A DNA stretch of 64,000 bases from NCBI RefSeq assembly GCF_036227325.1, contig NZ_CP109467.1, positions 496,001-560,000 on the forward strand, in the 5' to 3' direction. This DNA is from Streptomyces sp. NBC_01465 (GTDB taxonomy: Bacteria; Actinomycetota; Actinomycetes; Streptomycetales; Streptomycetaceae). Below the pieces are notes generated by a model, which did no database searches, was not told where the DNA came from, and saw only the letters and a program-made list of their open reading frames with translations. This document shows, one piece after another, positions 1 to 64,000 of the stretch (its first letter is position 1; each line of letters begins with the position of its first letter). Made by a program: the position numbers and the translations under genes.

Positions 1-501
1 GGCGACCTCGCTGTCGTCGGCCGGGTGGGTGTCGGCGAAGCGCGTCACGGAGCCGGGGATCGACAGCTTGACGTCCTCGAGGACCTTGGCGCCTGCGACA
101 CCCGCGGCCTTGCGCGCGTCGTCCTGCGCCCATACGCCGCCGTACTGACCGAAGGCGGTGCCGACGACGGCGACCGGCTTGGCGGAGATCGCGCCGGCGC
201 CGTAGGGGCGCGACAGCCAGTCGATGGCGTTCTTCAGGACGGCCGGCATCGTGCCGTTGTACTCGGGCGAGAACAGCAGGAAGGAGTCGGCCTGGCCGGC
301 CGCCTCACGCAGACGGGCCGCGGCGGCGGGGACGCTGCCCTCGACGTCGATGTCCTCGTTGTAGAACGGGACGTCGGCGAGACCTTCGTAGAGCTCGATC
401 GCGACGCCCTCGGGGGCGTGCTTCGCGGCGGCCTCGGCGAGCTGGCGGTTGTGGGAGCCGGCGCGGAGGCTGCCGACGAGAGCGAGGATGCGAACGGACA
501 T
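1..501 (-). CDS. NAD(P)H-dependent FMN reductase, 3' part cut by window edge
   Basis: Flavodoxin-fold quinone/FMN reductase; reduces FMN (or quinones, azo dyes) with NAD(P)H in the cytoplasm. 167 codons are visible from ATG at 501; the C-terminus lies outside the window. Near the N-terminus is the FMN phosphate loop GSLRAGSHNRQLA, and further on SPEYNGTMPAVLKNAIDW, the classic NADPH-dependent FMN reductase motif. It is divergent from the TetR gene at 627, and two near-identical palindromes lie between them, so repression by that TetR is likely (inference). An FMNH2 supplier for the SsuD at 48.9 kb is conceivable but nothing here shows it. Confidence 0.88.
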   Translation of the reverse strand, partial: MSVRILALVGSLRAGSHNRQLAEAAAKHAPEGVAIELYEGLADVPFYNEDIDVEGSVPAAAARLREAAGQADSFLLFSPEYNGTMPAVLKNAIDWLSRPYGAGAISAKPVAVVGTAFGQYGGVWAQDDARKAAGVAGAKVLEDVKLSIPGSVTRFADTHPADDSEVA

Positions 502-547
502 GGCGGACTCCAGATAAGTGCGTACGAAACTCAAGGGCAGGAACAAC

Positions 548-595
548 CGGACCGAGGTCCGTTTAAAGTTGTACCAGCTATCCGGACCGCGGTCC
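548..595. promoter_or_regulatory. Paired palindromic operators between FMN reductase and TetR genes
   Basis: Two near-identical palindromes, CGGACCGAGGTCCG at 548-561 and GGACCGCGGTCC at 584-595, have centres 35 bp apart in the 125-bp divergent intergenic region. Shared core is GGACCG-M-GGTCC type (GGACCGMGGTCC). This is the usual layout for a TetR repressor that controls itself and a divergent oxidoreductase. Binding is inferred; the palindromes are seen directly. Confidence 0.72.
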
Positions 596-626
596 ACTTA
601 TCTTCCGACAGAGCTATCCTGAAGCC

Positions 627-1286
627 ATGACCGGTTCCGTCCCGCCTCTCTTCCCTCCGTCCGATGCACAGTACGGACCGGCCGACCTGACCCTGACCCC
701 GGCCGGCGAGCCGCCCGCCCTGCGGGCCGACGCGGCACGCAACCGCACGCGCCTGCTGGAAGCGGCATCGGACCTGATGGGCGGCTGCGGAGCCACCGCG
801 CTCACCATGGAGGCGGTGGCCGCGGCCGCCGGAGTGGGCAAGGGGACCGTCTTCCGGCGGTTCGGCGACCGCACCGGACTGCTCATCGCGCTGCTCGACC
901 ACCGCGAGCAGAAGCTCCAGGCCGCGTTCCTCTCCGGCCCTCCGCCCCTCGGCCCCGACGCTCCCGCCGCGGAACGGCTGCACGCCTTCGGCCCGGCCGT
1001 CATCCGCCACGAACGCGATCACCACGAACTGATCCTGGCCTCGCGCACCGATCCGCTGCGCAACTACGCGGTCCCGGCGGCCCGTCTGCGCCTCACACAC
1101 ATCACGATGCTGCTGCGGCAGACGAACACCGGGGGCGACACCGATCTCCTGGCGCACACACTGCTCGGGCATCTGGACACCGCGCTGATCCACCATCTGA
1201 TCGTCGACCGGGGCATGTCGCTCGACCGGATCGAGGCCGGGTGGCACGACCTGGTCACGCGACTGACCGCGGGACCGCCGGCCTAG
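627..1286 (+). CDS. TetR/AcrR family transcriptional regulator
   Basis: 219-aa DNA-binding repressor-type protein. The HTH lies at about residues 37-85, with the typical pattern AVAAAAGVGKGTVFRRFGDR followed by a divergent alpha-helical ligand-binding domain. The extra ~35 N-terminal residues are Pro/Ala-rich and probably disordered; an internal start is possible but no better RBS is evident. Divergent from the FMN reductase with two palindromic operators in between, so that gene is its likely target. Its stop overlaps the convergent stop of the 3-hydroxyacyl-CoA dehydrogenase by 3 nt, so the two are not co-transcribed. Confidence 0.88.
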   Translation: MTGSVPPLFPPSDAQYGPADLTLTPAGEPPALRADAARNRTRLLEAASDLMGGCGATALTMEAVAAAAGVGKGTVFRRFGDRTGLLIALLDHREQKLQAAFLSGPPPLGPDAPAAERLHAFGPAVIRHERDHHELILASRTDPLRNYAVPAARLRLTHITMLLRQTNTGGDTDLLAHTLLGHLDTALIHHLIVDRGMSLDRIEAGWHDLVTRLTAGPPA

Positions 1287-2146
1287 CGCTCGTACGCGTA
1301 GAACCCCTGCCCGGACTTCCGCCCGAGCGCGCCTGCGGCGACCATGCGGCGCAGGAGCGGCGGCGGCGCGTAGAGCGGCTCCTTGAATTCCTCGTACATC
1401 GACTCCGCGATCGACTGCGCCGTGTCGAGCCCGATCAGATCGAGGAGACGCAGCGGCCCCATGGGGTGGGCGCAGCCGAGCACCATTCCGTTGTCGATGT
1501 CCTCGGCGGAGGCGACGCCGGACTCCAGCATCCTCACGGCGGACACGAGGTACGGGACGAGCAGGGCGTTGACGACGAAGCCCGCCCGGTCCCTGGCGCG
1601 TACGACGGTCTTTCCCAGAACGCCCTGCGCGAAGGCCGTCACCCTGTCGGTCACGTCCGGGGCGGTGAGCTGGGTCGGGATGACCTCGACGAGCCGCTGA
1701 ACGGGGACGGGGTTGAAGAAGTGCACGCCGACGACCTGTTGGGGCCGCGAGGTGACGGCAGCGAGGTCGATGATGGGGATCGACGAGGTGTTCGACGCGA
1801 TGACCGCGTCCCCGCCTGCCAGGACGCTGTCGAGCTCCTTGAAGACGGCCGTCTTCACGTCGGGCTGTTCCGCGACCGCCTCGACGACGAGGTCACGGTC
1901 GGCGAAGTCCGCGAGTTCGGTGGTGAACGACAGCCTGCCGAGGGCCTGTTCGCGCTCGGCCTCGGTCACCTTCCCGCTGCGCACGCCGCGTTCGAGCGAT
2001 GCGGCGATACGGGACCTGCCCGCGGCGAGGGCTTCGGTGCCGCGCTCGGCGACCATGACGTCGAGGCCCGCGCGGGCGCAGACCTCCGCTATGCCGGATC
2101 CCATCAGGCCACAGCCGACGACGCCGACTCTGCTGAACTCACGCAT
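1283..2146 (-). CDS. 3-hydroxybutyryl-CoA dehydrogenase
   Basis: 287-aa NAD(P)-dependent L-3-hydroxyacyl-CoA dehydrogenase, oxidising 3-hydroxyacyl-CoA to 3-oxoacyl-CoA (beta-oxidation step 3, or the reverse in butanoyl/PHB metabolism). Rossmann motif VGVVGCGLMGSG starts at residue 7 and the family signature GVHFFNPVPVQRLVEV follows in the middle; length matches single-domain HBD/PaaH proteins. Start chosen at 2146 because GAGAGAGGAC lies upstream and longer frames lack similarity. It follows the DUF35 gene by 56 nt on the same strand and is probably co-transcribed with it. It could serve the acyl-CoA cluster downstream, which otherwise has only SDR-type dehydrogenases. Confidence 0.92.
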   Translation of the reverse strand: MREFSRVGVVGCGLMGSGIAEVCARAGLDVMVAERGTEALAAGRSRIAASLERGVRSGKVTEAEREQALGRLSFTTELADFADRDLVVEAVAEQPDVKTAVFKELDSVLAGGDAVIASNTSSIPIIDLAAVTSRPQQVVGVHFFNPVPVQRLVEVIPTQLTAPDVTDRVTAFAQGVLGKTVVRARDRAGFVVNALLVPYLVSAVRMLESGVASAEDIDNGMVLGCAHPMGPLRLLDLIGLDTAQSIAESMYEEFKEPLYAPPPLLRRMVAAGALGRKSGQGFYAYER

Positions 2147-2202
2147 CGTTGCGTGTCCTCTCTCGCGGTTGCTCTCCAACCGCCCATAGAAATGCGCCCG
2201 GT

Positions 2203-2586
2203 TCAGTACCAGTCGACGCGTCCGGCCGTCTCGCAGAGCTCGAACACCACTTCGCCGGCCTCGGATGCTCCGTCGTTCACGGGGCGGACGCGGGCGCCGA
2301 CCCACACCAAGTGCGGTGCCGCGCCCACGACTCGGCAGCGGAACATGAAGCCCTCGGGGAAGCGGATGAGGGATTCGTTGCGTGCCGCGCCCGTGTGCCG
2401 GTGCACGACGTTCGACCGCACGACGACACCGTGGCCGTCACTCCGCTCGGATTCGAGATCGCTCGATGCGCAGACAGGACAGAGCAGCCGCCTGAAGGAG
2501 GCGGTTCCGCACCATCGGCAGCGCTGAAAGACCAGACCGGTCTCCGTCTGCACCGCCGGTGCCGTGTCGATTCCTGTGCTGGACAT
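2203..2586 (-). CDS. DUF35 Zn-ribbon/OB-fold acyl-CoA-associated protein
   Basis: 127-aa protein with a rubredoxin-like zinc ribbon (C23-x2-C26 and C36-x2-C39) and an OB-fold C-terminal half. DUF35 proteins usually partner with a thiolase-like or MaoC-like protein in acyl-CoA or steroid side-chain degradation (e.g. ChsH2-type, SCP-x/DUF35 pairs). Here no thiolase is adjacent; the next gene is an HBD dehydrogenase, so its partner must be elsewhere, perhaps one of the thiolases at 11.8 or 25.9 kb. Two operator-like palindromes lie 65-100 bp upstream, between it and the TetR gene. Function as CoA-binding accessory is inference from family. Confidence 0.82.
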   Translation of the reverse strand: MSSTGIDTAPAVQTETGLVFQRCRWCGTASFRRLLCPVCASSDLESERSDGHGVVVRSNVVHRHTGAARNESLIRFPEGFMFRCRVVGAAPHLVWVGARVRPVNDGASEAGEVVFELCETAGRVDWY

Positions 2587-2650
2587 ACCGCGGCCCCCTG
2601 CGCTCGGATCGGGTGCGCCGCACCTTCATGTCAGCGCCTCCGCACCTTAT

Positions 2651-2686
2651 GGCACTGAGTGCCGACACGTAAAGGTACTGAGTGCC
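2651..2686. promoter_or_regulatory. Two 13-bp palindromes upstream of DUF35-HBD unit
   Basis: GGCACTGAGTGCC at 2651-2663 and GGTACTGAGTGCC at 2674-2686, centres 23 bp apart, lie between the TetR stop and the DUF35 start. The same 13-mer, inverted, occurs at 3447-3459 upstream of the TetR and etfB genes. Presence of the motif on both sides of the TetR gene points to that TetR as the binder (inference). Confidence 0.75.
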
Positions 2687-2688
2687 AA

Positions 2689-3393
2689 TTACTCTTCACC
2701 GAGGGCCGACTCGATCCGCTGCACGACGCGCCACATCGGGGCGCCCCTCTTCGCGACCATCACGATGACCTCGCCCTCGTCGGCCGCTGCGGCGACTGCC
2801 GGACTCCCGCTCCCCCATGTGTCCCGTACGAGCCCGAACGCATGGTCCACGGCCGCCTCGGCGTCGCCTTCGCCACCCGAACGCAGCCAGGTCCGCAGGC
2901 CGTTGTTGTGCGCTGCCACTACGGATGCGGCGATGACCTCGGCGCGCAGCGCACCGCCCTGTTCGCCCTCGCCGCGCCTCTCCAGATATCCGGAGAGGGT
3001 CCGCTCGTAGCGGCGGACCACGGAGAGTTCGTAGGTACGGAGTCCGGGCACCTCCCGCGTAAGGCGATAGCGCTGTACGGAGAACTCGGGGTTCGCGGCG
3101 TACATGCGCGTCACGATCATGGTCGCGTCGCACACGGCGTCCACGGGGTCGGGGACTTCGGCGGACTCCAGGAAGGCGGTCATGTCGGCGAGGCAGCGCT
3201 CGTGGTCCGGGAAGACCGCGTCCTCCTTCGACGGGAAGTAACGGAAGAACGACCTGCGCCCGACCCCGGCCCGGGAGACGATGTCGTCCACGGTGGTCCG
3301 CTCGAAGCCCCGCTCGAGAAAGAGTTCGAACGCCGCCTCGGCAAGCACGTCTCGCATGGGTGCCTTCTTGGCCGGTCTGCGTGCGTCAGTCAT
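2689..3393 (-). CDS. TetR family regulator of the ETF/HBD locus
   Basis: 234-aa TetR-type regulator; HTH at about residues 12-60 with TTVDDIVSRAGVGRRSFFRYF, followed by a helical effector domain like that of small actinobacterial lipid-metabolism TetRs. Start at 3393 is preferred to the in-frame upstream codon at 3429 because the conserved N-terminus (MTDARRPAKKAP) begins there. Palindromes GGYACT-S-AGTGCC lie upstream of it (3447) and immediately downstream (2674, 2651). This suggests it represses itself, the divergent etfBA and the DUF35-HBD unit, with an acyl-CoA as plausible inducer (inference). Confidence 0.87.
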   Translation of the reverse strand: MTDARRPAKKAPMRDVLAEAAFELFLERGFERTTVDDIVSRAGVGRRSFFRYFPSKEDAVFPDHERCLADMTAFLESAEVPDPVDAVCDATMIVTRMYAANPEFSVQRYRLTREVPGLRTYELSVVRRYERTLSGYLERRGEGEQGGALRAEVIAASVVAAHNNGLRTWLRSGGEGDAEAAVDHAFGLVRDTWGSGSPAVAAAADEGEVIVMVAKRGAPMWRVVQRIESALGEE

Positions 3394-3446
3394 GCGGGGA
3401 ACGTAACACCGGAGAGCCCTTCGCGGCACTACGTACCTTTACAGAG

Positions 3447-3459
3447 GGTACTCAGTGCC
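3447..3459. promoter_or_regulatory. Third copy of the 13-bp palindrome, TetR/etfB intergenic
   Basis: GGTACTCAGTGCC is the inverted copy of the site at 2674-2686. It lies 54 bp upstream of the TetR start and 47 bp upstream of etfB. A shared GTACCTTTA stretch flanks this site (3432-3440) and, inverted, the one at 2674. Candidate operator for both divergent promoters. Confidence 0.72.
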
Positions 3460-3505
3460 ATAATCTCGACCCATAACCGCCATCTGGACAGGTAGGAGAG
3501 CCGGC

Positions 3506-4291
3506 GTGAGCTTGAGGATCGTTGTCTGTGTGAAGTATGTGCCCGACGCCACCGGCGACCGGCATTTCGCCGATGACCTGACGGTCGACCGTGACGATGT
3601 GGATGGTCTGCTGTCGGAGCTCGACGAGTACGCCGTCGAGCAGGCGCTGCAGATCGCTGATGAGGCGGACGACGCGGAGATCACCGTGCTGACGGTCGGT
3701 GGCGAGGACGCGAAGGACGCGCTGCGCAAGGCGCTGTCGATGGGCGCGGACAAGGCCGTTCACGTCGAGGACGACGATCTGCACGGTTCCGATGTGATGG
3801 CCACCTCGCTGGTGCTGGCGAAGGCCGTGGAGAAGACCGGCTACGACCTGGTGATCTGCGGGATGGCGTCCACCGACGGGACGATGGGTGTGCTGCCGGC
3901 GATCCTCGCCGAGCGCCTGGGTGTTCCGCAGGTCACGCTGCTCTCCGAGGTCAAGGTCGAGGACGGTGTGGTCACCGGCCGCCGCGACGGCGACAGCGCG
4001 AGCGAGCAGCTCCAGGCCTCCCTGCCCGCCCTGGTGTCGGTGACGGACCAGTCCGGTGAGGCCAGGTACCCGTCGTTCAAGGGGATCATGGCGGCGAAGA
4101 AGAAGCCGGTGGAGTCCCTGGACCTGGAAGACCTCGACATCGACGCCGAACTGGTCGGCCTGGCCGGTTCCTGGAGCGCGGTCGACTCCGCGACCCAGCG
4201 TCCAGCGCGCACGGCGGGCACGATCGTCAAGGACGAGGGCGAGGGCGGCAAGCAGCTCGCCGAGTTCCTCGCGAGCCAGAAGTTCATCTAA
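3506..4291 (+). CDS. etfB: Electron transfer flavoprotein beta subunit
   Basis: 261-aa small ETF subunit; with EtfA it accepts electrons from acyl-CoA dehydrogenases through FAD and passes them to ETF:quinone oxidoreductase. The N-terminus IVVCVKYVPDATGDRHFADD is the actinobacterial EtfB pattern, and the AMP-binding region follows (ICGMASTDGTMGVLPAILAE). GTG start at 3506 with AGGAGA 7 nt upstream. etfA follows 53 nt downstream on the same strand. A single etfBA pair next to a cluster with five acyl-CoA dehydrogenase genes makes it the natural electron sink for that cluster. The palindrome at 3447-3459 suggests TetR control. Confidence 0.96.
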   Translation: MSLRIVVCVKYVPDATGDRHFADDLTVDRDDVDGLLSELDEYAVEQALQIADEADDAEITVLTVGGEDAKDALRKALSMGADKAVHVEDDDLHGSDVMATSLVLAKAVEKTGYDLVICGMASTDGTMGVLPAILAERLGVPQVTLLSEVKVEDGVVTGRRDGDSASEQLQASLPALVSVTDQSGEARYPSFKGIMAAKKKPVESLDLEDLDIDAELVGLAGSWSAVDSATQRPARTAGTIVKDEGEGGKQLAEFLASQKFI

Positions 4292-4344
4292 AGGCTCCCC
4301 CGCCGCCTTCACCCCCTTCTTCTCTTCTGCTGGAGATCACTGTC

Positions 4345-5307
4345 ATGGCTGAAGTTCTCGTCTACGTCGATCACGTGGATGGTGCCGTCCGCAAGCCCAC
4401 CCTCGAACTCCTCACCCTGGCCCGCCGCCTCGGCGACCCGGTCGCCCTCGCCCTGGGCGCCGGCGCCGAGAACACCGCCGCCGTGCTGGCCGAGCACGGC
4501 GCGGTCAAGGTCCTCACCTCGGACGCCCCCGAGTACGCCGAGTACTTGGTCGTCCCGAAGGTCGACGCCCTCCAGGCCGCCCACCAGGCGGTGTCCCCGG
4601 TGGCGGTGCTGGTGCCGTCCTCGGCGGAGGGCAAGGAGATCGCCGCCCGCCTCGCGGTCCGCATCGAGTCGGGGATCATCACCGACGCCGTCGACCTCGA
4701 AGCAGGCGACGAGGGTCCGGTCGCCACCCAGGCGGCGTTCGCCGCGTCCTTCACCACCAAGTCCCGTATCACCAAGGGCACCCCGGTCATCACCGTCAAG
4801 CCCAACTCGGCTCCGGTCGAGGCGTCCCCCGCCGCCGGTGCGGTGGAAGCCCTCGCGGTGTCCTTCTCGGACGCGGCTTCGGGCACGAAGGTCCTCTCCC
4901 GCACCCCGCGCGAGTCGACCGGGCGCCCGGAGCTGACCGAGGCCGCGATTGTCGTCTCGGGCGGGCGCGGCGTGAACGGCGCGGAGAACTTCCACCTCAT
5001 CGAGGCCCTCGCCGACTCACTGGGAGCCGCCGTCGGCGCCTCCCGCGCCGCCGTCGACGCCGGCTGGTACCCGCACTCCAACCAGGTCGGCCAGACCGGC
5101 AAGAGCGTCTCCCCGCAGCTCTACATCGCCAACGGCATCTCCGGCGCCATCCAGCACCGCGCCGGCATGCAGACCTCCAAGACCATCGTCGCCGTCAACA
5201 AGGACGCCGAAGCCCCCATCTTCGACCTCGTCGACTACGGCATCGTCGGCGACCTCTTCCAGGTCGTCCCCCAGCTCACCGACGAAGTGAACACCCGCAA
5301 GGGCTGA
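4345..5307 (+). CDS. etfA: Electron transfer flavoprotein alpha subunit
   Basis: 320-aa large ETF subunit carrying the FAD. The C-terminal FAD-binding domain shows [20 protein letters not shown], then [19 protein letters not shown] and the end motif [19 protein letters not shown], all family hallmarks. The N-terminal half is the weakly conserved EtfA domain I. Co-directional with etfB (53-nt gap) and followed by a strong hairpin at 5330-5365, so etfBA form a two-gene transcription unit separate from the alkylsulfatase. Confidence 0.96.
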
Positions 5308-5329
5308 GTCTCTTCACCGCACCTCCTGC

Positions 5330-5365
5330 GCGGCGCGCCGGTCCTCCCCAGGGCCGGCGCGCCGC
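5330..5365 (+). terminator. Hairpin terminator after etfA
   Basis: A 16-bp GC-rich stem with one mismatch (left arm 5330-5345, right arm 5350-5365) and a CCCC loop, 23 nt after the etfA stop. No T-run follows, as is usual in Streptomyces. Confidence 0.75.
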
Positions 5366-5456
5366 TTGCGTTCACCTGTTCGGCCCTCTCGCATCGCAGC
5401 TCAGCGCCCGGCACACCAGGCTCTAGCGCAAGCGCAGACGAACAGGAGGGGTTGGC

Positions 5457-7361
5457 ATGGCCGGCATATCCAAGGGTGCGACGCCCGCGACCGCCACCGC
5501 GAACCGCGAGGCTCTCTCTCGGTACGACATGGACGACCGTCAGGACTTCGCCGACAGTGACCGCGGCTTCATCGCCGCGTTCCCGGACAAGCTGTACAGC
5601 GCAGACGGCCGGGTCATCTTCGACGCCTCCCGTTACGACTACATCTCCGACGACGCCCCCGCGCCGGACACCGTGAATCCGAGCCTCTGGCGGCAGTCCC
5701 AGCTGATCCGCAAGGGCGGGCTGTACAAGGTCGTCGACGGTGTCTACCAGGTCCGCAACAACGACATCGCCAACCTCACGGTCATCGAGGGCGACAGCGG
5801 TCTCGTGGTGGTCGACTGCTCCGCCTCGGTGGAAGCCGCGACCCAGGGCATGGCCATGATCCGCGAGCACATCAGCGACAAGCCCGTCGCCGCCGTGATC
5901 TACACGCACACCCACGTCGACCACTACGGCGGGGTCAAGGGCGTCGTGAGCGTGGAGGACGTGGCATCGGGCAAGGTCCCGATCATCGCGCCCGGCACCG
6001 TCGCCTCGTTCGACAAGCACGCGATCGGCGAGAACGTGATCGCGGGCAATGCGATGTCCCGCCGGGCCGGGTACGCGTTCAACAGTCTGCTCGACCACAA
6101 GGCGACGGGCTGCGTCACCTGCGGGATCGGGATCGGCACCGTCCCGGGCGCGACCATCTCGTACATCTCCCCCACCGACGGGATCACCGAGACCGGGACC
6201 AAGCGCGACCTGGGCGGCCTCGAGTTCGAGTTCCTGTACGCCCCGGACACCGAGGCGCCCGAGGAGATGCACATCTGGACGCCGCAGCTCGGTGCGCTGA
6301 CCTGCGCGGAGAACGCGAATCACTCCCTGCACAACATCCAGACCCTGCGCGGAGCCCGTACCCGCGACGCCCGCAACTTCGCCCGCTACCTCGACGAGAC
6401 CCTTGAGCGGTGGGGCGACGACGTGCAGGTGCACTACGGCCCGCACACCTGGCCCGTGTGGGAGAACGGCGCCGTGACCGCGTTCCTGGAGTCCCAGCGC
6501 GACACGTACAAGTACATCCACGACCAGGCGCTACGGCTTGCGAACAAGGGCTATACGCCCCTGGAGGCGGCCGAAGTGATCGAGCTGCCCGAGGAGTTGG
6601 GCCGCAAGTGGTTCAACCGCGGCTACCACGGCACGCTGCACCACGACGTCCGCGCCGTGTTCACCAAGGAACTCGGCATGTGGGACGGCGACCCGGTCTC
6701 GCTCCACCCGCACCCGCCCGTCGAAGCCGCCCGGCGCTTCGTCGACCTGATCGGCGCCGAGAAGATCATCGCTGAGGGGCAGCGGGCCTTCGACGCGGCC
6801 GACTACCGCTGGGCGGCCCAGATCCTGCACGCCCTGGTCTTCGCCCAGCCCGAGAACGAGGCGGCCCGCAATCTGCAGGCCGACGCGTACGAGCAGATGG
6901 GCTACCAGGCCGAGGGCCCGCAGTGGCGAGGCGTCTTCCTCACCGCCGCCAAGGAGTTGCGCGAGGGCGTCCAGCCCGCGGCGTTCGCCACCGCCAGCCC
7001 GGACACCATCCTGGCCATGCCGGTCGACATCCTCTTCGACTTCGCCGCCGTGCACCTGATCGGCGACAAAGCTGCGGAGGCCGACCTGCGGATCGACTTC
7101 CGGTTCACCGAGACCGACGAGACGTGGACGATGTGGGTCCGCCGGGGCGTCCTCAACGCCCGCCGCGGCGCCTCCGCCGACACCACGCTCACCGTCACCG
7201 GTTCCAAGGCCGCCCTCGTGGGCGTCCTGCTGAAACCCGCATCGGCGGGACAGCTCGCCGAGGCCGGAAAGATCAAGCTCGACGGCGACGACGGCGCCCT
7301 GCGGACACTCGCCGGACTCCTCGACGAGTTCGACCCCGACTTCAACATCGTCACCCCCTGA
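5457..7361 (+). CDS. Alkylsulfatase (SdsA/Pisa1-type metallo-beta-lactamase sulfatase)
   Basis: 634-aa type III sulfatase hydrolysing alkyl sulfate esters such as SDS to alcohol plus sulfate, with a binuclear Zn site. Metal motif HTHVDH at residues 151-156, with further ligand regions TCAENANHSLHN near residue 282 and a VHYGPHTW segment near 325. Order: metallo-beta-lactamase domain, central alkylsulfatase dimerisation domain, C-terminal SCP2-like lipid-binding domain (about 520-634). No signal peptide is seen, so cytoplasmic action is likely, which implies substrate import. RBS AGGAGG lies upstream of ATG 5457. Primary (retaining) versus secondary (inverting) specificity cannot be told from sequence. 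Followed at 22 nt by the small membrane protein. Neither operator motif of the neighbourhood was found upstream. Confidence 0.93.
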   Translation: MAGISKGATPATATANREALSRYDMDDRQDFADSDRGFIAAFPDKLYSADGRVIFDASRYDYISDDAPAPDTVNPSLWRQSQLIRKGGLYKVVDGVYQVRNNDIANLTVIEGDSGLVVVDCSASVEAATQGMAMIREHISDKPVAAVIYTHTHVDHYGGVKGVVSVEDVASGKVPIIAPGTVASFDKHAIGENVIAGNAMSRRAGYAFNSLLDHKATGCVTCGIGIGTVPGATISYISPTDGITETGTKRDLGGLEFEFLYAPDTEAPEEMHIWTPQLGALTCAENANHSLHNIQTLRGARTRDARNFARYLDETLERWGDDVQVHYGPHTWPVWENGAVTAFLESQRDTYKYIHDQALRLANKGYTPLEAAEVIELPEELGRKWFNRGYHGTLHHDVRAVFTKELGMWDGDPVSLHPHPPVEAARRFVDLIGAEKIIAEGQRAFDAADYRWAAQILHALVFAQPENEAARNLQADAYEQMGYQAEGPQWRGVFLTAAKELREGVQPAAFATASPDTILAMPVDILFDFAAVHLIGDKAAEADLRIDFRFTETDETWTMWVRRGVLNARRGASADTTLTVTGSKAALVGVLLKPASAGQLAEAGKIKLDGDDGALRTLAGLLDEFDPDFNIVTP

Positions 7362-7383
7362 GAACGGCACCGAGGAGCTCACC

Positions 7384-7791
7384 GTGGACGACTACCCGCT
7401 GCTCAACCTCTTCTGGACCATGCTGTGGTTCTTCCTCTGGATCATGTGGCTGTTCCTCCTGTTCAAGGTGATCGGCGACATCTTCCGCAGCCATGACATC
7501 AGTGGCTGGGGCAAGGCAGGCTGGCTGATCCTGGCGCTGCTGCTGCCGTACCTCGGCGTGCTCATCTACGTGATCGTGCGCGGCAGGTCGATGGGCGAGC
7601 GGGACATCAAGCAGGCCGAGGCCCAACAGGCGGCGTTCAAGGAGTACGTACGCAAGGCCGCCGCACCGGACGGTGAGGGCGCCCCCGCGTCGTCGAGCGT
7701 GGACGAGCTCTCCAAGCTCGCCGACCTCAAGGCGAAGGGCGTGCTCAGCGACGAGGAGTTCCAGCAGGCGAAGGCCAAGTTCCTGGCCTGA
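7384..7791 (+). CDS. Small membrane protein with PLDc_N-like helices and C-terminal SHOCT motif
   Basis: 135-aa protein with two N-terminal membrane segments (about residues 7-29, 42-64), each rich in W/L/F, then a charged linker and a SHOCT-type end (DELSKLADLKAKGVLSDEEF, followed by QQAKAKFL). SHOCT modules are short oligomerisation motifs at C-termini; no enzyme activity is expected. GTG start 22 nt after the alkylsulfatase stop and a terminator right after it, so it is co-transcribed with the sulfatase. A role in membrane localisation, or in coping with surfactant, is a guess from context only. Confidence 0.85.
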   Translation: MDDYPLLNLFWTMLWFFLWIMWLFLLFKVIGDIFRSHDISGWGKAGWLILALLLPYLGVLIYVIVRGRSMGERDIKQAEAQQAAFKEYVRKAAAPDGEGAPASSSVDELSKLADLKAKGVLSDEEFQQAKAKFLA

Positions 7792-7807
7792 GAGCCGAGT
7801 TGCACGA

Positions 7808-7847
7808 CGACGGCCGGGCCCCGCTCCATTGCGGGGTCCGGCCGTCG
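7808..7847. terminator. Bidirectional hairpin between SHOCT gene and alcohol dehydrogenase
   Basis: A 17-bp stem (7808-7824 with 7831-7847; a single G-T wobble) and a TCCATT loop lie between convergent genes. Confidence 0.85.
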
Positions 7848-7868
7848 GGCATGAGGGGGTGGTGCGGC

Positions 7869-8945
7869 TCAGGCGATGTCGATGATCGTGCGCAGCGCCT
7901 CGCCGGTGTGCATCTGACGGATCGCCTCGTTGATGTCCGTGAGCGGGACGTGGTGCGTGATCATCGACTCCAGGTCGATGCGGCCCGCCCGCCAGAGGTC
8001 GATGATCGTGGCGTACGTACGGCGGATGTCGGTGCCGCCGTAGAAGGACGGCAGGATCGCCTTCTCGTTGAGGACGAGCTCGGCCATGCTGATGTCGGTC
8101 ATGTCCGTACGGGAGCCCGCGCCGACCAGGCAGACGGTGCCGCCCAGGCGGGTTGCGTCGTACGCGGCGCGCAGGGTGACGGCCTTGCCCACGGCCTCGA
8201 AGGCGTAGTCGACGCCGAAGCCGCCGGTGATGCTCTTGACGGTCGCTGCCAGGTCCTCCGGGGCCACCGCGTCGGTCGCGCCGAACTTCAGCGCCAGCTC
8301 GCGGCGGTTCTCGGTCGGGTCCACGGCGATGATGCGGGCGGCACCGGCGACCTTGGCGCCCTGCAGGATGCTGATGCCGACGCCGCCGAGGCCGATGACG
8401 ACGACCGACGAACCGGGCTTCACCTTCGCGGTGTTGAGCGCCGCACCGATGCCGGTGGTGACTCCGCAGCCGATCAGGGCGGCGATGTCGTACGGGACGT
8501 CGTCGGGGATCGGGATCGCCGCGTACGCCGCGATGACGGTCTCCTCGGCGAAGGTGCCGGCGCCGAGCATGCCGGGGACGATCGTCTCGCCGTCCTTGAA
8601 GTTGGGGTTGGCGAGGTTGCGGTAGCCGCTGCGGCACATGTGGCCCTCTCCCGCCCGGCAGGAGGGGCACTTGTCGCAGGGCGGCATCCAGCAGACGATG
8701 ACGCGGTCGCCGGGCTTGACGTGGGTGACGCCCTCGCCGACCTCTATGACCTCGCCCGCGCCCTCGTGGCCGGGGACGAACGGCGCGGGGTGCGAGAGCA
8801 CACCGCTCATGCCGGACAGGTCGGAGTGGCACAGGCCGGCCTTGTGCATCTTGACGCGCACCCGGCCGGGGCCGAAGGAGACGGTTTCGACGTCCCGGAC
8901 GTCCAGGGTCTCGTCGCCGGTCTTGTGCAGTACTGCTGCGTGCAT
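7869..8945 (-). CDS. Zn-dependent alcohol dehydrogenase (MDR family)
   Basis: 358-aa medium-chain dehydrogenase oxidising an alcohol to the aldehyde with NAD or a bound nicotinamide cofactor. Catalytic-zinc region CHSDLSG and PGHEGAGEVIEVGEG; structural zinc C-x2-C-x2-C-x7-C (CDKCPSCRAGEGHMC); Rossmann VVVIGLGGVGISILQ. It resembles class III/NDMA-dependent aryl and alkyl alcohol dehydrogenases. Use of mycofactocin cannot be judged. ATG 8945 starts 26 nt after the aldehyde dehydrogenase stop, so the two are one operon. They would convert the alcohol released by the alkylsulfatases to the acid. Confidence 0.93.
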   Translation of the reverse strand: MHAAVLHKTGDETLDVRDVETVSFGPGRVRVKMHKAGLCHSDLSGMSGVLSHPAPFVPGHEGAGEVIEVGEGVTHVKPGDRVIVCWMPPCDKCPSCRAGEGHMCRSGYRNLANPNFKDGETIVPGMLGAGTFAEETVIAAYAAIPIPDDVPYDIAALIGCGVTTGIGAALNTAKVKPGSSVVVIGLGGVGISILQGAKVAGAARIIAVDPTENRRELALKFGATDAVAPEDLAATVKSITGGFGVDYAFEAVGKAVTLRAAYDATRLGGTVCLVGAGSRTDMTDISMAELVLNEKAILPSFYGGTDIRRTYATIIDLWRAGRIDLESMITHHVPLTDINEAIRQMHTGEALRTIIDIA

Positions 8946-8971
8946 CGCGTGCTCCTGTGGGGTGGTGGAGG

Positions 8972-10432
8972 TCAGGCCCTGGCCGGGGCCGGAAGGTTGA
9001 CGGTCTTGTACTCGAAGTAGCCGGACAGGCCCTCGGGGCCGAACTCCCGGCCGATCCCGGAGTGCTTGTAGCCGCCGAAGGGTGCGGCCAGGTCGAGGCG
9101 GAAGCCGTTGACGGTGATCGTGCCGGTGCGGATCCTGCGGGCGACCTCGGTCGCGCGGCCGGTGTCGGCGCCGAACACGGCTCCGGACAGGCCGAAGTCG
9201 GAGTCGTTGGCGATCGCGACGGCCTCGTCCTCGGTGTCGTAGCGGATGAGGCAGACGACGGGGCCGAAGATCTCCTCGCGGGCGATGCGCATGTCGTTGG
9301 TGACATCGCCGAAGAGGGTGGGCTCGACGTACCAGCCGGTGGTCAGGGACTCGGGGACGCCGCCGCCGGTGAGGACCTTGGCGCCCTCTTCCTGGCCGAT
9401 GCGGATGTAGTCGAGGTTCCGCTGCTGCTGGTTCCTGGTGACCATCGGGCCGACGACGGTCGTCGGGTCTGCGGGGTCGCCGACCTTGAGGGAGGCGAAG
9501 GCGCCGGTCAGTACGGCGGCCACCTCGTCGTAGCGGGAGGCCGGGACGAGGACGCGGGTGAGCGCGACGCAGGCCTGGCCGCTGTTGGCGGCGCAGGTGC
9601 CGCCGACGATCGCGGGGACCGCCACCGACAGGTCCGCGTCGTCGAGGAGGATCGCGGCGGACTTGCCGCCGAGCTCCAGGGAGACCCGGGTGAGGTTCTG
9701 CGCCGCGGCGGCCATGATCGCCTTGCCCGCGCCGACCGACCCTGTGAAGGCGACCTTGTCGATGCCGGGGTGCGCCACCAGGTACGCGCTGGTCTCGCGG
9801 TCGGCGGGCAGCACGCTCAACACCCCCTCGGGGAGGCCCGCTTCCGCGCAGAGGTCCGCGAGCCACAGGGCGTCGAGCGGGGTCTCGGGGGACGGCTTGA
9901 GGATGACGGTGCAGCCGGCGAGGAGCGCCGGGGCGAGCTTGCCCGCGATGGTGAGCTGGGGGATGTTCCACGGGGTGATCGCGGCGACGACACCGATCGG
10001 TTCGCGGCGTACGAGGACCGGCCCGCCCGTGCCCTGGCGCTCGTCCTCCTCCGTGAAGCGCGCGGCGGCCGCCAGGGCCGTCGCGAAGGCTCCGACGGCG
10101 GACAGGGCCTGGCCGCGGACGGAGAACAGCATCGGCGAGCCGTTCTGCAGGGTGACCAGTTCGGCCAGTTCCTGGTGGCGGGCGGCGAGGGCGTCCTTGA
10201 TGCGGGTGACGACCTCGATGCGCTCGGCGAGTGGCAGTCGCGGCCAGGGGCCGTTGTCGAACGCCTCCCGGGCGGCGGCGACCGCCTTGTCCACGTCCGC
10301 GGGCGTGGCGTGCGGCACGCGCCCCACCACCTGCTCGGTGACCGGCGAGACGATGTCGATGGTGTCGGGGCCCGTGGGCTCGACCCACTGTCCGCCGATG
10401 AAGAGCGTGCGGCGCTCCACGATGTCGGTCAT
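8972..10432 (-). CDS. Aldehyde dehydrogenase (NAD(P)+)
   Basis: 486-aa ALDH superfamily enzyme oxidising an aldehyde to the carboxylate. It shows SLELGGKSAAILL with the general-base Glu, the nucleophilic Cys in ANSGQACVALTRVL, FTGSVGAGKAIM for the cofactor, and the C-terminal EEIFGPVVCLI block. Start at 10432 is chosen for GGAGGG 8-9 nt upstream; a longer frame to 10462 adds residues unlike the family. First gene of a two-gene operon with the alcohol dehydrogenase, divergent from the acyl-CoA dehydrogenase operon at 10625. Two GTTA-N8-TAAC sites lie in the shared promoter region. Confidence 0.94.
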   Translation of the reverse strand: MTDIVERRTLFIGGQWVEPTGPDTIDIVSPVTEQVVGRVPHATPADVDKAVAAAREAFDNGPWPRLPLAERIEVVTRIKDALAARHQELAELVTLQNGSPMLFSVRGQALSAVGAFATALAAAARFTEEDERQGTGGPVLVRREPIGVVAAITPWNIPQLTIAGKLAPALLAGCTVILKPSPETPLDALWLADLCAEAGLPEGVLSVLPADRETSAYLVAHPGIDKVAFTGSVGAGKAIMAAAAQNLTRVSLELGGKSAAILLDDADLSVAVPAIVGGTCAANSGQACVALTRVLVPASRYDEVAAVLTGAFASLKVGDPADPTTVVGPMVTRNQQQRNLDYIRIGQEEGAKVLTGGGVPESLTTGWYVEPTLFGDVTNDMRIAREEIFGPVVCLIRYDTEDEAVAIANDSDFGLSGAVFGADTGRATEVARRIRTGTITVNGFRLDLAAPFGGYKHSGIGREFGPEGLSGYFEYKTVNLPAPARA

Positions 10433-10514
10433 GTGATGGACCCTCCAGAAGTGAACTGGCACTCTGCCTCATGCGCGCATGGAGACTGTAAATACCTGGC
10501 CAAGTAGTCAGAAA

Positions 10515-10579
10515 GTTAATCCACGCTAACGTCGATGTCCAGGCTTCTACCCTAGACAGCGTGGTTATCGAAGATTAAC
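10515..10579. promoter_or_regulatory. Two GTTA-N8-TAAC operators in the ALDH/ACAD divergent promoter
   Basis: Site 1 GTTAATCCACGCTAAC at 10515-10530 and site 2 GTTATCGAAGATTAAC at 10564-10579, centres 49 bp apart. Site 1 is nearer the ALDH-ADH operon, site 2 ends 45 bp before the ACAD GTG. The same palindrome class recurs at every other promoter of the cluster (25734, 25813, 29417, 30832, 30897). Candidate operators for the tandem-TetR regulator at 30992 (inference). Confidence 0.78.
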
Positions 10580-10624
10580 TTAGGCGCCGTTCGGTGCGTG
10601 TGCCGAACAGGCGAGGAAGGATCC

Positions 10625-11788
10625 GTGACCGTGCGTCGCAGCGTGTTCACCAAGGACCATGAGGCATTCCGGAAGACCCTCCGCGAGTTCATCGCCGGCG
10701 AGGTCGTCCCCCACTACGCCGACTGGGAGCAGCAGGGCCACGTCCCGCGCGAGCTGTACCGCAGGCTCGGCGAGCTCGGTGTCTTCGGCATCAACGTGCC
10801 CGAGGAGTACGGCGGGGCGGGCGTCACGGACTTCACATATCTGACGGTGCTGCGCGAGGAGTGCGGGCGCGCGGGCGTCACGTTCGGCGCGGAGTCGGTG
10901 CACACCTGCCTCGTGCTGCCCTATCTGCTGGAGTTCGGCAGCGAGGAGCAGAAGCGGCGCTGGCTGCCCGGTTTCCTCTCCGGCGAGATCATGACCGCGA
11001 TCGCCATGACGGAGCCCGGCACCGGATCCGACCTGGCCGGCATCGCCACGCGCGCCCGGCTCTCCGACGACGGCACCCACTATGTGCTCAACGGCGCCAA
11101 GACGTTCATCACCGGCGGCGCGCAGGCGGATCTGATCCTGGTCGTCTGCCGCACCTCGCCGTACGACCCGGAGAACCGGCGCGCGGGCCTGTCGATCCTG
11201 TGCGTGGACACGACGTCCCCGGGCTTCGCCGTGGGACGCAAACTGGACAAGATCGGGCTCAAGGCGCAGGACACCGCCGAGTTGTCGTTCGGCGACGTCG
11301 AGGTTCCGGTGGCCAACCTGCTCGGCGAGGAGGGTGCCGCATTCACGTACCTCACGCACAACCTCGTCGTGGAGCGGCTCGGCGCGGCCATCGGCGCGTA
11401 CGCGAACGCGGCCGGTGCGATCGGCTTCGCCACCGCGTACGTGAAGGAGCGTCAGGTCTTCGGCAAGCCGGTCGCCGCCTTCCAGAACACCAAGTTCGTG
11501 CTCGCCGAGTGCGCCGCCGAGGTCGAGGCCGCGCAGTCGATCGTGGACCGCGCGCTGCTCGAACACGCCGCGGGAGAGCTGACCGCCGCCGACGCCGCGA
11601 AGGCGAAACTGTTCTGCACCGAGGTCGCGGGCCGCGTGATCGACAAGTGCCTTCAGCTGCACGGTGGTTACGGCTACATGCTCGAATACCCGATCGCGCG
11701 CCTCTACGCGGACACCCGCGTCAACCGGATCTACGCCGGTACCAGCGAGGTCATGAAGACGATCATCGCCAAGGACCTCGGGCTCTGA
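10625..11788 (+). CDS. Acyl-CoA dehydrogenase (LCAD/IVD-like)
   Basis: 387-aa FAD enzyme making trans-2-enoyl-CoA from acyl-CoA, handing electrons to ETF. FAD/substrate signature AMTEPGTGSDLAGI; C-terminal LQLHGGYGYMLEYPIARLY and IYAGTSEVMK. The residue matching the catalytic Glu376 of MCAD is Ala (IYAGTSE), so the base is probably the Glu in VVERLGAA, as in long-chain and isovaleryl enzymes. GTG 10625 follows GAGGAAGG. First gene of a five-gene plus-strand operon (dehydrogenase, thiolase, thioesterase, hydratase, CoA ligase). Closely similar in layout to the enzymes at 24553 and 28238, suggesting duplications with different chain or branch specificity. Confidence 0.94.
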   Translation: MTVRRSVFTKDHEAFRKTLREFIAGEVVPHYADWEQQGHVPRELYRRLGELGVFGINVPEEYGGAGVTDFTYLTVLREECGRAGVTFGAESVHTCLVLPYLLEFGSEEQKRRWLPGFLSGEIMTAIAMTEPGTGSDLAGIATRARLSDDGTHYVLNGAKTFITGGAQADLILVVCRTSPYDPENRRAGLSILCVDTTSPGFAVGRKLDKIGLKAQDTAELSFGDVEVPVANLLGEEGAAFTYLTHNLVVERLGAAIGAYANAAGAIGFATAYVKERQVFGKPVAAFQNTKFVLAECAAEVEAAQSIVDRALLEHAAGELTAADAAKAKLFCTEVAGRVIDKCLQLHGGYGYMLEYPIARLYADTRVNRIYAGTSEVMKTIIAKDLGL

Positions 11789-11827
11789 GCCCGCCCTCTC
11801 CCCCGCACTCCCCCAGGAGGAACCCCC

Positions 11828-12994
11828 ATGCGTGACGCCGTCATCGTCGACGCCGTACGTACCCCCGTCGGCAAGCGGGGCGGCTCGCTCTCGCGGCTGC
11901 ACTCCGCCTCGCTCTCCGCCCATGTGCTCAACGCCCTGGTGGAGCGCACCGGCCTCGACCCGTCGCTCGTCGACGATGTGATCTGGGGCTGCGCCTCGGC
12001 GGTCGGTATGCAGGCCGGATGTGTGGGCCGCGCGTCCGTGCTGGCCGCCGGATGGCCCGAGTCCGTTCCCGGGCTGACCGTCGACCGCCAGTGCGGCTCC
12101 TCGCAGCAGGCCGTGCACCAGGCGGCGGCCGGTGTCGTCTCGGGCCAGTACGACATCGCCGTGGCCGGTGGCGTCGAGATCATGAGCACCCTCCCGCTCG
12201 GTACCACGCGCGGCGACGGCAGCTTCGGCGAGCCCTTCGGCCCGGACGTCTGGGCGCGCTACGACAACGTCCGCTTCAACCAGGGCACGGGCGCCCAGCT
12301 CATCGCCGACGAGTACGGCATCACCCGTACCGAGATGGACCAGCACGGCCTGGACTCCCACGCCCGCGCCGCCGCGGCCATCGACGAGGGCCGCTTCACG
12401 GGCCAGATCGCCCCGATCACGGTCACCGACGAGGACGGCACCACACGCGTCTTCGACACCGACGAGGGCGTGCGCCGAGGCTCCACCCTGGAGAAGCTGG
12501 CCGCGCTCAAGCCCGCCTTCCGCGAGGACGGCACCATCACCGCGGGCAACGCCTCGCAGGTCTCCGACGGCACCGGCGCCCTCCTCGTCACCACGAGCGA
12601 GATCGCCAGGGCGCACGGTTGGACGCCAATGGCCCGTATCCACACGGCAGTTGTCACCGGTACCGACCCGGTCACCATGCTCAAGGGCCCGATCCCCGCC
12701 ACCGCCAAGGCACTGAAGAAGGCCGGTCTCTCGATCGGCGACATCGGCGCCTTCGAGATCAACGAGGCGTTCGCCTCCGTCTCGCTGGCCTGGCTGCGCG
12801 AGACCGGCGCCGACTACGCGAAGATGAACCCGCTCGGCGGCGCGATGGCCATCGGCCATCCGATCGGCGGCTCCGGCGCCCGCATCATGACGACCCTGGT
12901 GCACCACATGCGCGACAACGGCATCCGCTACGGCCTCCAGTCGATGTGCGAGGGCGGCGGCATGGCGAACGCCACCATCCTTGAACTCCTGTGA
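11828..12994 (+). CDS. Thiolase (acetyl-CoA C-acyltransferase)
   Basis: 388-aa thiolase cleaving 3-oxoacyl-CoA with CoA. Nucleophile Cys in RQCGSSQQAVHQ, NEAFA block, His in IGHPIGGSGAR, and the second catalytic Cys in MCEGGGMANA. Length is that of degradative thiolase I. ATG at 11828 follows CAGGAGGAAC. Its stop overlaps the GTG of the thioesterase gene by 4 nt. It is a close paralogue of the thiolase at 25865 (same N-terminus MRDAVIVDAVRTPVG), consistent with duplication within this cluster. Confidence 0.95.
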   Translation: MRDAVIVDAVRTPVGKRGGSLSRLHSASLSAHVLNALVERTGLDPSLVDDVIWGCASAVGMQAGCVGRASVLAAGWPESVPGLTVDRQCGSSQQAVHQAAAGVVSGQYDIAVAGGVEIMSTLPLGTTRGDGSFGEPFGPDVWARYDNVRFNQGTGAQLIADEYGITRTEMDQHGLDSHARAAAAIDEGRFTGQIAPITVTDEDGTTRVFDTDEGVRRGSTLEKLAALKPAFREDGTITAGNASQVSDGTGALLVTTSEIARAHGWTPMARIHTAVVTGTDPVTMLKGPIPATAKALKKAGLSIGDIGAFEINEAFASVSLAWLRETGADYAKMNPLGGAMAIGHPIGGSGARIMTTLVHHMRDNGIRYGLQSMCEGGGMANATILELL

Positions 12995-13869
12995 CGACGG
13001 CCCCTGTTGCAGGCCAGGAATTCGCCGGATTCCTGAACCTGGAGCAACTGGACCGCGACCTCTTCCTCGGCTGGTGCCACGACGGCATGCCCTCCCGCGT
13101 CTTCGGCGGACAAGTGGCGGCCCAGGCGCTCGCAGCAGCCGGACGCACGGTGCCCGAGGGACGCGCCGTGCACTCACTGCACGGCTACTTCCTGCGGCCC
13201 GGCGACTCGGCGCGGCCCATCGAGTACGCCGTGGAGCGCGTGCGCGACGGCGGATCGTATGTGTCGCGCCGGGTGACGGCCCGGCAGGGACCGGACATCA
13301 TCTTCACGCTCTCCTCCTCCTTCAAGAAGGCGGAAGAGGGCGGCGACCGGCAGTCGGCGATGCCGCCTACGCCCGCCCCGTGGACGCTCCCGGATCTGTA
13401 CGAGCTCTGGGCCGGCAACAACCCCGAGGACTGCGAAGCGGCCGAGTTCCGCCGGGTCCTCGACATGCGGTACGTACCGGACGCGGCCGAGCCGAACACG
13501 CCGGGGACCACGGAACAGCGGCTGTGGATCCGCTCCAACGAGCCGTTGCCGGACGACCCGATGCTGCACAGCGCCGCTCTCGCGTACGCCTCCGATCTCT
13601 TCCTCGCTCCGGCCGCCGCACTGTCGGTCGAACAACCCCGGATGCTGCGCGAGGAGCCCGCGTCGGTCTTCCTCACCTCGCTCGACCACGCGGTCTGGTA
13701 CCACCGTCCGTTCCGCGCCGACGAGTGGATGCTGTTCGCCCAGCGCAGTCCCACCGCGGGCGACGGCCGCGGCCTCGCCTTCGCCGACGTATGGAGCCAC
13801 GACGGCAGACTGATCGCCCATGTCGTGCAGGAGACCGTCGTGCGGCCGGCGCGGGCGCGCCGCCCCTGA
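12991..13869 (+). CDS. Acyl-CoA thioesterase II (TesB family)
   Basis: 292-aa double-hotdog thioesterase releasing free acid and CoA. N-terminal FLNLEQLDRDLFLGWCHDG and RVFGGQVAAQALAAAGRTV; HSLHGYFLRPGDS and FTLSSSFKKAEEG are typical TesB blocks, with the catalytic Asp region LDHAVWYHRPFRADEW in the second hotdog. GTG start sits in a GTGA overlap with the thiolase stop. In a catabolic operon it may relieve CoA trapping by dead-end branched or short acyl-CoAs (inference). Confidence 0.93.
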   Translation: MTTAPVAGQEFAGFLNLEQLDRDLFLGWCHDGMPSRVFGGQVAAQALAAAGRTVPEGRAVHSLHGYFLRPGDSARPIEYAVERVRDGGSYVSRRVTARQGPDIIFTLSSSFKKAEEGGDRQSAMPPTPAPWTLPDLYELWAGNNPEDCEAAEFRRVLDMRYVPDAAEPNTPGTTEQRLWIRSNEPLPDDPMLHSAALAYASDLFLAPAAALSVEQPRMLREEPASVFLTSLDHAVWYHRPFRADEWMLFAQRSPTAGDGRGLAFADVWSHDGRLIAHVVQETVVRPARARRP

Positions 13870-13910
13870 ACATCCCCCTCCTTCCTCCCCCTCTCATCAA
13901 AGGAACCTTC

Positions 13911-14675
13911 ATGTCCGATCTGGTCCTCACCTCGTTCGCGGACGGGGTCGCCGTCATCACCATCAACCGCCCCGAGGCCCGTAACGCGGTCAACCGGGCG
14001 GTGGCGGACGCCGTCGCCACGGCCGTCGACGAGCTGGAGTCCCGCGACGATCTCGTCGTCGGTGTGATCACCGGCGCGGGCGGCACCTTCTGCGCCGGCG
14101 CCGACCTCAAGGCCCTTGCCGCCGGGGAGCGTTCGGGCATACCCGGCCGCGGTTTCTGCGGCGTCACCGAGACCCCGCCCGCCAAGCCGCTCATCGCCGC
14201 GGTCGAGGGGTACGCGCTCGGCGGCGGTACGGAGCTGGCCCTGGCCTGCGACATGATCGTCGCCGCCCGGACCGCCCGGTTCGGCCTGCCGGAGACCAAG
14301 CGCGGGCTGATCGCGGCCGGCGGCGGACTGGTGCGGCTGCCGCGGAAGATCCCGTACAACATCGCCATGCAGTACGCACTCACCGGCGCCTTCCTCGGTG
14401 CCGAGCGCGCCCATGAGCTGGGCCTGGTCAACGAACTCACCGCGCAGGGAGGCGCGTTGGAGGGGGCGCTGACCCTCGCCCAGGAGATCGCAGCCAACGG
14501 CCCTCTGGCCGTGCGCGCCAGCAAGGGCATCGTGGTCGACTCCGCGGACTGGGCGGCCGACGAGGCGTGGGACCGCAATCGCGCCGCGTGCGCCCCGGTG
14601 TTCGCATCGGCCGACGCCAAGGAGGGCGCGCTGGCGTTCACCGAGAAGCGGGCCCCTGTGTGGGGCGGCCGCTGA
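13911..14675 (+). CDS. Enoyl-CoA hydratase/isomerase (crotonase family)
   Basis: 254-aa crotonase hydrating 2-enoyl-CoA. Oxyanion-hole segment GAGGTFCAGADLKAL and EGYALGGGTELALACDMIVA are clear. In the active-site loop LPETKRGLIAAGGG the first Glu is present, but the second acidic position of classic hydratases (usually Glu followed by GG) is Ala, as in many FadB-like or isomerase-type crotonases, so exact chemistry is uncertain. ATG 13911 follows AAAGGAAC. Fourth gene of the plus operon. Confidence 0.9.
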   Translation: MSDLVLTSFADGVAVITINRPEARNAVNRAVADAVATAVDELESRDDLVVGVITGAGGTFCAGADLKALAAGERSGIPGRGFCGVTETPPAKPLIAAVEGYALGGGTELALACDMIVAARTARFGLPETKRGLIAAGGGLVRLPRKIPYNIAMQYALTGAFLGAERAHELGLVNELTAQGGALEGALTLAQEIAANGPLAVRASKGIVVDSADWAADEAWDRNRAACAPVFASADAKEGALAFTEKRAPVWGGR

Positions 14676-14797
14676 CGGCTCCGCAGCCGCGCCTCACCCC
14701 CCGGTGCGACCCGTCGCCGAGCTCCACGGCACCGGGGTGATCCACAGCTACAGTCCCGAGGCACCGCCCGGGCATGTCCGAACGAAGGAGTTCCGCC

Positions 14798-16489
14798 ATG
14801 ACCACCACCTGGCCCCACGGCCTGCCCCGCACCCTCGACTACCCTGGAGGCACCGTCGCGGACCTGCTCGCCGGCTCCGCGCATGCCTATGGCGACCGTG
14901 CGGCGCTGACCGACGGCGACGAGAGCCTGACGTACGCGGAGCTCTACGAACGGTCCCTGCGGGTCGCCCAGGGGCTGCGCGAACAGGGCATTGCCCCGGG
15001 TGATGCCGTCGCCGTGCACATGCCCAACTCGATCTGGTTCACCGTCGCCTACTACGGCATCCTCTTCGCCGGGGCGTCCGTGGTGCCGGTCAATCCCACG
15101 CAGCCCCCGCTCGCCCTGCGCCGCCAGCTGGACGACTCCGGCGCGGTCGCGGTCTTCACCCACCCCGCGGTCGCGGCGCCGCTGGCCCAGGCCGTCGGGG
15201 ACTCGCCCACGGTCCGCCTCGTCTCCGTCGCCCCGGCGACCGTCGCGGCCCCGGCCCCTGCCGGGGACCCGGTTTCGTTCCCGGTCGCCACGGTCGCGTA
15301 CGAGGACCTGCTGAAGGCCGGGGCCGCGCCGCCGACCGCGGTGGCCGGGGACGCGGTCGCGCACCTCGCCTTCACCGGGGGTACGACGGGCGTGCCCAAG
15401 GCCGTACGGGTGCTGCACCGCAACCTCCTCAAGAACGTGCTCCAGGTGGCGTGCTGGCGCAGCGCCGCCACCCCGCACACGGACGAGCGCGGCCGCATCA
15501 CGCTGCGCCATGCGGCCGGGGCCCGGACCGAGCACCACATTCCGCTGGGCACCTCCGCCGGAATCTCCATCGCCCCGCTCTTCCACGGCATGGGCATGGT
15601 CAGCCAGAGCGTCTTCGCCGCCGCGGGGATCTCCATGGTGGTGTTCGGCCGGTTCGACGCGGTCAGGTACCTGGACACCATCGAGCGGCTGCGCGTCCAC
15701 ACCATCGCCGGCTCACCTGCTCTGTGCCATGCCGTCCTCGCCGTACCGGACGTGCGCAAGCGTGACCTGACGTGCGTACGGGTCGTCAGCAGCGGGTCCG
15801 CGCCCATCAACCCGGCCGTGGTCGAGGAACTCTCGGAGATCTTCCCGAACGCCGTCGTCAGTGACGGATACGGGCTGACCGAGGCCACCATGGGGGTCGC
15901 GATCAGCCCGCTGGACCGCTCGCTGCCGCGGCCCTCGGGCAGCACCGGCCTGGCGCTCTTCGACACCGAGATCCAGATCCGGGAGATGGACGGCGTCACC
16001 CCCCTGGCAGCGGGTGAGAAGGGCGAGGTCTGGGTCCGCGGTCCGCAGATCACGGACGGCTATCTCGGACACCCCGAACTCACCGCGGGGCAGTACGTCG
16101 ACGGCTGGCTGCGCACCGGCGACCTCGGTACGTACGACGAGCAGGGCTGGCTCTCGCTGGTGGGCCGAGCAAAAGACATGCTCATCTACAAGGGGTACAA
16201 CGTGTATCCGGGCCCGCTGGAGAACATCCTGCGCGAGCACCCGGCGGTCGCCCAGGCGTCCGTCGTGGGCCGGCCGCACCCCGAGCACGGCGAAATCCCG
16301 GTCGCCTTCGTCTCGTTGAAGACCGATGCGGACGAGCCGGCGAGTGCGGAAGAACTGATCGCGTACGTCGCCGAGCGCGTCGCCCCGTACCAGCGGGTGC
16401 GCGAGGTGGTGCTCGTGGACGAGCTGCCGCTCTCGGCGACGGGCAAGATCCTCAAGACGGAGCTCAGGCGGCGGGCGACGGGCGCCTGA
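14798..16489 (+). CDS. Acyl-CoA ligase (AMP-forming)
   Basis: 563-aa ANL-superfamily ligase activating a carboxylate to its CoA thioester through an acyl-AMP. P-loop TGGTTGVPKAV, A5 motif DGYGLTEATMG, A8 hinge LRTGDLGTYDEQGWL with GRAKDMLIYKGYNVYP, and the A10 Lys in PLSATGKILKTEL. ATG 14798 is preceded by AAGGAG at 7 nt; the longer frame from 14774 has no RBS. An unusual ~20-residue insertion around RNLLKNVLQVACWRSAATP-HTDERGRITLRHAAG may affect the substrate pocket. Last gene of the plus operon; about 120 nt separate it from the hydratase. Confidence 0.92.
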   Translation: MTTTWPHGLPRTLDYPGGTVADLLAGSAHAYGDRAALTDGDESLTYAELYERSLRVAQGLREQGIAPGDAVAVHMPNSIWFTVAYYGILFAGASVVPVNPTQPPLALRRQLDDSGAVAVFTHPAVAAPLAQAVGDSPTVRLVSVAPATVAAPAPAGDPVSFPVATVAYEDLLKAGAAPPTAVAGDAVAHLAFTGGTTGVPKAVRVLHRNLLKNVLQVACWRSAATPHTDERGRITLRHAAGARTEHHIPLGTSAGISIAPLFHGMGMVSQSVFAAAGISMVVFGRFDAVRYLDTIERLRVHTIAGSPALCHAVLAVPDVRKRDLTCVRVVSSGSAPINPAVVEELSEIFPNAVVSDGYGLTEATMGVAISPLDRSLPRPSGSTGLALFDTEIQIREMDGVTPLAAGEKGEVWVRGPQITDGYLGHPELTAGQYVDGWLRTGDLGTYDEQGWLSLVGRAKDMLIYKGYNVYPGPLENILREHPAVAQASVVGRPHPEHGEIPVAFVSLKTDADEPASAEELIAYVAERVAPYQRVREVVLVDELPLSATGKILKTELRRRATGA

Positions 16490-16502
16490 CGACGGTGGGC
16501 AT

Positions 16503-16549
16503 ACGGCTGCGCCCCCGTCACCAGAGGATGGTGACGGGGGCGCAGCCGT
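16503..16549. terminator. Perfect 20-bp bidirectional terminator hairpin
   Basis: Perfect 20-bp stem (16503-16522 with 16530-16549), 7-nt loop AGAGGAT, between the convergent CoA-ligase and alkylsulfatase genes. It terminates both the 10.6-16.5 kb plus operon and the 25.7-16.6 kb minus operon. Confidence 0.92.
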
Positions 16550-16558
16550 GTGCGGCCG

Positions 16559-18427
16559 TTACGGAAGGACGATCGGGAAGTTGCGCGCCGGGTTCTCCAG
16601 CAGCCCGTGGAAGGTGGCGAGCACACCGGCGTCGCCGTCCATCGTCACGGCCCCGGATCCGATGGCGTCCGTGAACGAGATCAGGTGCGCGAGGATCCGG
16701 TCGAACGTGGCCCGCTCCAGGTGCAGGGTCAGCTGTGGAGCCTCTCCGTCGGGTGCGTCGCCCTTCATCGGGGTGAGCACACCGTTGCCGACGAGGAGCG
16801 TCCACACCTCGTCGGTGTCGGTGAACTCCCAGCGCAGCAGCAGCCGGTGGGCCGCTGCGCGCGGGCCGTGCAGCCGTACGGCCATCGAGTCGAAGAGCTG
16901 TCCGGTGGTGAGCGCGGCCAGCATGTCCACGCTCTCGCCGCGCGGTGCGCCCTTGGCGCGCTTCTCCTGACCGGCCTCGCGCAGCTCCTTGGCACCGGTG
17001 AGGTAGATGTTGCGCCAGGTGCCGTTCTCCTGGGCGAAGCCCAGCCGCTCGTACGTGGCGATCTGCAGCTCTCGGGCCGCGAGGTGCTCCGGCTCGGCGA
17101 ACAGGACGTGGTTGAGCAACTCGGCGGCCCAGCGCAGGTCTTCGGCCTCGAACGCCTCGCGGGCCGAGGCGACGGTGGCATCGGCGCCGCCGATCGCGGC
17201 GACGTACCGCTTCGCCTGCTCGACCGGCGGGTGCTGCCACAGGTGGGCGGGGTTTCCGTCGTACCAGCCCATGTAGCGCTGGTAGACCGCCTTCACGTTG
17301 TGGCTGATGGACCCGTAGTAGCCGCGCGTGTTCCAGGCCCGGCCCAGCTCGCCGGGGAAGGACTGGATCTCCTCGGCTATCTCGGGGCCGGTCAGGCCGC
17401 GGTTCATCAGCCGCACCGTCTGGTCGTGGAGATAGGCGTACGCGTCGCGCTGCTCGGTCAGCATGCGCATGACCTGCTCGCGGCCCCAGGTCGGCCAGTT
17501 GTGGGAGCCGATGAGCACATCGGTCTCCGGGAACAGCTGGATCGACTCGGTGATGTACGCCGCCCACGCATGGGCGTCGCGGACCTGTGCGCCGCGCAGG
17601 GTGAGGACGTTGTGCAGCGAGTGGTTGACGTTCTCGGCGATGAGGAGGACCCGGTGCTCGGGGAGATGGAAGTTCATCTCCGCGGGCGCCTCGGTGTCGG
17701 GGGTGAGCTGGAAGACCAGCCGGACGCCGTCCAGGACCAGTTCCTGCCCGGTGCGGACGATGTCCCGCGTCGGCGGGACCAGGCCCACGGTGCCGGTGGA
17801 AAGTGCCTGGCCCAGGCCGAAGCCGACCGAGGCCTCCGGGCCGACGGGCAGCGAGCGGCCGTACATGTAGACGGCGCGGCGGAGCATCGCGGGGCCGGCG
17901 AAGATGTTCTCGCTCACCGCGTGGTCCATGAACCCCTCGGGCGCGATCACCGCGCACTCGCCGGCCGCGACCGCCTCGGCGGTGGTGACGCCGAGGACAC
18001 CGCCGAAGTGGTCGCCGTGGCTGTGCGTATAGATGACGGCCTTCACCGGGCGCTCGCCGCGGTTGCGGCGATAGAGCTGCAGCGCGGCGGCCGCGACCTC
18101 CTTGGAGGTGAGCGGGTCGACGACCACGACACCGCTCTCGCCCTCGACGATCGTCATGTTGGAGACGTCGAGTCCGCGGACCTGGTAGATGCCGGGCACG
18201 ACCTCGAAGAGGCCCTGGGCGGTGTTGAGTCCGCTCTGCCGCCAGAGGCTGGGGTGGACGGTCTCGGGGCACTGGTCCTTGGTGAGGAAGTCCCAGCGGT
18301 CGTTGTCCCAGACGACCCGGCCCGCTTCGTTGCGTACGACACAGGGCTCGAGCCGGTCGATCAGGCCACGCGTGGCGTTGACCCGGTCTGTGGTGTCGTC
18401 CCAGTCGAGTTCGGGGAGGGAAGGCAT
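16559..18427 (-). CDS. Second alkylsulfatase (SdsA/YjcS-type)
   Basis: 622-aa alkyl sulfate hydrolase with metal motif HSHGDH at residues 135-140 in YTHSHGDHFGGV, the ENVNHSLHNVLTLRG block, VLIGSHNWPTWG, and a C-terminal SCP2-like domain. Clearly the same family as 5457-7361 but divergent in the metal motif (HSHGDH versus HTHVDH), so different substrate range or stereochemistry (primary versus secondary esters) is plausible. The longer frame to 18559 overlaps the previous gene and is rejected; start is ATG 18427, 15 nt after the preceding stop. It is the last of eight genes in a minus operon whose other members are all acyl-CoA enzymes, which directly links sulfate-ester cleavage to beta-oxidation. 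Confidence 0.93.
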   Translation of the reverse strand: MPSLPELDWDDTTDRVNATRGLIDRLEPCVVRNEAGRVVWDNDRWDFLTKDQCPETVHPSLWRQSGLNTAQGLFEVVPGIYQVRGLDVSNMTIVEGESGVVVVDPLTSKEVAAAALQLYRRNRGERPVKAVIYTHSHGDHFGGVLGVTTAEAVAAGECAVIAPEGFMDHAVSENIFAGPAMLRRAVYMYGRSLPVGPEASVGFGLGQALSTGTVGLVPPTRDIVRTGQELVLDGVRLVFQLTPDTEAPAEMNFHLPEHRVLLIAENVNHSLHNVLTLRGAQVRDAHAWAAYITESIQLFPETDVLIGSHNWPTWGREQVMRMLTEQRDAYAYLHDQTVRLMNRGLTGPEIAEEIQSFPGELGRAWNTRGYYGSISHNVKAVYQRYMGWYDGNPAHLWQHPPVEQAKRYVAAIGGADATVASAREAFEAEDLRWAAELLNHVLFAEPEHLAARELQIATYERLGFAQENGTWRNIYLTGAKELREAGQEKRAKGAPRGESVDMLAALTTGQLFDSMAVRLHGPRAAAHRLLLRWEFTDTDEVWTLLVGNGVLTPMKGDAPDGEAPQLTLHLERATFDRILAHLISFTDAIGSGAVTMDGDAGVLATFHGLLENPARNFPIVLP

Positions 18428-18441
18428 CGCTACTCGTCTCT

Positions 18442-19422
18442 CTAGTGACCGGTGGCGGTGATGCGGGTCCAGACGCCGCTCTCGCCCGCCTCGGCGGCCC
18501 GGCGGCCCAGGCTCTCGGCCCAGCTCCGCTCGGAGGCGACCGCATCGCGCCAAGACCACAGGCGGCGGGTGAGGTGGTGCAGGGGGTACTCGGCGGTGAT
18601 GCCCATGGCACCGTGCAACTGGTGGGCGATCTGGGCGATTTCGGTGGCCGCCGCGGCCGTGGTGATCCGTACGATCTCCGTCGCGCCCTCGGGCGGCGCG
18701 GCCTCGGTCGCCAGGGCCAGTGCGGCGTCGGCCTGGACGAGCTGGACGCGCATCCGGGCCAGGTTGCCCGCGACGGCCGGGATCTTGAGGAGGGGTGCGC
18801 CGAACTGTTCGCGTTCGGCGACATAGGACCTGGTGAGCCGGTACGCGCCGTGGGCGGCGCCGAGCACGGCCGCCGACCAGAGGAGGGCGAGCCGTTCGCG
18901 TACGGCACCGTACGAGGGAGCGCCTTCGAGCAGGACCGCCGGTGTGGCGTGGAGGGTCACCGTGTCGCGGGGTTCCCCGGCGATGTTGTCCACGGGGCTC
19001 ACGGTCACCGAGGCGTGGCGGAGATCCACCACGAGCGGCGCGGAGTGCGGGGCGCAGAGCACCAGGCGGGCCGCGTCGCGGGCCCAGGGCACGGCGGAGA
19101 GCTCGGCCGTGAGCGTTCCTGACTCCGCGTCGAGGGCGCTGTCGAGCAGCAGGACCGTGGACGGCTCGGCGTCGAGCTCCCGCGCGTGGCTGAGCACCCA
19201 GTCGGCGGTGGACGCCTCGACGACCGGCACTCCGATGCCGTGCCCGGCGAGCGACTGGACGACCACGAGCAGATCGTCGAGGGAGCCGCCGGAGCCGCCC
19301 CGCTCCTCGTCGATGCCGACCCGCGGCAGACCGAGTCCGACCAGGCTGTTCCAGAGGTCGGGGTTGCCGGATGCGGCCAAGTCGTCGACCAGGCTGCGCA
19401 GTTCGTCGGCGTACTGGCTCAT
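18442..19422 (-). CDS. Acyl-CoA dehydrogenase, short subunit of a heteromeric pair
   Basis: 326-aa acyl-CoA dehydrogenase-fold protein, shorter and more diverged than its neighbours. The N-terminal and middle domains are weak (no AMTEPxxGSD-type FAD motif), while the C-terminal domain has LTRSYVAEREQFGAPLLKI and QLHGAMGITAEYPLHHLTRR. This pattern matches the FadE28/FadE26-like subunits of alpha2beta2 dehydrogenases known from actinobacterial steroid and branched-chain catabolism. Its start overlaps the stop of the 373-aa dehydrogenase by 4 nt, favouring stoichiometric translation. Which subunit carries the catalytic base I cannot settle by eye. Confidence 0.85.
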   Translation of the reverse strand: MSQYADELRSLVDDLAASGNPDLWNSLVGLGLPRVGIDEERGGSGGSLDDLLVVVQSLAGHGIGVPVVEASTADWVLSHARELDAEPSTVLLLDSALDAESGTLTAELSAVPWARDAARLVLCAPHSAPLVVDLRHASVTVSPVDNIAGEPRDTVTLHATPAVLLEGAPSYGAVRERLALLWSAAVLGAAHGAYRLTRSYVAEREQFGAPLLKIPAVAGNLARMRVQLVQADAALALATEAAPPEGATEIVRITTAAAATEIAQIAHQLHGAMGITAEYPLHHLTRRLWSWRDAVASERSWAESLGRRAAEAGESGVWTRITATGH

Positions 19423-20540
19423 GAACGGGCCTCCTGACGGGCGATGAGGGAGAGCAGGACCTCGGCCGCGCCGCCGCGCAGGCTGAAGGCGGGCGAGGCG
19501 ATGAGCGCCTGCCCGAAGACGCTGTCGAAGGCGGGGTCCTGGCAGCGGTCGGTGCGGCGCAGCGCCTCGATGACGTCGTGCTCGAAGGCGTTGCCGAGGT
19601 ACTTGAGGGCGGCGGCCTGCTGCACGGGGGCCCGGCCCGCGTCCATGGCGCCTGCGACCTCGTAGCAGAGCCTGCGCAGTACGGCGAGGCGGGCGGTCAA
19701 CGTGCCGAGCAGGGCGTGCAGTTCACGGTCGTCCTGCTGCTCGGCGGTCTCGGCGACGAGCTCTACGAGGACGGGGTAGCTGGAGAGCGAGCGCTCCGCG
19801 CCGCCGCGCTCGAAGGAGAGCTGCTCGACGACCTGCTTCCAGCCCTTGCCCGCCTCTCCGATGAGGCGGTGCGCGGGCACGAAGACGTTCTCGAAGCGCA
19901 CCTCGTTGAAGTGGTGCTCGCCCGCGAGGTCCACGATCGGGGTGACCGACACGCCCTCGGAGTCCATGTCGACGATGAACTCGCTGAGCCCGTCGTGCTT
20001 GCGCTCCTCGCGCGAGGTGCGGGCCAGCAGATAGGCGTGGGTGGCGTGGTGGGCCTGGGTGGTCCAGATCTTGTGCCCGTTGACCAGCCAGCCGCCCTCC
20101 ACCGGTTCGGCCGACGTACGCACCGAGGCGAGGTCGGAGCCGGCCTCGGGCTCGCTCATGCCGAGGCAGAAGACCGCCTCGCCCGAGGCGATCCTCGGCA
20201 CGATCTCCTCCTGGAGGGCGCGCGTGCCGTGTCGCAGGATCGCCGGGCCGATCTGCCGGTCGCCGATCCAGTGCGCGGCGACCGGGGCTCCGGCGCGCAG
20301 CAACTCCTCGGTCACAGCGAGCCGTTCGACGTTGGTGCGCCCGGCTCCGCCGAACTCCACCGGGTACGTCATGGCGATCAGCCCGCGCGCGGCGAGCTCC
20401 TTGCTGAAGTCGAGGTCGAAGGAGCGCAGCCAGGAGTCGCTGCGGGGGGCGTAGCGTCCGGCGTCCCGCCATTCGGCGGTCAACTGACGGACCTGCGCAC
20501 GCAGTTGTACGCAGGAGTCCGTTCCTGGGGACTGGTCCAT
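19419..20540 (-). CDS. Acyl-CoA dehydrogenase, FAD-motif subunit of a heteromeric pair
   Basis: 373-aa dehydrogenase with an intact FAD/substrate motif LGMSEPEAGSDLASV and GHKIWTTQAHHATH, but a C-terminal end (FSLRGGAAEVLLSLIARQ) unlike the usual YxGTSE motif. The Glu-rich segment LSFERGGAER near residue 244 is where catalytic Glu residues sit in FadE29/FadE27-type subunits. Immediately upstream of, and translationally coupled to, the 326-aa partner. Heteromeric dehydrogenases of this kind typically act on CoA esters with bulky or branched tails (family knowledge). Confidence 0.88.
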   Translation of the reverse strand: MDQSPGTDSCVQLRAQVRQLTAEWRDAGRYAPRSDSWLRSFDLDFSKELAARGLIAMTYPVEFGGAGRTNVERLAVTEELLRAGAPVAAHWIGDRQIGPAILRHGTRALQEEIVPRIASGEAVFCLGMSEPEAGSDLASVRTSAEPVEGGWLVNGHKIWTTQAHHATHAYLLARTSREERKHDGLSEFIVDMDSEGVSVTPIVDLAGEHHFNEVRFENVFVPAHRLIGEAGKGWKQVVEQLSFERGGAERSLSSYPVLVELVAETAEQQDDRELHALLGTLTARLAVLRRLCYEVAGAMDAGRAPVQQAAALKYLGNAFEHDVIEALRRTDRCQDPAFDSVFGQALIASPAFSLRGGAAEVLLSLIARQEARS

Positions 20541-20574
20541 GGTGGCCTTTCGGGCGGTACGAGGAGTGGGGTGG

Positions 20575-21357
20575 TCAGCGGCCGGTGAAGACGCCGGGGC
20601 GCTTCTCCTGGAAGGCCGCGAAGGCCTCCTGCGAGTCCTGGGTGGAGGTGATCACGGCCATGTGGGACGAGATCAGGTCGAGTGCGGTGCGCAGATCGTG
20701 GCGGGCGCCCTGGCGGACGGCGCGCTTGATGGTGCGGACGGCGACCGGCGGGCGCTCGGCGAGGCGGGCGGCGAACGCGTACACCTCGTCCATGAGGTCC
20801 TCGTCGTCGTACACCTCGTCGGCCAGGCCGATGCGCAGTGCCTCGTCGGCGCCGACGAAGTCGCCGGTCCAGAGCAGCTTCAGTGCGGTGGAGGTGCCGA
20901 CGGCGCGGGGCAGCAGCCAGCAGCCGCCGTCGCCGGGTACGAGACCGACCTTGATGTAGCCCTCGGAGAAGCGGACGCCGCGGCCCACGAACCGCAGGTC
21001 GCACAGGAGCGCCATGTCCATTCCGGCGCCCACGGCGGGTCCCTGGACCGCGGCGATCACCGGCTTGTCGACGTCCTCCAGGGCGAGTGCGACCCGGTGC
21101 ACGTTCTGTGTGAGCAGTTCCTTCTCCCCCAGTGGGGCTCGCTCCTCGCCCTTGAAGGCGGAGAGGTCCACGCCGGAGCAGAAGGAGCCTCCCGCGCCGG
21201 TGACGACGATGACGCGCACCTCGGGGTCGCGCTGCGCCTCGACCAGGGCGTCGGCCCACGCGTGCACCATGTCGATGGTGAAGGCGTTCTTGCGCTCGGG
21301 GCGGTTGAGCAGGATGGTCGCGATCCCGTCGCGGACCGTGTACTCGAGATCGGCCAT
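20575..21357 (-). CDS. Enoyl-CoA hydratase
   Basis: 260-aa crotonase-family enzyme. Oxyanion-hole region GAGGSFCSGVDLSAFKG, GPAVGAGMDMALLCDLRF, and active-site loop SEGYIKVGLVPGDGGCWLL in which Glu of SEGY and Asp of PGDGG occupy the two acidic positions; PaaG-like or isomerase-like activity is therefore possible. Lies 34 nt after the upstream ligase-side gene and 34 nt before the dehydrogenase pair, in the eight-gene minus operon. Confidence 0.9.
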   Translation of the reverse strand: MADLEYTVRDGIATILLNRPERKNAFTIDMVHAWADALVEAQRDPEVRVIVVTGAGGSFCSGVDLSAFKGEERAPLGEKELLTQNVHRVALALEDVDKPVIAAVQGPAVGAGMDMALLCDLRFVGRGVRFSEGYIKVGLVPGDGGCWLLPRAVGTSTALKLLWTGDFVGADEALRIGLADEVYDDEDLMDEVYAFAARLAERPPVAVRTIKRAVRQGARHDLRTALDLISSHMAVITSTQDSQEAFAAFQEKRPGVFTGR

Positions 21358-21373
21358 GGCCGTCCCTCCCTCT

Positions 21374-22918
21374 CTACTGGGTGAGGCCGGCCCGCAGCTC
21401 GCGCTTGAGGACCTTGCCGTTGGGGTTGCGGGGCAGCGCGTCGACGAAGTGCACCTGGCGGGGCTTCTTGTACGAGGCGATGCGCGCCCTGGTGAAGTCG
21501 ATGAGCTCCTGCCCGGTGGGGCGTTCGGCGCCCGGCCGCAGGACGACGACCGCGGTGATGGCCTCGCCCCACACCTCGTGCGGGACGCCGACGACCGCGG
21601 CTTCGGAGACCGCTTCGTGCTCGGCGAGGGCGGCCTCGACCTCGGCGGGGTACACGTTCTCGCCGCCGCTGACGATCATGTCCTTGATGCGGTCGGTGAG
21701 GAACAGATAGCCGTCCTCGTCGAGGAATCCGCCGTCTCCGGTGCACAGCAGGCCGTCGGCGTCGTACAGCGCGGCGGTCTCCTCGGGGCGGTTCCAGTAC
21801 CCGGGGGTGTTGTGGCGGGAGCGGATGCGGATTTCGCCGGGGACGCCGGGCGCGACCGGGAGGCCCGTCACGGTGTCGGCGATCACCACGTCGACTCCGC
21901 GGCGCGGCCGGCCCACCGACTTGAGCAGGTACTGCCTTGGTCCGTCGGCCTCGTGGTCCTCGGACGGCAGTTGGGTGACCGTGCCGCCGCCCTCGGTCAG
22001 TCCGTACTTGCCCATGAAGTGGCAGCCGAAGAGGGTCATCGAGCGGCGCAGCAGGGCCGGGGTGATGGGCGCCGAGCCGTAGGTGATGAGGGTGAGGCGG
22101 GAGAAGTCGCGCTGCTCGATCCCGGGGAGTTCGGTGAGCATGTGCAGCACCGAGGGGACGAGGAAGGCGTGGGTGACGCCTTCGCGCTCGAAGGTCTCGG
22201 CCGCCGCGTCAGGGGTGAAGTCCGGGAACATCAGGCTCTTGGCGCCGGCGGTCAGGGCGACGCGCAGCCAGCCCAGGCCGCCGATGTGGAACATCGGCAG
22301 GGCGTTCAGCGCCACCGACTCGGCGTCCCAGAGGTACTCCTCCAGCTCGGTCCGGTCGGCGAAGAAGTTGCCGTGGGTGAGCAGGACGCCCTTGGGGAGT
22401 CCGGTGGTGCCGGAGGTGTAGATCTGCAGGAACACCTCGTCCGCGTCGGCGGCGGTGCCGCGGCCCGGGTCGTCGTCGGGGTGGGCGGCGAGCCAGGTTT
22501 CGTACGAGGGGACCTCCGGGTCCTGCGACTGCCCGACGACCACCAGGCGCAGCCCGGGTACGGCCGCGCACACGGCGTCGGCCGCGTCCCGGAACTCCGG
22601 TTCGGCGAGCAGGACTTTTAGATCGGCGTCGCGCACGACTGCCGTCAACTCGGGTGCGGCGAGGCGCCAGTTGAGCGGTACGGTGACCAGTCCGGCCTTG
22701 GCCGCACCGACCAGGATCTCGCCCGCCTCGTTGCGCGTACGGGCGAGGAAGCCGATCCGGGACCCGGCGGGGGCGTCGGCCAGGAGTGCGCGGGCGACGC
22801 GGTTGGAGCGGGTGTCGAGTGCGGCGTAGGAGAGGGTGCGGCCTTCGCAGGTGAGCGCGGTCGAGGTGGAGCGCTCACGTGCGTGCAGGCGGATGGCGTC
22901 GGGCAGGTGCAGGCCCAC
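21374..22918 (-). CDS. Acyl-CoA ligase (FadD-like)
   Basis: 514-aa AMP-forming CoA ligase. P-loop YTSGTTGLPKGVLLTHGN, GKYGLTEGGG, hinge LCTGDGGFLDEDGYLF with DRIKDMIVSGGENVYPAEVE, catalytic Lys in PRNPNGKVLKRELR. No ATG fits; GTG at 22918 is chosen because GGAGGG lies 8 nt upstream and the family N-terminus (VGLHLPDAIRLHARER) begins there. It would activate the acids formed by the ALDH; together with the ligase at 14798 this gives two activation routes, possibly for different chain lengths or for intermediates. Confidence 0.92.
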   Translation of the reverse strand: MGLHLPDAIRLHARERSTSTALTCEGRTLSYAALDTRSNRVARALLADAPAGSRIGFLARTRNEAGEILVGAAKAGLVTVPLNWRLAAPELTAVVRDADLKVLLAEPEFRDAADAVCAAVPGLRLVVVGQSQDPEVPSYETWLAAHPDDDPGRGTAADADEVFLQIYTSGTTGLPKGVLLTHGNFFADRTELEEYLWDAESVALNALPMFHIGGLGWLRVALTAGAKSLMFPDFTPDAAAETFEREGVTHAFLVPSVLHMLTELPGIEQRDFSRLTLITYGSAPITPALLRRSMTLFGCHFMGKYGLTEGGGTVTQLPSEDHEADGPRQYLLKSVGRPRRGVDVVIADTVTGLPVAPGVPGEIRIRSRHNTPGYWNRPEETAALYDADGLLCTGDGGFLDEDGYLFLTDRIKDMIVSGGENVYPAEVEAALAEHEAVSEAAVVGVPHEVWGEAITAVVVLRPGAERPTGQELIDFTRARIASYKKPRQVHFVDALPRNPNGKVLKRELRAGLTQ

Positions 22919-22968
22919 GAAGGAGTCCCTCCATCGTCGTTGGCAGAGGATGCCGGCGGTACGGGGCG

Positions 22969-23736
22969 TCAGCCCTTGGGGCCGCCGGCCACATAGAGGA
23001 CCTGGCCGGAGACGAATCCGGCTTCCTCGCGTACGAAGAAGGAGACCGCCTGGGCGATGTCCTCGGGGCGGCCGCCCCTGCGGACCGGGATGGTCTTGGC
23101 GTAGCGGTCGGTGAACTCCTCGAAGGTGATGCCCATGCGCTCGGCGGTGGCCTCGGTCATCTCGGTGGCGATGAAGCCGGGGGCCACGCAGTTGACAGTG
23201 ACGCCGAACGGGCCGAGCTCGATGGCGAGGGTCTTGGTGAGCGCCTGGAGGCCGGCCTTGGCGGAGGAGTAGTTGGACTGGCCGCGGTTGCCGAGCGCGG
23301 CGGAGGAGGACATGTTGACGATCCGCCCCCACTTCGCGTCGACCATGTGGCTCTGGCAGGCCTTCGCCATCAGGAACGCGCCGCGCAAGTGGACGCCGAC
23401 GACGGAGTCGAAGTCCTGCGGGGTCATCTTGAAGATGAGGTTGTCGCGGATGATGCCGGCGTTGTTCACCAGTACGGCGGGGGCGCCGAGTTCGGCGGCG
23501 ACCCTGGCGACACCGGCCTCGACCTGCTCGGGGTCCGAGACGTCGCAGCCGACGGCGAGGGCGCGGCCGCCCTCCTTCTCGATGCCTTCGACGGTACGGG
23601 CGCAGGCGGCCTCGTCCAGGTCGAACACGGCGACGTCGAATCCGTCGCGCGCCAGGCGCGCCGCGGTGGCGGCGCCGATGCCCCGGGCCGCGCCGGTGAC
23701 GACCGCCACCCGCCGGCGGGAAGTGCTCTCAGTCAT
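22969..23736 (-). CDS. SDR family 3-oxoacyl reductase/3-hydroxyacyl dehydrogenase (FabG-like)
   Basis: 255-aa classical SDR. Cofactor motif VTGAARGIGAATAARLA, NNAG at LVNNAGI, catalytic Ser-Tyr-Lys in MSSSAALGNRGQSNYSSAKAG, and PGFIATEMTE after the active site. FabG-like proteins inside catabolic operons usually act as D-3-hydroxyacyl-CoA dehydrogenases. Located 30 nt after the upstream SDR in the minus operon. Confidence 0.9.
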   Translation of the reverse strand: MTESTSRRRVAVVTGAARGIGAATAARLARDGFDVAVFDLDEAACARTVEGIEKEGGRALAVGCDVSDPEQVEAGVARVAAELGAPAVLVNNAGIIRDNLIFKMTPQDFDSVVGVHLRGAFLMAKACQSHMVDAKWGRIVNMSSSAALGNRGQSNYSSAKAGLQALTKTLAIELGPFGVTVNCVAPGFIATEMTEATAERMGITFEEFTDRYAKTIPVRRGGRPEDIAQAVSFFVREEAGFVSGQVLYVAGGPKG

Positions 23737-23766
23737 GTGCTGCTCTCAACTCCGGTGGTGGACGGT

Positions 23767-24531
23767 CTACTTGGGGGCCATGCGGATGGCGCCGTCGAGG
23801 CGGATCGTCTCGCCGTTGAGCATCGGGTTCTCGATGATGGACGTCGCCAGGTGGGCGTACTCGGAGGGGTCGCCGAGCCGCGAGGGGTGCGGGACCTGGG
23901 CACCGAGCGCGTCGAGGAACTCCTGCGGCTTCTTGTTGAGCAGCGGGGTGGAGAAGAGTCCGGGGGCGATGGTCATCACGCGGATCTTGGCGGCGGCCAG
24001 GTCGCGGGCGATCGGCAGGGTCATCCCGACGATGCCTGCCTTGGAGGCGGAGTAGGCGCACTGGCCGATCTGGCCCTCGTACGCGGCAGCAGATGCGGTG
24101 TTGATGATGACGCCGCGCTCGCCGTCGACCTCCTCGGTCTTCGCCATCTCGGCGGCGGCCAGGCGCAGCACGTTGAAGGTGCCGATGAGGTTGACGCCGA
24201 CGACGAACTCGAAGTCCTCGAGGGCGTACGGAGTGCCGTCGCGCTTGACGGTGCGGCCGCCCTTGCCGAGGCCCGCACAGTTGACGGTGATGCGCAGGGG
24301 CGCCTGGGCGGCCGCGGTCGCGACGGCGCGGGCGGCGTCGTCCGCGCTGCGGACGTCACCGGCGACGAAGTGTGCGCGCTCGCCGAGCTCCTTGGCGATC
24401 TGCTCGCCCGCGGAGGTGGGCAGGTCCAGCAGGACGACGTGGGCGCCCTGGTCGATGAGGCGCTTGACGGTGGCGAGGCCCAGGCCCGATGCGCCGCCGG
24501 TGACGACGGCGGAGACTCCGTTGATCTGCAT
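23767..24531 (-). CDS. SDR 3-hydroxyacyl-CoA dehydrogenase type II (HSD17B10-like)
   Basis: 254-aa short-chain dehydrogenase. Motifs [32 protein letters not shown], catalytic [23 protein letters not shown] and [10 protein letters not shown] match the 17-beta-HSD10 / 2-methyl-3-hydroxybutyryl-CoA dehydrogenase family, which oxidises 3-hydroxyacyl-CoAs including 2-methyl branched ones. That preference fits the methylacyl-CoA racemase in the cluster. Second gene of the eight-gene minus operon, 21 nt after the acyl-CoA dehydrogenase. Confidence 0.9.
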
Positions 24532-24552
24532 GATGCTGGTTCCGTTCCGGTT

Positions 24553-25710
24553 TCAGAGGCCGATGGACTTGGCGATGATGGTCTTCATGACTTCGCTGGT
24601 GCCGCCGTAGATCCGCATGACGCGGGTGTCGGCGTAGAGGCGGGCGATCGGGTATTCGAGCATGTAGCCGTAACCGCCGTGCAGCTGGAGGCACTTGTCG
24701 ATGACGCGGCCCGCGGTCTCGGTGCACAGGAGCTTGGCCATGGCCGCGTAGTCGGCGCCGAGCTCGCCCGCCGCGTCGCGCTCCAGGGCCTCGTACGCCA
24801 TGAGCCTGGCCGCTTCGACCTCGGTGGCGCACTCGGCGAGCACGAACTTGGTGTTCTGGAAGGACGCCACGGACTTGCCGAAGACGGTGCGGTCCCGGGT
24901 GTAGTCGCGGGCGAACGAGACGGCCGCGTCGGCTGCGGCGGCGGCCTGGACGGCGATCACGAGGCGCTCGCGGGCCAGGTTCCTGCCGAGGCAGAAGAAG
25001 CCCTCGCCCTCGACGCCGAGGAGGTTCTCCACCGGCACCTTCACGTCGGTGAAGGAGAGTTCGGCGGTGTCGGATGCGTGCAGGCCGATCTTGTGCAGGC
25101 TGCGGCCGACGGCGAAGCCCTCGCTCCTGGCGTCCACGACCAGAATCGACAGGCCCAGGCGGCGGTTGTCCGCGGGGGCGGGCGCCGTACGGCAGACCAC
25201 CAGGACGAGATCGCACTGCGTGCCGCCGGTGATGAAGGTCTTGGCTCCATTGAGGACGTAGTGCGTGCCGTCCTCGGAAAGCTGCGCCTTCGTCTGGATT
25301 CCGGCCAGGTCCGAGCCCGTGCCGGGCTCGGTCATCGCGATGGAGAGCATGAGGTCGCCGGAGACGCAGCCGGGGACCCAGCGCTGCTTCTGCTCCTCGG
25401 TCCCGAAGTGGAGCAGGTACGGCAGGATGATGTTGGAGTGCGTCATCGCGGTGCCGAGAGTGGCTCCGGCCCGGGCGACCTCCTCCGCGAGCACGGCACC
25501 GAAGTGGTGGCCGCTCTGGCCTCCGCCGCCGTACTCCTCGGGCACCTCCATGCCGAGGAGACCGAGCTCGCCGAGCCTGCGGTAGAAGTCGCGCGGCACG
25601 GCCTTCGCCGCCACCCAGTCCTGCAGGTGCGGTACCGCCTCCTTGGCCAGGAAGCTCCGCACCATCTCCCGGAACGCCTCGTGCTCCTCGTTGTACACCG
25701 TGCGCGGCAT
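24553..25710 (-). CDS. Acyl-CoA dehydrogenase (LCAD/IVD-like)
   Basis: 385-aa FAD enzyme, first gene of the minus operon. AMTEPGTGSDLAGI, KTFITGGTQCDLVLVV, and C-terminal HGGYGYMLEYPIARLYADTR, IYGGTSEVMK. Gly replaces Glu at the MCAD Glu376 position; the base is probably Glu in LARERLVIA, as in LCAD. Very like 28238-29395 over the whole length, and preceded by an almost identical promoter block, which points to a recent duplication of gene plus promoter. An operator-like GTTA-N8-TCAC lies 24 nt upstream of ATG 25710. Confidence 0.95.
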   Translation of the reverse strand: MPRTVYNEEHEAFREMVRSFLAKEAVPHLQDWVAAKAVPRDFYRRLGELGLLGMEVPEEYGGGGQSGHHFGAVLAEEVARAGATLGTAMTHSNIILPYLLHFGTEEQKQRWVPGCVSGDLMLSIAMTEPGTGSDLAGIQTKAQLSEDGTHYVLNGAKTFITGGTQCDLVLVVCRTAPAPADNRRLGLSILVVDARSEGFAVGRSLHKIGLHASDTAELSFTDVKVPVENLLGVEGEGFFCLGRNLARERLVIAVQAAAAADAAVSFARDYTRDRTVFGKSVASFQNTKFVLAECATEVEAARLMAYEALERDAAGELGADYAAMAKLLCTETAGRVIDKCLQLHGGYGYMLEYPIARLYADTRVMRIYGGTSEVMKTIIAKSIGL

Positions 25711-25733
25711 GACTGCCTCTCTCCCGATCTTGG

Positions 25734-25777
25734 GTTAGCCGGTCTTCACTTTCATGCCCGTTTGCCGCGCTGTCAAG
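25734..25777 (-). promoter_or_regulatory. Promoter and operator of the eight-gene minus operon
   Basis: On the minus strand a consensus -35 TTGACA (25776-25771) is followed after 17 nt by a weak -10 GAAAGT (25753-25748). The operator-like palindrome GTTAGCCGGTCTTCAC (25734-25749 on plus) overlaps the -10 and start site. The 33-nt block 25745-25777 is matched at 28 of 33 positions by 29428-29460 in front of the other acyl-CoA dehydrogenase gene. Confidence 0.72.
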
Positions 25778-25812
25778 GCGTTCGCGGCGGGAGAGAAGTT
25801 CTAGACACTCAG

Positions 25813-25828
25813 GTTAGCTTGGAATAAC
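25813..25828 (+). promoter_or_regulatory. GTTA-N8-TAAC operator before the 25.9-kb thiolase
   Basis: GTTAGCTTGGAATAAC, 36 nt before the thiolase ATG. Its reverse complement GTTATTCCAAGCTAAC matches site 10515-10530 at 14 of 16 positions, including inner bases, so the similarity goes beyond the conserved arms. Confidence 0.78.
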
Positions 25829-25864
25829 TTAGTGGCTACTTTCCCCTTCCCTCAGGAGCAGCTC

Positions 25865-27037
25865 ATGCGTGACGCAGTGATCGTCGATGCCGTGCGGACC
25901 CCCGTCGGCAGGCGCGGCGGTTCCCTCTCGGCCATCCACCCCGTCGATCTCTCCGCCCACGTCCTGACCGCTCTCGCCGAGCGCAACGGCCTCGACCCGT
26001 CCGCCGTCGACGACGTCGTCTGGGGCACCGTGTCGCAGGTCGGCGAACAGGCGGGCGTCGTCGGCAGGTTCGCGGCTCTCGCGGCCGGCTGGCCGGAGTC
26101 GGTCCCCGGTGTCTCCGTCTCCCGCGCCTGCGGCTCCTCGCAGCAGTCCGTGCACTTCGCCGCGGGCCTGGTGACCGCCGGTCAGTACGACATCGCCGTC
26201 GCGGGCGGCGTGGAGTCGATGAGCCGGGTGCCGATGGGCTCGGCCCGCAGCGTCCCGGGTGCCGGACAGCCGTACGGACCGAGGGTGCGCGACCGCTACT
26301 TCCCCGAGGGCGGCGAGTTCGACCAGGGTGTGGGCGCCGAGCTCATCGCCGCGCAGTACGGCTTTACGCGTACGGAGCTCGACCAGCACGCCCTGGACTC
26401 GCACGAGCGCGCGGCCAAGTCCGTCGACGAGGGCCGCTTCACCTCCCAGATCACGCCGGTCACGGTCACCGACGCGGACGGCACGACGCGCGTCTTCGAC
26501 ACCGACGAGGGCATCAGGCGCGGCTCCACCCTGGAGAAGCTCGCCGGTCTGAAGACCCCATTCAAGGAAGACGGCGTGGTCAGCGCGGCGAACTCCTCGC
26601 AGATCTCCGACGGCGCCGCGGCGCTCCTCGTCACCACCTCCGAGATCGCCCACCGCAGCGGCTGGACCCCGATCGCCCGGGTGCACACGGCCGTTCTCGC
26701 CGGCTGCGACCCGGTGACGATGGCGCTCGGCCCGGCCCCGGCGACCGCCAAGGCCCTCAAGCGCTCCGGCCTGTCGATCGGCGACATCGGCGCCTTCGAG
26801 ATCAACGAGGCCTTCGCCCCGGTGACCCTGGCCTGGCTGAAGGAGACCGGCGCCGACTACGACCTGATGAACCCGCTCGGCGGTGCCATGGCGATCGGCC
26901 ACCCGCTGGGCGGCTCCGGTGCACGCCTGATGACGACGCTGGTGCACCACATGCGGGACAACAACATCCGCTACGGACTGCAGGCGATGTGCGAGGCGGG
27001 CGGCATGGCGAACGCGACGATCCTCGAACTCCTCTGA
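25865..27037 (+). CDS. Thiolase (acetyl-CoA C-acyltransferase)
   Basis: 390-aa degradative thiolase: nucleophile Cys in SRACGSSQQSVHFAAG, NEAFAPVTLAW, IGHPLGGSGARLM, MCEAGGMANATI. ATG 25865 is preceded by CAGGAG; the in-frame ATG-less extension to 25832 is rejected. Paralogue of 11828-12994. Single-gene plus-strand unit between the divergent minus operon and a convergent terminator. Confidence 0.95.
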   Translation: MRDAVIVDAVRTPVGRRGGSLSAIHPVDLSAHVLTALAERNGLDPSAVDDVVWGTVSQVGEQAGVVGRFAALAAGWPESVPGVSVSRACGSSQQSVHFAAGLVTAGQYDIAVAGGVESMSRVPMGSARSVPGAGQPYGPRVRDRYFPEGGEFDQGVGAELIAAQYGFTRTELDQHALDSHERAAKSVDEGRFTSQITPVTVTDADGTTRVFDTDEGIRRGSTLEKLAGLKTPFKEDGVVSAANSSQISDGAAALLVTTSEIAHRSGWTPIARVHTAVLAGCDPVTMALGPAPATAKALKRSGLSIGDIGAFEINEAFAPVTLAWLKETGADYDLMNPLGGAMAIGHPLGGSGARLMTTLVHHMRDNNIRYGLQAMCEAGGMANATILELL

Positions 27038-27054
27038 CCTTCACGGCACACGGG

Positions 27055-27087
27055 AAGGGGGGTGCGGCCTCGGCTGCACCCCCCTTT
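27055..27087. terminator. Hairpin with T-tail after the thiolase
   Basis: AAGGGGGGTGC (27055-27065) pairs with GCACCCCCCTT (27076-27086) around a 10-nt loop, followed by T. It lies between convergent genes. Confidence 0.78.
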
Positions 27088-27095
27088 CCATGTGC

Positions 27096-28241
27096 TCAGC
27101 GCTTCGGCGCCAGGCTGTCGACGACGGACGCGTCCAGCCCGATCTCCTCCAGCACTTCCCTGGTGTGCACACCGACCACCGGGGCGGGCCGCGGCACGGA
27201 GGCCGGGGTGCCCTGGAAACGCGGGGCGGGAGCGGGCTGCAGGAGTCCGTTCTCCGTGTAGTACGTGCCGCGGGCCACGTTGTGCGGATGGGTGGCGGCC
27301 TCGGTCAGTCCGTACACCGGCGTGACGCACGACTGCGTACCGTCGAAGGCCGTCGTCCACTCCTCGCGGGTGCGGGCGGCGAAGACCTCGTCGAGGCGCG
27401 CGGACATGGCGGGCCAGCCGCCCTGGTCGTGCTGGGATGCGAAGAGCGGGTCGTCGGTGAGGCCGAGGACGCGCAGGAGTTCGGCGTAGAACTGCGGCTC
27501 CACGCTGCCGACGGCCATGTGGCCGCCGTCGGAGGTGCGATAGGTGCGGTAGAAGGGCGCCGCCCCGTCGAAGAGATTCGACGCGCGCTCGTCCTTCCAG
27601 CGGCCGACCGCCAACAGGCCGTGGATCAAAGAGAGTTGGATCGCCGTTCCGTCGGTCATCGCGGCGTCGACGACCTGCCCCGTGCCCGTGCGCCCGGCAC
27701 TGACCAGCGCGGTGGTGATGCCCAGGGCCACCAGCATGCCGCCGCCGCCCATGTCGCCGAAGAGGTTGAGCGGGACGGGCGGGTTCTCGTCCGCCGCACC
27801 GAGCGCGCCGAGCGCGCCCGCGACCGCGATGTAGTTGATGTCATGCCCGGGCGCCTGCGCGAGCGGCCCGTCCTGGCCCCAGCCGGTCATCCGCCCGTAG
27901 ACCAGTTTGGGGTTACGGGAGAGACAGGCGTCGGGTCCGAGCCCGAGCCGCTCGGCGACGCCGGGGCGGAAGCCCTCGATGAGGGCGTCGGCGGTGTCGA
28001 TGAGGGCGCGTACGGCCTCGATGCTCGCCGGATCCTTCAGATCGAGCGTCACCGAGCGGCGCCCCCGGTGCAGGATCGGGTGCCGCGATGCGGTGCCGGC
28101 CTCGGCGGGGCGGTCGATGCGGATGACTTCGGCACCCTGGTCGGCGAGGAGCATGCCGGCGAAGGGGCCGGGGCCGATGCCGCCGAGTTCGACGACGCGG
28201 ATGCCGGCCAGCGGGCCGGCGGCCGAGGGTGCGGTGCTCAC
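27096..28241 (-). CDS. Alpha-methylacyl-CoA racemase (CaiB/BaiF class III family)
   Basis: 381-aa protein epimerising (2R)- and (2S)-methylacyl-CoA, needed because acyl-CoA dehydrogenases accept only the S form. N-terminal VVELGGIGPGPFAGMLLADQGAEVI; the racemase-specific block APGHDINYIAVAGALGALG with catalytic His of GHDINY, and the Asp-containing PLNLFGDMGGGGMLVALG, both as in Mcr/AMACR rather than in CoA transferases such as FRC or CaiB. GTG start at 28241 overlaps the acyl-CoA dehydrogenase stop by 4 nt (GTGA). Its presence implies methyl-branched substrates or intermediates. Confidence 0.9.
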   Translation of the reverse strand: MSTAPSAAGPLAGIRVVELGGIGPGPFAGMLLADQGAEVIRIDRPAEAGTASRHPILHRGRRSVTLDLKDPASIEAVRALIDTADALIEGFRPGVAERLGLGPDACLSRNPKLVYGRMTGWGQDGPLAQAPGHDINYIAVAGALGALGAADENPPVPLNLFGDMGGGGMLVALGITTALVSAGRTGTGQVVDAAMTDGTAIQLSLIHGLLAVGRWKDERASNLFDGAAPFYRTYRTSDGGHMAVGSVEPQFYAELLRVLGLTDDPLFASQHDQGGWPAMSARLDEVFAARTREEWTTAFDGTQSCVTPVYGLTEAATHPHNVARGTYYTENGLLQPAPAPRFQGTPASVPRPAPVVGVHTREVLEEIGLDASVVDSLAPKR

Positions 28242-29395
28242 AGTCCGAGGTCCTTGGCGATGATGGTCTTCATGACCTCGCTGGTGCCGCCGTAGATCCG
28301 TGAGACACGGGTGTCGGCGTAGAGGCGGGCGATCGGGTATTCGAGCATGTACCCGTAACCGCCGTGCAGTTGGAGGCACTTGTCGATGACACGGCCGGCG
28401 ACCTCGGTGCAGAACAGCTTGATCTTCGCGGCGTCCGCCGGCGACAGCTCATGGGTGTCGTCGAGCTCGATGCCCTTGTCGACCATGGCCTGGGCGGCCT
28501 CGACCTCGGCGGCGCACTCGGCGAGCACGAACTTGGTGTTCTGGAACGCGGCGACCGGCTTGCCGAAGACCTGGCGCTCCTGGACGTACGCCTTCGCGAA
28601 ACCGATGGCGGCACTCGCCGTCGCGACTCCGCCGACACCGATGGACAGACGCTCGCGGGCCAGGTTGTTCCCCAGGTACGAGAAGCCCTTCCCCACCTCG
28701 CCGAGGACGTTCTCCACCGGCACCCGGACGTCGGTGAAGGAGAGTTCGGAGGTGTCGCTGGCGCGCAGGCCGATCTTGTCGAGCTTGCGGCCGTAGCCGA
28801 AGCCCTCGCTGTCCGTCGGAACGACCAGCAGGGTCAGGCCGAAGCGGCGGTCCTCGGCGGTGGGCGCGGAGGTGCGGGCGGCGACGATGCACAGCTCGGA
28901 GTTGAGGGCGCCGGTGATGAAGGTCTTGGCTCCGTTGAGGACGTAGTGCGTGCCGTCCTCGGACAGTTCGGCCTTGGTGCGGATGCCCGCGAGGTCGGAT
29001 CCGGTGCCCGGCTCGGTCATCGCGATGCACAGCGTGATGTCGCCCGCGGCGATGCCCGGGAGCCAGCGCTCCTTCTGTGCGTCGTCGGCGATGCCGAGGA
29101 GGTACGGCAGGACGATGCCGGTGGTGACCGTGTAGTGGCCGAAGGAGACGGCGGCACGCGCGCACTCCTCGGCGATCACCGTCTGGTACTTGTAGCTGGT
29201 CTCCCCCGGGCCGCCGTACTCCTCGGGGATGCCGAAGCCCATGACACCGAGCTCGCCGAGCTGACGGAACAGCGTGCGCGGGACGCGGTTGTCCGCCTCC
29301 CACTGCGCGTAGTGCGGGGTCACTTCCTTGGCGATGAAGTCCCGGACGACGGACCGGAAGGCCTCGTGGTCCTCGTTGTACACCGTGCGCTTCAT
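28238..29395 (-). CDS. Acyl-CoA dehydrogenase, coupled to methylacyl-CoA racemase
   Basis: 385-aa FAD enzyme: AMTEPGTGSDLAGIRTKAEL, FITGALNSELCIV, QERQVFGKPVAAFQNTKFVL, HGGYGYMLEYPIARLYADTR and IYGGTSEVMK. The base is probably Glu in LARERLSIG because Gly occupies the YEGT-type position. Forms a two-gene operon with the racemase through a 4-nt overlap, an arrangement that suggests oxidation of (2S)-methylacyl-CoA produced by the racemase. Promoter with operator site lies at 29417-29460. Confidence 0.95.
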   Translation of the reverse strand: MKRTVYNEDHEAFRSVVRDFIAKEVTPHYAQWEADNRVPRTLFRQLGELGVMGFGIPEEYGGPGETSYKYQTVIAEECARAAVSFGHYTVTTGIVLPYLLGIADDAQKERWLPGIAAGDITLCIAMTEPGTGSDLAGIRTKAELSEDGTHYVLNGAKTFITGALNSELCIVAARTSAPTAEDRRFGLTLLVVPTDSEGFGYGRKLDKIGLRASDTSELSFTDVRVPVENVLGEVGKGFSYLGNNLARERLSIGVGGVATASAAIGFAKAYVQERQVFGKPVAAFQNTKFVLAECAAEVEAAQAMVDKGIELDDTHELSPADAAKIKLFCTEVAGRVIDKCLQLHGGYGYMLEYPIARLYADTRVSRIYGGTSEVMKTIIAKDLGL

Positions 29396-29416
29396 GATTC
29401 AGCCCTCCACCTACCG

Positions 29417-29460
29417 GTTATTGCTGATTCACTTTCTTGCCCGTTTGGCCTGGTGTCAAG
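29417..29460 (-). promoter_or_regulatory. Promoter and operator of the ACAD-racemase operon
   Basis: Minus-strand -35 TTGACA (29459-29454), 17-nt spacer, weak -10 GAAAGT (29436-29431), and the palindrome GTTATTGCTGATTCAC at 29417-29432. Layout identical to 25734-25777. Confidence 0.72.
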
Positions 29461-29494
29461 CCTCTCCAGTGCAGTCTTCGACGTTTTCAACGCA

Positions 29495-30790
29495 TCAGAA
29501 GCGTGCCGAGAGCGCGGCAGCGTCGCGGTCGGGGTCGACGAGCAGCAGGGCGATCGCGGCACCGACGCACATCGTGAGGCCGAGGATCAGGAAGCCGTTC
29601 CCGTAACCGGCCGCGGCCGAGGTGCCCGAGTCGACCAGTCCGCCGATCACGAGCGGGGCCACGACGCCACCGAGGCTGTAGACGCCGGTGACGATCCCGA
29701 AAACGGTGCCGCGCTGCTTCACCGGCGCCACATCGGCGAGGGCGGCGAAGGCGACGCCGTACCCGGCGGAGTTCAGGCAGGCCGCAAGTACGAGCAGCAC
29801 CATCTGCGGCACCCCGCGGTCCAGCGAGGCGAAGGCGACCGTGCAGATCCCCGAGGCCAGGACCATCACCCCGGGCAGGATGCCGCGGGTGATCCGGTTG
29901 CGGACTCCCCTGCGGGTGAGCGAACTGGAGAGCACACCGACGAGGATCACTGCCACCGCGGACCCCAGGAAGGGCAGCGCGACCAGCCGGCTCGCGGTGC
30001 CGGAGTCGTAGCCGAGGCCCTCGCGCAGATAGAGCGGCAGCCAGCTGACGCCGACGGCGGTGTTGGCGTAGGCGACGAAGAACAGCAGCAGCATGCCGAT
30101 GAGCGTTCCGGTCGAGAACAGCCGCCGCAGCGGCACCCGTTCGGGAAGAACCGTCGTTGTCGCGCTCCCGGCGGACGCGTGCTCGGGCCCGGAATCGCCG
30201 CCGAGCAGCCAGAGCAGCGCGACCACCGCGCCGCAGACCGCGAGGACCGCGAACGCCGCATGCCAGGAGTGCGTGTCGATGACCCAGGTCAGCACGGGTG
30301 CGGCGATCAGCGGGCCGACCCCCGCGCCGGCGATGACGATCGAGCTGGGCACGGTCCTGCGGTGGGCGGGGAACCACGAGTGCACGACCTGCATCGCCAG
30401 CGCGACCGTCGGCCCCTCCGCGAAGCCGAGCATCGCCCGGCAGACGACGATCGTGGTGAAGCCGACCTGGGCCGCCATGGGAGCGAGGCTCAGGACCCAC
30501 AACGCACTGACACCCGCCAGCAGCCATCGCGCCCGCACCCGGGTGCCGAGCCAGCCGCCCAGGACGGACCCCAGGGCGAACAGCCAGAAGAAGCTGCTCT
30601 GGATCACCCCGAACTGGGCGCTGTCCAGGCCCAGTTCCTTCTTCATGCTCACTCCGGAGAGGCCGACGACGACCTTGTCGGCGAAGTTGACGAGCATCAG
30701 ACAGACCAGCAGCGCGAGGACGGTCCACGCCCGCCGCCCGGCCGCAGGCGGCAGACCGGTGCGGGGCGCTTCTTGCTGTTCGACGGACAT
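29495..30790 (-). CDS. MFS transporter, anion:cation symporter (ACS) type
   Basis: 431-aa protein with about 12 membrane segments and a hydrophilic N-terminus. Between TM2 and TM3 lies GGWLGTRVRARWLL; TM4-TM5 contain GFAEGPTVALAMQVVHSWFP, a signature of the ACS family that takes up organic anions (hexuronates, phthalate, tartrate). In this setting it is the obvious candidate importer of an alkyl sulfate or its carboxylate derivative, since the sulfatases lack signal peptides. Start 30790 chosen over an upstream in-frame ATG because conserved residues begin there. An operator-like GTGA-N8-TCAC lies 41 nt upstream. Confidence 0.9.
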   Translation of the reverse strand: MSVEQQEAPRTGLPPAAGRRAWTVLALLVCLMLVNFADKVVVGLSGVSMKKELGLDSAQFGVIQSSFFWLFALGSVLGGWLGTRVRARWLLAGVSALWVLSLAPMAAQVGFTTIVVCRAMLGFAEGPTVALAMQVVHSWFPAHRRTVPSSIVIAGAGVGPLIAAPVLTWVIDTHSWHAAFAVLAVCGAVVALLWLLGGDSGPEHASAGSATTTVLPERVPLRRLFSTGTLIGMLLLFFVAYANTAVGVSWLPLYLREGLGYDSGTASRLVALPFLGSAVAVILVGVLSSSLTRRGVRNRITRGILPGVMVLASGICTVAFASLDRGVPQMVLLVLAACLNSAGYGVAFAALADVAPVKQRGTVFGIVTGVYSLGGVVAPLVIGGLVDSGTSAAAGYGNGFLILGLTMCVGAAIALLLVDPDRDAAALSARF

Positions 30791-30831
30791 GGCGGCACTC
30801 CCTGGTCCAGCGGGGCTGAGGTGAGCCGGAA

Positions 30832-30912
30832 GTGAATCACCGCTCACCTACCCGCACAAGACTTTGAGCGAACAACCCGAAGATGTGGACGCAAGAGTGA
30901 TTTTTGCTTAAC
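30832..30912. promoter_or_regulatory. Two GTGA-type operators in the MFS/tandem-TetR divergent promoter
   Basis: GTGAATCACCGCTCAC at 30832-30847 is close to the MFS start, and GTGATTTTTGCTTAAC at 30897-30912 lies 79 nt before the regulator ATG. Both fit GTKA-N8-TMAC, giving one site per divergent promoter as at 10.5 and 25.8 kb. Confidence 0.7.
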
Positions 30913-30991
30913 TTGTCAGCCTCGACCGGGCACTGCACGGGCGAGCGCTGTATCTTTACCCAGAGTGACCGACGGCGAGGGGCGAACTGGG

Positions 30992-32167
30992 ATGCAGACG
31001 GAAGCGTCGGGGCGGACGACCACCCGCAGACCACCGGACCGCAAGGCACGTATCGTCTCGGCCGCAGCCGGGCTCTTCCGCGATCGCGGCTACCACAACG
31101 TCTCGGTGGCCGACGTCGCGGCCGAGGTCGGCATCACCGCACCGGCGCTCTATCGGCACTTCCGCGGCAAGCCCGATCTGCTGTTCCAGGTCGTCGACAC
31201 CACGATCGGCACCCTCGCGGCCTCCGTCGAGGAGGCGCCCGACCTCGACACCTATCTGCGGTCCACGGCGGCCCGCGCCATGGACCGGCGGGGTTCGGCG
31301 GTCCTGTGGCAGCGCGAGGCACGCCATCTGCCGGAGGAACGGCGCGAGGAGCAACGGCGCGCCCTCAACACCATCGCCGAGGGGATCGGCACGCTCATCC
31401 ACGGCGAGCGCCCCGAACTCGACCACTCCGACCGGCAACTGCTCGCCTGGGCGGTCCTCGCGGTCTTCGGCTCCATCTCCTGGCACCGCACCTCGCTCCC
31501 CCGCCGCCGCTTCGAGGAGCTCCTGTACCGGCTGGCGTACGCCACGGCGCACTGCCCCCTCGGCAACGGACCCTCCGCCGCGGCGAGTCCGGCGGGCGGC
31601 ACCTTCGCGGGGCTCGCGGTCTCGCGCCGGGAGGAGATCCTCGTGGAGGCGATCCGTCTCTTCGACGAGCGGGGCTTCCAGTCCGTGAGCACCGACGACA
31701 TCGGCGAGGCGGCCGGCGCGACGGGCCCCAGCATCTACAAGCACTTCCCCACCAAGACCGACCTGCTCGTCGCCGCCGTCGTACGGGGCGGCGAGCAGCG
31801 CAGGGCGGGCACGGCGCAGGCCCTGGCCCAGGCGGGCACGCCGCGCGAGACCCTGGACCGGCTGCTGCGCTCGTACATCGAATTCGCCCTGGACCAGAGC
31901 CACTTGATGGGTCTGCTCATCGGGGAGCTGGACCAGCTGCCCGAGAAGGAGCAGAAGACGGCACGGCAGGGGCAGCGCGAGTACGTCGCGCTGTGGGTGC
32001 GGCTGCTCGACGAGGTGCGGCCGGGTCTTGAGACGGCCGAGGCCAGGATCGTCGTCCTCGCGCTGCTCACGGTCGTCGACAACGCGGCGCGTACCGGATC
32101 GTCCGGCGAGCGCCCGGATCTCGCGGACCGCCTCGCCGAGATCGGCACCGCGCTGCTGCTGGCGTAG
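30992..32167 (+). CDS. Tandem TetR regulator with two HTH domains
   Basis: 391-aa protein with two complete TetR modules. First HTH at about residues 17-70 (VSVADVAAEVGITAPALYRH), second at about 210-262 (VSTDDIGEAAGATGPSIYKH), each followed by a helical domain; ordinary TetRs have about 200 residues and one HTH. ATG 30992 chosen (GAGGGG 9 nt upstream); GTG 30965 is the alternative. It sits at the end of the alkyl-sulfate cluster, divergent from the transporter, with an operator-like site in its own promoter. This makes it the best candidate for the regulator that binds GTKA-N8-TMAC (inference). An acyl-CoA is a reasonable ligand. Confidence 0.88.
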   Translation: MQTEASGRTTTRRPPDRKARIVSAAAGLFRDRGYHNVSVADVAAEVGITAPALYRHFRGKPDLLFQVVDTTIGTLAASVEEAPDLDTYLRSTAARAMDRRGSAVLWQREARHLPEERREEQRRALNTIAEGIGTLIHGERPELDHSDRQLLAWAVLAVFGSISWHRTSLPRRRFEELLYRLAYATAHCPLGNGPSAAASPAGGTFAGLAVSRREEILVEAIRLFDERGFQSVSTDDIGEAAGATGPSIYKHFPTKTDLLVAAVVRGGEQRRAGTAQALAQAGTPRETLDRLLRSYIEFALDQSHLMGLLIGELDQLPEKEQKTARQGQREYVALWVRLLDEVRPGLETAEARIVVLALLTVVDNAARTGSSGERPDLADRLAEIGTALLLA

Positions 32168-32206
32168 CGGGCGCGGGCCTCCCCGAGGGGAGGCCCGCGC
32201 CCGTTT
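32168..32206. terminator. Strong terminator after the tandem TetR gene
   Basis: Perfect 17-bp stem (32168-32184 with 32187-32203), 2-nt loop (functionally about 4), followed by TTT. Shared with the convergent GAPDH gene. Confidence 0.9.
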
Positions 32207-32211
32207 CCGCG

Positions 32212-33660
32212 TCAGGACAGGACGGGCACCGGGTAGGTCGGGTACTCGACCCCGGAGACGTGCTGGACGACCCGGATGACCTGGCAGGAGTAGCCGAACT
32301 CGTTGTCGTACCAGAGGTAGAGGATCGCGTTGTCGCCGTCCACCTTTGTCGCACCTGCGTCGACGATCGAGGCGTGACGCGAGCCGATGAAGTCGCTCGA
32401 GACCGCGTCGGGCGCCGTGGTGAAGTCGATCTGACGCTTGAGCGGCGAGGTCAGCGAGACCTCGCGGAGGTGGTCGAGGACCTCGTCGCGGGTCGTCTCG
32501 CGCCCGAGCCGCAGGCTGAGGATCGCGATGGAGACGTCCGGCACGGGGACCCGGATCGAACTGCCGCTGATCGGCGCCTTCAGATCGGGCAGTGCCTTGG
32601 CGACGGCGGACGCCGCACCGGTCTCGGTCATGACCATGTTGAGCGGCGCCGAACGGCCACGGCGGTCCGCGCTGTGGTAATTGTCCAGCAGGTTCTGGTC
32701 GTTGGTGAACGAGTGGACGGTCTCGACATGACCGCGCAGCACACCGTACTCGTCCGCCATCGCCTTCAACGGCGGGACGATCGCGTTGGTGGTGCAGGAG
32801 GCGCAGGACAGGATCTGCTCGTCCGGCTTGATCGTGTCGTGGTTGACGCCGTGCACGATGTTCGGGACGTCGCCCTTGCCCGGCGCGGTCAGGACGACCT
32901 TGTCGATGCCCGGACGCAGGTGCTGGGAGAGCCCCTCGCGGTCGCGCCACCTGCCGGTGTTGTCGATGAGGATGGCGTCCTTGATGCCGTACGCCGTGTA
33001 GTCGACCTCCGACGGGTCGTTCGCGTAGATCACCTTGATCTCGTTGCCGTTGGCGATGATCGTGCTGTTCGCCTCGTCGACGGTGATCGTGCCCTGGAAC
33101 TGCCCGTGGATGGAGTCGCGGCGCAGCAGCGAGGCGCGCTTGACGATGTCCTGCTCACCGCCCCGGCGGACCACGACGGCGCGCAGCCGCAGGCCGTTGC
33201 CGGAGCCGGCCTTCTCGATGAGCAGCCGGGCGACGAGGCGGCCGATACGGCCGAAGCCGTAGAGGACGACATCGCGGCCCTCACGGCGCTCGATCTTGTG
33301 GGCACCGGTGGCGCCGACGACGGCCCCTGCGGTGAACTCGGCCACGGACAGGCCGCGGTCGTCCGCCCTGTACGTGGCGGCCAGCATGCCGATGTCGATC
33401 TGGGAGGGGCCGAGATCGAGGTCGGCGAGGGCCTGGAGGAACGGCAGCGTCTCGGTGACCGAGAGCTCCTCGCCGGCTATCTGCCGGGCGAACCGGTGGG
33501 TCTTGAGGATGCTCACCACCGACTTGTTCACCAGGGAGCGGCTGTGCAGCAGGACCGTGACGTCCCTCTCCCGGTGCATCTTCCCGATGATGGGGATCAT
33601 CGCCTCCGCGATCTCCTCGCGGATCTTCCAGTTGGTGAACGAGTCGTCATTGACAGTCAC
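32212..33660 (-). CDS. Glyceraldehyde-3-phosphate dehydrogenase, long form
   Basis: 482-aa GAPDH converting glyceraldehyde-3-phosphate to 1,3-bisphosphoglycerate. The catalytic core (LYGFGRIGRLVARLL, catalytic Cys in SCASCTTNAIVPP, WYDNEFGYSCQVIRV) is preceded by about 125 extra residues including REEIAEAMIPIIGKMHRER. Normal GAPDH has about 335 residues. Such long forms occur in Streptomyces and some Bacteroidetes next to the canonical enzyme; the extension's role is unknown to me. ATG 33660. Single gene; the adjacent fatty-acid cluster would feed gluconeogenesis, which may be its role (inference). Confidence 0.92.
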   Translation of the reverse strand: MTVNDDSFTNWKIREEIAEAMIPIIGKMHRERDVTVLLHSRSLVNKSVVSILKTHRFARQIAGEELSVTETLPFLQALADLDLGPSQIDIGMLAATYRADDRGLSVAEFTAGAVVGATGAHKIERREGRDVVLYGFGRIGRLVARLLIEKAGSGNGLRLRAVVVRRGGEQDIVKRASLLRRDSIHGQFQGTITVDEANSTIIANGNEIKVIYANDPSEVDYTAYGIKDAILIDNTGRWRDREGLSQHLRPGIDKVVLTAPGKGDVPNIVHGVNHDTIKPDEQILSCASCTTNAIVPPLKAMADEYGVLRGHVETVHSFTNDQNLLDNYHSADRRGRSAPLNMVMTETGAASAVAKALPDLKAPISGSSIRVPVPDVSIAILSLRLGRETTRDEVLDHLREVSLTSPLKRQIDFTTAPDAVSSDFIGSRHASIVDAGATKVDGDNAILYLWYDNEFGYSCQVIRVVQHVSGVEYPTYPVPVLS

Positions 33661-33744
33661 AGGTTTATCTTTCGAGCTAGGCGGCGCTCATATGCTAACC
33701 ACACGCCGCTTCGCTCATGACACCGGGCTGATCACTGCGCAGGG

Positions 33745-34347
33745 TCACCCCCAGGTGAATCCGTCCGGGTCGGTGAAGGGTCCGGCGTCGCTGTCGATCA
33801 CGATGCGGTGCGATCCGGTGCCGTCGGGGTGCACTCCGGCGTCCTTGGCGAGGGCGCGGCGCCCGTAGAGCGCAAGCTTGACCGCGCCGGCCTCGGAGGC
33901 GAACTCGACGTACTTGCTGCCGAAGCTCTTCGCGACGGTGAGGCCGTGTCCGACGTAGAACTTCTTGCTCTCGGCCATGTCCGAGACGCCCAGCAGGAGG
34001 ACGATGTCGTCGATCTTCCGGTCGTCCGGTCCCGCGTCCTTCTTGGCGGAGGTCGCGATCTTCCAGATCGTCCCGTCGGGAGCCTGTACGACACCGCCGT
34101 AGCCCCAGATCGACTTCTTGACGGGCTTCAGCGACGTGGCGCCCGCGGCGAGAGCCGCCTCGGCGAAGCCGTCGACGGTGGCGGGGCGGGAGACCGTGAG
34201 CGACAGCGTGAACCCGCGGAAGCCGGTCGTCGGTGCGTCGGAGGCCCGCAGGTTGAGCTCGGGGTCCAGGCCGAAGGCCGTGCAGTAGAAGTCCTTGGCG
34301 GCCGTCGGGTCGGTCACTTCGAGGGTGAGGGATGCGATGGAGGTCAT
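33745..34347 (-). CDS. VOC (glyoxalase/bleomycin-resistance) family protein
   Basis: 200-aa protein made of two beta-alpha-beta-beta-beta modules: MTSIASLTLEVTDPTAAKDF at the N-terminus and DIVLLLGVSDMAESKKFYVG from about residue 110. Metal-ligand positions are incomplete, so it may be a binding or non-enzymatic VOC protein. Start 34347 follows GGAGG; the longer frame to 34485 is rejected. No functional partner is evident. Confidence 0.82.
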   Translation of the reverse strand: MTSIASLTLEVTDPTAAKDFYCTAFGLDPELNLRASDAPTTGFRGFTLSLTVSRPATVDGFAEAALAAGATSLKPVKKSIWGYGGVVQAPDGTIWKIATSAKKDAGPDDRKIDDIVLLLGVSDMAESKKFYVGHGLTVAKSFGSKYVEFASEAGAVKLALYGRRALAKDAGVHPDGTGSHRIVIDSDAGPFTDPDGFTWG

Positions 34348-34405
34348 ACCGACGAAGCTACGGCCGGGCCGCCCGGCCGCGCTTCTCGATTCCTGACCGG
34401 TGTGG

Positions 34406-34433
34406 CCGGGCCGGCCGGTGAGGGCCGGCCCGG
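34406..34433 (-). terminator. Hairpin downstream of katG
   Basis: CCGGGCCGGCC (34406-34416) pairs perfectly with GGCCGGCCCGG (34423-34433), loop GGTGAG; 10 nt after the katG stop on the minus strand. Confidence 0.72.
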
Positions 34434-34442
34434 ACCTCACGC

Positions 34443-36683
<2,241 letters not shown>

Positions 36684-36807
36684 TCACAGGCTTAAGGAAC
36701 TGCGGGAGGCAGAACAGTGGGGGGCGAACGGACCCGCATCCTGAAGTCACGCGCTGTGCCCTGCTGTTGTCCTGTCCCTTGGCCGTAGGCCGGAACCGAT
36801 CCTACGA

Positions 36808-36820
36808 TGGACCTAGTCCA
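36808..36820. promoter_or_regulatory. Palindrome in katG/fur intergenic region
   Basis: TGGACCTAGTCCA: arms TGGAC/GTCCA around CTA, extended to TGGACCTAGTCCAAGTC. It is the only clear palindrome I saw between katG and the Fur gene, in an AT-richer stretch, so it is a candidate FurA-type operator. Confidence 0.6.
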
Positions 36821-36886
36821 AGTCAATACGACAGACAGGCGCGTCCGAGTCATTCGTCGGTCGATGTACAGAAAGGCTGGGTCCGC

Positions 36887-37303
36887 ATGAGCGACCTTCT
36901 CGAACGGCTCCGCGGACGCGGCTGGCGCATGACCGCCCAGCGCCGGGTGGTCGCCGAGGTACTGGCGGGTGAGCACGTCCACTTCACCGCGGACGAGGTG
37001 CTCGCTCGCGCCGCCGCCCGGCTGCCGGAGATCTCGCGCGCCACCGTCTACAACACCCTCGGCGAGCTCGTCTCCCTGGGCGAGGTCATCGAGGTGACCG
37101 CCGACGGGCGCGCCAAGCGCTACGACCCGAACGCGCACCACCCCCACCAGCACCTGGTCTGCTCGGGCTGCGGAGTCATCCGCGACGTCCACCCCGGCGG
37201 CGACCCGCTGGACCGGCTCCCGGCCGCCGAGCGGTTCGGATTCACCGTCTCCGACGTCCAGATGACCTTCCGGGGGCTGTGCCCCGACTGCGCCCGCGCG
37301 TGA
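36887..37303 (+). CDS. Fur family peroxide-responsive regulator (FurA/CatR type)
   Basis: 138-aa Fur-fold repressor: winged helix WRMTAQRRVVAEVLAGEHVH with SRATVYNTLGEL, His-rich hinge AHHPHQHLVCSGCG, and the structural zinc pairs CSGC and CPDC. Start at ATG 36887 matches the family N-terminus; upstream frame is rejected. Position next to katG indicates peroxide sensing rather than iron uptake control. Confidence 0.9.
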   Translation: MSDLLERLRGRGWRMTAQRRVVAEVLAGEHVHFTADEVLARAAARLPEISRATVYNTLGELVSLGEVIEVTADGRAKRYDPNAHHPHQHLVCSGCGVIRDVHPGGDPLDRLPAAERFGFTVSDVQMTFRGLCPDCARA

Positions 37304-37405
37304 GAGTGCCGCGCCCCGCAGTGAGTTGACGCACCGTCACCGGACGTCCGGATTCCGGGATTCCTTGACACCCCGGACCGGCAGGAGGAGCATCCCTTCG
37401 TCGTT

Positions 37406-37417
37406 GACAACGTTGTC
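37406..37417 (+). promoter_or_regulatory. Palindromic operator before the GH92 gene
   Basis: Perfect palindrome GACAACGTTGTC with a central CG, 28 nt before the GTG start; it overlaps a TTGACA hexamer (37404-37409). The CG-centred form is typical of LacI-family operators for glycosidase genes. Confidence 0.65.
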
Positions 37418-37445
37418 GGATCCGTCACCTACGAAGGGCAGAACG

Positions 37446-40400
37446 GTGTCAGTCACGCACAACCGCCCGCCGCGCACCCGGCTCAGAACCGTCAGTTCCA
37501 TCGCGGTGGCCGCCATGGCAGCACTGGGGCTGGCGGGCACGGCCGCCCCCGCTTCGGCGGCCTCCCCGTACAGCACCGTCAAGGACCCGGTGTCGTACGT
37601 GAATCCGCTGATCGGGACCTCCAACGCGGGCAATACCTATCCCGGCGCCGTCCAGCCGTTCGGCATGCTGGCCTGGAGTCCGCAGAACTCCAAGGGCAAG
37701 CAGGTCTCGACCCCGGCTCCGGGCGGCTACCAGTACGCCGCGACCAAGATCCGGGGCTTCAGCCTCACCCATCTCAACGGTGTCGGCTGCTCCGGGGCCA
37801 ACGGCGACATCCCGATCATGCCGTACGTGGGTGACGTGGACTCCTCGCCCAGTTCGGACACCACCGACGCGAAGTACGCGAGCACCTTCTCGCACACCGA
37901 CGAGACGGCCACGCCCGGCTACTACAAGGTCGGCCTGGCCAGTGGCGCGTCCGCGGCGCTCACCACGACCGCCCGTACCGGATCGGGGGAGTTCGGCTTC
38001 CCGGCGGACAAGCCCGCCACCATGCTCTTCCGCACCTCCAACTCGGAGAGCGGCAGCACGGGCGCCACCGTGAAGATCAACGCGGCCGAGCGGACCGTGA
38101 CGGGCTCCGTGACCGCGGGCAACTTCTGCGGTCCGCAGAGTGCGAACAACCGCAAGGACCTCTACACGCTGTACTTCACCGCCCACTTCGACAAGGCGTT
38201 CGCCAAGGTCGGCACCTGGACGGACGGTACGGTCGCGCCGGGCTCCACCTCGGCCTCCGGCGGTACGGGATACAGCTCCTCCGGCAATGCCGTCGAGGGC
38301 AAGGGCTCCGGCGCATACATCACCTTCGCCGACGGGACCACCAGCGCCCGGGCGAAGGTCGCCGTCTCCTACGTCAGCGGGCAGAACGCCGAGGCCAACC
38401 TCCGTACGGAGAACGGTCCGCGCAAGAGCTTCGACTCCGTCAGGACTCAAGCCGCCCAGGCCTGGAACAAGGTTCTGAAGTCCGTCGAGGTGGGCGGCGG
38501 CACCGACGACCAGCGCTCCACCTTCTACACCGCGCTCTACCACTCCATGCTGGAGCCCACCCTCACCAGCGATGTGGACGGCCGCTATCTCGGCGCCGAC
38601 CGCAAGCCGCACCACCTCGCCAAGGGGCAGAAGGCGCAGTACGGCACCTTCTCCGGATGGGACCAGTACCGCGCGCAAGTGCAGCTGATGACGCTGCTCA
38701 ACGCGCGGGCGGGCAGCGACTACGCGCAGTCCCTCTTCAACTATGCGAGCCAGCGCGGCGGTGAGTGGGACCGCTGGCTGCTGGAGAACGGCAAGACGAG
38801 CGTGATGTCGGGCGATCCGTCCGACGCGGCGCTCGCCGGGATCTACGCCTTCGGCGGCCATGACTTCGACGTCGACGGCGCGCTCAAGTCGCTGGTCACG
38901 GCGGCGACCGTACCGACGGCCAACGACTCCGACAGTGCAGGCTGCAATGTCGAGTGCGTGGGACAGCGGCCCGCGCTCGACCAGTATCTGAAGCTCGGCT
39001 ACGTACCGGCGGACAACTGCCACTGCTGGGGAGGCGCGGCCGAGACGCTGGAGGACGCGGCGGCCGACTACGGCCTCTCCGAGCTGTCCCGGCAGACCGG
39101 GAAGAGCGCCGACGCGAAGAAGTTCCTGGACCGCTCGGGGAACTGGACGAACGTCTTCGACGCCAACGCCACCGCGCAGGGCGGCTACATCCGCGACCGC
39201 AAGGCCGACGGCACGTGGGCGGGGACGTTCACTCCGGGGACCGGCAGCGGCTTCGTCGAGGGGACGAGCGCGCGGTACACGTGGATGGTGTACTCCGACG
39301 TTGCTGGCCTGGCCGGGGCGATGGGCGGCGACGAGGCGGCGGTGCAGCGGCTCGATGCCTTCTTCCGTACGCCGGACGGGAAGTCCGACTTCTCGGCGAA
39401 GGACGCCACGCGCTACGACGCGACCAACGAGCCGGACATCAACGCCCCTTATCTGTACGACTACTTGGGGGCTCCGTACAAGACGCAGGAGACGGTCCGC
39501 GCGGAGATGGACCAGCTGTGGAGCAACGCTCCGGGCGGCATCCCCGGCAATGACGACGCGGGGACGATGTCGTCCTGGTACGTCTTCTCGGCGCTCGGCA
39601 TGTACCCGCAGAACCCGAGCCGCGCCGATCTGGTGCTCTCCGCCCCGCTGTTCCCGCACGCGGTGGTGCACACCGGGCACGGGAAGACGATCACCGTCAA
39701 CGCTCCTGCGGCTTCGGCGGAGAACTCGTACATCCACGGTCTGAAGGTGAACGGCCGGACGTCCACGAAGCCGTGGGTCCCCGCCTCGATCGTCACGCGC
39801 GGTGGCACGCTCGACTACACGCTGGGTGCCACGGCCGACACGTCCTGGGGCAGCGGTGCGTCCGATGCCCCACCGTCCTTCCCCGGCGGCGGCGTGAAGT
39901 ACTTCACCGGTGCCTCACCGGACCAGCTGAAGGTCGAGCCCGGTTCGGGCAGCGCGGAGACGACCGTCAAGGTGCAGTCCCTGGAGACGGAGGCGACCAC
40001 CGTGCACTGGGCGGCGAAGGCGCCGGCGGGTGTCACCGTCACACCGGCCGAGGGCGACTTCACCGTCCCGGCGCGCGGTGCGGCGAGTGCGAAGCTCACC
40101 GTGTCGGCTGCGGCGGACACGGCGGAGGGGCACTACACGGTCCCCGTGACGCTGACGTCGTCCGGCGGTACGGAGCTGCCGAAGACGTCGGCCGCCGTGA
40201 CCGTGGCCGCGAAGAACAGCATGCTGTGGAACCGCAACAGCACCGCGATCTCGACCGACGACGACAATCCGCAGGCCAACTTCGACGGTGAGGGCTGGAG
40301 TTACTCGGCGAAGGCACTCGCGGCGGCGGGTACGACGCCGGGCGGGACGGTCTCGTCGGGCGGCTTCGACTTCGTCTGGCCGAAGGTCGGCGCGGGTGAG

Positions 40401-40796
40401 CCGGACAACATCGAGGTGGCGGGAAACAGCCCCCAGGTGCTGAACGTGCCGTCGGCGGCGGGTGACACGAAGCTCAGCCTGCTGGGCAGTGCGGCCGAGG
40501 GTTCGGCGAGCGGCACGGCCACGCTGACGTACACCGACGGCACCACGCAGCAGGCCGTGATCGGGTTCAGCGACTGGACGCTGGGCGGTGGCTCGCAGCA
40601 GCCGTCGTACGGCAACACGGTCGCGGTCCACACCGCGTACCGCGATGTGCAGGGCGGCGGTACGGACCCGGTGGGCACCGAGGTGTTCTCCACGGCCCCG
40701 ATCACGCTCCAGTCGGGCAAGCAGCTGGCGAGTGTGACGCTGCCGAGCGCCACGGACGGCGGGGTGCTCCACATCTTCGCCGTGGCCACGGCCTGA
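37446..40796 (+). CDS. Secreted GH92 alpha-mannosidase
   Basis: 1116-aa exported enzyme releasing alpha-linked mannose (calcium-dependent, inverting exo-alpha-mannosidase family). Signal peptide of about 35 residues ending ...APASAAS. GH92 blocks in order: IGTSNAGNTYPGAVQPFGM, LTHLNGVGCSGANGDIPIMP, FSGWDQYRAQVQLM, DNCHCWGGAAETLEDAAADY, FVEGTSARYTWMVYSDVAGL with a likely catalytic Glu, GNDDAGTMSSWYVFSALGMY. The C-terminus (from about residue 830) holds a NEW3-like beta domain and a further beta-sandwich, probably carbohydrate-binding. GTG 37446 has GAAGGG 7 nt upstream. Likely targets: fungal or yeast mannan and N-glycans. CG palindrome upstream suggests LacI/ROK-type control. Confidence 0.93.
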   Translation: MSVTHNRPPRTRLRTVSSIAVAAMAALGLAGTAAPASAASPYSTVKDPVSYVNPLIGTSNAGNTYPGAVQPFGMLAWSPQNSKGKQVSTPAPGGYQYAATKIRGFSLTHLNGVGCSGANGDIPIMPYVGDVDSSPSSDTTDAKYASTFSHTDETATPGYYKVGLASGASAALTTTARTGSGEFGFPADKPATMLFRTSNSESGSTGATVKINAAERTVTGSVTAGNFCGPQSANNRKDLYTLYFTAHFDKAFAKVGTWTDGTVAPGSTSASGGTGYSSSGNAVEGKGSGAYITFADGTTSARAKVAVSYVSGQNAEANLRTENGPRKSFDSVRTQAAQAWNKVLKSVEVGGGTDDQRSTFYTALYHSMLEPTLTSDVDGRYLGADRKPHHLAKGQKAQYGTFSGWDQYRAQVQLMTLLNARAGSDYAQSLFNYASQRGGEWDRWLLENGKTSVMSGDPSDAALAGIYAFGGHDFDVDGALKSLVTAATVPTANDSDSAGCNVECVGQRPALDQYLKLGYVPADNCHCWGGAAETLEDAAADYGLSELSRQTGKSADAKKFLDRSGNWTNVFDANATAQGGYIRDRKADGTWAGTFTPGTGSGFVEGTSARYTWMVYSDVAGLAGAMGGDEAAVQRLDAFFRTPDGKSDFSAKDATRYDATNEPDINAPYLYDYLGAPYKTQETVRAEMDQLWSNAPGGIPGNDDAGTMSSWYVFSALGMYPQNPSRADLVLSAPLFPHAVVHTGHGKTITVNAPAASAENSYIHGLKVNGRTSTKPWVPASIVTRGGTLDYTLGATADTSWGSGASDAPPSFPGGGVKYFTGASPDQLKVEPGSGSAETTVKVQSLETEATTVHWAAKAPAGVTVTPAEGDFTVPARGAASAKLTVSAAADTAEGHYTVPVTLTSSGGTELPKTSAAVTVAAKNSMLWNRNSTAISTDDDNPQANFDGEGWSYSAKALAAAGTTPGGTVSSGGFDFVWPKVGAGEPDNIEVAGNSPQVLNVPSAAGDTKLSLLGSAAEGSASGTATLTYTDGTTQQAVIGFSDWTLGGGSQQPSYGNTVAVHTAYRDVQGGGTDPVGTEVFSTAPITLQSGKQLASVTLPSATDGGVLHIFAVATA

Positions 40797-40812
40797 CAGG
40801 GCCGATCAGGAC

Positions 40813-40855
40813 GCGACGGCGTTGCGGGGACGGGCTGTCCCTGCAACGCCGTCGC
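40813..40855. terminator. Bidirectional terminator between GH92 and ROK genes
   Basis: 19-bp stem with one G-T wobble (40813-40831 with 40837-40855), GGGCT loop, between convergent genes; it abuts the ROK stop codon. Confidence 0.9.
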
Positions 40856-40856
40856 G

Positions 40857-42122
40857 CTATGCCTCCTCGAAACGGACCGGGTCCTGGTACACCGCGTCGA
40901 GCGCGAGATGCGCGCCGCCGCGGGCCGCGGCGGCGAAGCCCAGCTCCGAGAGGCGCACTTCGCAGCCGCCCGCGTCCGGCGCCATCACCCGTTCCCTGAC
41001 CACCTCACGCACCCGGTCCAGCATCAGGTGCCCGATGTGCGTGAAGTACCCACCGAGGACCACCACCCGGGGATTGAGTACGTCGGTCAGCAGGGCGAGC
41101 CCCAGCGCGAGGTCCTCCGCGACCCGCGCCAGCGCCTCCCGGGTCCGCGCGTCGCCCTCGACGGCGCGACGGCCCAACTCGGCCAGCCGGGACTCGAGTT
41201 CGACGGAGGGGTCGTGGATCCAGTCGTCGTCCGGGGCGGCGAGACGCAGGATCGCGTCCAGGCCGACCATCGTCTCCCAGCATCCGCGCCGGCCGCAGAC
41301 GCAGGGGCGGCGCTCCGGATCGAGGGGCATGTGGCCGACCTCGCCGGCGAATCCGGTGGAGCCGCGCAGCAGCCGACCGTCGCTGATGATGCCCGCGCCG
41401 ATGCCGCGTTCGCCGGTGATGCACACCATGTCCTGTACGTCCGCGCCTTCCGCCTGGAAGTGTTCGGCGAGGGCGCCGAGCTTCGCGTCGTTGTCCACGG
41501 CGAGGCGCGGAAGCGGCTGTTCCAGGCGCTGTCGGAGGCCTTCGGCGACCGCCACTCCGCGCCAGCCGATGGAGGACGCGTACTCGACGGTGCCGGCGGC
41601 CGTGTCGACGACGCCGGGCACGGCGAGGGTGAGGCCGACGGGGCGGACGCCGTCGCGGCCGAGCGCCGTGAAGCAGGCGCGGATCGCCTGCGCGGTCAGG
41701 TCGAGGACCTCCTTGGCGCCCGCCTCGGCGACCGCGACGGCGACCCGGTGCTCGTAGGCGGTGTCGCCGCCCAGGGTGAGGGCGAGCACGTGGACGTAAC
41801 TCGTGCTGATCTCGACGCCGATGCCGCAGAGGCCGTGGCCGTCGATCCGGACCAGGGTGCCGGGGCGGCCCACGGCGCCCTCGCGCTGCGCGGAACCCTC
41901 GCTGATCAGGCCGTGGGCGACGAGCTCGGAGACGAGTGTGGTGACGGTCGGCTTGGGCAGACCGGTGTCGGTGGCGATCTGGGCGCGTGAGCGCGGACCG
42001 GAGTCACGCAGGATCCGCAGGATCACACCGAGGTTGGTGCGCCGGATGGACCCCCGGTCCCGGGACCGGGAGGGGCCGACGGGGGCGGCGTACGGAGGGT
42101 TCGCCGCACGAAGGTCGGTCAC
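40857..42122 (-). CDS. ROK family transcriptional regulator
   Basis: 421-aa NagC/XylR-type repressor. N-terminal winged helix (about residues 27-85) with SRAQIATDTGLPKPTVTTLV, then sugar-kinase-like ROK domain with GLTLAVPGVVD, GERGIGAGIISDG, GFAGEVGHMPLD and the zinc motif CVCGRRGCWE. No ATP-binding kinase competence is implied. Divergent from the secreted ricin-domain protein with an inverted AATTAG repeat between them, and close to the GH92 gene, so it probably controls this glycan locus with a sugar as inducer. Confidence 0.92.
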   Translation of the reverse strand: MTDLRAANPPYAAPVGPSRSRDRGSIRRTNLGVILRILRDSGPRSRAQIATDTGLPKPTVTTLVSELVAHGLISEGSAQREGAVGRPGTLVRIDGHGLCGIGVEISTSYVHVLALTLGGDTAYEHRVAVAVAEAGAKEVLDLTAQAIRACFTALGRDGVRPVGLTLAVPGVVDTAAGTVEYASSIGWRGVAVAEGLRQRLEQPLPRLAVDNDAKLGALAEHFQAEGADVQDMVCITGERGIGAGIISDGRLLRGSTGFAGEVGHMPLDPERRPCVCGRRGCWETMVGLDAILRLAAPDDDWIHDPSVELESRLAELGRRAVEGDARTREALARVAEDLALGLALLTDVLNPRVVVLGGYFTHIGHLMLDRVREVVRERVMAPDAGGCEVRLSELGFAAAARGGAHLALDAVYQDPVRFEEA

Positions 42123-42185
42123 TGCGTCCTCGTCTCTGGCTGGGCGGGCCGGTCTTGGTCATGGGCCTTGACAGCCCCCTCAGTT

Positions 42186-42210
42186 AATTAGGATTCTAGC
42201 CGAACTAATT
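42186..42210. promoter_or_regulatory. Inverted AATTAG-N13-CTAATT repeat, candidate ROK operator
   Basis: AATTAG (42186-42191) and CTAATT (42205-42210) sit in an AT-rich patch that stands out in this very GC-rich DNA, between the ROK gene and its divergent neighbour. ROK repressors of the NagC/Mlc type bind AT-rich interrupted palindromes (family knowledge). Confidence 0.62.
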
Positions 42211-42261
42211 GGAACGTTGCCGTGAACACCCGCACTCCACCAGCGCACAAAGGGAGTTCTT

Positions 42262-44097
42262 GTGTCATTCCGTACCAGAGCGAAGGTCGCCGGAGCGCTC
42301 GCCGCCACCGCCGCCGTCGTGTTCGGCGCCCTGGCCACCGCCCCCGCATCGGCCCAGTCCCCCACCCCCGACTACTCGGTCTCCATCGGCGCCAAGGGCC
42401 CCTGGACCAACCCCGACGACACCCCGTCCGCAACGTACATCGACAAGAACGGCGCGTTCTACTACCAGTCCGCGCACTCCCTGTACGCCGCGAACGACCC
42501 CCGGAAGTGGACGTTCTACACCGGCAAGGACTTCGACTCCGCCACCCGTTCCGCCGCGCTCAGCGACGCGGTCAACCCTGCCAACGCCAACGACCGCAAC
42601 AACGACACCACCTGGCGGTGCAACAACAGCCCCACCGGCCGTGAGGCCACTTACGCCCCCGACACCTCGCACTACTCGCAGAAGAACTTCTGCGACCTCA
42701 TGGGCGTGTGGGTCGACCCGGATTCCGGCGACTGGTACGGCCTGGTCCACAACGAGTTCACCCCCTCCCCCCACGGCGACGGCCTGCACTACGACGCGAT
42801 CGACCGCACCGTCTCCAAGGACCAGGGCAGGACCTGGACCATCACGGACCATGTGCTGACCTCGCCGTACAGCACGAAGCGCGGCGACACCACGGCGTTC
42901 CCGAACGAGACGTACTACTACGGCGACGGCGACGCGCGGCTGTTCGTGGACACCGCCTCCGGCTACTTCTACGTCTACTACAACTCCCGCGTGATCCCGA
43001 AGGGCGGCGTCTCCGGAGGCTGGACCGACGGAAGCCGCGCACACGTGGCCCGCGCCCCCATGTCCGGGAAGATGGCGCCCGGTTCGTGGAAGAAGTGGTA
43101 CGACGGCGCCTGGTCCCAGCCGGGGACCGGAGGCCTGGAGAGCAACATGGAGCCGGTCGACGCGACCCACACCACCGGCTACACCCCCGTCGCGCACGAC
43201 TACAAGCCGACGAACCCCGGCAACGTCCAGCAACAGCAGGCGGCCGGCACACTGCCCGCCAAGTCCGACCTGCTGACGATGAACATCGCCTACAACGCCT
43301 ATCTGGGGCTGTACATCGGCGAGCCCGAGGCCGTGCACCAGGACGGCACCGAACCGCAGCGCTTCTACGTCACCGACAACCTCGCCACCCAGAAGTGGCG
43401 GCTGGTCGGCGACTCGGGCGACTACCTGACGGGGTCCTGGTACCGCTGGCTGCTGGACTCGGTGAACAAGACGGGTTCCACGATCGTCGGGAAGTCCTTC
43501 CGTTCGTACTGCTCGTTCTTCTGCTCGGACGGCGCCGACGGCGAGTATTACGACACCGTCATCAACACCAACTCCCCTGCCGCTCCCGTCGGTCAGGGCA
43601 AGGCGTACACGATCTCCAGCGGTGCGGGACGCGTCCTCTCCCAGGTCCGCGGCAGTACGTCGACCACTTCGCAGGCCCCGTCCGGCGGATCCGACCTCAG
43701 CCGGTGGATCTTCACCTCCAACGGTGACGGCTCCTACCGGATCGCCAACGCGTCCACCCGACAGCTCCTGGGCGTCGACTCGACAGGCAATGCCGGACGC
43801 GCCTGGGGCGCCAAGCCCACCGCGACGAAGGCGCCCGCGGGCGGACCCACCGTCGGACAGCAGTGGTTCGTCGTCGCCAACACCACGGTCGGCGGCAAGT
43901 CCACGGGCACCTTCCGTCTGGTGAACCGCTACAGCGGGCTGGTCATCGGTCTGTCGAACACCGGCGGCCGTCTCGCGGAGACCACGCCCACCCGTGCGTG
44001 GACCGACACCACCGGAGGTCCGGTCGGCGGCTCTCGTACCGCCGCGGAGCAGACCCTCACGTTCACCGCCACCAACCCGGCCCACCACGGCCACTGA
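42262..44097 (+). CDS. Secreted protein with C-terminal ricin-type lectin domain, probable glycan-active
   Basis: 611-aa exported protein; signal peptide of about 32 residues ends APASAQS. The main domain (about 40-440) is rich in W/Y/D with repeats such as GVWVDPDSGDWYGLVHNEF and ARLFVDTASGYFYVYYNS, suggestive of a five-bladed beta-propeller as in GH43/GH33-like enzymes, though I cannot assign a family. Residues about 445-600 form a ricin-B-like trefoil with QQWFV-type motifs. Two Cys pairs could form disulfides. GTG start, AGGGAG upstream. A polysaccharide-acting or binding role is inferred from domains and from the GH92 and ROK neighbours. Confidence 0.78.
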   Translation: MSFRTRAKVAGALAATAAVVFGALATAPASAQSPTPDYSVSIGAKGPWTNPDDTPSATYIDKNGAFYYQSAHSLYAANDPRKWTFYTGKDFDSATRSAALSDAVNPANANDRNNDTTWRCNNSPTGREATYAPDTSHYSQKNFCDLMGVWVDPDSGDWYGLVHNEFTPSPHGDGLHYDAIDRTVSKDQGRTWTITDHVLTSPYSTKRGDTTAFPNETYYYGDGDARLFVDTASGYFYVYYNSRVIPKGGVSGGWTDGSRAHVARAPMSGKMAPGSWKKWYDGAWSQPGTGGLESNMEPVDATHTTGYTPVAHDYKPTNPGNVQQQQAAGTLPAKSDLLTMNIAYNAYLGLYIGEPEAVHQDGTEPQRFYVTDNLATQKWRLVGDSGDYLTGSWYRWLLDSVNKTGSTIVGKSFRSYCSFFCSDGADGEYYDTVINTNSPAAPVGQGKAYTISSGAGRVLSQVRGSTSTTSQAPSGGSDLSRWIFTSNGDGSYRIANASTRQLLGVDSTGNAGRAWGAKPTATKAPAGGPTVGQQWFVVANTTVGGKSTGTFRLVNRYSGLVIGLSNTGGRLAETTPTRAWTDTTGGPVGGSRTAAEQTLTFTATNPAHHGH

Positions 44098-44110
44098 CCC
44101 TCGCATCCGA

Positions 44111-44145
44111 CGGCCCCGCACCGGCGAAGTGCCGGTGCGGGGCCG
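44111..44145 (+). terminator. Perfect 15-bp hairpin between the two glycan genes
   Basis: Stem 44111-44125 with 44131-44145, loop GAAGT, without T-run. It lies 14 nt after the lectin-protein stop and 32 nt before the next start, so it is a terminator or a partial attenuator. Confidence 0.8.
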
Positions 44146-44176
44146 CTCCTCATCGCTCGCACCACGGAGGCCCCGC

Positions 44177-46189
44177 GTGCCCGCCCGGTACCACTTGAGG
44201 TTCCAGATCCACCCCACGTCGGCCGCCGCCCGCCAGGCGGCCGAACTCGCGGAATTCTGCGCGCAGTCGGGGATCGACGAGGTCGTCCTGCTGCTCGCCG
44301 CCGAGGAGTTCCACCAGGGCCATCCCGCCGGTGAGGAGGAGGACCGGCTGTACGGCACAGCTGCCGACGCGGCCGCCGTCCTGCGGGACGCCGGGCTCGA
44401 GGTCAGCCTCAACCCCTGGGTGACCGCGGGGCATGCGGATCGCGGCCGGTACGACCGTCACGGGTTCGCGCCGATGGTCGGGGCCGACGGGCGGCCCGCC
44501 GCCGGTCAGGCGTCCTTCGTCTGTCCTCGCTGGCGTTCCTGGATCGCGGCGCACTACGGCCGGTTCGCCGGGCTGGGCTTCCGCGTCCTCTGGCTCGAGG
44601 ACGACTTCCGCTACCACAACCACGCCCCGCTGGAGTGGGGCGGCGGTTTCGAACCGCTCATGCTGGAACGCCTCGCGGAGCTGGTCGGGCGGCCGGTGAC
44701 GCGCGAGGAGGTGGTGGCCGCCGTGACGGCGCCCGGCACCCCGCACCCTTGGCGCGCACTGCTGCAACAGACGTGGCGTACCGCACAGTTGGAAGTCGCG
44801 ACCCTTGTCGCGGATGCCGTCGAGAAGCACTCCGACGGCCGCTCCCGGCTCGGTCTGATGAGTTCGGGGCCCGGCGCGCACGCGGTCGAGGGCCGCGACT
44901 GGCCGGCCCTGTTCGACGCGCTGGCCATCGACGGAGAGGTGGCCCACCGACCCCACTTCGCCCCGTACAGCGATGTCCCGGGTCGCGAACTGAGCCGTTC
45001 CGTCTGGCTGTTGGACGTACAGCGACAGCTGCGCCCCGCCTCGGCACGCACCGAACCGGAGATCGAGAACTGGCCGCACACCGCCTGGTCCAAGTCCGAC
45101 ACCCAGACCTGGTCCGAGATGGTCACCGCCCAGCTCTCCGGTGCGGACGCACTGTTCCTCAACGTCCTCCCCGTCCAGTCCGGTCACGCCCGCCGCTTCC
45201 CGGCCGTCGCCGGCCTCCTGCGCCGCTCCCGCCCCGCCCTGGACCTCGTGGCCGACCGGCACCGCGGTGAACTCGGCACCTGTGGCGTGGGGCTGCCGTT
45301 CCGGCCCGACGCCTCGGCCCACGTCCGTACGGTACGGCCGGGACACCTCACCGACCTGGCGGTCGACCCGGGCCCCGCGGCGGACTTCCTGCTGCGGTAC
45401 GGGGTGCCGGTGACGGCCGAAGACGCGCCGGTGCGTGTGCTGTTCGGCCAGGCGGCCCGGTCCTTCGACGACGACGCCCTGCGCCGGATGCTCTCCGGCG
45501 GGCTCCTCCTCGACGGCATCGCGGCGCAGGTCCTGACCGAGCGCGGCTTCGGGGAACTCCTCGGCGTCACCGTGACGGAGATCGTCGACCGCGAGGCCCC
45601 TTCCTCGCCGGGCCCGTACTCCCTGGAGCAGCAGAACGACGGCGTCTGTTTGAGCGTCAACATGCAACCCGCCCTCGCACGGCTGCATCCCAGCGCGGGG
45701 GCCGACGTCCAGACCCGCATCCTCACCCCGGACCTGCACCTGTGGGGACCGGGCCGCTGCCTCTTCACCAACGCGCTCGGGGGCCGTGTCGCGGTCCTCG
45801 CCGCCACGGCCCCCGAACTGCTGCCGTACGACGAGGACGGCCAGCGACTGCTGCACACGACGGTGCGCTACCTGGAGGGCGACGCGCCCACGCTCCCCCT
45901 GGTCAGCGGCGGACCGTATCTGATCCCCCGCCTGGCGCGCACCGCCGACGGCCGGCGGCTCGCCGTCGCCAACGGCAGTGCGGACCCGGCCCGGCCCCGT
46001 ATCGACCTGCCCCACGCCCCGGCTGCCGTGGAGGCGACGCTGCTCGCGCCACTGGCCGTGCCCGTCGCGACCGGGATGACCTCGTCGGCCGGGGCTTTCA
46101 CCCTCGACGCGGACCTCCCGCACCGCGGCTGGCTCCTCGTCGACGTCCCCGGCCAGGAGGTCAGCCCACTGTCGCCGCCTCGCGCATGA
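44177..46189 (+). CDS. Putative cytoplasmic (beta/alpha)8-barrel glycoside hydrolase
   Basis: 670-aa protein with no signal peptide; GTG 44177 preceded by GGAGG at 6 nt (the in-frame extension to 43994 overlaps the previous gene and is rejected). It looks like a TIM-barrel enzyme: RYHLRFQIHPTSAAARQAAE, LEVSLNPWVTAGHADRG, FRVLWLEDDFRYHNH with acidic residues at a strand end, then a middle flavodoxin-like/trimerisation region and a beta-sandwich end. The order resembles GH42-related families (e.g. GH42, GH164), but no family is certain. Could process imported manno-oligosaccharides (context). Its 3' end overlaps ssuB by 29 bp on the opposite strand. Confidence 0.68.
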   Translation: MPARYHLRFQIHPTSAAARQAAELAEFCAQSGIDEVVLLLAAEEFHQGHPAGEEEDRLYGTAADAAAVLRDAGLEVSLNPWVTAGHADRGRYDRHGFAPMVGADGRPAAGQASFVCPRWRSWIAAHYGRFAGLGFRVLWLEDDFRYHNHAPLEWGGGFEPLMLERLAELVGRPVTREEVVAAVTAPGTPHPWRALLQQTWRTAQLEVATLVADAVEKHSDGRSRLGLMSSGPGAHAVEGRDWPALFDALAIDGEVAHRPHFAPYSDVPGRELSRSVWLLDVQRQLRPASARTEPEIENWPHTAWSKSDTQTWSEMVTAQLSGADALFLNVLPVQSGHARRFPAVAGLLRRSRPALDLVADRHRGELGTCGVGLPFRPDASAHVRTVRPGHLTDLAVDPGPAADFLLRYGVPVTAEDAPVRVLFGQAARSFDDDALRRMLSGGLLLDGIAAQVLTERGFGELLGVTVTEIVDREAPSSPGPYSLEQQNDGVCLSVNMQPALARLHPSAGADVQTRILTPDLHLWGPGRCLFTNALGGRVAVLAATAPELLPYDEDGQRLLHTTVRYLEGDAPTLPLVSGGPYLIPRLARTADGRRLAVANGSADPARPRIDLPHAPAAVEATLLAPLAVPVATGMTSSAGAFTLDADLPHRGWLLVDVPGQEVSPLSPPRA

Positions 46190-46949
46190 TGTCCGCCAAC
46201 TCCCCGCGGATCCGGGCGAATTCGGCGGTCGCGCGCAGCGCCGTCGGGTCCGTCCCGGCATCCCGTTCCAGGCCCACGTCCACCTCCGCGACGATGCGTC
46301 CGGGGCCCGCCGCCATCACCAGGACCCGGCTGCCGAGCAGGACCGCTTCCTCCGCGGAGTGCGTCACGAAGAGCACGGTGGTGCCGAGGGACGCGGCGAG
46401 GGTGCGTACCTCCTCCTGGAGCCGCTCCCTGGTCAGCGCGTCGAGCGCGGCGAACGGCTCGTCCATCAGGAGGACTTGGGGTTCCGTGGCGAGGGCCCGG
46501 GCGATGGCGACCCGCTGCTGCTGACCGCCGGACAGCTCCCAGGTGCGCCGCCCGGCGGTGCCGCTGAGCCCGACCCGTTCGAGGAGCGACGCGATCCGGG
46601 CGGGGCGTTCCGCGCGCGGCACCCCGTGGCGGGCCAGCGCGAAGCCGAGGTTGCCGCCGACGGTGCGCCAGGGGAAGAGCCGGGGCTGCTGGAAGACAAT
46701 GCCGGTGCCCCGGCCCGGCGCCGCGGGCGCCCCCTGGACCGCGGCCGTGCCCGAGGTGACGTGCTCGAAGCCCGCGGCGATCCGCAGCAGGGTCGTCTTG
46801 CCGCAGCCCGAGGGGCCGACGAGCACCACGAACTCCCCGGCGCGCACGGTCATCGAGACGTCCTCCACGGCGGTGACCGCCGCCCCGGTCTTCCCGTACC
46901 GGACCGTGATCCCGTCGAGGACCACGGTCGCGTCACTCTGCGGCGACAC
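46161..46949 (-). CDS. ssuB: Sulfonate ABC transporter ATP-binding protein
   Basis: 262-aa ABC ATPase of the nitrate/sulfonate/taurine type. Walker A GPSGCGKTTLLR, Q-loop VFQQPRLFPWRTV, signature LSGGQQQRVAIARAL, Walker B LLMDEPFAALD, H-loop VTHSAEEAV. Overlaps the end of the substrate-binding gene by 17 nt and is the last gene of the ssuDCAB operon. The final 29 bp overlap the convergent glycosidase gene, so read-through antisense interference is possible. Confidence 0.93.
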   Translation of the reverse strand: MSPQSDATVVLDGITVRYGKTGAAVTAVEDVSMTVRAGEFVVLVGPSGCGKTTLLRIAAGFEHVTSGTAAVQGAPAAPGRGTGIVFQQPRLFPWRTVGGNLGFALARHGVPRAERPARIASLLERVGLSGTAGRRTWELSGGQQQRVAIARALATEPQVLLMDEPFAALDALTRERLQEEVRTLAASLGTTVLFVTHSAEEAVLLGSRVLVMAAGPGRIVAEVDVGLERDAGTDPTALRATAEFARIRGELADIMREAATVG

Positions 46950-47964
46950 CGGCGAGCTCCTTCACGGCGAGGGCCTTCTGGAAGGCCGACTTGTCGGGGA
47001 CCGCGTCCACGGCCTTCTGGCCCTTGAGGAAGACCGCGGCATCGTGGAGGTTGACGGCGAGTTCGCCGGGTGCGCCGGGCTTGCCGAGGTACTTCGGTCC
47101 TGCCTGCTCCTTGGCGGTGAGCAGCACCAGCTGGGCGAGCTGCGCCTTGGCGTCCGCGGTGGACAGGCCGAGTTCCTTGCCGATGGAGGCGGCGGCCGTG
47201 GCCGGATCCGACTTGGCCTGCTGCACGGCCTGGTTCTCGGCCTTGAGCCAGGCGGTGACGATCTCCGGGTGCTTGGCGGCGAAGGCGTCGGTGACGACGC
47301 CGAGGTCGGCGGTGGCCTTGCCCTGCTCGGCGAGCTGCCGGCTGGTGATGAGGATCTTTCCGTCCTTCTGCAGCTCGCCGAGGGTCGGGGTCCAGACGTA
47401 GGCGGCGTCGATGTCGCCGCGCTTCCAGGCGGCGAGCGCGTCCTGCGGCTGGAGGTCGATGATGTTCACGGCGGACGGTTCGACCCCGGCGGCGTCCAGT
47501 GCGGCGAGCAGGGAGTAGTGCGAGGTGGAGCCGTAGGGGGTGGCGACCTTCTTGCCCGCCAGCTGCTTGATGTCGTTGATGCCCTTCTTCGCGACCAGGG
47601 CCTCGTTGTCGCCGATGACGTCGTGGATCCAGACGACCTTGTACGGGATGTTCAGCGGTGCGGAGAGCCCCTTGGTGACGGGGCTCGATCCGGCGAGGCC
47701 CAGGTCCACGGAACCGGCGATCACGGCGGTGTTCACATCGGCGCCCGAGTCGAACTTCACCCACTTGATGTCGGCGTCGGGCAGCGCCTTCTCCAGCAGT
47801 CTCTGGTCCTTCACGACCAGGTCGGCGTTGGGTATCGCCTGGTAGGCGATGCGCACGGTGGTCTTTCCGCCGCTGCCGTCGGAGGATCCGGAGCCCCCGC
47901 AGGCGGTCGCGGTGAGAGCGGTGAGGGTGGCGGCGGCCAGCAGGGCTGCACGGCGTACGGACAT
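46933..47964 (-). CDS. ssuA: Aliphatic sulfonate-binding lipoprotein
   Basis: 343-aa periplasmic-binding-type lipoprotein: N-terminal lipobox LTATAC at about residue 22, then IAYQAIPNADLVVKDQRLLE and a TauA/SsuA fold with YGSTSHYSLLAALDAAG in the ligand region. It captures sulfonates outside the membrane for the SsuBC translocator. Spaced 51 nt from the permease gene. Taurine or other sulfonate specificity cannot be deduced. Confidence 0.9.
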   Translation of the reverse strand: MSVRRAALLAAATLTALTATACGGSGSSDGSGGKTTVRIAYQAIPNADLVVKDQRLLEKALPDADIKWVKFDSGADVNTAVIAGSVDLGLAGSSPVTKGLSAPLNIPYKVVWIHDVIGDNEALVAKKGINDIKQLAGKKVATPYGSTSHYSLLAALDAAGVEPSAVNIIDLQPQDALAAWKRGDIDAAYVWTPTLGELQKDGKILITSRQLAEQGKATADLGVVTDAFAAKHPEIVTAWLKAENQAVQQAKSDPATAAASIGKELGLSTADAKAQLAQLVLLTAKEQAGPKYLGKPGAPGELAVNLHDAAVFLKGQKAVDAVPDKSAFQKALAVKELAGVAAE

Positions 47965-48015
47965 GGGGGATCTCCAGAGCTCGGAAGGGTGAACAGGCAG
48001 GAAGAAAAGGGCAGT

Positions 48016-48870
48016 TCAGGCGCGGCCGCGCCACGGAACCAGGGCTCGCTCGGCCCACTTCAGCAGTGCGTCGAGCACGATCCCGGACAGGCCGATGGCG
48101 ATGATCCCGACGATGACGACGGCGGTCTGGTTGTAGCGCTGGGCGTCGCGGATCATGCCGCCGATGCCGGGCACGCCGTTGATGGTCTCGGCGGCGACGA
48201 CCGAGGTGTACGCGACGCCGACCGCTATCCGTACCCCGGTGAGGATCTCCGGCAGCGCGGCGGGAAGCCGTACGGAGAGCAGCAGGGCGATTCGGCCCGA
48301 CCCCAGCGCCCTTGCCGCTTCGACGAGTTCGACCGGAACCGTCCGCACGGCGGCGGCGGTCGCGGCCGCGATCGGCGGCAGGGCGGCGATCACAAGGAGC
48401 CAGATCTTCGGGGACTCGTCGATGCCGAACCAGATGACGAGCAGGGAGAGGTACGCGAGCGGGGGCAGCGTCCGCAGAAAGGTGACCGCGGGCTCCAGTA
48501 CGACGGCGACGGGCCTGACCGCTCCGATCAGCAGCCCGAGCGGGATCCCCACGAGGGCCGCGTATCCGGTGCCGATCCCGATACGGCGCAGGCTGACGCC
48601 CAGGTGCTCGACGAGGAGGTGGCCGCCGTAGCCGCGTACGCCGTCGTGGACGGTGGAGGTCAGCACGAACTGGTGCCACACCTCGCCCGGCGAGGGGACG
48701 AGCACGCGCGGCCAGACCTCGGCCGCGACCACCAGCTGCCAGGCGCCCAGCAGGACGGCGAGCGCGACGGCCCGCAGCGCGAGCCAGCGCAGGGCCTCGG
48801 CGCGCGGGACGCGCCGCTCGCGTGCGACGGCCGGCGGCGCGGGCTTGGCCGTCTGCTCCAGGACCGTCAT
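48016..48870 (-). CDS. ssuC: Sulfonate ABC transporter permease
   Basis: 284-aa inner-membrane component with about six membrane helices and the EAA loop EAARALGSGRIALLLSVRLP in the SsuC/TauC position. The N-terminus carries about 25 polar residues. Its start overlaps the SsuD stop by 4 nt (ATGA-type), giving translational coupling. Works with SsuA and SsuB. Confidence 0.92.
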   Translation of the reverse strand: MTVLEQTAKPAPPAVARERRVPRAEALRWLALRAVALAVLLGAWQLVVAAEVWPRVLVPSPGEVWHQFVLTSTVHDGVRGYGGHLLVEHLGVSLRRIGIGTGYAALVGIPLGLLIGAVRPVAVVLEPAVTFLRTLPPLAYLSLLVIWFGIDESPKIWLLVIAALPPIAAATAAAVRTVPVELVEAARALGSGRIALLLSVRLPAALPEILTGVRIAVGVAYTSVVAAETINGVPGIGGMIRDAQRYNQTAVVIVGIIAIGLSGIVLDALLKWAERALVPWRGRA

Positions 48871-49976
48871 CGGGAGGCTCCCGCTTCGACCAGCGCACGG
48901 AGCCGGGGTGCGACCTCTTCGCCGACCCGGTAGGCCTCTTCGAGGTGCGGGTAGCCGGAGAGGATGAACTCGTCGACGCCCAACTCCCGGTATTCGTAGA
49001 GGCGTTGTGCGACGTCGTCGTGCGAGCCGACGAGTGCGGTTCCGGCACCTTCGCGTACGAGACCGATGCCCGCCCAGAGGTTGGGCGCGATGGTGAGCTT
49101 CGCGGTGTCGTCGGCGGAGCCGCCGTGCAGGGCGGTCATCCGGGCCTGCCCGGTCGAGTCCATCCGGGCGAACCGCTCCTGGCTGGCGCGGACCGCGTCC
49201 GGGTCAAGACCGCTCAGGATCCGGTCGGCCTCGGCCCAGGCTTCGGCCGCGGTGTCCCTGCTGATGATGTGCAGGCGCAGCCCGTAGCGCAGCGCCGGCG
49301 CCTTGGCCCGCAGTCGCGCGATGCGCTCCGCGACGGCGGCCGGCGGTTCGCCCCACAGCAGTTGGACGTCGGCGCGGCGGGCGGCGACCTCTTCGGCGGC
49401 GGGCGAGGCTCCTCCGAAGTAGAGGGGTACGGGGTGCTGGACGGCGGGGTCGACGAGGCGCGCGCCCTCGATGTGCAGATGGGCGCCCTCGAAGTCGACG
49501 CGCTTTCCGTCGAGCAGGTCGCGGAGTACGGCCATGGTCTCGTCGGTGCGCGCGTACCGCTCGTCGTGGGCCAACTGGTCTCCGTAGGCGCGCTGTTCGG
49601 CGGGGTCTCCGCCGGTCACCACGTTGAGGCGGAGCCTGCCGCCCGCGAAGCGGCGGAACGCGTCTGCCTGCTGGGCGATGAGCGTGGGGCTGGCGAAGCC
49701 GGACCTGAAGGCGACCAGGAAGCCGATGCGCTCGGTGTGCTGGGTGAGTGCGGCGGTGAGGATCCACGGGTCCACGCAGCCGAGGCCGACGGGCGTCAAC
49801 AGCGAGTGGAATCCGGCCTGTTCGGCGGCGCGTGCGACCTGCGCCAGGTAGGCGACGTCCGCGGTCCTGCGGGTGGCGGCGCCGGTCCTGCCCTGGACGG
49901 ACGTGACGCCGCCGGGGTCGCGGCCGTCGCCTCCGGTGGGCAGGAACCAGTGCAGCAAGGGTGCGTTTTCGGGCAT
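48867..49976 (-). CDS. ssuD: FMNH2-dependent alkanesulfonate monooxygenase
   Basis: 369-aa luciferase-fold enzyme cleaving C-S bonds of alkanesulfonates with FMNH2 and O2, yielding sulfite and aldehyde for sulfur supply. Diagnostic blocks: LLHWFLPTGGDGR, FRRFAGGRLRLNVVTGGDP, LYFGGASPAAEEVAARRAD, IAPNLWAGIGLVREGAGTAL and FILSGYPHLEEAYRVGEE, all close to E. coli SsuD. Start taken at ATG 49976. An in-frame GTG at 50048 would add 24 residues with three Cys (ACLPCCHRGF); the family start argues against it. First structural gene behind a Cys-containing leader peptide. No ssuE is in the operon, so FMNH2 must come from elsewhere. Confidence 0.95.
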   Translation of the reverse strand: MPENAPLLHWFLPTGGDGRDPGGVTSVQGRTGAATRRTADVAYLAQVARAAEQAGFHSLLTPVGLGCVDPWILTAALTQHTERIGFLVAFRSGFASPTLIAQQADAFRRFAGGRLRLNVVTGGDPAEQRAYGDQLAHDERYARTDETMAVLRDLLDGKRVDFEGAHLHIEGARLVDPAVQHPVPLYFGGASPAAEEVAARRADVQLLWGEPPAAVAERIARLRAKAPALRYGLRLHIISRDTAAEAWAEADRILSGLDPDAVRASQERFARMDSTGQARMTALHGGSADDTAKLTIAPNLWAGIGLVREGAGTALVGSHDDVAQRLYEYRELGVDEFILSGYPHLEEAYRVGEEVAPRLRALVEAGASR

Positions 49977-50093
49977 GACGAAACCTCGATGGCAGCAGGG
50001 AAGGCAGGCGAGGACGGCCGTGAGGGCGCGCGACAGCGGCCCCGTCACGGGGTCAAGGTCCTGAGGGGCGGAGTCGTCCGCGAGAAGGAAGTG

Positions 50094-50189
50094 TCAGCAG
50101 CCGTGCGTACAGCTGGAGTCGACCCGACAGAGCATGCTCGACACACGCAGCAGATCCACGTGACGGCGCGAGACAAGGGCGGGGGTCAT
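50094..50189 (-). CDS. Short leader peptide (31 aa) with conserved streptomycete sulfur-leader motif
   Basis: ATG at 50189 to TGA at 50094: 31 codons, sequence MTPALVSRRHVDLLRVSSML then Cys at positions 21, 27 and 31. The HVDLLRVSSxLC core is the form I know from the putative leader peptides annotated upstream of sulfur-assimilation genes in Streptomyces. It lies 117 nt before ssuD on the same strand. A TTGTCG-N18-CAGGAT promoter just upstream would place the start at or near the ATG, i.e. a leaderless mRNA. By analogy with the polycysteine attenuators of mycobacteria, ribosome stalling at Cys codons under Cys limitation could raise ssuDCAB expression. Mechanism is inference; the ORF and motif are seen. 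Confidence 0.85.
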   Translation of the reverse strand: MTPALVSRRHVDLLRVSSMLCRVDSSCTHGC

Positions 50190-50281
50190 GCCCGCATCCT
50201 GTCCGCGGACCGTGTCCCCCGACAACCATGTCCCGTATGGCGGACATCGTGATGTCAGCTGTCGAGACGGCCCGGCACACG

Positions 50282-50319
50282 GCGAGGCGCCGGCCCCTGG
50301 AAGGGGACCGGCGCCTCGC
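50282..50319. terminator. Hairpin terminator after enolase
   Basis: 17-nt arms (50282-50298 with 50303-50319): a 12-bp GC stem (GCGAGGCGCCGG with its complement), one C-A mismatch, then 4 more pairs. It lies 14 nt after the enolase stop. The stretch 49977-50333, free of larger genes, holds this hairpin, the leader peptide with its promoter, and a small CCCCGT/ACGGGG hairpin at 50040-50052 between the leader and ssuD. Confidence 0.78.
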
Positions 50320-50333
50320 GGGCGGGCTGTTCG

Positions 50334-51766
<1,433 letters not shown>

Positions 51767-51806
51767 GGCGAGCGGTCCCGCCGGTGATCACCGGTTAAAG
51801 TGCCGT

Positions 51807-52229
51807 ATGCCCACCCCGGAACCCGCCGCCGTCGCCACTGAACTGCGTAATGCGATGGGCAAGCTCTCGCGCCGCGTGAAGCACGAGGACCGGATTCCGC
51901 ACGGCCAGGTCTCCGTACTCGGCACCCTGGACCGCGACGGGGCCATGACCACCAGCGACCTCGCCGCGGATCAGCGCGTACGGCCCCAGTCCATGGCCCG
52001 TGCGGTCGGGCTGCTGATGGAACAGGGCCTGGTCGTCCGGCGTGCGCATCCCACGGACGGCCGCAAGTCCCTGGTCGAGCTCTCGTCCGCGGGGCGGGCG
52101 GCACTCGAGGCCGAGCGCGGGCGCAGGGCCGGCTGGCTCTCCCAGGCCATCGAGACCGAGCTCACCGGCGAGGAGCGGGAGGTGCTGGCGCGCAGCGCCG
52201 CACTCATGGAGCGGCTCGCCGCGCGCTAG
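51807..52229 (+). CDS. MarR family transcriptional regulator
   Basis: 140-aa winged-helix regulator: LSRRVKHEDRIPHGQVSVLG, recognition region MTTSDLAADQRVRPQSMARA with wing AHPTDGRKSLVELSSAGRAA. ATG 51807 chosen; the much longer frame is antisense to enolase. Divergent from eno with the tandem repeats in between, so it is the probable binder and controls eno and itself (inference). Confidence 0.88.
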   Translation: MPTPEPAAVATELRNAMGKLSRRVKHEDRIPHGQVSVLGTLDRDGAMTTSDLAADQRVRPQSMARAVGLLMEQGLVVRRAHPTDGRKSLVELSSAGRAALEAERGRRAGWLSQAIETELTGEEREVLARSAALMERLAAR

Positions 52230-52238
52230 GGGCCCGGA

Positions 52239-53708
52239 TCAGCGCAGTTCCAGGCCGAGTTCCCGCTCCAGCACCGCCGCCTGTTCGGGGGTGGCGAAGG
52301 CGAAGTAGGTGTCGTACGTGACATTGCTGCGGCGCTGGAAGTCGACGAGGTGGAAGCGGCGCGTGTCCTCACCGGGGTCGGGATCGACATGGCCGATGAC
52401 CTCGACGATCGCCAGGATGTCGAGGTAGTCGTCCGACAGGTGCTCGGTCTGCTGGGTCACCGGGACGCCGTTGCGGGCGAATTCCAGAACGTCGTCGTAC
52501 TCGTCTTCCTCACGGAGCCGTACGCCGGTGATGGTGACCGCGCCTTCGGTGAGTGCCGCCGCCCGTTGCAGGAAGTGTGCGTAGCTCTCCTCCAGGAAGT
52601 CGACGTCCTCGCCGTGGGCCGACACGGCCACCCCGAACTCTTCGAGCATGCTGGGCACTTCATGCGGGTTCAGTCCCTGGTGGGCGAACTCGGCGAAGTC
52701 CTCGAGGACGGCGTCGGCCTTCTCCCGGGACACCATGTCCATGCGCCTCAGGAGCGCTCCGACCTCTGCGTACGAGGTCGCCCTGAACCAGACCAGTACG
52801 TCCCGCAGCCTGTCCTCCTGGAGGAACAGTTCGCGCAGGCATCCGAGCGGGATCGCCGACCCACCGACCCTCTTGTACGGCTGGTCCACGTACGGCACCT
52901 CGGTCCACAGGCTCTCGCGCGAGCCCGGGGTCCCTGGCTCGGCCTCGGGATCGAACGGTATGTACTGCCACACCGCCCCCTTGTTCCGCCGGATCACCTC
53001 GCCCAGGTACCAGCAGGCCCCCTGCACAAAGGGGTCGTCCCGTGCGGCGTCGAACTCCTCCACCGTGGCGAACCGCTCCCTCACGGCGGCTTCCAGCCGG
53101 TCCAGGGTCTCGGGAAAGAAACCCCACTCCGACCGGCCCCAGGACGAGTCCGGCCGCTCGGCCAGCCACGCCGTCAGCGCCGGATCCTCCGCCAGCGGCG
53201 GCACGGGGTCCACGCGCGGGGTGTGCGCCTTGACCGGTGTCCACCCCGGATCAGCCTCCTGCCGTACGGTCACGGCCTGCCGCAGCCGCTCGACCTCGTC
53301 GGCGAACGCCGTCCCCGTCCGGACGCGCAGGGCGTACGCGATCAGCAGCAGCGGTGCGACGGGCGAGAGTTCGAGCTCCGGGTCCGGCGAGACGACGGGC
53401 TGTCCGGGGCGGTCGTCGACGGGCCGGGTATTCCAGCCCCATGCACCGCCGGCGACCGAGAGCAGGACTTCGCCGACGTAGGCCGTCACGGCGTCCATCA
53501 GCTCCTCCCGCTTCACGAAGTCCTGGTCGGAGTCGTCCCGCGCGAGTAAGTGCGCCTCCAGGGCATCGAGCGACCCGGGAGAATAGTCGAGGCGGAAATC
53601 CTGCGGAAGGATCACCTTCTCCAGGAGCAGCAGCGGAAACGGCAGGTCGTCGATCCACCGCTGAAGAAGATGCTGCGGGGAGTGGTCCGGCTCGGTCTCA
53701 GGGATCAT
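52239..53708 (-). CDS. Uncharacterised protein with an internal repeat
   Basis: 489-aa, acidic, soluble, no signal peptide. I do not recognise the family. Two segments look like copies of one domain: around residues 75-92 YVGEVLLSVAGGAWGWNTRP, and around 232-250 YLGEVIRRNKGAVWQYIPFD, each at the end of a helical stretch that begins with a similar EEF/REEL-type helix. This GEV-x4/5-G-x-W pattern is common to small proteins of polymorphic-toxin and immunity contexts, but no toxin is adjacent. The C-terminal third (from 330) is a helical region ending in SNVTYDTYFAFATPEQAAVL. Convergent with marR (9-bp gap); divergent from the molybdoenzyme. Confidence 0.72.
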   Translation of the reverse strand: MIPETEPDHSPQHLLQRWIDDLPFPLLLLEKVILPQDFRLDYSPGSLDALEAHLLARDDSDQDFVKREELMDAVTAYVGEVLLSVAGGAWGWNTRPVDDRPGQPVVSPDPELELSPVAPLLLIAYALRVRTGTAFADEVERLRQAVTVRQEADPGWTPVKAHTPRVDPVPPLAEDPALTAWLAERPDSSWGRSEWGFFPETLDRLEAAVRERFATVEEFDAARDDPFVQGACWYLGEVIRRNKGAVWQYIPFDPEAEPGTPGSRESLWTEVPYVDQPYKRVGGSAIPLGCLRELFLQEDRLRDVLVWFRATSYAEVGALLRRMDMVSREKADAVLEDFAEFAHQGLNPHEVPSMLEEFGVAVSAHGEDVDFLEESYAHFLQRAAALTEGAVTITGVRLREEDEYDDVLEFARNGVPVTQQTEHLSDDYLDILAIVEVIGHVDPDPGEDTRRFHLVDFQRRSNVTYDTYFAFATPEQAAVLERELGLELR

Positions 53709-53867
53709 GCGGACACTGTAGGAGCGCGCACTGACAGCGGCCGTTCGCCTGGGGACGAAGGGACTTCGGACCCTGGAGGTCGAGGACGGACGGCGATCCG
53801 GACGACCGGCCGGAAGGCGTCCAATGGAAGGTGCGGCCAGGTGGCCGCAGGCCCTTGGAGGTACCCG

Positions 53868-56800
53868 GTGGCGGTCGAGGAGAAGCACGGATTCTGCACG
53901 CTGTGCAAGTCGCGGTGCGGAGCGGTCTACACGATCGAGGACGGCCGGCTCACCGGCGTACGCCCCGACCCCGGGCACCCGACCGGTGCCGCGATGTGCC
54001 CGAAGGGGCGGTCCGCGCCCGAGATCGCGCACAGCACCCGCCGGCTGACCACTCCCCTGCGGCGTACACACCCGAAGTCGGACCCCGACCCGGGCTGGGA
54101 GGCCATCTCCTGGGACGAGGCGATGAGCGAGATCGCCGGCAGGATCGGTGCGATCGCCGAGGAGAGCGGGCCCGAGGCGGTGGCCTTCGCGGTGGCCACC
54201 CCGTCGGGGACGATGGTGTCCGACGCGACCGAGTGGATCGAGCGTTTCGTACGCCACTTCGGCAGTCCGAACACCGTCTACAGCGCGGAGATCTGCAACT
54301 GGCACAAGGATTTCGCGCACGCCTTCACCTTCGGCTCGCCCCTTCCGCCACCGGACTACGCGCACTCCGATCTCGCCCTGCTGTGGGGCTTCAACCCGGC
54401 CAAGACCTGGCTGTCGCAGTCCGCCGCCGTCTCCGCCGCCCAGGCGAACGGCATGAAGCTGGCCGTCGTCGACCCCCGCCGTTCCACCAGCGCTCTGCGC
54501 GCCGACCACTGGCTGCGGGTGCGGCCGGGCACGGACGCCGCACTGGCGCTGGGTCTGGCGAACCTGCTGATCGAGAACGGCACCTTCGACGAGGAGTTCG
54601 TACGCTCCTGGACCAACGCCCCGCTGCTGGTGCGGACCGGCACAGGACGGTTCCTGCGCGCCGCCGAACTCTCCGAGGGCGCCGACGGTTTCGCGGTGTG
54701 GGACGAGGAGACAGGCCTCGCCGAGCCGTACGACACCGGGCGCGCCGCCGTACGCCCGGAGCGTTTCGCGCTGCGCGGCGTGCACCGGGTCGTGACGCGT
54801 ACAGGACCGGCCGACTGCGTGCCCGCCTTCGAGCGGTACGCGGACGCCTGCGCCCAGTGGCCCGCCGGGCGGGTCGCGCGCACCACGTGGATCCCCGAGC
54901 GGGAGATCCGGGCCCTGGCCGCGGAGATCGGGGCCGCGCGTTCGGTGACGTACTACGGATGGACCGGCGTCGGTCAGAGCGCCAACGCCGCCCAGACGGA
55001 ACGCGCGCTGGCCACCCTGTACGCGCTGACCGGGTCGTACGACACCGAGGGCGGCAATCACGTCGCACCGCCGCCCCCGTACAACCCGGCCACCTCCTTC
55101 GCCCAGTTCGCGCCCGGGCAGCGGGCCAAGGCGCTGGGCCTGGACAGGCACCCCTTGGGGCCGCCCGCCTTCGGCTACATCAACGCCGGCGATCTGTGCC
55201 GCGCGATCGAGAACCACCAGCCGTACCAGGTGAGGGCGTTGATCGCCTTCGGCTCCAACCTCGTGGTGTCACAGCCCGATTCGGACCGGGTCGCGCGCGC
55301 CCTGCGGGAGCTGGAGTTCCAGGTCCACCTCGACCTGTTCGCCAACCCGACCAGTGCGAGCGCCGACATCGTGCTGCCGGTCAACAGCGCCTACGAGCAC
55401 GAGGCGCTGCGCTTCGGCTTCGAGATCAGCCACCGGGCCCAGGAACAGGTCCAGTTGAGGCCGCGCCTGGTGGAGCCGCAGGGCGAGTCCCGCTCGGACA
55501 CCGAGGTCGTCTTCGACCTCGCCTGCCGCCTCGGGATGGACGGCCTGTTCTTCGACGGGGACATCGAGGCGGCCTGGAACTGGCAGCTGGAACCGCTCGG
55601 CCTGACCGTCGAGGAGCTGCGCGGACGCCCCGGCGGCGTGCGCGTGCCCCGTCCCCTCGCCCACCGCAAGTACGCGGCCGAGGCGGGCGGCAGCGGGACG
55701 GTGGCCGGGTTCAACACGCCGACGCGCCGCGTCGAGCTGTACTCGGAGCGGCTGTGGGAGCACGGCTACCCGGCCGTGCCCGAGCACCACGACCCGGCCG
55801 CCACGGACACCGCGTTCCCTCTCGTCCTGACCTGCGCCAAGCACGGCTCCTTCGTCCACAGCCAGCACCGCGGCCTCACCTCGCTGCGCCGCCGGGCCAC
55901 CGATCCGTCCGTGGACATGAACCCGCGGACGGCCACCGCGCGCGGCATCGCCGAGGGCCAGTGGGTGGAGCTGTCCACGCGCCGGGGCGGCATCCGGCTG
56001 CGTGCCCGCTTCGACGACTCGCTGCACCCCTCGGTCGTGGTCGGCGAGTACGGCTGGTGGCAGGAGGCCACCGACCTGGCGCTGCCCGGCGCGGACCCGC
56101 TCGCCGCGACCGGCAGCAACTTCAACCGGCTCGTCGACCACGCGACCACCGACCCGCTGAGCGGTTCGGTTCCGCTGCGCTCCTCGGTGTGCGAGGTCCG
56201 CCCGGCGCCGGACGACGGCACCTGGACCGGGACCCGCCCCTTCACCGTCACGGCCCTGTCCGCGGAGGGCCCCGGCGTACGCACCCTGCGCCTGGAGCCG
56301 GCCGACGGCGGCCGGCTGCCCGACCACCGGCCCGGTCAGCACCTGACGGTCCGCGCCGAGGACGCCTCGGATACCGTCCGGGACCCGGCGGACGGCCGCA
56401 GCTACTCCCTCACGGGTGCTGCCACGGATCCGGACCGCATCGCCTACGGCCTCGCCGTACGCCACATCGCGGACGGTGCCTTCTCCCCGTACGTCCACGA
56501 AGAGCTCAAGGTCGGCGACCGCCTGCACCTCAGCGCCCCGCGCGGCGTCTTCTGCATCCCCACGCACACCGACACACCGGTGGTGCTGCTCGCCGGCGGC
56601 ATCGGCATCACTCCGTTCCTCAGTTACCTGGAGACACTGGCAGCGACGGGCGGAACCGTCCCCGAGGTAGTCCTCCACTACGGAAACGCCGGCTCGGCCG
56701 ACCACCCGTTCAGGGACCGCCTGCGCGAACTCCGTTCCCGTATCGGCACGTTGAGGATCGTCAACCACTACGCCGAGCCCGCGGAGACCGACGTGCCCGG

Positions 56801-57263
56801 CCGCGACTTCGACCGCCGCGGCTTCATCACCGCCGACGACATCGCCCCCGATCTGATCGCCCGCCGCGCCCGCTTCTACCTCTGCGGCCCCGAAACGATG
56901 CTCGCCTCACTCACCGACGGGCTGACGGCCCGGGGCGTACCGCGCTTCGAGATCTTCAGCGAGAAGTTCCGCGCCGCACAGCGCGAGGTCACCGTCCCGG
57001 ACGACGCCGCCTTCACCGTGCGCTTCGCCCGCTCCGACCGCGAGATCACCTGGCGGAAGGGGGACGGCACCCTCCTCGCCCTCGGAGAGGGCGCGGGCCT
57101 CGCACTGCCCAGCGGCTGCCGCGTCGGCCAGTGCGAGAGCTGCGCCTGTACGGTCCTGAAGGGCGAGGCCGCCCACCTGGTCACCCCGTCGCCGGACCTC
57201 CCCGACACCGAGGTCCTGACCTGCCAGTCCGTCCCGGTGTCCGACCTGGTCCTCGACGCCTGA
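53868..57263 (+). CDS. Molybdopterin oxidoreductase fused to FNR-type reductase and 2Fe-2S ferredoxin
   Basis: 1131-aa three-part enzyme. Residues 1-~760: Mo-bisMGD oxidoreductase (NasA/FdhF class) with 4Fe-4S ligands C10, C13, C17, C44 and a probable Mo-ligand Cys at 143 in SAEICNWHKD. About 785-1030: flavodoxin-reductase/phthalate-dioxygenase-reductase type domain with GRSYSLTG for FAD and AGGIGITPFLS for NAD(P). About 1040-1131: plant-type ferredoxin, C-RVGQ-C-ES-C plus distal Cys in LTCQSVP. This would let one chain pass electrons from NAD(P)H through FAD and 2Fe-2S to the Mo site. Start GTG 53868 follows GGAGG at 6 nt. Substrate unknown (nitrate, an N-oxide or an organic acid are possible). 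No accessory or membrane subunits adjoin. Confidence 0.88.
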   Translation: MAVEEKHGFCTLCKSRCGAVYTIEDGRLTGVRPDPGHPTGAAMCPKGRSAPEIAHSTRRLTTPLRRTHPKSDPDPGWEAISWDEAMSEIAGRIGAIAEESGPEAVAFAVATPSGTMVSDATEWIERFVRHFGSPNTVYSAEICNWHKDFAHAFTFGSPLPPPDYAHSDLALLWGFNPAKTWLSQSAAVSAAQANGMKLAVVDPRRSTSALRADHWLRVRPGTDAALALGLANLLIENGTFDEEFVRSWTNAPLLVRTGTGRFLRAAELSEGADGFAVWDEETGLAEPYDTGRAAVRPERFALRGVHRVVTRTGPADCVPAFERYADACAQWPAGRVARTTWIPEREIRALAAEIGAARSVTYYGWTGVGQSANAAQTERALATLYALTGSYDTEGGNHVAPPPPYNPATSFAQFAPGQRAKALGLDRHPLGPPAFGYINAGDLCRAIENHQPYQVRALIAFGSNLVVSQPDSDRVARALRELEFQVHLDLFANPTSASADIVLPVNSAYEHEALRFGFEISHRAQEQVQLRPRLVEPQGESRSDTEVVFDLACRLGMDGLFFDGDIEAAWNWQLEPLGLTVEELRGRPGGVRVPRPLAHRKYAAEAGGSGTVAGFNTPTRRVELYSERLWEHGYPAVPEHHDPAATDTAFPLVLTCAKHGSFVHSQHRGLTSLRRRATDPSVDMNPRTATARGIAEGQWVELSTRRGGIRLRARFDDSLHPSVVVGEYGWWQEATDLALPGADPLAATGSNFNRLVDHATTDPLSGSVPLRSSVCEVRPAPDDGTWTGTRPFTVTALSAEGPGVRTLRLEPADGGRLPDHRPGQHLTVRAEDASDTVRDPADGRSYSLTGAATDPDRIAYGLAVRHIADGAFSPYVHEELKVGDRLHLSAPRGVFCIPTHTDTPVVLLAGGIGITPFLSYLETLAATGGTVPEVVLHYGNAGSADHPFRDRLRELRSRIGTLRIVNHYAEPAETDVPGRDFDRRGFITADDIAPDLIARRARFYLCGPETMLASLTDGLTARGVPRFEIFSEKFRAAQREVTVPDDAAFTVRFARSDREITWRKGDGTLLALGEGAGLALPSGCRVGQCESCACTVLKGEAAHLVTPSPDLPDTEVLTCQSVPVSDLVLDA

Positions 57264-57276
57264 GCGATTGCCGGTC

Positions 57277-57993
57277 TCAGGCGGTGCCGTACACGTCCAG
57301 CCGCCCGCACATCCCGAACTTCCCCCGGGCCGAGGGCTGTTCGGCCCTTACCTCGGCGGCGGCGAGGTACGTGGCGTCCCCCGTCGCGAGCCGGTCCAGC
57401 TGCTCCCCCGTCGCGGCGGACGCGGCGGCGGCTCCCTGCTCCCACCGCGTACGCCATGCGTCGAGGCGATGGCGTACGAGTGCGGCGGCCGCCTCGTGGA
57501 ACGCCGCCAGTTCGGCGGGGTCCTCGGCGGCGCGGAGTCTCCGGTAGCCCTCGATCGCGAGGTCGCGGCGGGCGCGCGCCACCCGCTCCTGTTCGGCCTC
57601 GGGTGCGTCGAGCGGGATCGCGGTGGCGGCCGCGTACGTCCCGGGGTCGGTCAGATACTGCGGTGGCAGCGTCAGCACCGCGTCCCCCGCCTCCGGCAGG
57701 CCGCTGTTCTGCATCAGGACGACGATGCGCAGGGCATCCTCGTTGACGAGGCGGTGGATGGTGCCGGGCGTGAACCAGGCGACCGTGCCCTCCGCGAGCG
57801 GCGTGCTCTCGAACCCGGAGGCGGTGAGCGTCTGGACGGCGCCGCGGCCGGCCGTGACGACGTACCCCTCGCTGCACGTCAGATGCAGGTGCGGGGTGCC
57901 GCCGCAGAGCCCGTCGGACGCGGGCCAGTCGTAGACGGTGAGGTGCGAGACCGCCACGCCTCCCGGCAGTCCTTGGTACCCCGGGGCGCTCAC
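57277..57993 (-). CDS. Cupin domain protein
   Basis: 238-aa protein with a cupin in its first half: GGTPHLHLTCSEGYVVTAGRG (metal His-x-His and Glu of motif 1) and TVAWFTPGTIHRLVNEDAL (motif 2 with PGTIH). C-terminal half is helical. It may bind a sugar or sugar acid; no enzyme activity is certain. GTG chosen at 57993, within a GTGA overlap with the DUF6807 gene; GTG 57996 is an alternative. Last gene of a three-gene operon 60064-57277. Confidence 0.82.
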   Translation of the reverse strand: MSAPGYQGLPGGVAVSHLTVYDWPASDGLCGGTPHLHLTCSEGYVVTAGRGAVQTLTASGFESTPLAEGTVAWFTPGTIHRLVNEDALRIVVLMQNSGLPEAGDAVLTLPPQYLTDPGTYAAATAIPLDAPEAEQERVARARRDLAIEGYRRLRAAEDPAELAAFHEAAAALVRHRLDAWRTRWEQGAAAASAATGEQLDRLATGDATYLAAAEVRAEQPSARGKFGMCGRLDVYGTA

Positions 57994-58922
57994 CACGGGT
58001 GCTCCGCAAGGTACTTGGCGATCTCGGGGCGCTCCCAGGAGCCCTCCGCGACGACCACCCGGTAGCGGCGGGTGAGGGTGTCGCCGGGGGCCAGGACGAG
58101 TTCGTCGTGGAAGGCGAGGGAGGGCGCGACCGCGGCGAAGGGGTCGTTGCGTACGAACCAGTGGGCGGGGTGGCTGCCCCGCTCCCCCGCGTGGCCGTTC
58201 TCCGGTGCGTGCTCGAAGACGAGGGTGGCGTACCCGTCCGCGCCGTCGTGCTCACCGGTGTACGCGAGCCAGGGTGCCTGCGCGCCCATCACCTGCGGGC
58301 CCTCGTCGTCCGCGGTCTGGATGCGTCCGTCACGGAAGGCGCGCGGGCCGCGCCAGAACAGGCCTGTGTACCCGGCGAGTTCACGGCCTTGGGTGGTGGG
58401 GCTGCCGAAGCGGAGCGGTTCGGAGCGCCGGTTGGTGACGGCGCTGGTCCAGGTGAGGGCCCAGGATCCGGAGTCCGCGTCGACGTCGTGGACCTCGATG
58501 CGGCGGGACTCGTCGGCCCACAGGTCGCCGTTGTGCGGGTGCCAGGTGAGCCGCTCGGCGATGACGGTCCTGTCCTCGTCGGAGGACAGTTCGTCGAAGG
58601 CGACATGCGCCATGGAGCCGACCCGTTCGGGCAGGGCGAGATAACCCTCGCCGTGCACATAGGTGTTGCCGCCCCACAGGTTCTGGCCCGAGAGGTGCGA
58701 GGCGGTCATCTGCAGGCCCTTGTGCCAGCGGTGGTCGTTGGGCCGGTAGTCGGTGACCACGTGGTCGGCCAGGGTCCTGAGCGGGTGCAGATACGGCTTC
58801 GGCGCCTCCCAGTCCGCCTCGGGCCGGTAGACGTACGCGAAGAGTTCCACGCCCGTGGCGGGGTCGCCGACCGTGATCCGGTCGCCGTGCGTGTGGACGA
58901 GTCGGAGCGGGCCGCGGCTCAT
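57990..58922 (-). CDS. DUF6807 (PmoA-like) family protein
   Basis: 310-aa all-beta protein of the family named after PmoA, common beside Gfo/Idh dehydrogenases in sugar-utilisation operons of actinomycetes; biochemical role not established to my knowledge. Features: FAYVYRPEADWEAPKPYLHPL, DHRWHKGLQMTASHL, QTADDEGPQVMGAQAPWL, and C-terminal FHDELVLAPGDTLTRRYRVV. The His/Asp-rich front face suggests a sugar- or metal-binding site. Starts in a 4-nt overlap with the Gfo/Idh stop. Confidence 0.8.
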   Translation of the reverse strand: MSRGPLRLVHTHGDRITVGDPATGVELFAYVYRPEADWEAPKPYLHPLRTLADHVVTDYRPNDHRWHKGLQMTASHLSGQNLWGGNTYVHGEGYLALPERVGSMAHVAFDELSSDEDRTVIAERLTWHPHNGDLWADESRRIEVHDVDADSGSWALTWTSAVTNRRSEPLRFGSPTTQGRELAGYTGLFWRGPRAFRDGRIQTADDEGPQVMGAQAPWLAYTGEHDGADGYATLVFEHAPENGHAGERGSHPAHWFVRNDPFAAVAPSLAFHDELVLAPGDTLTRRYRVVVAEGSWERPEIAKYLAEHPW

Positions 58923-60064
58923 GCGTGTGCCTCCTCGGTACGCGTGGACGGGGACCAGCCGGGGGCGCCACCGTGGAGGGCGGTGTAGTACGGGTCGCCG
59001 GGGCCGATGTCGCCGGCGCGCACGGTGGTGTCGGTGAAGGCGGACTTGTACAGGGCGGAGATCAGTTCCAGGCTGGTCCGGCCGTCGGCGCCGCTGCTGC
59101 GGGGGCGCTCCCCCGCGCGGATCGAGGCGACGAGTTCGCGCAGCTGGGCGAGGTGGGAGCTGGGTACGTCGGGGCCGAAGTCCCGCCAGGCGGCGGCCTG
59201 TTCATCGGGTACGCCGGGGGCGGGCGTGATGCGCCAGTCGTCGTTCCCGTAACCGTACAGATGCGTGAGCTCCAGCGTGGCCCGCTCGCAGTCGATGCGG
59301 ATACGGCTGACCTCGTCGGGGCTGAGCACGCTGTTCACCACGGTGGCCAGCGCGCCGTTGCGGAAGCGGACCAGGGCGGTGGAGACGTCCTCGGTCTCCA
59401 CGTCGTGCACGAGCCGCCCCGCCATGGCCCGCACCTCGGCCCAGGGGCCGAGGATGTCGAGCAGCAGATCCATCTGGTGGATGCCGTGCCCCATGGCGGG
59501 CCCGCCGCCCTCGGTGGCCCAACGGCCGCGCCAGGGAACGGAGTAGTAGGCGTCGTTGCGGTACCAGGTGGTCTGGCAGTGCGCGACCAGGGGACGGCCG
59601 ACCTCCCCGTCGGCCAGCAGCTTCCTGACGTGGCGGGCGCCGGAGCCGAAGCGGTGCTGGAAGACGATGGCCGCGTACGGACCGCCGTCCTGCCCCTCGG
59701 CGGCCTCGATCGCGTCGAATTCCTCCAGCGACGGGCACGGGGGCTTCTCGCACCAGACCCACGCACCCGACCGCAGCGCGGTGACGGTCTGCTCGCGGTG
59801 CAGGGTGGGCGGGGTGCAGATGGTGACCAGGTCCGGCTGCTGCTCGTCGAGCATCCGCTGCAGATCGGTGTACGCGTTCGGGATGTCCCCCTCCGCGCAG
59901 AAGCGGCGTACGGCGTCGTCGTCGATGTCCACGGCGGCGACGACCTCCAGCGGCACACCCTCGGCGGCCAGCTGCCGGAGCGCCGGGAGGTGACTGCCGC
60001 GGGCGATGCCACCGGCGCCGACCAGGGCGGCCTTCAGCGGACGGTTCTCATCGGTGGGGCGCAT
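58919..60064 (-). CDS. Gfo/Idh/MocA family oxidoreductase
   Basis: 381-aa NAD(P)-dependent sugar/inositol-type dehydrogenase: N-terminal Rossmann ALVGAGGIARGSHLPAL, ITICTPPTLH region (TICTPPTLHREQTV), cofactor Lys in CEKPPCPSLEEF, and catalytic GHGIHQMDLLLDILG. Start at ATG 60064; upstream frame has no support. First gene of an operon with DUF6807 and cupin genes. An AAGCGCTT palindrome 50 bp upstream implies LacI control, probably by the regulator at 62753. Confidence 0.9.
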   Translation of the reverse strand: MRPTDENRPLKAALVGAGGIARGSHLPALRQLAAEGVPLEVVAAVDIDDDAVRRFCAEGDIPNAYTDLQRMLDEQQPDLVTICTPPTLHREQTVTALRSGAWVWCEKPPCPSLEEFDAIEAAEGQDGGPYAAIVFQHRFGSGARHVRKLLADGEVGRPLVAHCQTTWYRNDAYYSVPWRGRWATEGGGPAMGHGIHQMDLLLDILGPWAEVRAMAGRLVHDVETEDVSTALVRFRNGALATVVNSVLSPDEVSRIRIDCERATLELTHLYGYGNDDWRITPAPGVPDEQAAAWRDFGPDVPSSHLAQLRELVASIRAGERPRSSGADGRTSLELISALYKSAFTDTTVRAGDIGPGDPYYTALHGGAPGWSPSTRTEEAHA

Positions 60065-60113
60065 GGACGCGATCAACACTCCATCAGGCGTGCGGGCGCC
60101 GACCGGAGATGGC

Positions 60114-60121
60114 AAGCGCTT
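60114..60121 (-). promoter_or_regulatory. AAGCGCTT palindrome before the Gfo/Idh operon
   Basis: CG-centred palindrome AAGCGCTT in GAAAGCGCTTGCC context on the minus strand, 50 nt upstream of the Gfo/Idh ATG; a typical LacI/GalR operator core, comparable to the GCGC core in the operators at 62697-62721. Confidence 0.65.
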
Positions 60122-60193
60122 TCTTCGCGTCGAACCTAAGCAGGGGTCGAGCGACCGGTCAACAGGCCCGCACGCGCCGATGTGCCGGAACTC

Positions 60194-60934
60194 CTACGAC
60201 AGCACCGCCGGTTCGGGGACCCTCGCGGCACGGAACCGCGTCGTGCGGCGCAGCTGGAAACCGAGCGACTCGTACAGCCGGATCGCGTTCGTATTGCGCG
60301 CGGCGGTGTGCAGGAACGGTGTCTCGCCGCGCTCCCTGATCCCGGCGGCGACGGACCGCACGAGCCGCCCGGCCAGCCCCTGACCGCGCTGGTCGGCGTC
60401 GGTGCACACGGCGCTGATCTCGGTCCAGCCCGGCAGGTGCAGCCGCTCCCCGGCCATCGCGACGAGCACGCCGCCGCGCCGGATGCCGAGGTACGTGCCG
60501 AGTTCGATGGTGCGCGCCTCGAACGGCCCCGGCCTGGTGCGCTCCACGAGGGCGAGCATCTCCGGTACGTCGGCCGGGGTGAGCAGAACCGCCTCCGGAT
60601 CGTGCACCGCGTCCACCGACACGTCGACGAGCTGCACGCCGGGCATGTCCTGCGTCAGCTCCCAGCCGTCCGGCAGCGAGCGCGTCGTGCCCGGCAGCGG
60701 CACCTCGGCGCCGGGACCGGCGAAAGCGGCGAGGTCCGCCCAGTCCTCGGGACCCGGGTCGTCGGGCAGCGCCAGCCAGGGCGAGACGTCGACCGGATAG
60801 CGCAGCACCCGGCCGCGCCGCTCGGCGAGATGCGCGTGCGGTCCGGTCAGCGCCGCGTACGCGGGGTTGTCGAGCGGGTGCGCCGTCTCACCCGAGGCGG
60901 GCGCGGACGCCCTCCCCTCGTACGTCTCCGTCAT
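60194..60934 (-). CDS. GNAT family N-acetyltransferase
   Basis: 246-aa protein; the GNAT fold is C-terminal (about 120-235) with AVCTDADQRGQGLAGRLVRS binding acetyl-CoA and LHTAARNTNAIRLYESLGF after it. The N-terminal 100 residues (PLDNPAYAALTGPHAHLAER) match the FR47-like group. Substrate unknown. Single gene; divergent from deformylase. Confidence 0.87.
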   Translation of the reverse strand: MTETYEGRASAPASGETAHPLDNPAYAALTGPHAHLAERRGRVLRYPVDVSPWLALPDDPGPEDWADLAAFAGPGAEVPLPGTTRSLPDGWELTQDMPGVQLVDVSVDAVHDPEAVLLTPADVPEMLALVERTRPGPFEARTIELGTYLGIRRGGVLVAMAGERLHLPGWTEISAVCTDADQRGQGLAGRLVRSVAAGIRERGETPFLHTAARNTNAIRLYESLGFQLRRTTRFRAARVPEPAVLS

Positions 60935-61102
60935 CGGACCCCTTCCGTGGTGGCTTCTCTCTTCTCATGAAACCCCCAGGTCAGGGCCGCACATTCCCCA
61001 CCACACGCAGTGTTCACGAGGTCGCAACGCGTTCATGCGACCGCAATACGGCCGTAGGGTTTCCCCGTTGCCGAGCGGTCATCGCATTGGCATGCTGGCC
61101 CG

Positions 61103-61750
61103 ATGCCCTCCACGCCATTGAGTGACCACGTCGAGGCCCTGCTCTCCGCCGAGGGTCCGCTGCCGATCGTCGCCGCGGGCGACCCCGTGCTGCGCCGCCC
61201 CACCGAGCCCCTGGACGGACAGCTCTCCGACGACCAGCTGGCCAGGCTGATCGAGGCGATGCGGATCACGATGCACGCGGCGCCCGGCGTGGGCCTGGCC
61301 GCACCGCAGATCGGCCTGCCGCTGCGCCTGGCGGTCATCGAGGACCCGGCGAACGTGGCGGACGACGTACGTACCGCACGCGGCCGCGTCCCTCAGCCGT
61401 TCCGGGTCCTGGTCAATCCGTCGTACGAGGCCGTGGGCGAGCGCCGGGCCGCCTTCTACGAGGGGTGCCTGAGCGTGCCCGGCTACCAGGCCGTGGTCGC
61501 CCGGCACGAGCGGGTGCGTCTGCGCGCCCTGGACGAGCTGGGGCGCACGGTGGACGAGGAGTTCGGCGGCTGGCCCGCGCGGATCGTCCAGCACGAGACG
61601 GACCATCTCGACGGCACGCTCTACCTGGACCGCGCCGAGCTGCGCTCCCTGTCGTCCACGCAGTCGCAGACGGCGCTGGAGCGCTGGGCGCAGCCGACTC
61701 CCCAACTGGCGGCGACCGAGCTGGGATTCACGCTGCCCGGAGCGCGCTGA
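61103..61750 (+). CDS. def: Peptide deformylase
   Basis: 215-aa metalloenzyme removing the N-formyl group from nascent proteins. Three motifs: GVGLAAPQIG, EGCLSVPGY with the metal Cys, QHETDHLDGTLY with two metal His and catalytic Glu. Probably one of several paralogues as is usual in Streptomyces. An inverted repeat GGTCGCA-N9-TGCGACC lies at 61020-61042 in its upstream region. Confidence 0.95.
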   Translation: MPSTPLSDHVEALLSAEGPLPIVAAGDPVLRRPTEPLDGQLSDDQLARLIEAMRITMHAAPGVGLAAPQIGLPLRLAVIEDPANVADDVRTARGRVPQPFRVLVNPSYEAVGERRAAFYEGCLSVPGYQAVVARHERVRLRALDELGRTVDEEFGGWPARIVQHETDHLDGTLYLDRAELRSLSSTQSQTALERWAQPTPQLAATELGFTLPGAR

Positions 61751-61753
61751 CCG

Positions 61754-62548
61754 TCAGGCGAACTCCGGCATGTCGCCCTTCGTCGACGAGACGTCGATGA
61801 ACGAGAACACGGCGCCCTGCGGATCGGCGACCGTGGCCATCCGGCCGAAGGGGCTGTCCAGCGGCCCGAAGTAGACCTGCCCGCCGAGGCGTTGGACGGC
61901 CTCCACGGCCGCGTCGCAGTCCTCGACGACGAAGTACACGTTCACCCACGGCGGGGCCTTGTCCGGGAACTGGTCCGTCATCTTCAGCCGGCCCATCACC
62001 GGCGGCCCGCCGAGCTGCCACACGTCGAAGTCCACGTGCTCGTCGGCCATCTTCTCGACCTGGTACGGGAAGACCGACGTGAAGAACGCGTCGGCCTTCT
62101 CCGTGTCCCGGGTGGTGACCTCGGCCCAGCAGAACGCGCCGGGCTCGTTGACCTTCTCGAAGCCCTCGTGGGAGTCGGGCTGCCAGAGGCTGAAGTACAC
62201 ACCGCTGGGGTCCTGCACGGTGACCATGGTGCCGAAGTCGCCGACCTGCATCGGTTCCATCAGCAGGGTGCCGCCCGCGTTCTTGATCCGCTCGGCGGCC
62301 GCTGCGATGTCCGGCGTCGCCAGGTACAGGTTCCAGGCCGCCGGGACGTCTTCCATACCGGGCATCTGCGGCGACAGCGCGGCGACGTGCTTGCCGTCCG
62401 AGGTCTTGGCCTGCGTGTAGTTGCCGAACTCCTCGGAGCCCGGATCGTAGGACCAGCCGAGGAGCTCGGCGTAGAAGGCCTTCGCGGCCTCCAGGTCGGG
62501 GAACATGGCGTCGGCCCATACGGGCGCGCCCTCCGGTTGCACGGGCAT
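61754..62548 (-). CDS. Two-module VOC family protein
   Basis: 264-aa protein with two glyoxalase/bleomycin-resistance modules. First: PVWADAMFPDLEAAKAFYAEL (split here by fold); second from about residue 135: FCWAEVTTRDTEKADAFFTS, with VNVYFVVEDCDAAVEAVQRL and DSPFGRMATVADPQGAVFS at the end. Related to hydrolase-type YdeP/27-kDa antigen Cfp30B proteins of actinomycetes; function unproven. Convergent with def (3-nt gap). Confidence 0.87.
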   Translation of the reverse strand: MPVQPEGAPVWADAMFPDLEAAKAFYAELLGWSYDPGSEEFGNYTQAKTSDGKHVAALSPQMPGMEDVPAAWNLYLATPDIAAAAERIKNAGGTLLMEPMQVGDFGTMVTVQDPSGVYFSLWQPDSHEGFEKVNEPGAFCWAEVTTRDTEKADAFFTSVFPYQVEKMADEHVDFDVWQLGGPPVMGRLKMTDQFPDKAPPWVNVYFVVEDCDAAVEAVQRLGGQVYFGPLDSPFGRMATVADPQGAVFSFIDVSSTKGDMPEFA

Positions 62549-62661
62549 TGCGCGACCCTTCCCTCGGATGCACCGGGCACGACGGGGCCCGGCGGTCGGG
62601 CTTCCACGCTAGGCGTGCGGGCCCTTGATCGCGATCTGTACGGAAAGTTGTGCCGCACTCC

Positions 62662-62721
62662 TTGACGCCGTGCCCCGCTGCCTCCACAGTGCTCGTTAAT
62701 GCGCATTAGTAATGCGCATTA
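62662..62721 (+). promoter_or_regulatory. lacI-gene promoter with double palindromic operator
   Basis: -35 TTGACG (62662-62667), 17-nt spacer, -10 CACAGT (62685-62690), then two perfect 12-bp palindromes TAATGCGCATTA at 62697-62708 and 62710-62721, centres 13 bp apart. The combined unit is itself nearly palindromic. It overlaps +1, so repression of the downstream genes by a LacI protein, likely itself, is expected. Confidence 0.82.
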
Positions 62722-62752
62722 ACGACGGTGTACGAGCAAGGGAGCAGCAGGC

Positions 62753-63853
62753 GTGGAACCACCGAGGAAGCGTGCGAAGCCCGGACGGAGCCCGGCACCG
62801 GCAGGCCGTACGGCACGGCCGCGGCAGGCCGAGGTGGCCCGGCTCGCGGGGGTCTCGCAGGCGACGGTGTCGCTGGTCCTCTCCGCCCGCGGCGACGGCA
62901 AGGGCCCGACGATCTCCGACGAGACCCGGCAGCGCGTCCTCGACGCGGCCCGCAGTCTCGGCTACGTCCCCGACCCGGCGGCCCGCAGACTCGCGGCAGC
63001 GCGCAACAACCTGCTCGGCGTCTTCAGCTTCACCGCGACGTTCCCGACGGACGTGCAGCACTCCTACTACCCGTTCCTGGTGGGCGTGGAGCAGGAGGCG
63101 GCCGCCCGCGGCTACGACCTGGTCCTCTTCACCGGATCGAGCAGCGGGGGTGCGGGCGCCGCCGGACCTGACGCGCTCAGCCGGGTGCGCCTCGCCGACG
63201 GCTGCCTCTTCCTCGGCCGCCATGTACCGCGCGCCGAGCTGAAGCGGCTCGTCGCCGACGGGTACCCGGTCGTGCACCTGGGCCGCCGCGAGGAGCTGGA
63301 GGGACTGGCCTGGGTCGGCGCCGACTATGTGAGCGCGAGCCGCGAGGTCGTCGCGCATCTGGCCGGGCTCGGGCACCGCAGGATCGCTCTCGTACGGGAG
63401 GACGACGACGCGCCCGCCTCGGCGGACCGCCAGCGCGGCTTCCTGGACGGGCTCGATGCGGCGGGGATCGGGGGCGGCCCGCAGGCGGTGCTCCGATGTG
63501 CTGATCCCGTACGGGAGTTGACGGCGGAGCGCGTGCGCGCGCTGGTCGCCGACGGGGTCACGGCGTTCGTGGCCGAGGAGACGGACACCGGGGCGGCCTG
63601 GCGGGCGCTGAACAGCGCCGTGCGGGAGGCGGGGCTCGACTGCCCGGGCGACATCTCGCTGGGGCTGCTCGGAAGCCCGCCCGCGGACCTCGCGGGTGAG
63701 CCGGTGCCGATGGGCTTCGACATTCCCCGGCACGAGCTGGGCGCCGCGGCCGTACGACTGCTCGCCGCGCTGGTGGCCGGCGAGGAGGCCGCGGAACCGC
63801 TGGTGGCGTGCGCGTTCCGGGGCGGGCAGACCGCAGGACCGGCCCGCTTGTAG
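62753..63853 (+). CDS. LacI/GalR family transcriptional regulator
   Basis: 366-aa regulator: N-terminal HTH with RQAEVARLAGVSQATVSLVL and hinge helix region DPAARRLAAARNNLLGVFS; C-terminal sugar-binding domain ends with VPMGFDIPRHELGAAAVRLL. GTG start at 62753 with AGGGAG upstream. Followed after 61 nt by an FAD oxidoreductase gene; both likely under the double operator at 62697-62721. The nearby Gfo/Idh operon with a GCGC-core palindrome is a probable second target. Confidence 0.9.
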   Translation: MEPPRKRAKPGRSPAPAGRTARPRQAEVARLAGVSQATVSLVLSARGDGKGPTISDETRQRVLDAARSLGYVPDPAARRLAAARNNLLGVFSFTATFPTDVQHSYYPFLVGVEQEAAARGYDLVLFTGSSSGGAGAAGPDALSRVRLADGCLFLGRHVPRAELKRLVADGYPVVHLGRREELEGLAWVGADYVSASREVVAHLAGLGHRRIALVREDDDAPASADRQRGFLDGLDAAGIGGGPQAVLRCADPVRELTAERVRALVADGVTAFVAEETDTGAAWRALNSAVREAGLDCPGDISLGLLGSPPADLAGEPVPMGFDIPRHELGAAAVRLLAALVAGEEAAEPLVACAFRGGQTAGPARL

Positions 63854-63914
63854 GCACGCAGATCTCAACACGCAGGACAGGCAAGGCAGTTCAGGCACAA
63901 CCACAAGGAGCAGA

Positions 63915-64000
63915 GTGATACCCGAACCGGACATCCTGATCGTCGGCGGCGGCCTCGGCGGAGTCGCCGCAGCGCTCGCCGCCTGTCGTGCGGGCCGGCG
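63915..64000 (+). CDS. FAD-dependent oxidoreductase, N-terminus only
   Basis: 28 codons before the window ends. GTG 63915 has AAGGAG 4 nt upstream. DILIVGGGLGGVAAALAAC is a Rossmann dinucleotide-binding motif (GxGxxG variant) of FAD-dependent oxidoreductases; it may belong to the FAD proteins that accompany Gfo/Idh and DUF6807 genes in actinomycete operons, but too little is visible to name it. Confidence 0.7.
   Translation, partial: MIPEPDILIVGGGLGGVAAALAACRAGR

Follow-up and report, generated by a model that had tools for sequence, protein, structure and literature searches.

Gene units and candidate operators at the locus

The window – the whole 64-kb stretch of Streptomyces DNA analysed here, with a G+C content of 70.6% – contains a cluster of genes for acyl-CoA dehydrogenases (ACADs), thiolases, AMP-binding ligases and an alkylsulfatase, which falls into seven proposed transcription units including that of a tandem TetR regulator (Table 1). 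Co-transcription within units was judged from gene adjacency alone. The initial annotation had described these units as a local regulon of about 19 genes; a local regulon is supported, and the gene count arrived at here is 20. Within the eight-gene minus operon, an enoyl-CoA hydratase and two adjacent ACADs (18442-21357) were examined for likeness to echA13-fadE17-fadE18, a gene order reportedly found in the Mce3R regulon; NCBIfam gave no such names. The adjacent ACAD pair matches PDB entries 6wy8/6wy9 (Tcur3481/Tcur3483) and 4x28, which we take to be steroid-type heteromers.

Table 1. Genes and putative operators of the cluster (window coordinates; bit scores from the double-TetR matrix)
Feature	Coordinates	Strand	Basis or score
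Aldehyde dehydrogenase	8972..10432	-	PF00171; start from sequence
Zinc alcohol dehydrogenase, second gene of the aldehyde dehydrogenase unit	7869..8951	-	PF00107/PF08240
ACAD, thiolase, TesB-like thioesterase, enoyl-CoA hydratase, AMP-binding ligase	10625..16489	+	Pfam
Eight-gene operon: ACAD, two SDRs, AMP-binding ligase, enoyl-CoA hydratase, two adjacent ACADs, alkylsulfatase	16559..25710	-	Pfam/NCBIfam
Second thiolase	25865..27037	+	TIGR01930
ACAD and CoA-transferase family III (racemase-like)	27096..29395	-	profile matches
MFS transporter	29495..30790	-	PF07690
Tandem (double) TetR, 400 aa, Mce3R-type, proposed repressor	30965..32167	+	PF00440 in two stretches
Putative operator AAGTTAATCCACGCTAAC, aldehyde dehydrogenase promoter	10513..10530	+	19.2 bits
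Putative operator AAGTTAATCTTCGATAAC, acyl-CoA dehydrogenase promoter	10564..10581	-	24.2 bits
Putative operator AAGTGAAGACCGGCTAAC, ahead of eight-gene minus operon	25734..25751	-	11.2 bits, weakest of seven
Putative operator AAGTTATTCCAAGCTAAC, second thiolase promoter	25813..25830	-	21.7 bits
Putative operator AAGTGAATCAGCAATAAC, ahead of ACAD / CoA-transferase III	29417..29434	-	22.6 bits
Putative operator AAGTGAATCACCGCTCAC, MFS side of MFS/TetR intergenic region	30830..30847	+	23.7 bits
Putative operator AAGTTAAGCAAAAATCAC, tandem-TetR gene's own promoter	30897..30914	-	16.0 bits

A pattern scan of the window for GTKA-N8-TMAC returned exactly seven matches (10515, 10564, 25734, 25813, 29417, 30832 and 30897), the same seven that the initial annotation had picked out by reading. 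All are intergenic with respect to the genes as called in this analysis and, as had been proposed, each of the seven units has one. The distances to the starts – whose codons were judged from sequence – are 82 nt for the aldehyde dehydrogenase (10432), 45 nt for the acyl-CoA dehydrogenase (10625), 23 nt for the eight-gene operon (25710), 36 nt for the thiolase (25865), 21 nt for the ACAD/CoA-transferase unit (29395), 41 nt for the MFS transporter (30790) and 52 nt for the tandem TetR (GTG at 30965). Across 100 dinucleotide-preserving shuffles of the window, the mean count was 1.16 and the largest 4, none reaching seven, so that the sites stand above chance; the earlier estimate of less than one chance match in 64 kb was slightly low.

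In the genome as a whole, this loose pattern has 139 matches compared with 50 for a reversed control, GTGA-N8-TCAC being the majority among the matches listed. Of 24 lower-identity acyl-CoA dehydrogenase loci of Streptomyces, 17 have a loose core somewhere in 4.2 kb; 14 of these have two cores separated by about 30 bp, two of the 24 have a core no more than 400 bp ahead of the dehydrogenase, and an AA-flanked match is found in just two. Because of the 139 genome places and the 17 loci, loose GTKA-N8-TMAC was ruled out as a specific signal: the occurrence at unrelated loci that had been named beforehand as counting against a local regulon holds for this pattern, but not for the stricter AAGTKA-N8-TMAC. 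The latter fits all seven window sites and has 12 places in the 9.14-Mb Streptomyces genome, seven of them the window sites within a 20-kb cluster (a tally taken by hand from 22 genome places of AAGTDA-N8-TNAC). Motif matches elsewhere in the genome have candidates of their own close by: a TetR_C_24 protein and a carboxyltransferase at L075, an MFS gene, a MaoC gene and one single TetR at L076, and imelysin, ABC and substrate-binding genes at L077. Genome matches like TTAGGTTAGGCTAACC resemble iron boxes.

The corresponding genes of seven other Streptomyces that carry the regulator are likewise surrounded by similar sites. With the window genome included, all eight have the minus-unit site corresponding to 29417 as well as at least two sites in the region ahead of the regulator, and the seven Streptomyces that have the ACAD-operon/thiolase promoter hold 13 of the 14 exact sites expected there. 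ACAD orthologues of at least 90% identity were present in six of 392 sampled genomes, all six with the regulator and a site at the corresponding place, and R. erythropolis-type regulator orthologues (57%) have solely a divergent site.

Site shape and promoter phase

The description of the motif as a palindrome proved only partly right. An AA flank stands ahead of one half-site only – never both – at all seven window sites, and 43 double-TetR operators are better described by a one-sided than by a symmetric model. The log-likelihood gain is 59.5, whereas 150 null simulations gave a mean of 23.2, an sd of 3.5 and a largest value of 36.4; the tested sites are related by descent. As judged from sequence, the window site is thus lopsided rather than truly palindromic, and an asymmetric operator is a feature of Mce3R-type double-TetR regulators.

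Six of the seven sites also keep a fixed phase with a -35-like box. The site at 10513 is overlapped by TGGACA-N17-TAACTT on the minus strand, those at 10564 and 25813 by TAGACA-N17-TAACTT and that at 30897 by TGGACG-N17-TAACTT, all three on the plus strand, and a TTGACA box lies 21 nt upstream of the sites at 25734 and 29417; at the MFS side (30830), there is no clear -35 box in phase. A search across the compared sites found T[AG]GAC[AG]-N17/18-TAACTT at 15 of them, and in the other phase class each of the 12 sites examined has a -35-like box exactly 21 nt off (TTGACA in 11, TTGGCA in one). Taken alone, the -35 search is weak (17 of 42 sites as against 101 of 588 shifted positions). The fixed phase in six of seven units makes it likely that occupancy of the site would repress transcription sterically.

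The double-TetR family, Mce3R and BkaR

The regulator gene encodes a single chain of about 400 residues with two TetR DNA-binding domains, whose halves are predicted to fold as an asymmetric pseudo-dimer with a four-helix core, as in Mce3R-type regulators. Like these, the protein has a candidate operator in its own promoter, the site at 30897, through which the gene would be autoregulated. It matches Mce3R over its full length (about 32% identity) and in fold (PDB 9b7y), and of the four candidates scored in this genome, one qualifies as a double TetR (E <= 1e-40). Its best NCBIfam match, in two stretches, is NF050111 (SACE_7040 family) with 202.6 bits, below the curated cut-off of 250; that model spans 186 positions and covers one TetR unit, whereas the window protein consists of two. 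With the FasR model (NF053731), it scores 97.2 bits, below the curated cut-off of 330.

The association between motif and regulator extends beyond this cluster. Unsupervised expectation maximization (EM) upstream of 73 dereplicated double-TetR genes recovers the same site with a log-likelihood of 340, compared with 88-102 in nine shuffles; a control on 3' flanks reaches a fairly high 243, which comes from a codon-like motif. In a leave-one-out test, 43 of the 73 representatives reach 12 bits as against one of 219 shuffled sequences, and a matrix built from 42 representatives, with the family holding the Mce3R genus dropped, gives the same consensus. In the other 30, which include most Streptomyces paralogues at 40% identity, the 350 bp upstream contain no site. 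Class-wide, the exact pattern is present at two of 29 double-TetR loci, spacings of 3, 6 and 9 being commoner than 8, and at the loci of clade B the spacing of 8 stands out (15, compared with 0-2 for other spacings from 3 to 15).

In the literature found, double-TetR regulators are represented mainly by Mce3R of Mycobacterium tuberculosis, whose two 25-bp operators are reported to be non-palindromic and unlike the Fad35R operator (PMC11667970). The window consensus, expected at Mce3R orthologues too, is mostly missing from the 1.5 kb upstream of them, with one match over 28 loci compared with 2.45 in shuffles; the operator sequence differs in this respect from that of Mce3R, and Mce3R is taken as a derived branch or an exception. 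One of the 43 family positives, L116 (13.1 bits), is an Mce3R orthologue with a divergent site.

The initial annotation did not recognise the motif from any described regulator, but its core is already published: BkaR, also called Fad35R (Rv2506, MSMEG_4718), is reported to bind GTTA(N)T(N4)A(N)TAAC, a core of 16 bp that occurs twice in a divergent promoter (PMC3920632). Shared with that system, as described there, are the core GTTA-N8-TAAC, its two copies in a divergent promoter and a TetR repressor of an acyl-CoA catabolic operon; BkaR differs in that its subunits have a single domain and act as a homodimer, and in that its site is symmetric and differently flanked (PMC3920632). The strict core occurs at three of the seven window sites, the other four having GTGA/TCAC in one or both halves, so that either T or G stands at the third base; the two halves differ in strength, and a fused double TetR is what probably reads the site. 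Among single-domain folds, that of BkaR comes nearest to the second half of the tandem TetR. The double-TetR matrix gives 17.4-25.7 bits to five sites that BkaR binds, and 6.9, 15.4 and 15.9 bits to three published sites unbound by BkaR; it does not tell window sites from BkaR-type sites. What appears to be new, then, is the link of a core known from BkaR to the fused double-TetR family, for which no operator of this kind was found described in the literature searched.

The probable reader of the sites

Given the motif's frequency upstream of double-TetR genes (43 of 73 as against one of 219), the neighbouring tandem TetR is the likely regulator of the cluster, as the initial annotation had suggested, and we put the probability that the seven sites are its operators, and that it represses the seven units, at about 0.8. 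An unlikely alternative is that a BkaR-like single-domain TetR, encoded at L075 beside a carboxyltransferase operon, reads the sites, or that both regulators cross-talk, the tandem TetR having other targets. The published BkaR operator, the scores of the BkaR-bound sites, the two such sites beside the TetR_C_24 protein at L075 and the paired loose cores near other Streptomyces acyl-CoA dehydrogenases would all fit such a reader, yet the motif tracks the double-TetR gene, surrounds the cluster genes in all eight Streptomyces carrying the regulator and has its AA flank at every window site, compared with neither of the two L075 sites and two of the 24 other loci.

That the conserved sequence serves not as an operator but as a promoter element, with T[AG]GACA-N17-TAACTT supplying the -10 region, seems very improbable: TAACTT does follow a -35-like box by 17 nt at four window sites, but the other three have the same motif in a different phase or without an in-phase -35 box, conservation covers both half-sites, and distant double-TetR genes have the motif upstream as well. 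Least credible of all is a chance origin, in which AT-rich intergenic DNA of a G+C-rich genome would yield a short degenerate palindrome. The abundance of the loose pattern is what such an origin would predict; it is ruled out by the shuffles and by the preference for spacing 8 in clade B, and conservation across genomes speaks strongly against it.

Returning to the tandem TetR, we infer its mode of action from the observed sites, their conservation and phasing, the family-wide association and the predicted fold. By analogy with Mce3R, the two TetR halves of each polypeptide would form one pseudo-dimer, whose two unlike recognition helices would engage one site: WAAGTDAATC as its strong half and, at a distance of 12 bp, a TAAC-related half that is weaker. 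Without inducer, the protein would occupy the core promoters of the seven units, its own included, and block RNA polymerase; the TAAC half would double as the -10 hexamer at four promoters, and at two others the site begins 21 nt after the TTGACA box. The inducer may be a pathway intermediate, an acyl-CoA or a steroid-like CoA, that would release the regulator and switch on a 20-gene regulon for lipid/alkyl-sulfate breakdown; for this cluster, such a regulon would be directly testable.

We give roughly even credence to a broader proposal: that the fusion of two BkaR-like TetR units kept a BkaR-type operator while its halves diverged, that much of the Actinomycetes double-TetR family reads AAGTDAATC-N5-TNAC in a fixed orientation, and that the Mce3R operator is a later departure. 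If so, dozens of double-TetR regulators that are so far uncharacterised could have their targets identified by this lopsided sequence. Should the association hold, a readable operator code derived from BkaR would be common to much of the family. This would make regulons predictable and tie them to lipid or steroid-like breakdown clusters; it would also offer a natural experiment in the passage from a homodimeric DNA reader to a fused one with two unlike halves. Conservation in the Mce3R-orthologue branch falls on different blocks, identified by eye in alignments or by pattern: a ATGTCCATAG-type block, GATGTATCTTGATAGT and, in five loci, GTCT-N8-TAAC. The spacing of these blocks, estimated at about 78 bp, would match the two published Mce3R sites.

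Seven sites and seven proposed transcription units

The pattern GTKA-N8-TMAC matches exactly seven places in the window, every one intergenic, and these are precisely the places named in the initial annotation; the chance level is 1.16 on average, and none of 100 dinucleotide-preserving shuffles reaches seven. Through these sites the tandem TetR protein most likely represses seven transcription units, its own included, and would be released by a ligand that the genes of the cluster, together with relatives of the system, suggest to be CoA-thioester-like. Assigned by gene adjacency, the units comprise an aldehyde dehydrogenase with a zinc alcohol dehydrogenase; an acyl-CoA dehydrogenase (ACAD) with a thiolase, a TesB-like protein, an enoyl-CoA hydratase and a ligase; eight minus-strand genes (an ACAD, two SDRs, a ligase, an enoyl-CoA hydratase, two ACADs and an alkylsulfatase); a second thiolase; an ACAD with a CoA-transferase III; an MFS carrier; and the regulator itself. 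The proposed local regulon of about 19 genes is supported as to its seven units, with a gene count of 20 instead. The ACADs of 326 and 373 residues resemble partners in two-subunit enzymes (PDB matches 6wy8/6wy9 and 4x28).

Sites and neighbouring features (window positions unless a locus, L, or the genome holding the window, G000, is named)
Feature	Position	Observation
Site	10515 (minus strand)	Ends TAACTT, 17 nt past TGGACA
Site	10564	Ends TAACTT, 17 nt past TAGACA
Site	25734	
Site	25813	Ends TAACTT, 17 nt past TAGACA
Site	29417	
Site	30832	
Site	30897	Ends TAACTT, 17 nt past TGGACG
Tandem TetR gene	30965..32167 (+)	400 residues, Mce3R-type
Possible eighth, weak site	10448	GAAGTGAACTGGCACTCTGC, 12.6 bits; just 5' of aldehyde dehydrogenase start
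Intergenic matrix match	42180	15.5 bits, exact core unmatched; adjoins ROK / ricin-lectin gene pair
Intergenic matrix match	62692	13.1 bits, exact core unmatched; adjoins glyoxalase / LacI pair
Second alkylsulfatase-like gene	5457-7361	Adjoins cluster; no operator match at 10 bits
ETF-alpha-like gene	4345-5307	Near second alkylsulfatase-like gene
Two GTTA-N8-TAAC sites	L075:5565-5609 (G000:C1:2791564-2791608)	Between 192-aa TetR_C_24-type TetR and carboxyltransferase gene; TAGACA box upstream
Strong sites	L076:6345 and 6972 (G000:C1:3398344 and 3398971)	17.6 and 20.5 bits; surround 186-aa TetR, MFS gene and MaoC-domain gene
Paired operator-like elements	L214, L217, L219, L220, L222-L227, L229-L232	Two sites, several hundred bases from ACAD; widespread
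Tandem repeats	L107:1265-1429	Five copies of TGGAGATGWCATCTCCA, 37 bp apart, 3' side of double-TetR gene

By itself the loose pattern is not specific, because the genome scan proposed as a check finds it 139 times, against 50 matches of a reversed control (9,138,776 bases, one contig). With two flanking bases added to the core, AAGTDA-N8-TNAC occurs at 22 places in the genome, 12 of which (counted in the list) read AAGTKA-N8-TMAC, and seven of those 12 are the window's sites. AA flanks one half-site in all seven and both half-sites in none, so each site has a direction. Scanning the window at 10 bits with a position weight matrix trained on predicted operators upstream of double-TetR genes returns the seven and three weaker places.

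Placement relative to promoters follows two phases. The TAACTT phase seen at four sites covers 15 sites over the compared genomes, with a spacing of 17 nt in 14 and 18 nt in one, while the other phase, seen at 25734, 29417 and those of their orthologous sites that were inspected, places the site start exactly 21 nt after TTGACA (11 of 12) or TTGGCA (one). Six of the seven window sites are therefore likely to overlap a predicted core promoter, the placement expected of a repressor; the 30832 class (n = 7) shows no consistent -35, and a bare -35 search gives modest enrichment (17/42 sites vs 101/588 shifted positions).

Conservation with the regulator

The genome-collection scan returned 22 loci, with a full-length regulator in nine – four from Streptomyces (72-83% identity) and five from Rhodococcus (40-57%) – and the other 13, partial or distant, were left out as relatives. 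Within the genus, with four candidates scored per genome, a regulator of at least 70% identity is found in 7 of 392 genomes, the window's included; these and S. zaomyceticus form the Streptomyces comparison set of eight. In all eight, a site precedes the minus-strand unit corresponding to 29417 – whose first gene, judged by first codons, differs in the other Streptomyces examined, and which in one genome (G308) has three extra genes ahead of the ACAD – and the regulator is preceded by at least two sites, in some genomes with other genes intervening. The ACAD-operon/thiolase promoter, possessed by seven genomes, carries 13 of 14 expected exact sites. Altogether, 51 sites stand against no reversed-control match in 79 kb (nine stretches of the eight genomes). 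In the R. erythropolis-type orthologues the exact site is absent, a divergent one alone being found.

ACAD orthologues of at least 90% identity occur in six sampled genomes, all with regulator and site. Among the 24 next ACAD homologues (L209-L232, at most 70% identity), taken as controls, a loose match lies within 400 bp upstream in two, anywhere within 4.2 kb in 17, and an AA-flanked match is found in two; the loose core is thus shared and the flanked form far less so. Fourteen of the 17 hold paired GTTA..CGTTAAC / GTTAACG..CTAAC sites about 30 bp apart, which look like the L075 pair and probably serve another TetR as operators.

The double-TetR family and its predicted operator

Class-wide, a double TetR is found in 53 of 394 genomes (E <= 1e-40). 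Exact GTKA-N8-TMAC occurs near this set in only 2 of 29 loci, spacings of 3, 6 and 9 being commoner; clade-wise alignment reveals related footprints of unchanged spacing, such as GAAGTAAATCAnnnGTAACCT-like sequences in nine loci. From 132 double-TetR genes (part of the listed places), 73 representatives below 80% identity were drawn, and unsupervised EM on the stretch from 350 bp ahead of the match start to 30 bp past it recovers the same motif unprompted (log-likelihood 340.3 vs 88-102 in nine shuffles; a 3'-flank control reaches 243 via a codon-like motif). In leave-one-out at 12 bits the motif is present in 43 of 73 regions around the match start and absent from 30, while 219 controls shuffled in two-base blocks yield it once; retraining on 42 representatives, with family f4 dropped, leaves the consensus unchanged. 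A distant Streptomyces clade (32-35% identical), a single group with 100/100 support on the opposite side of the midpoint root, has the motif in 29 of 33 loci (39 sites vs 2 reversed controls); of the two loci tested, both have an MPAB/Lcp-type oxygenase gene nearby and one an AMP-binding ligase.

The 43 family sites favour a one-sided model, with a gain – inflated by kinship among them – of 59.5 vs a null mean of 23.2 (s.d. 3.5, maximum 36.4 of 150), and their half-sites carry 13.9 and 7.7 bits. What had been described as a palindrome does have two half-sites; its symmetry fails, the one-sided model being preferred and AA lying on one half, and "lopsided pseudo-palindrome" describes the predicted operator best.

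BkaR-like and Mce3R-like systems

The core, at first not recognised from any described regulator, is already known: one study gives GTTA(N)T(N4)A(N)TAAC for BkaR (Fad35R; Rv2506, MSMEG_4718), dimer-bound in two copies within a divergent promoter (PMC3920632). The double-TetR matrix gives 17.4-25.7 bits to five BkaR-bound sites and 6.9, 15.4 and 15.9 bits to three unbound ones, so the core has a precedent and the matrix does not single out one regulator. The main rival to the tandem TetR is a BkaR-like regulator of the same genome that would read the seven sites; the matrix cannot separate its sites from those of the window. The L075 locus is likely a BkaR-like regulon; L076 may form a separate local TetR circuit or be controlled from a distance by the tandem regulator.

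The window's system has a BkaR-like operator, whereas its protein is Mce3R-like. For Mce3R, structural work describes an asymmetric pseudo-dimer fold and binding to two asymmetric 25-bp sequences, 53 bp apart, unlike the Fad35R operator (PMC11667970). The consensus is absent from the 1.5 kb upstream of Mce3R orthologues (one match over 28 loci vs 2.45 in shuffles), where other blocks are kept, some with equal spacing (GTCT-N8-TAAC, in five loci); the 43 positives include one orthologue, L116, whose divergent site is of this type. This absence and these blocks suggest that Mce3R is a derived branch or an exception. Of 148 genomes sampled from one genus, 27 encode Mce3R-like proteins (69-87% identity; L175-L201); two conserved blocks upstream of their genes look like putative operators of their own, and many of these genes sit behind a co-directional small gene, putatively SnoaL-like by appearance.
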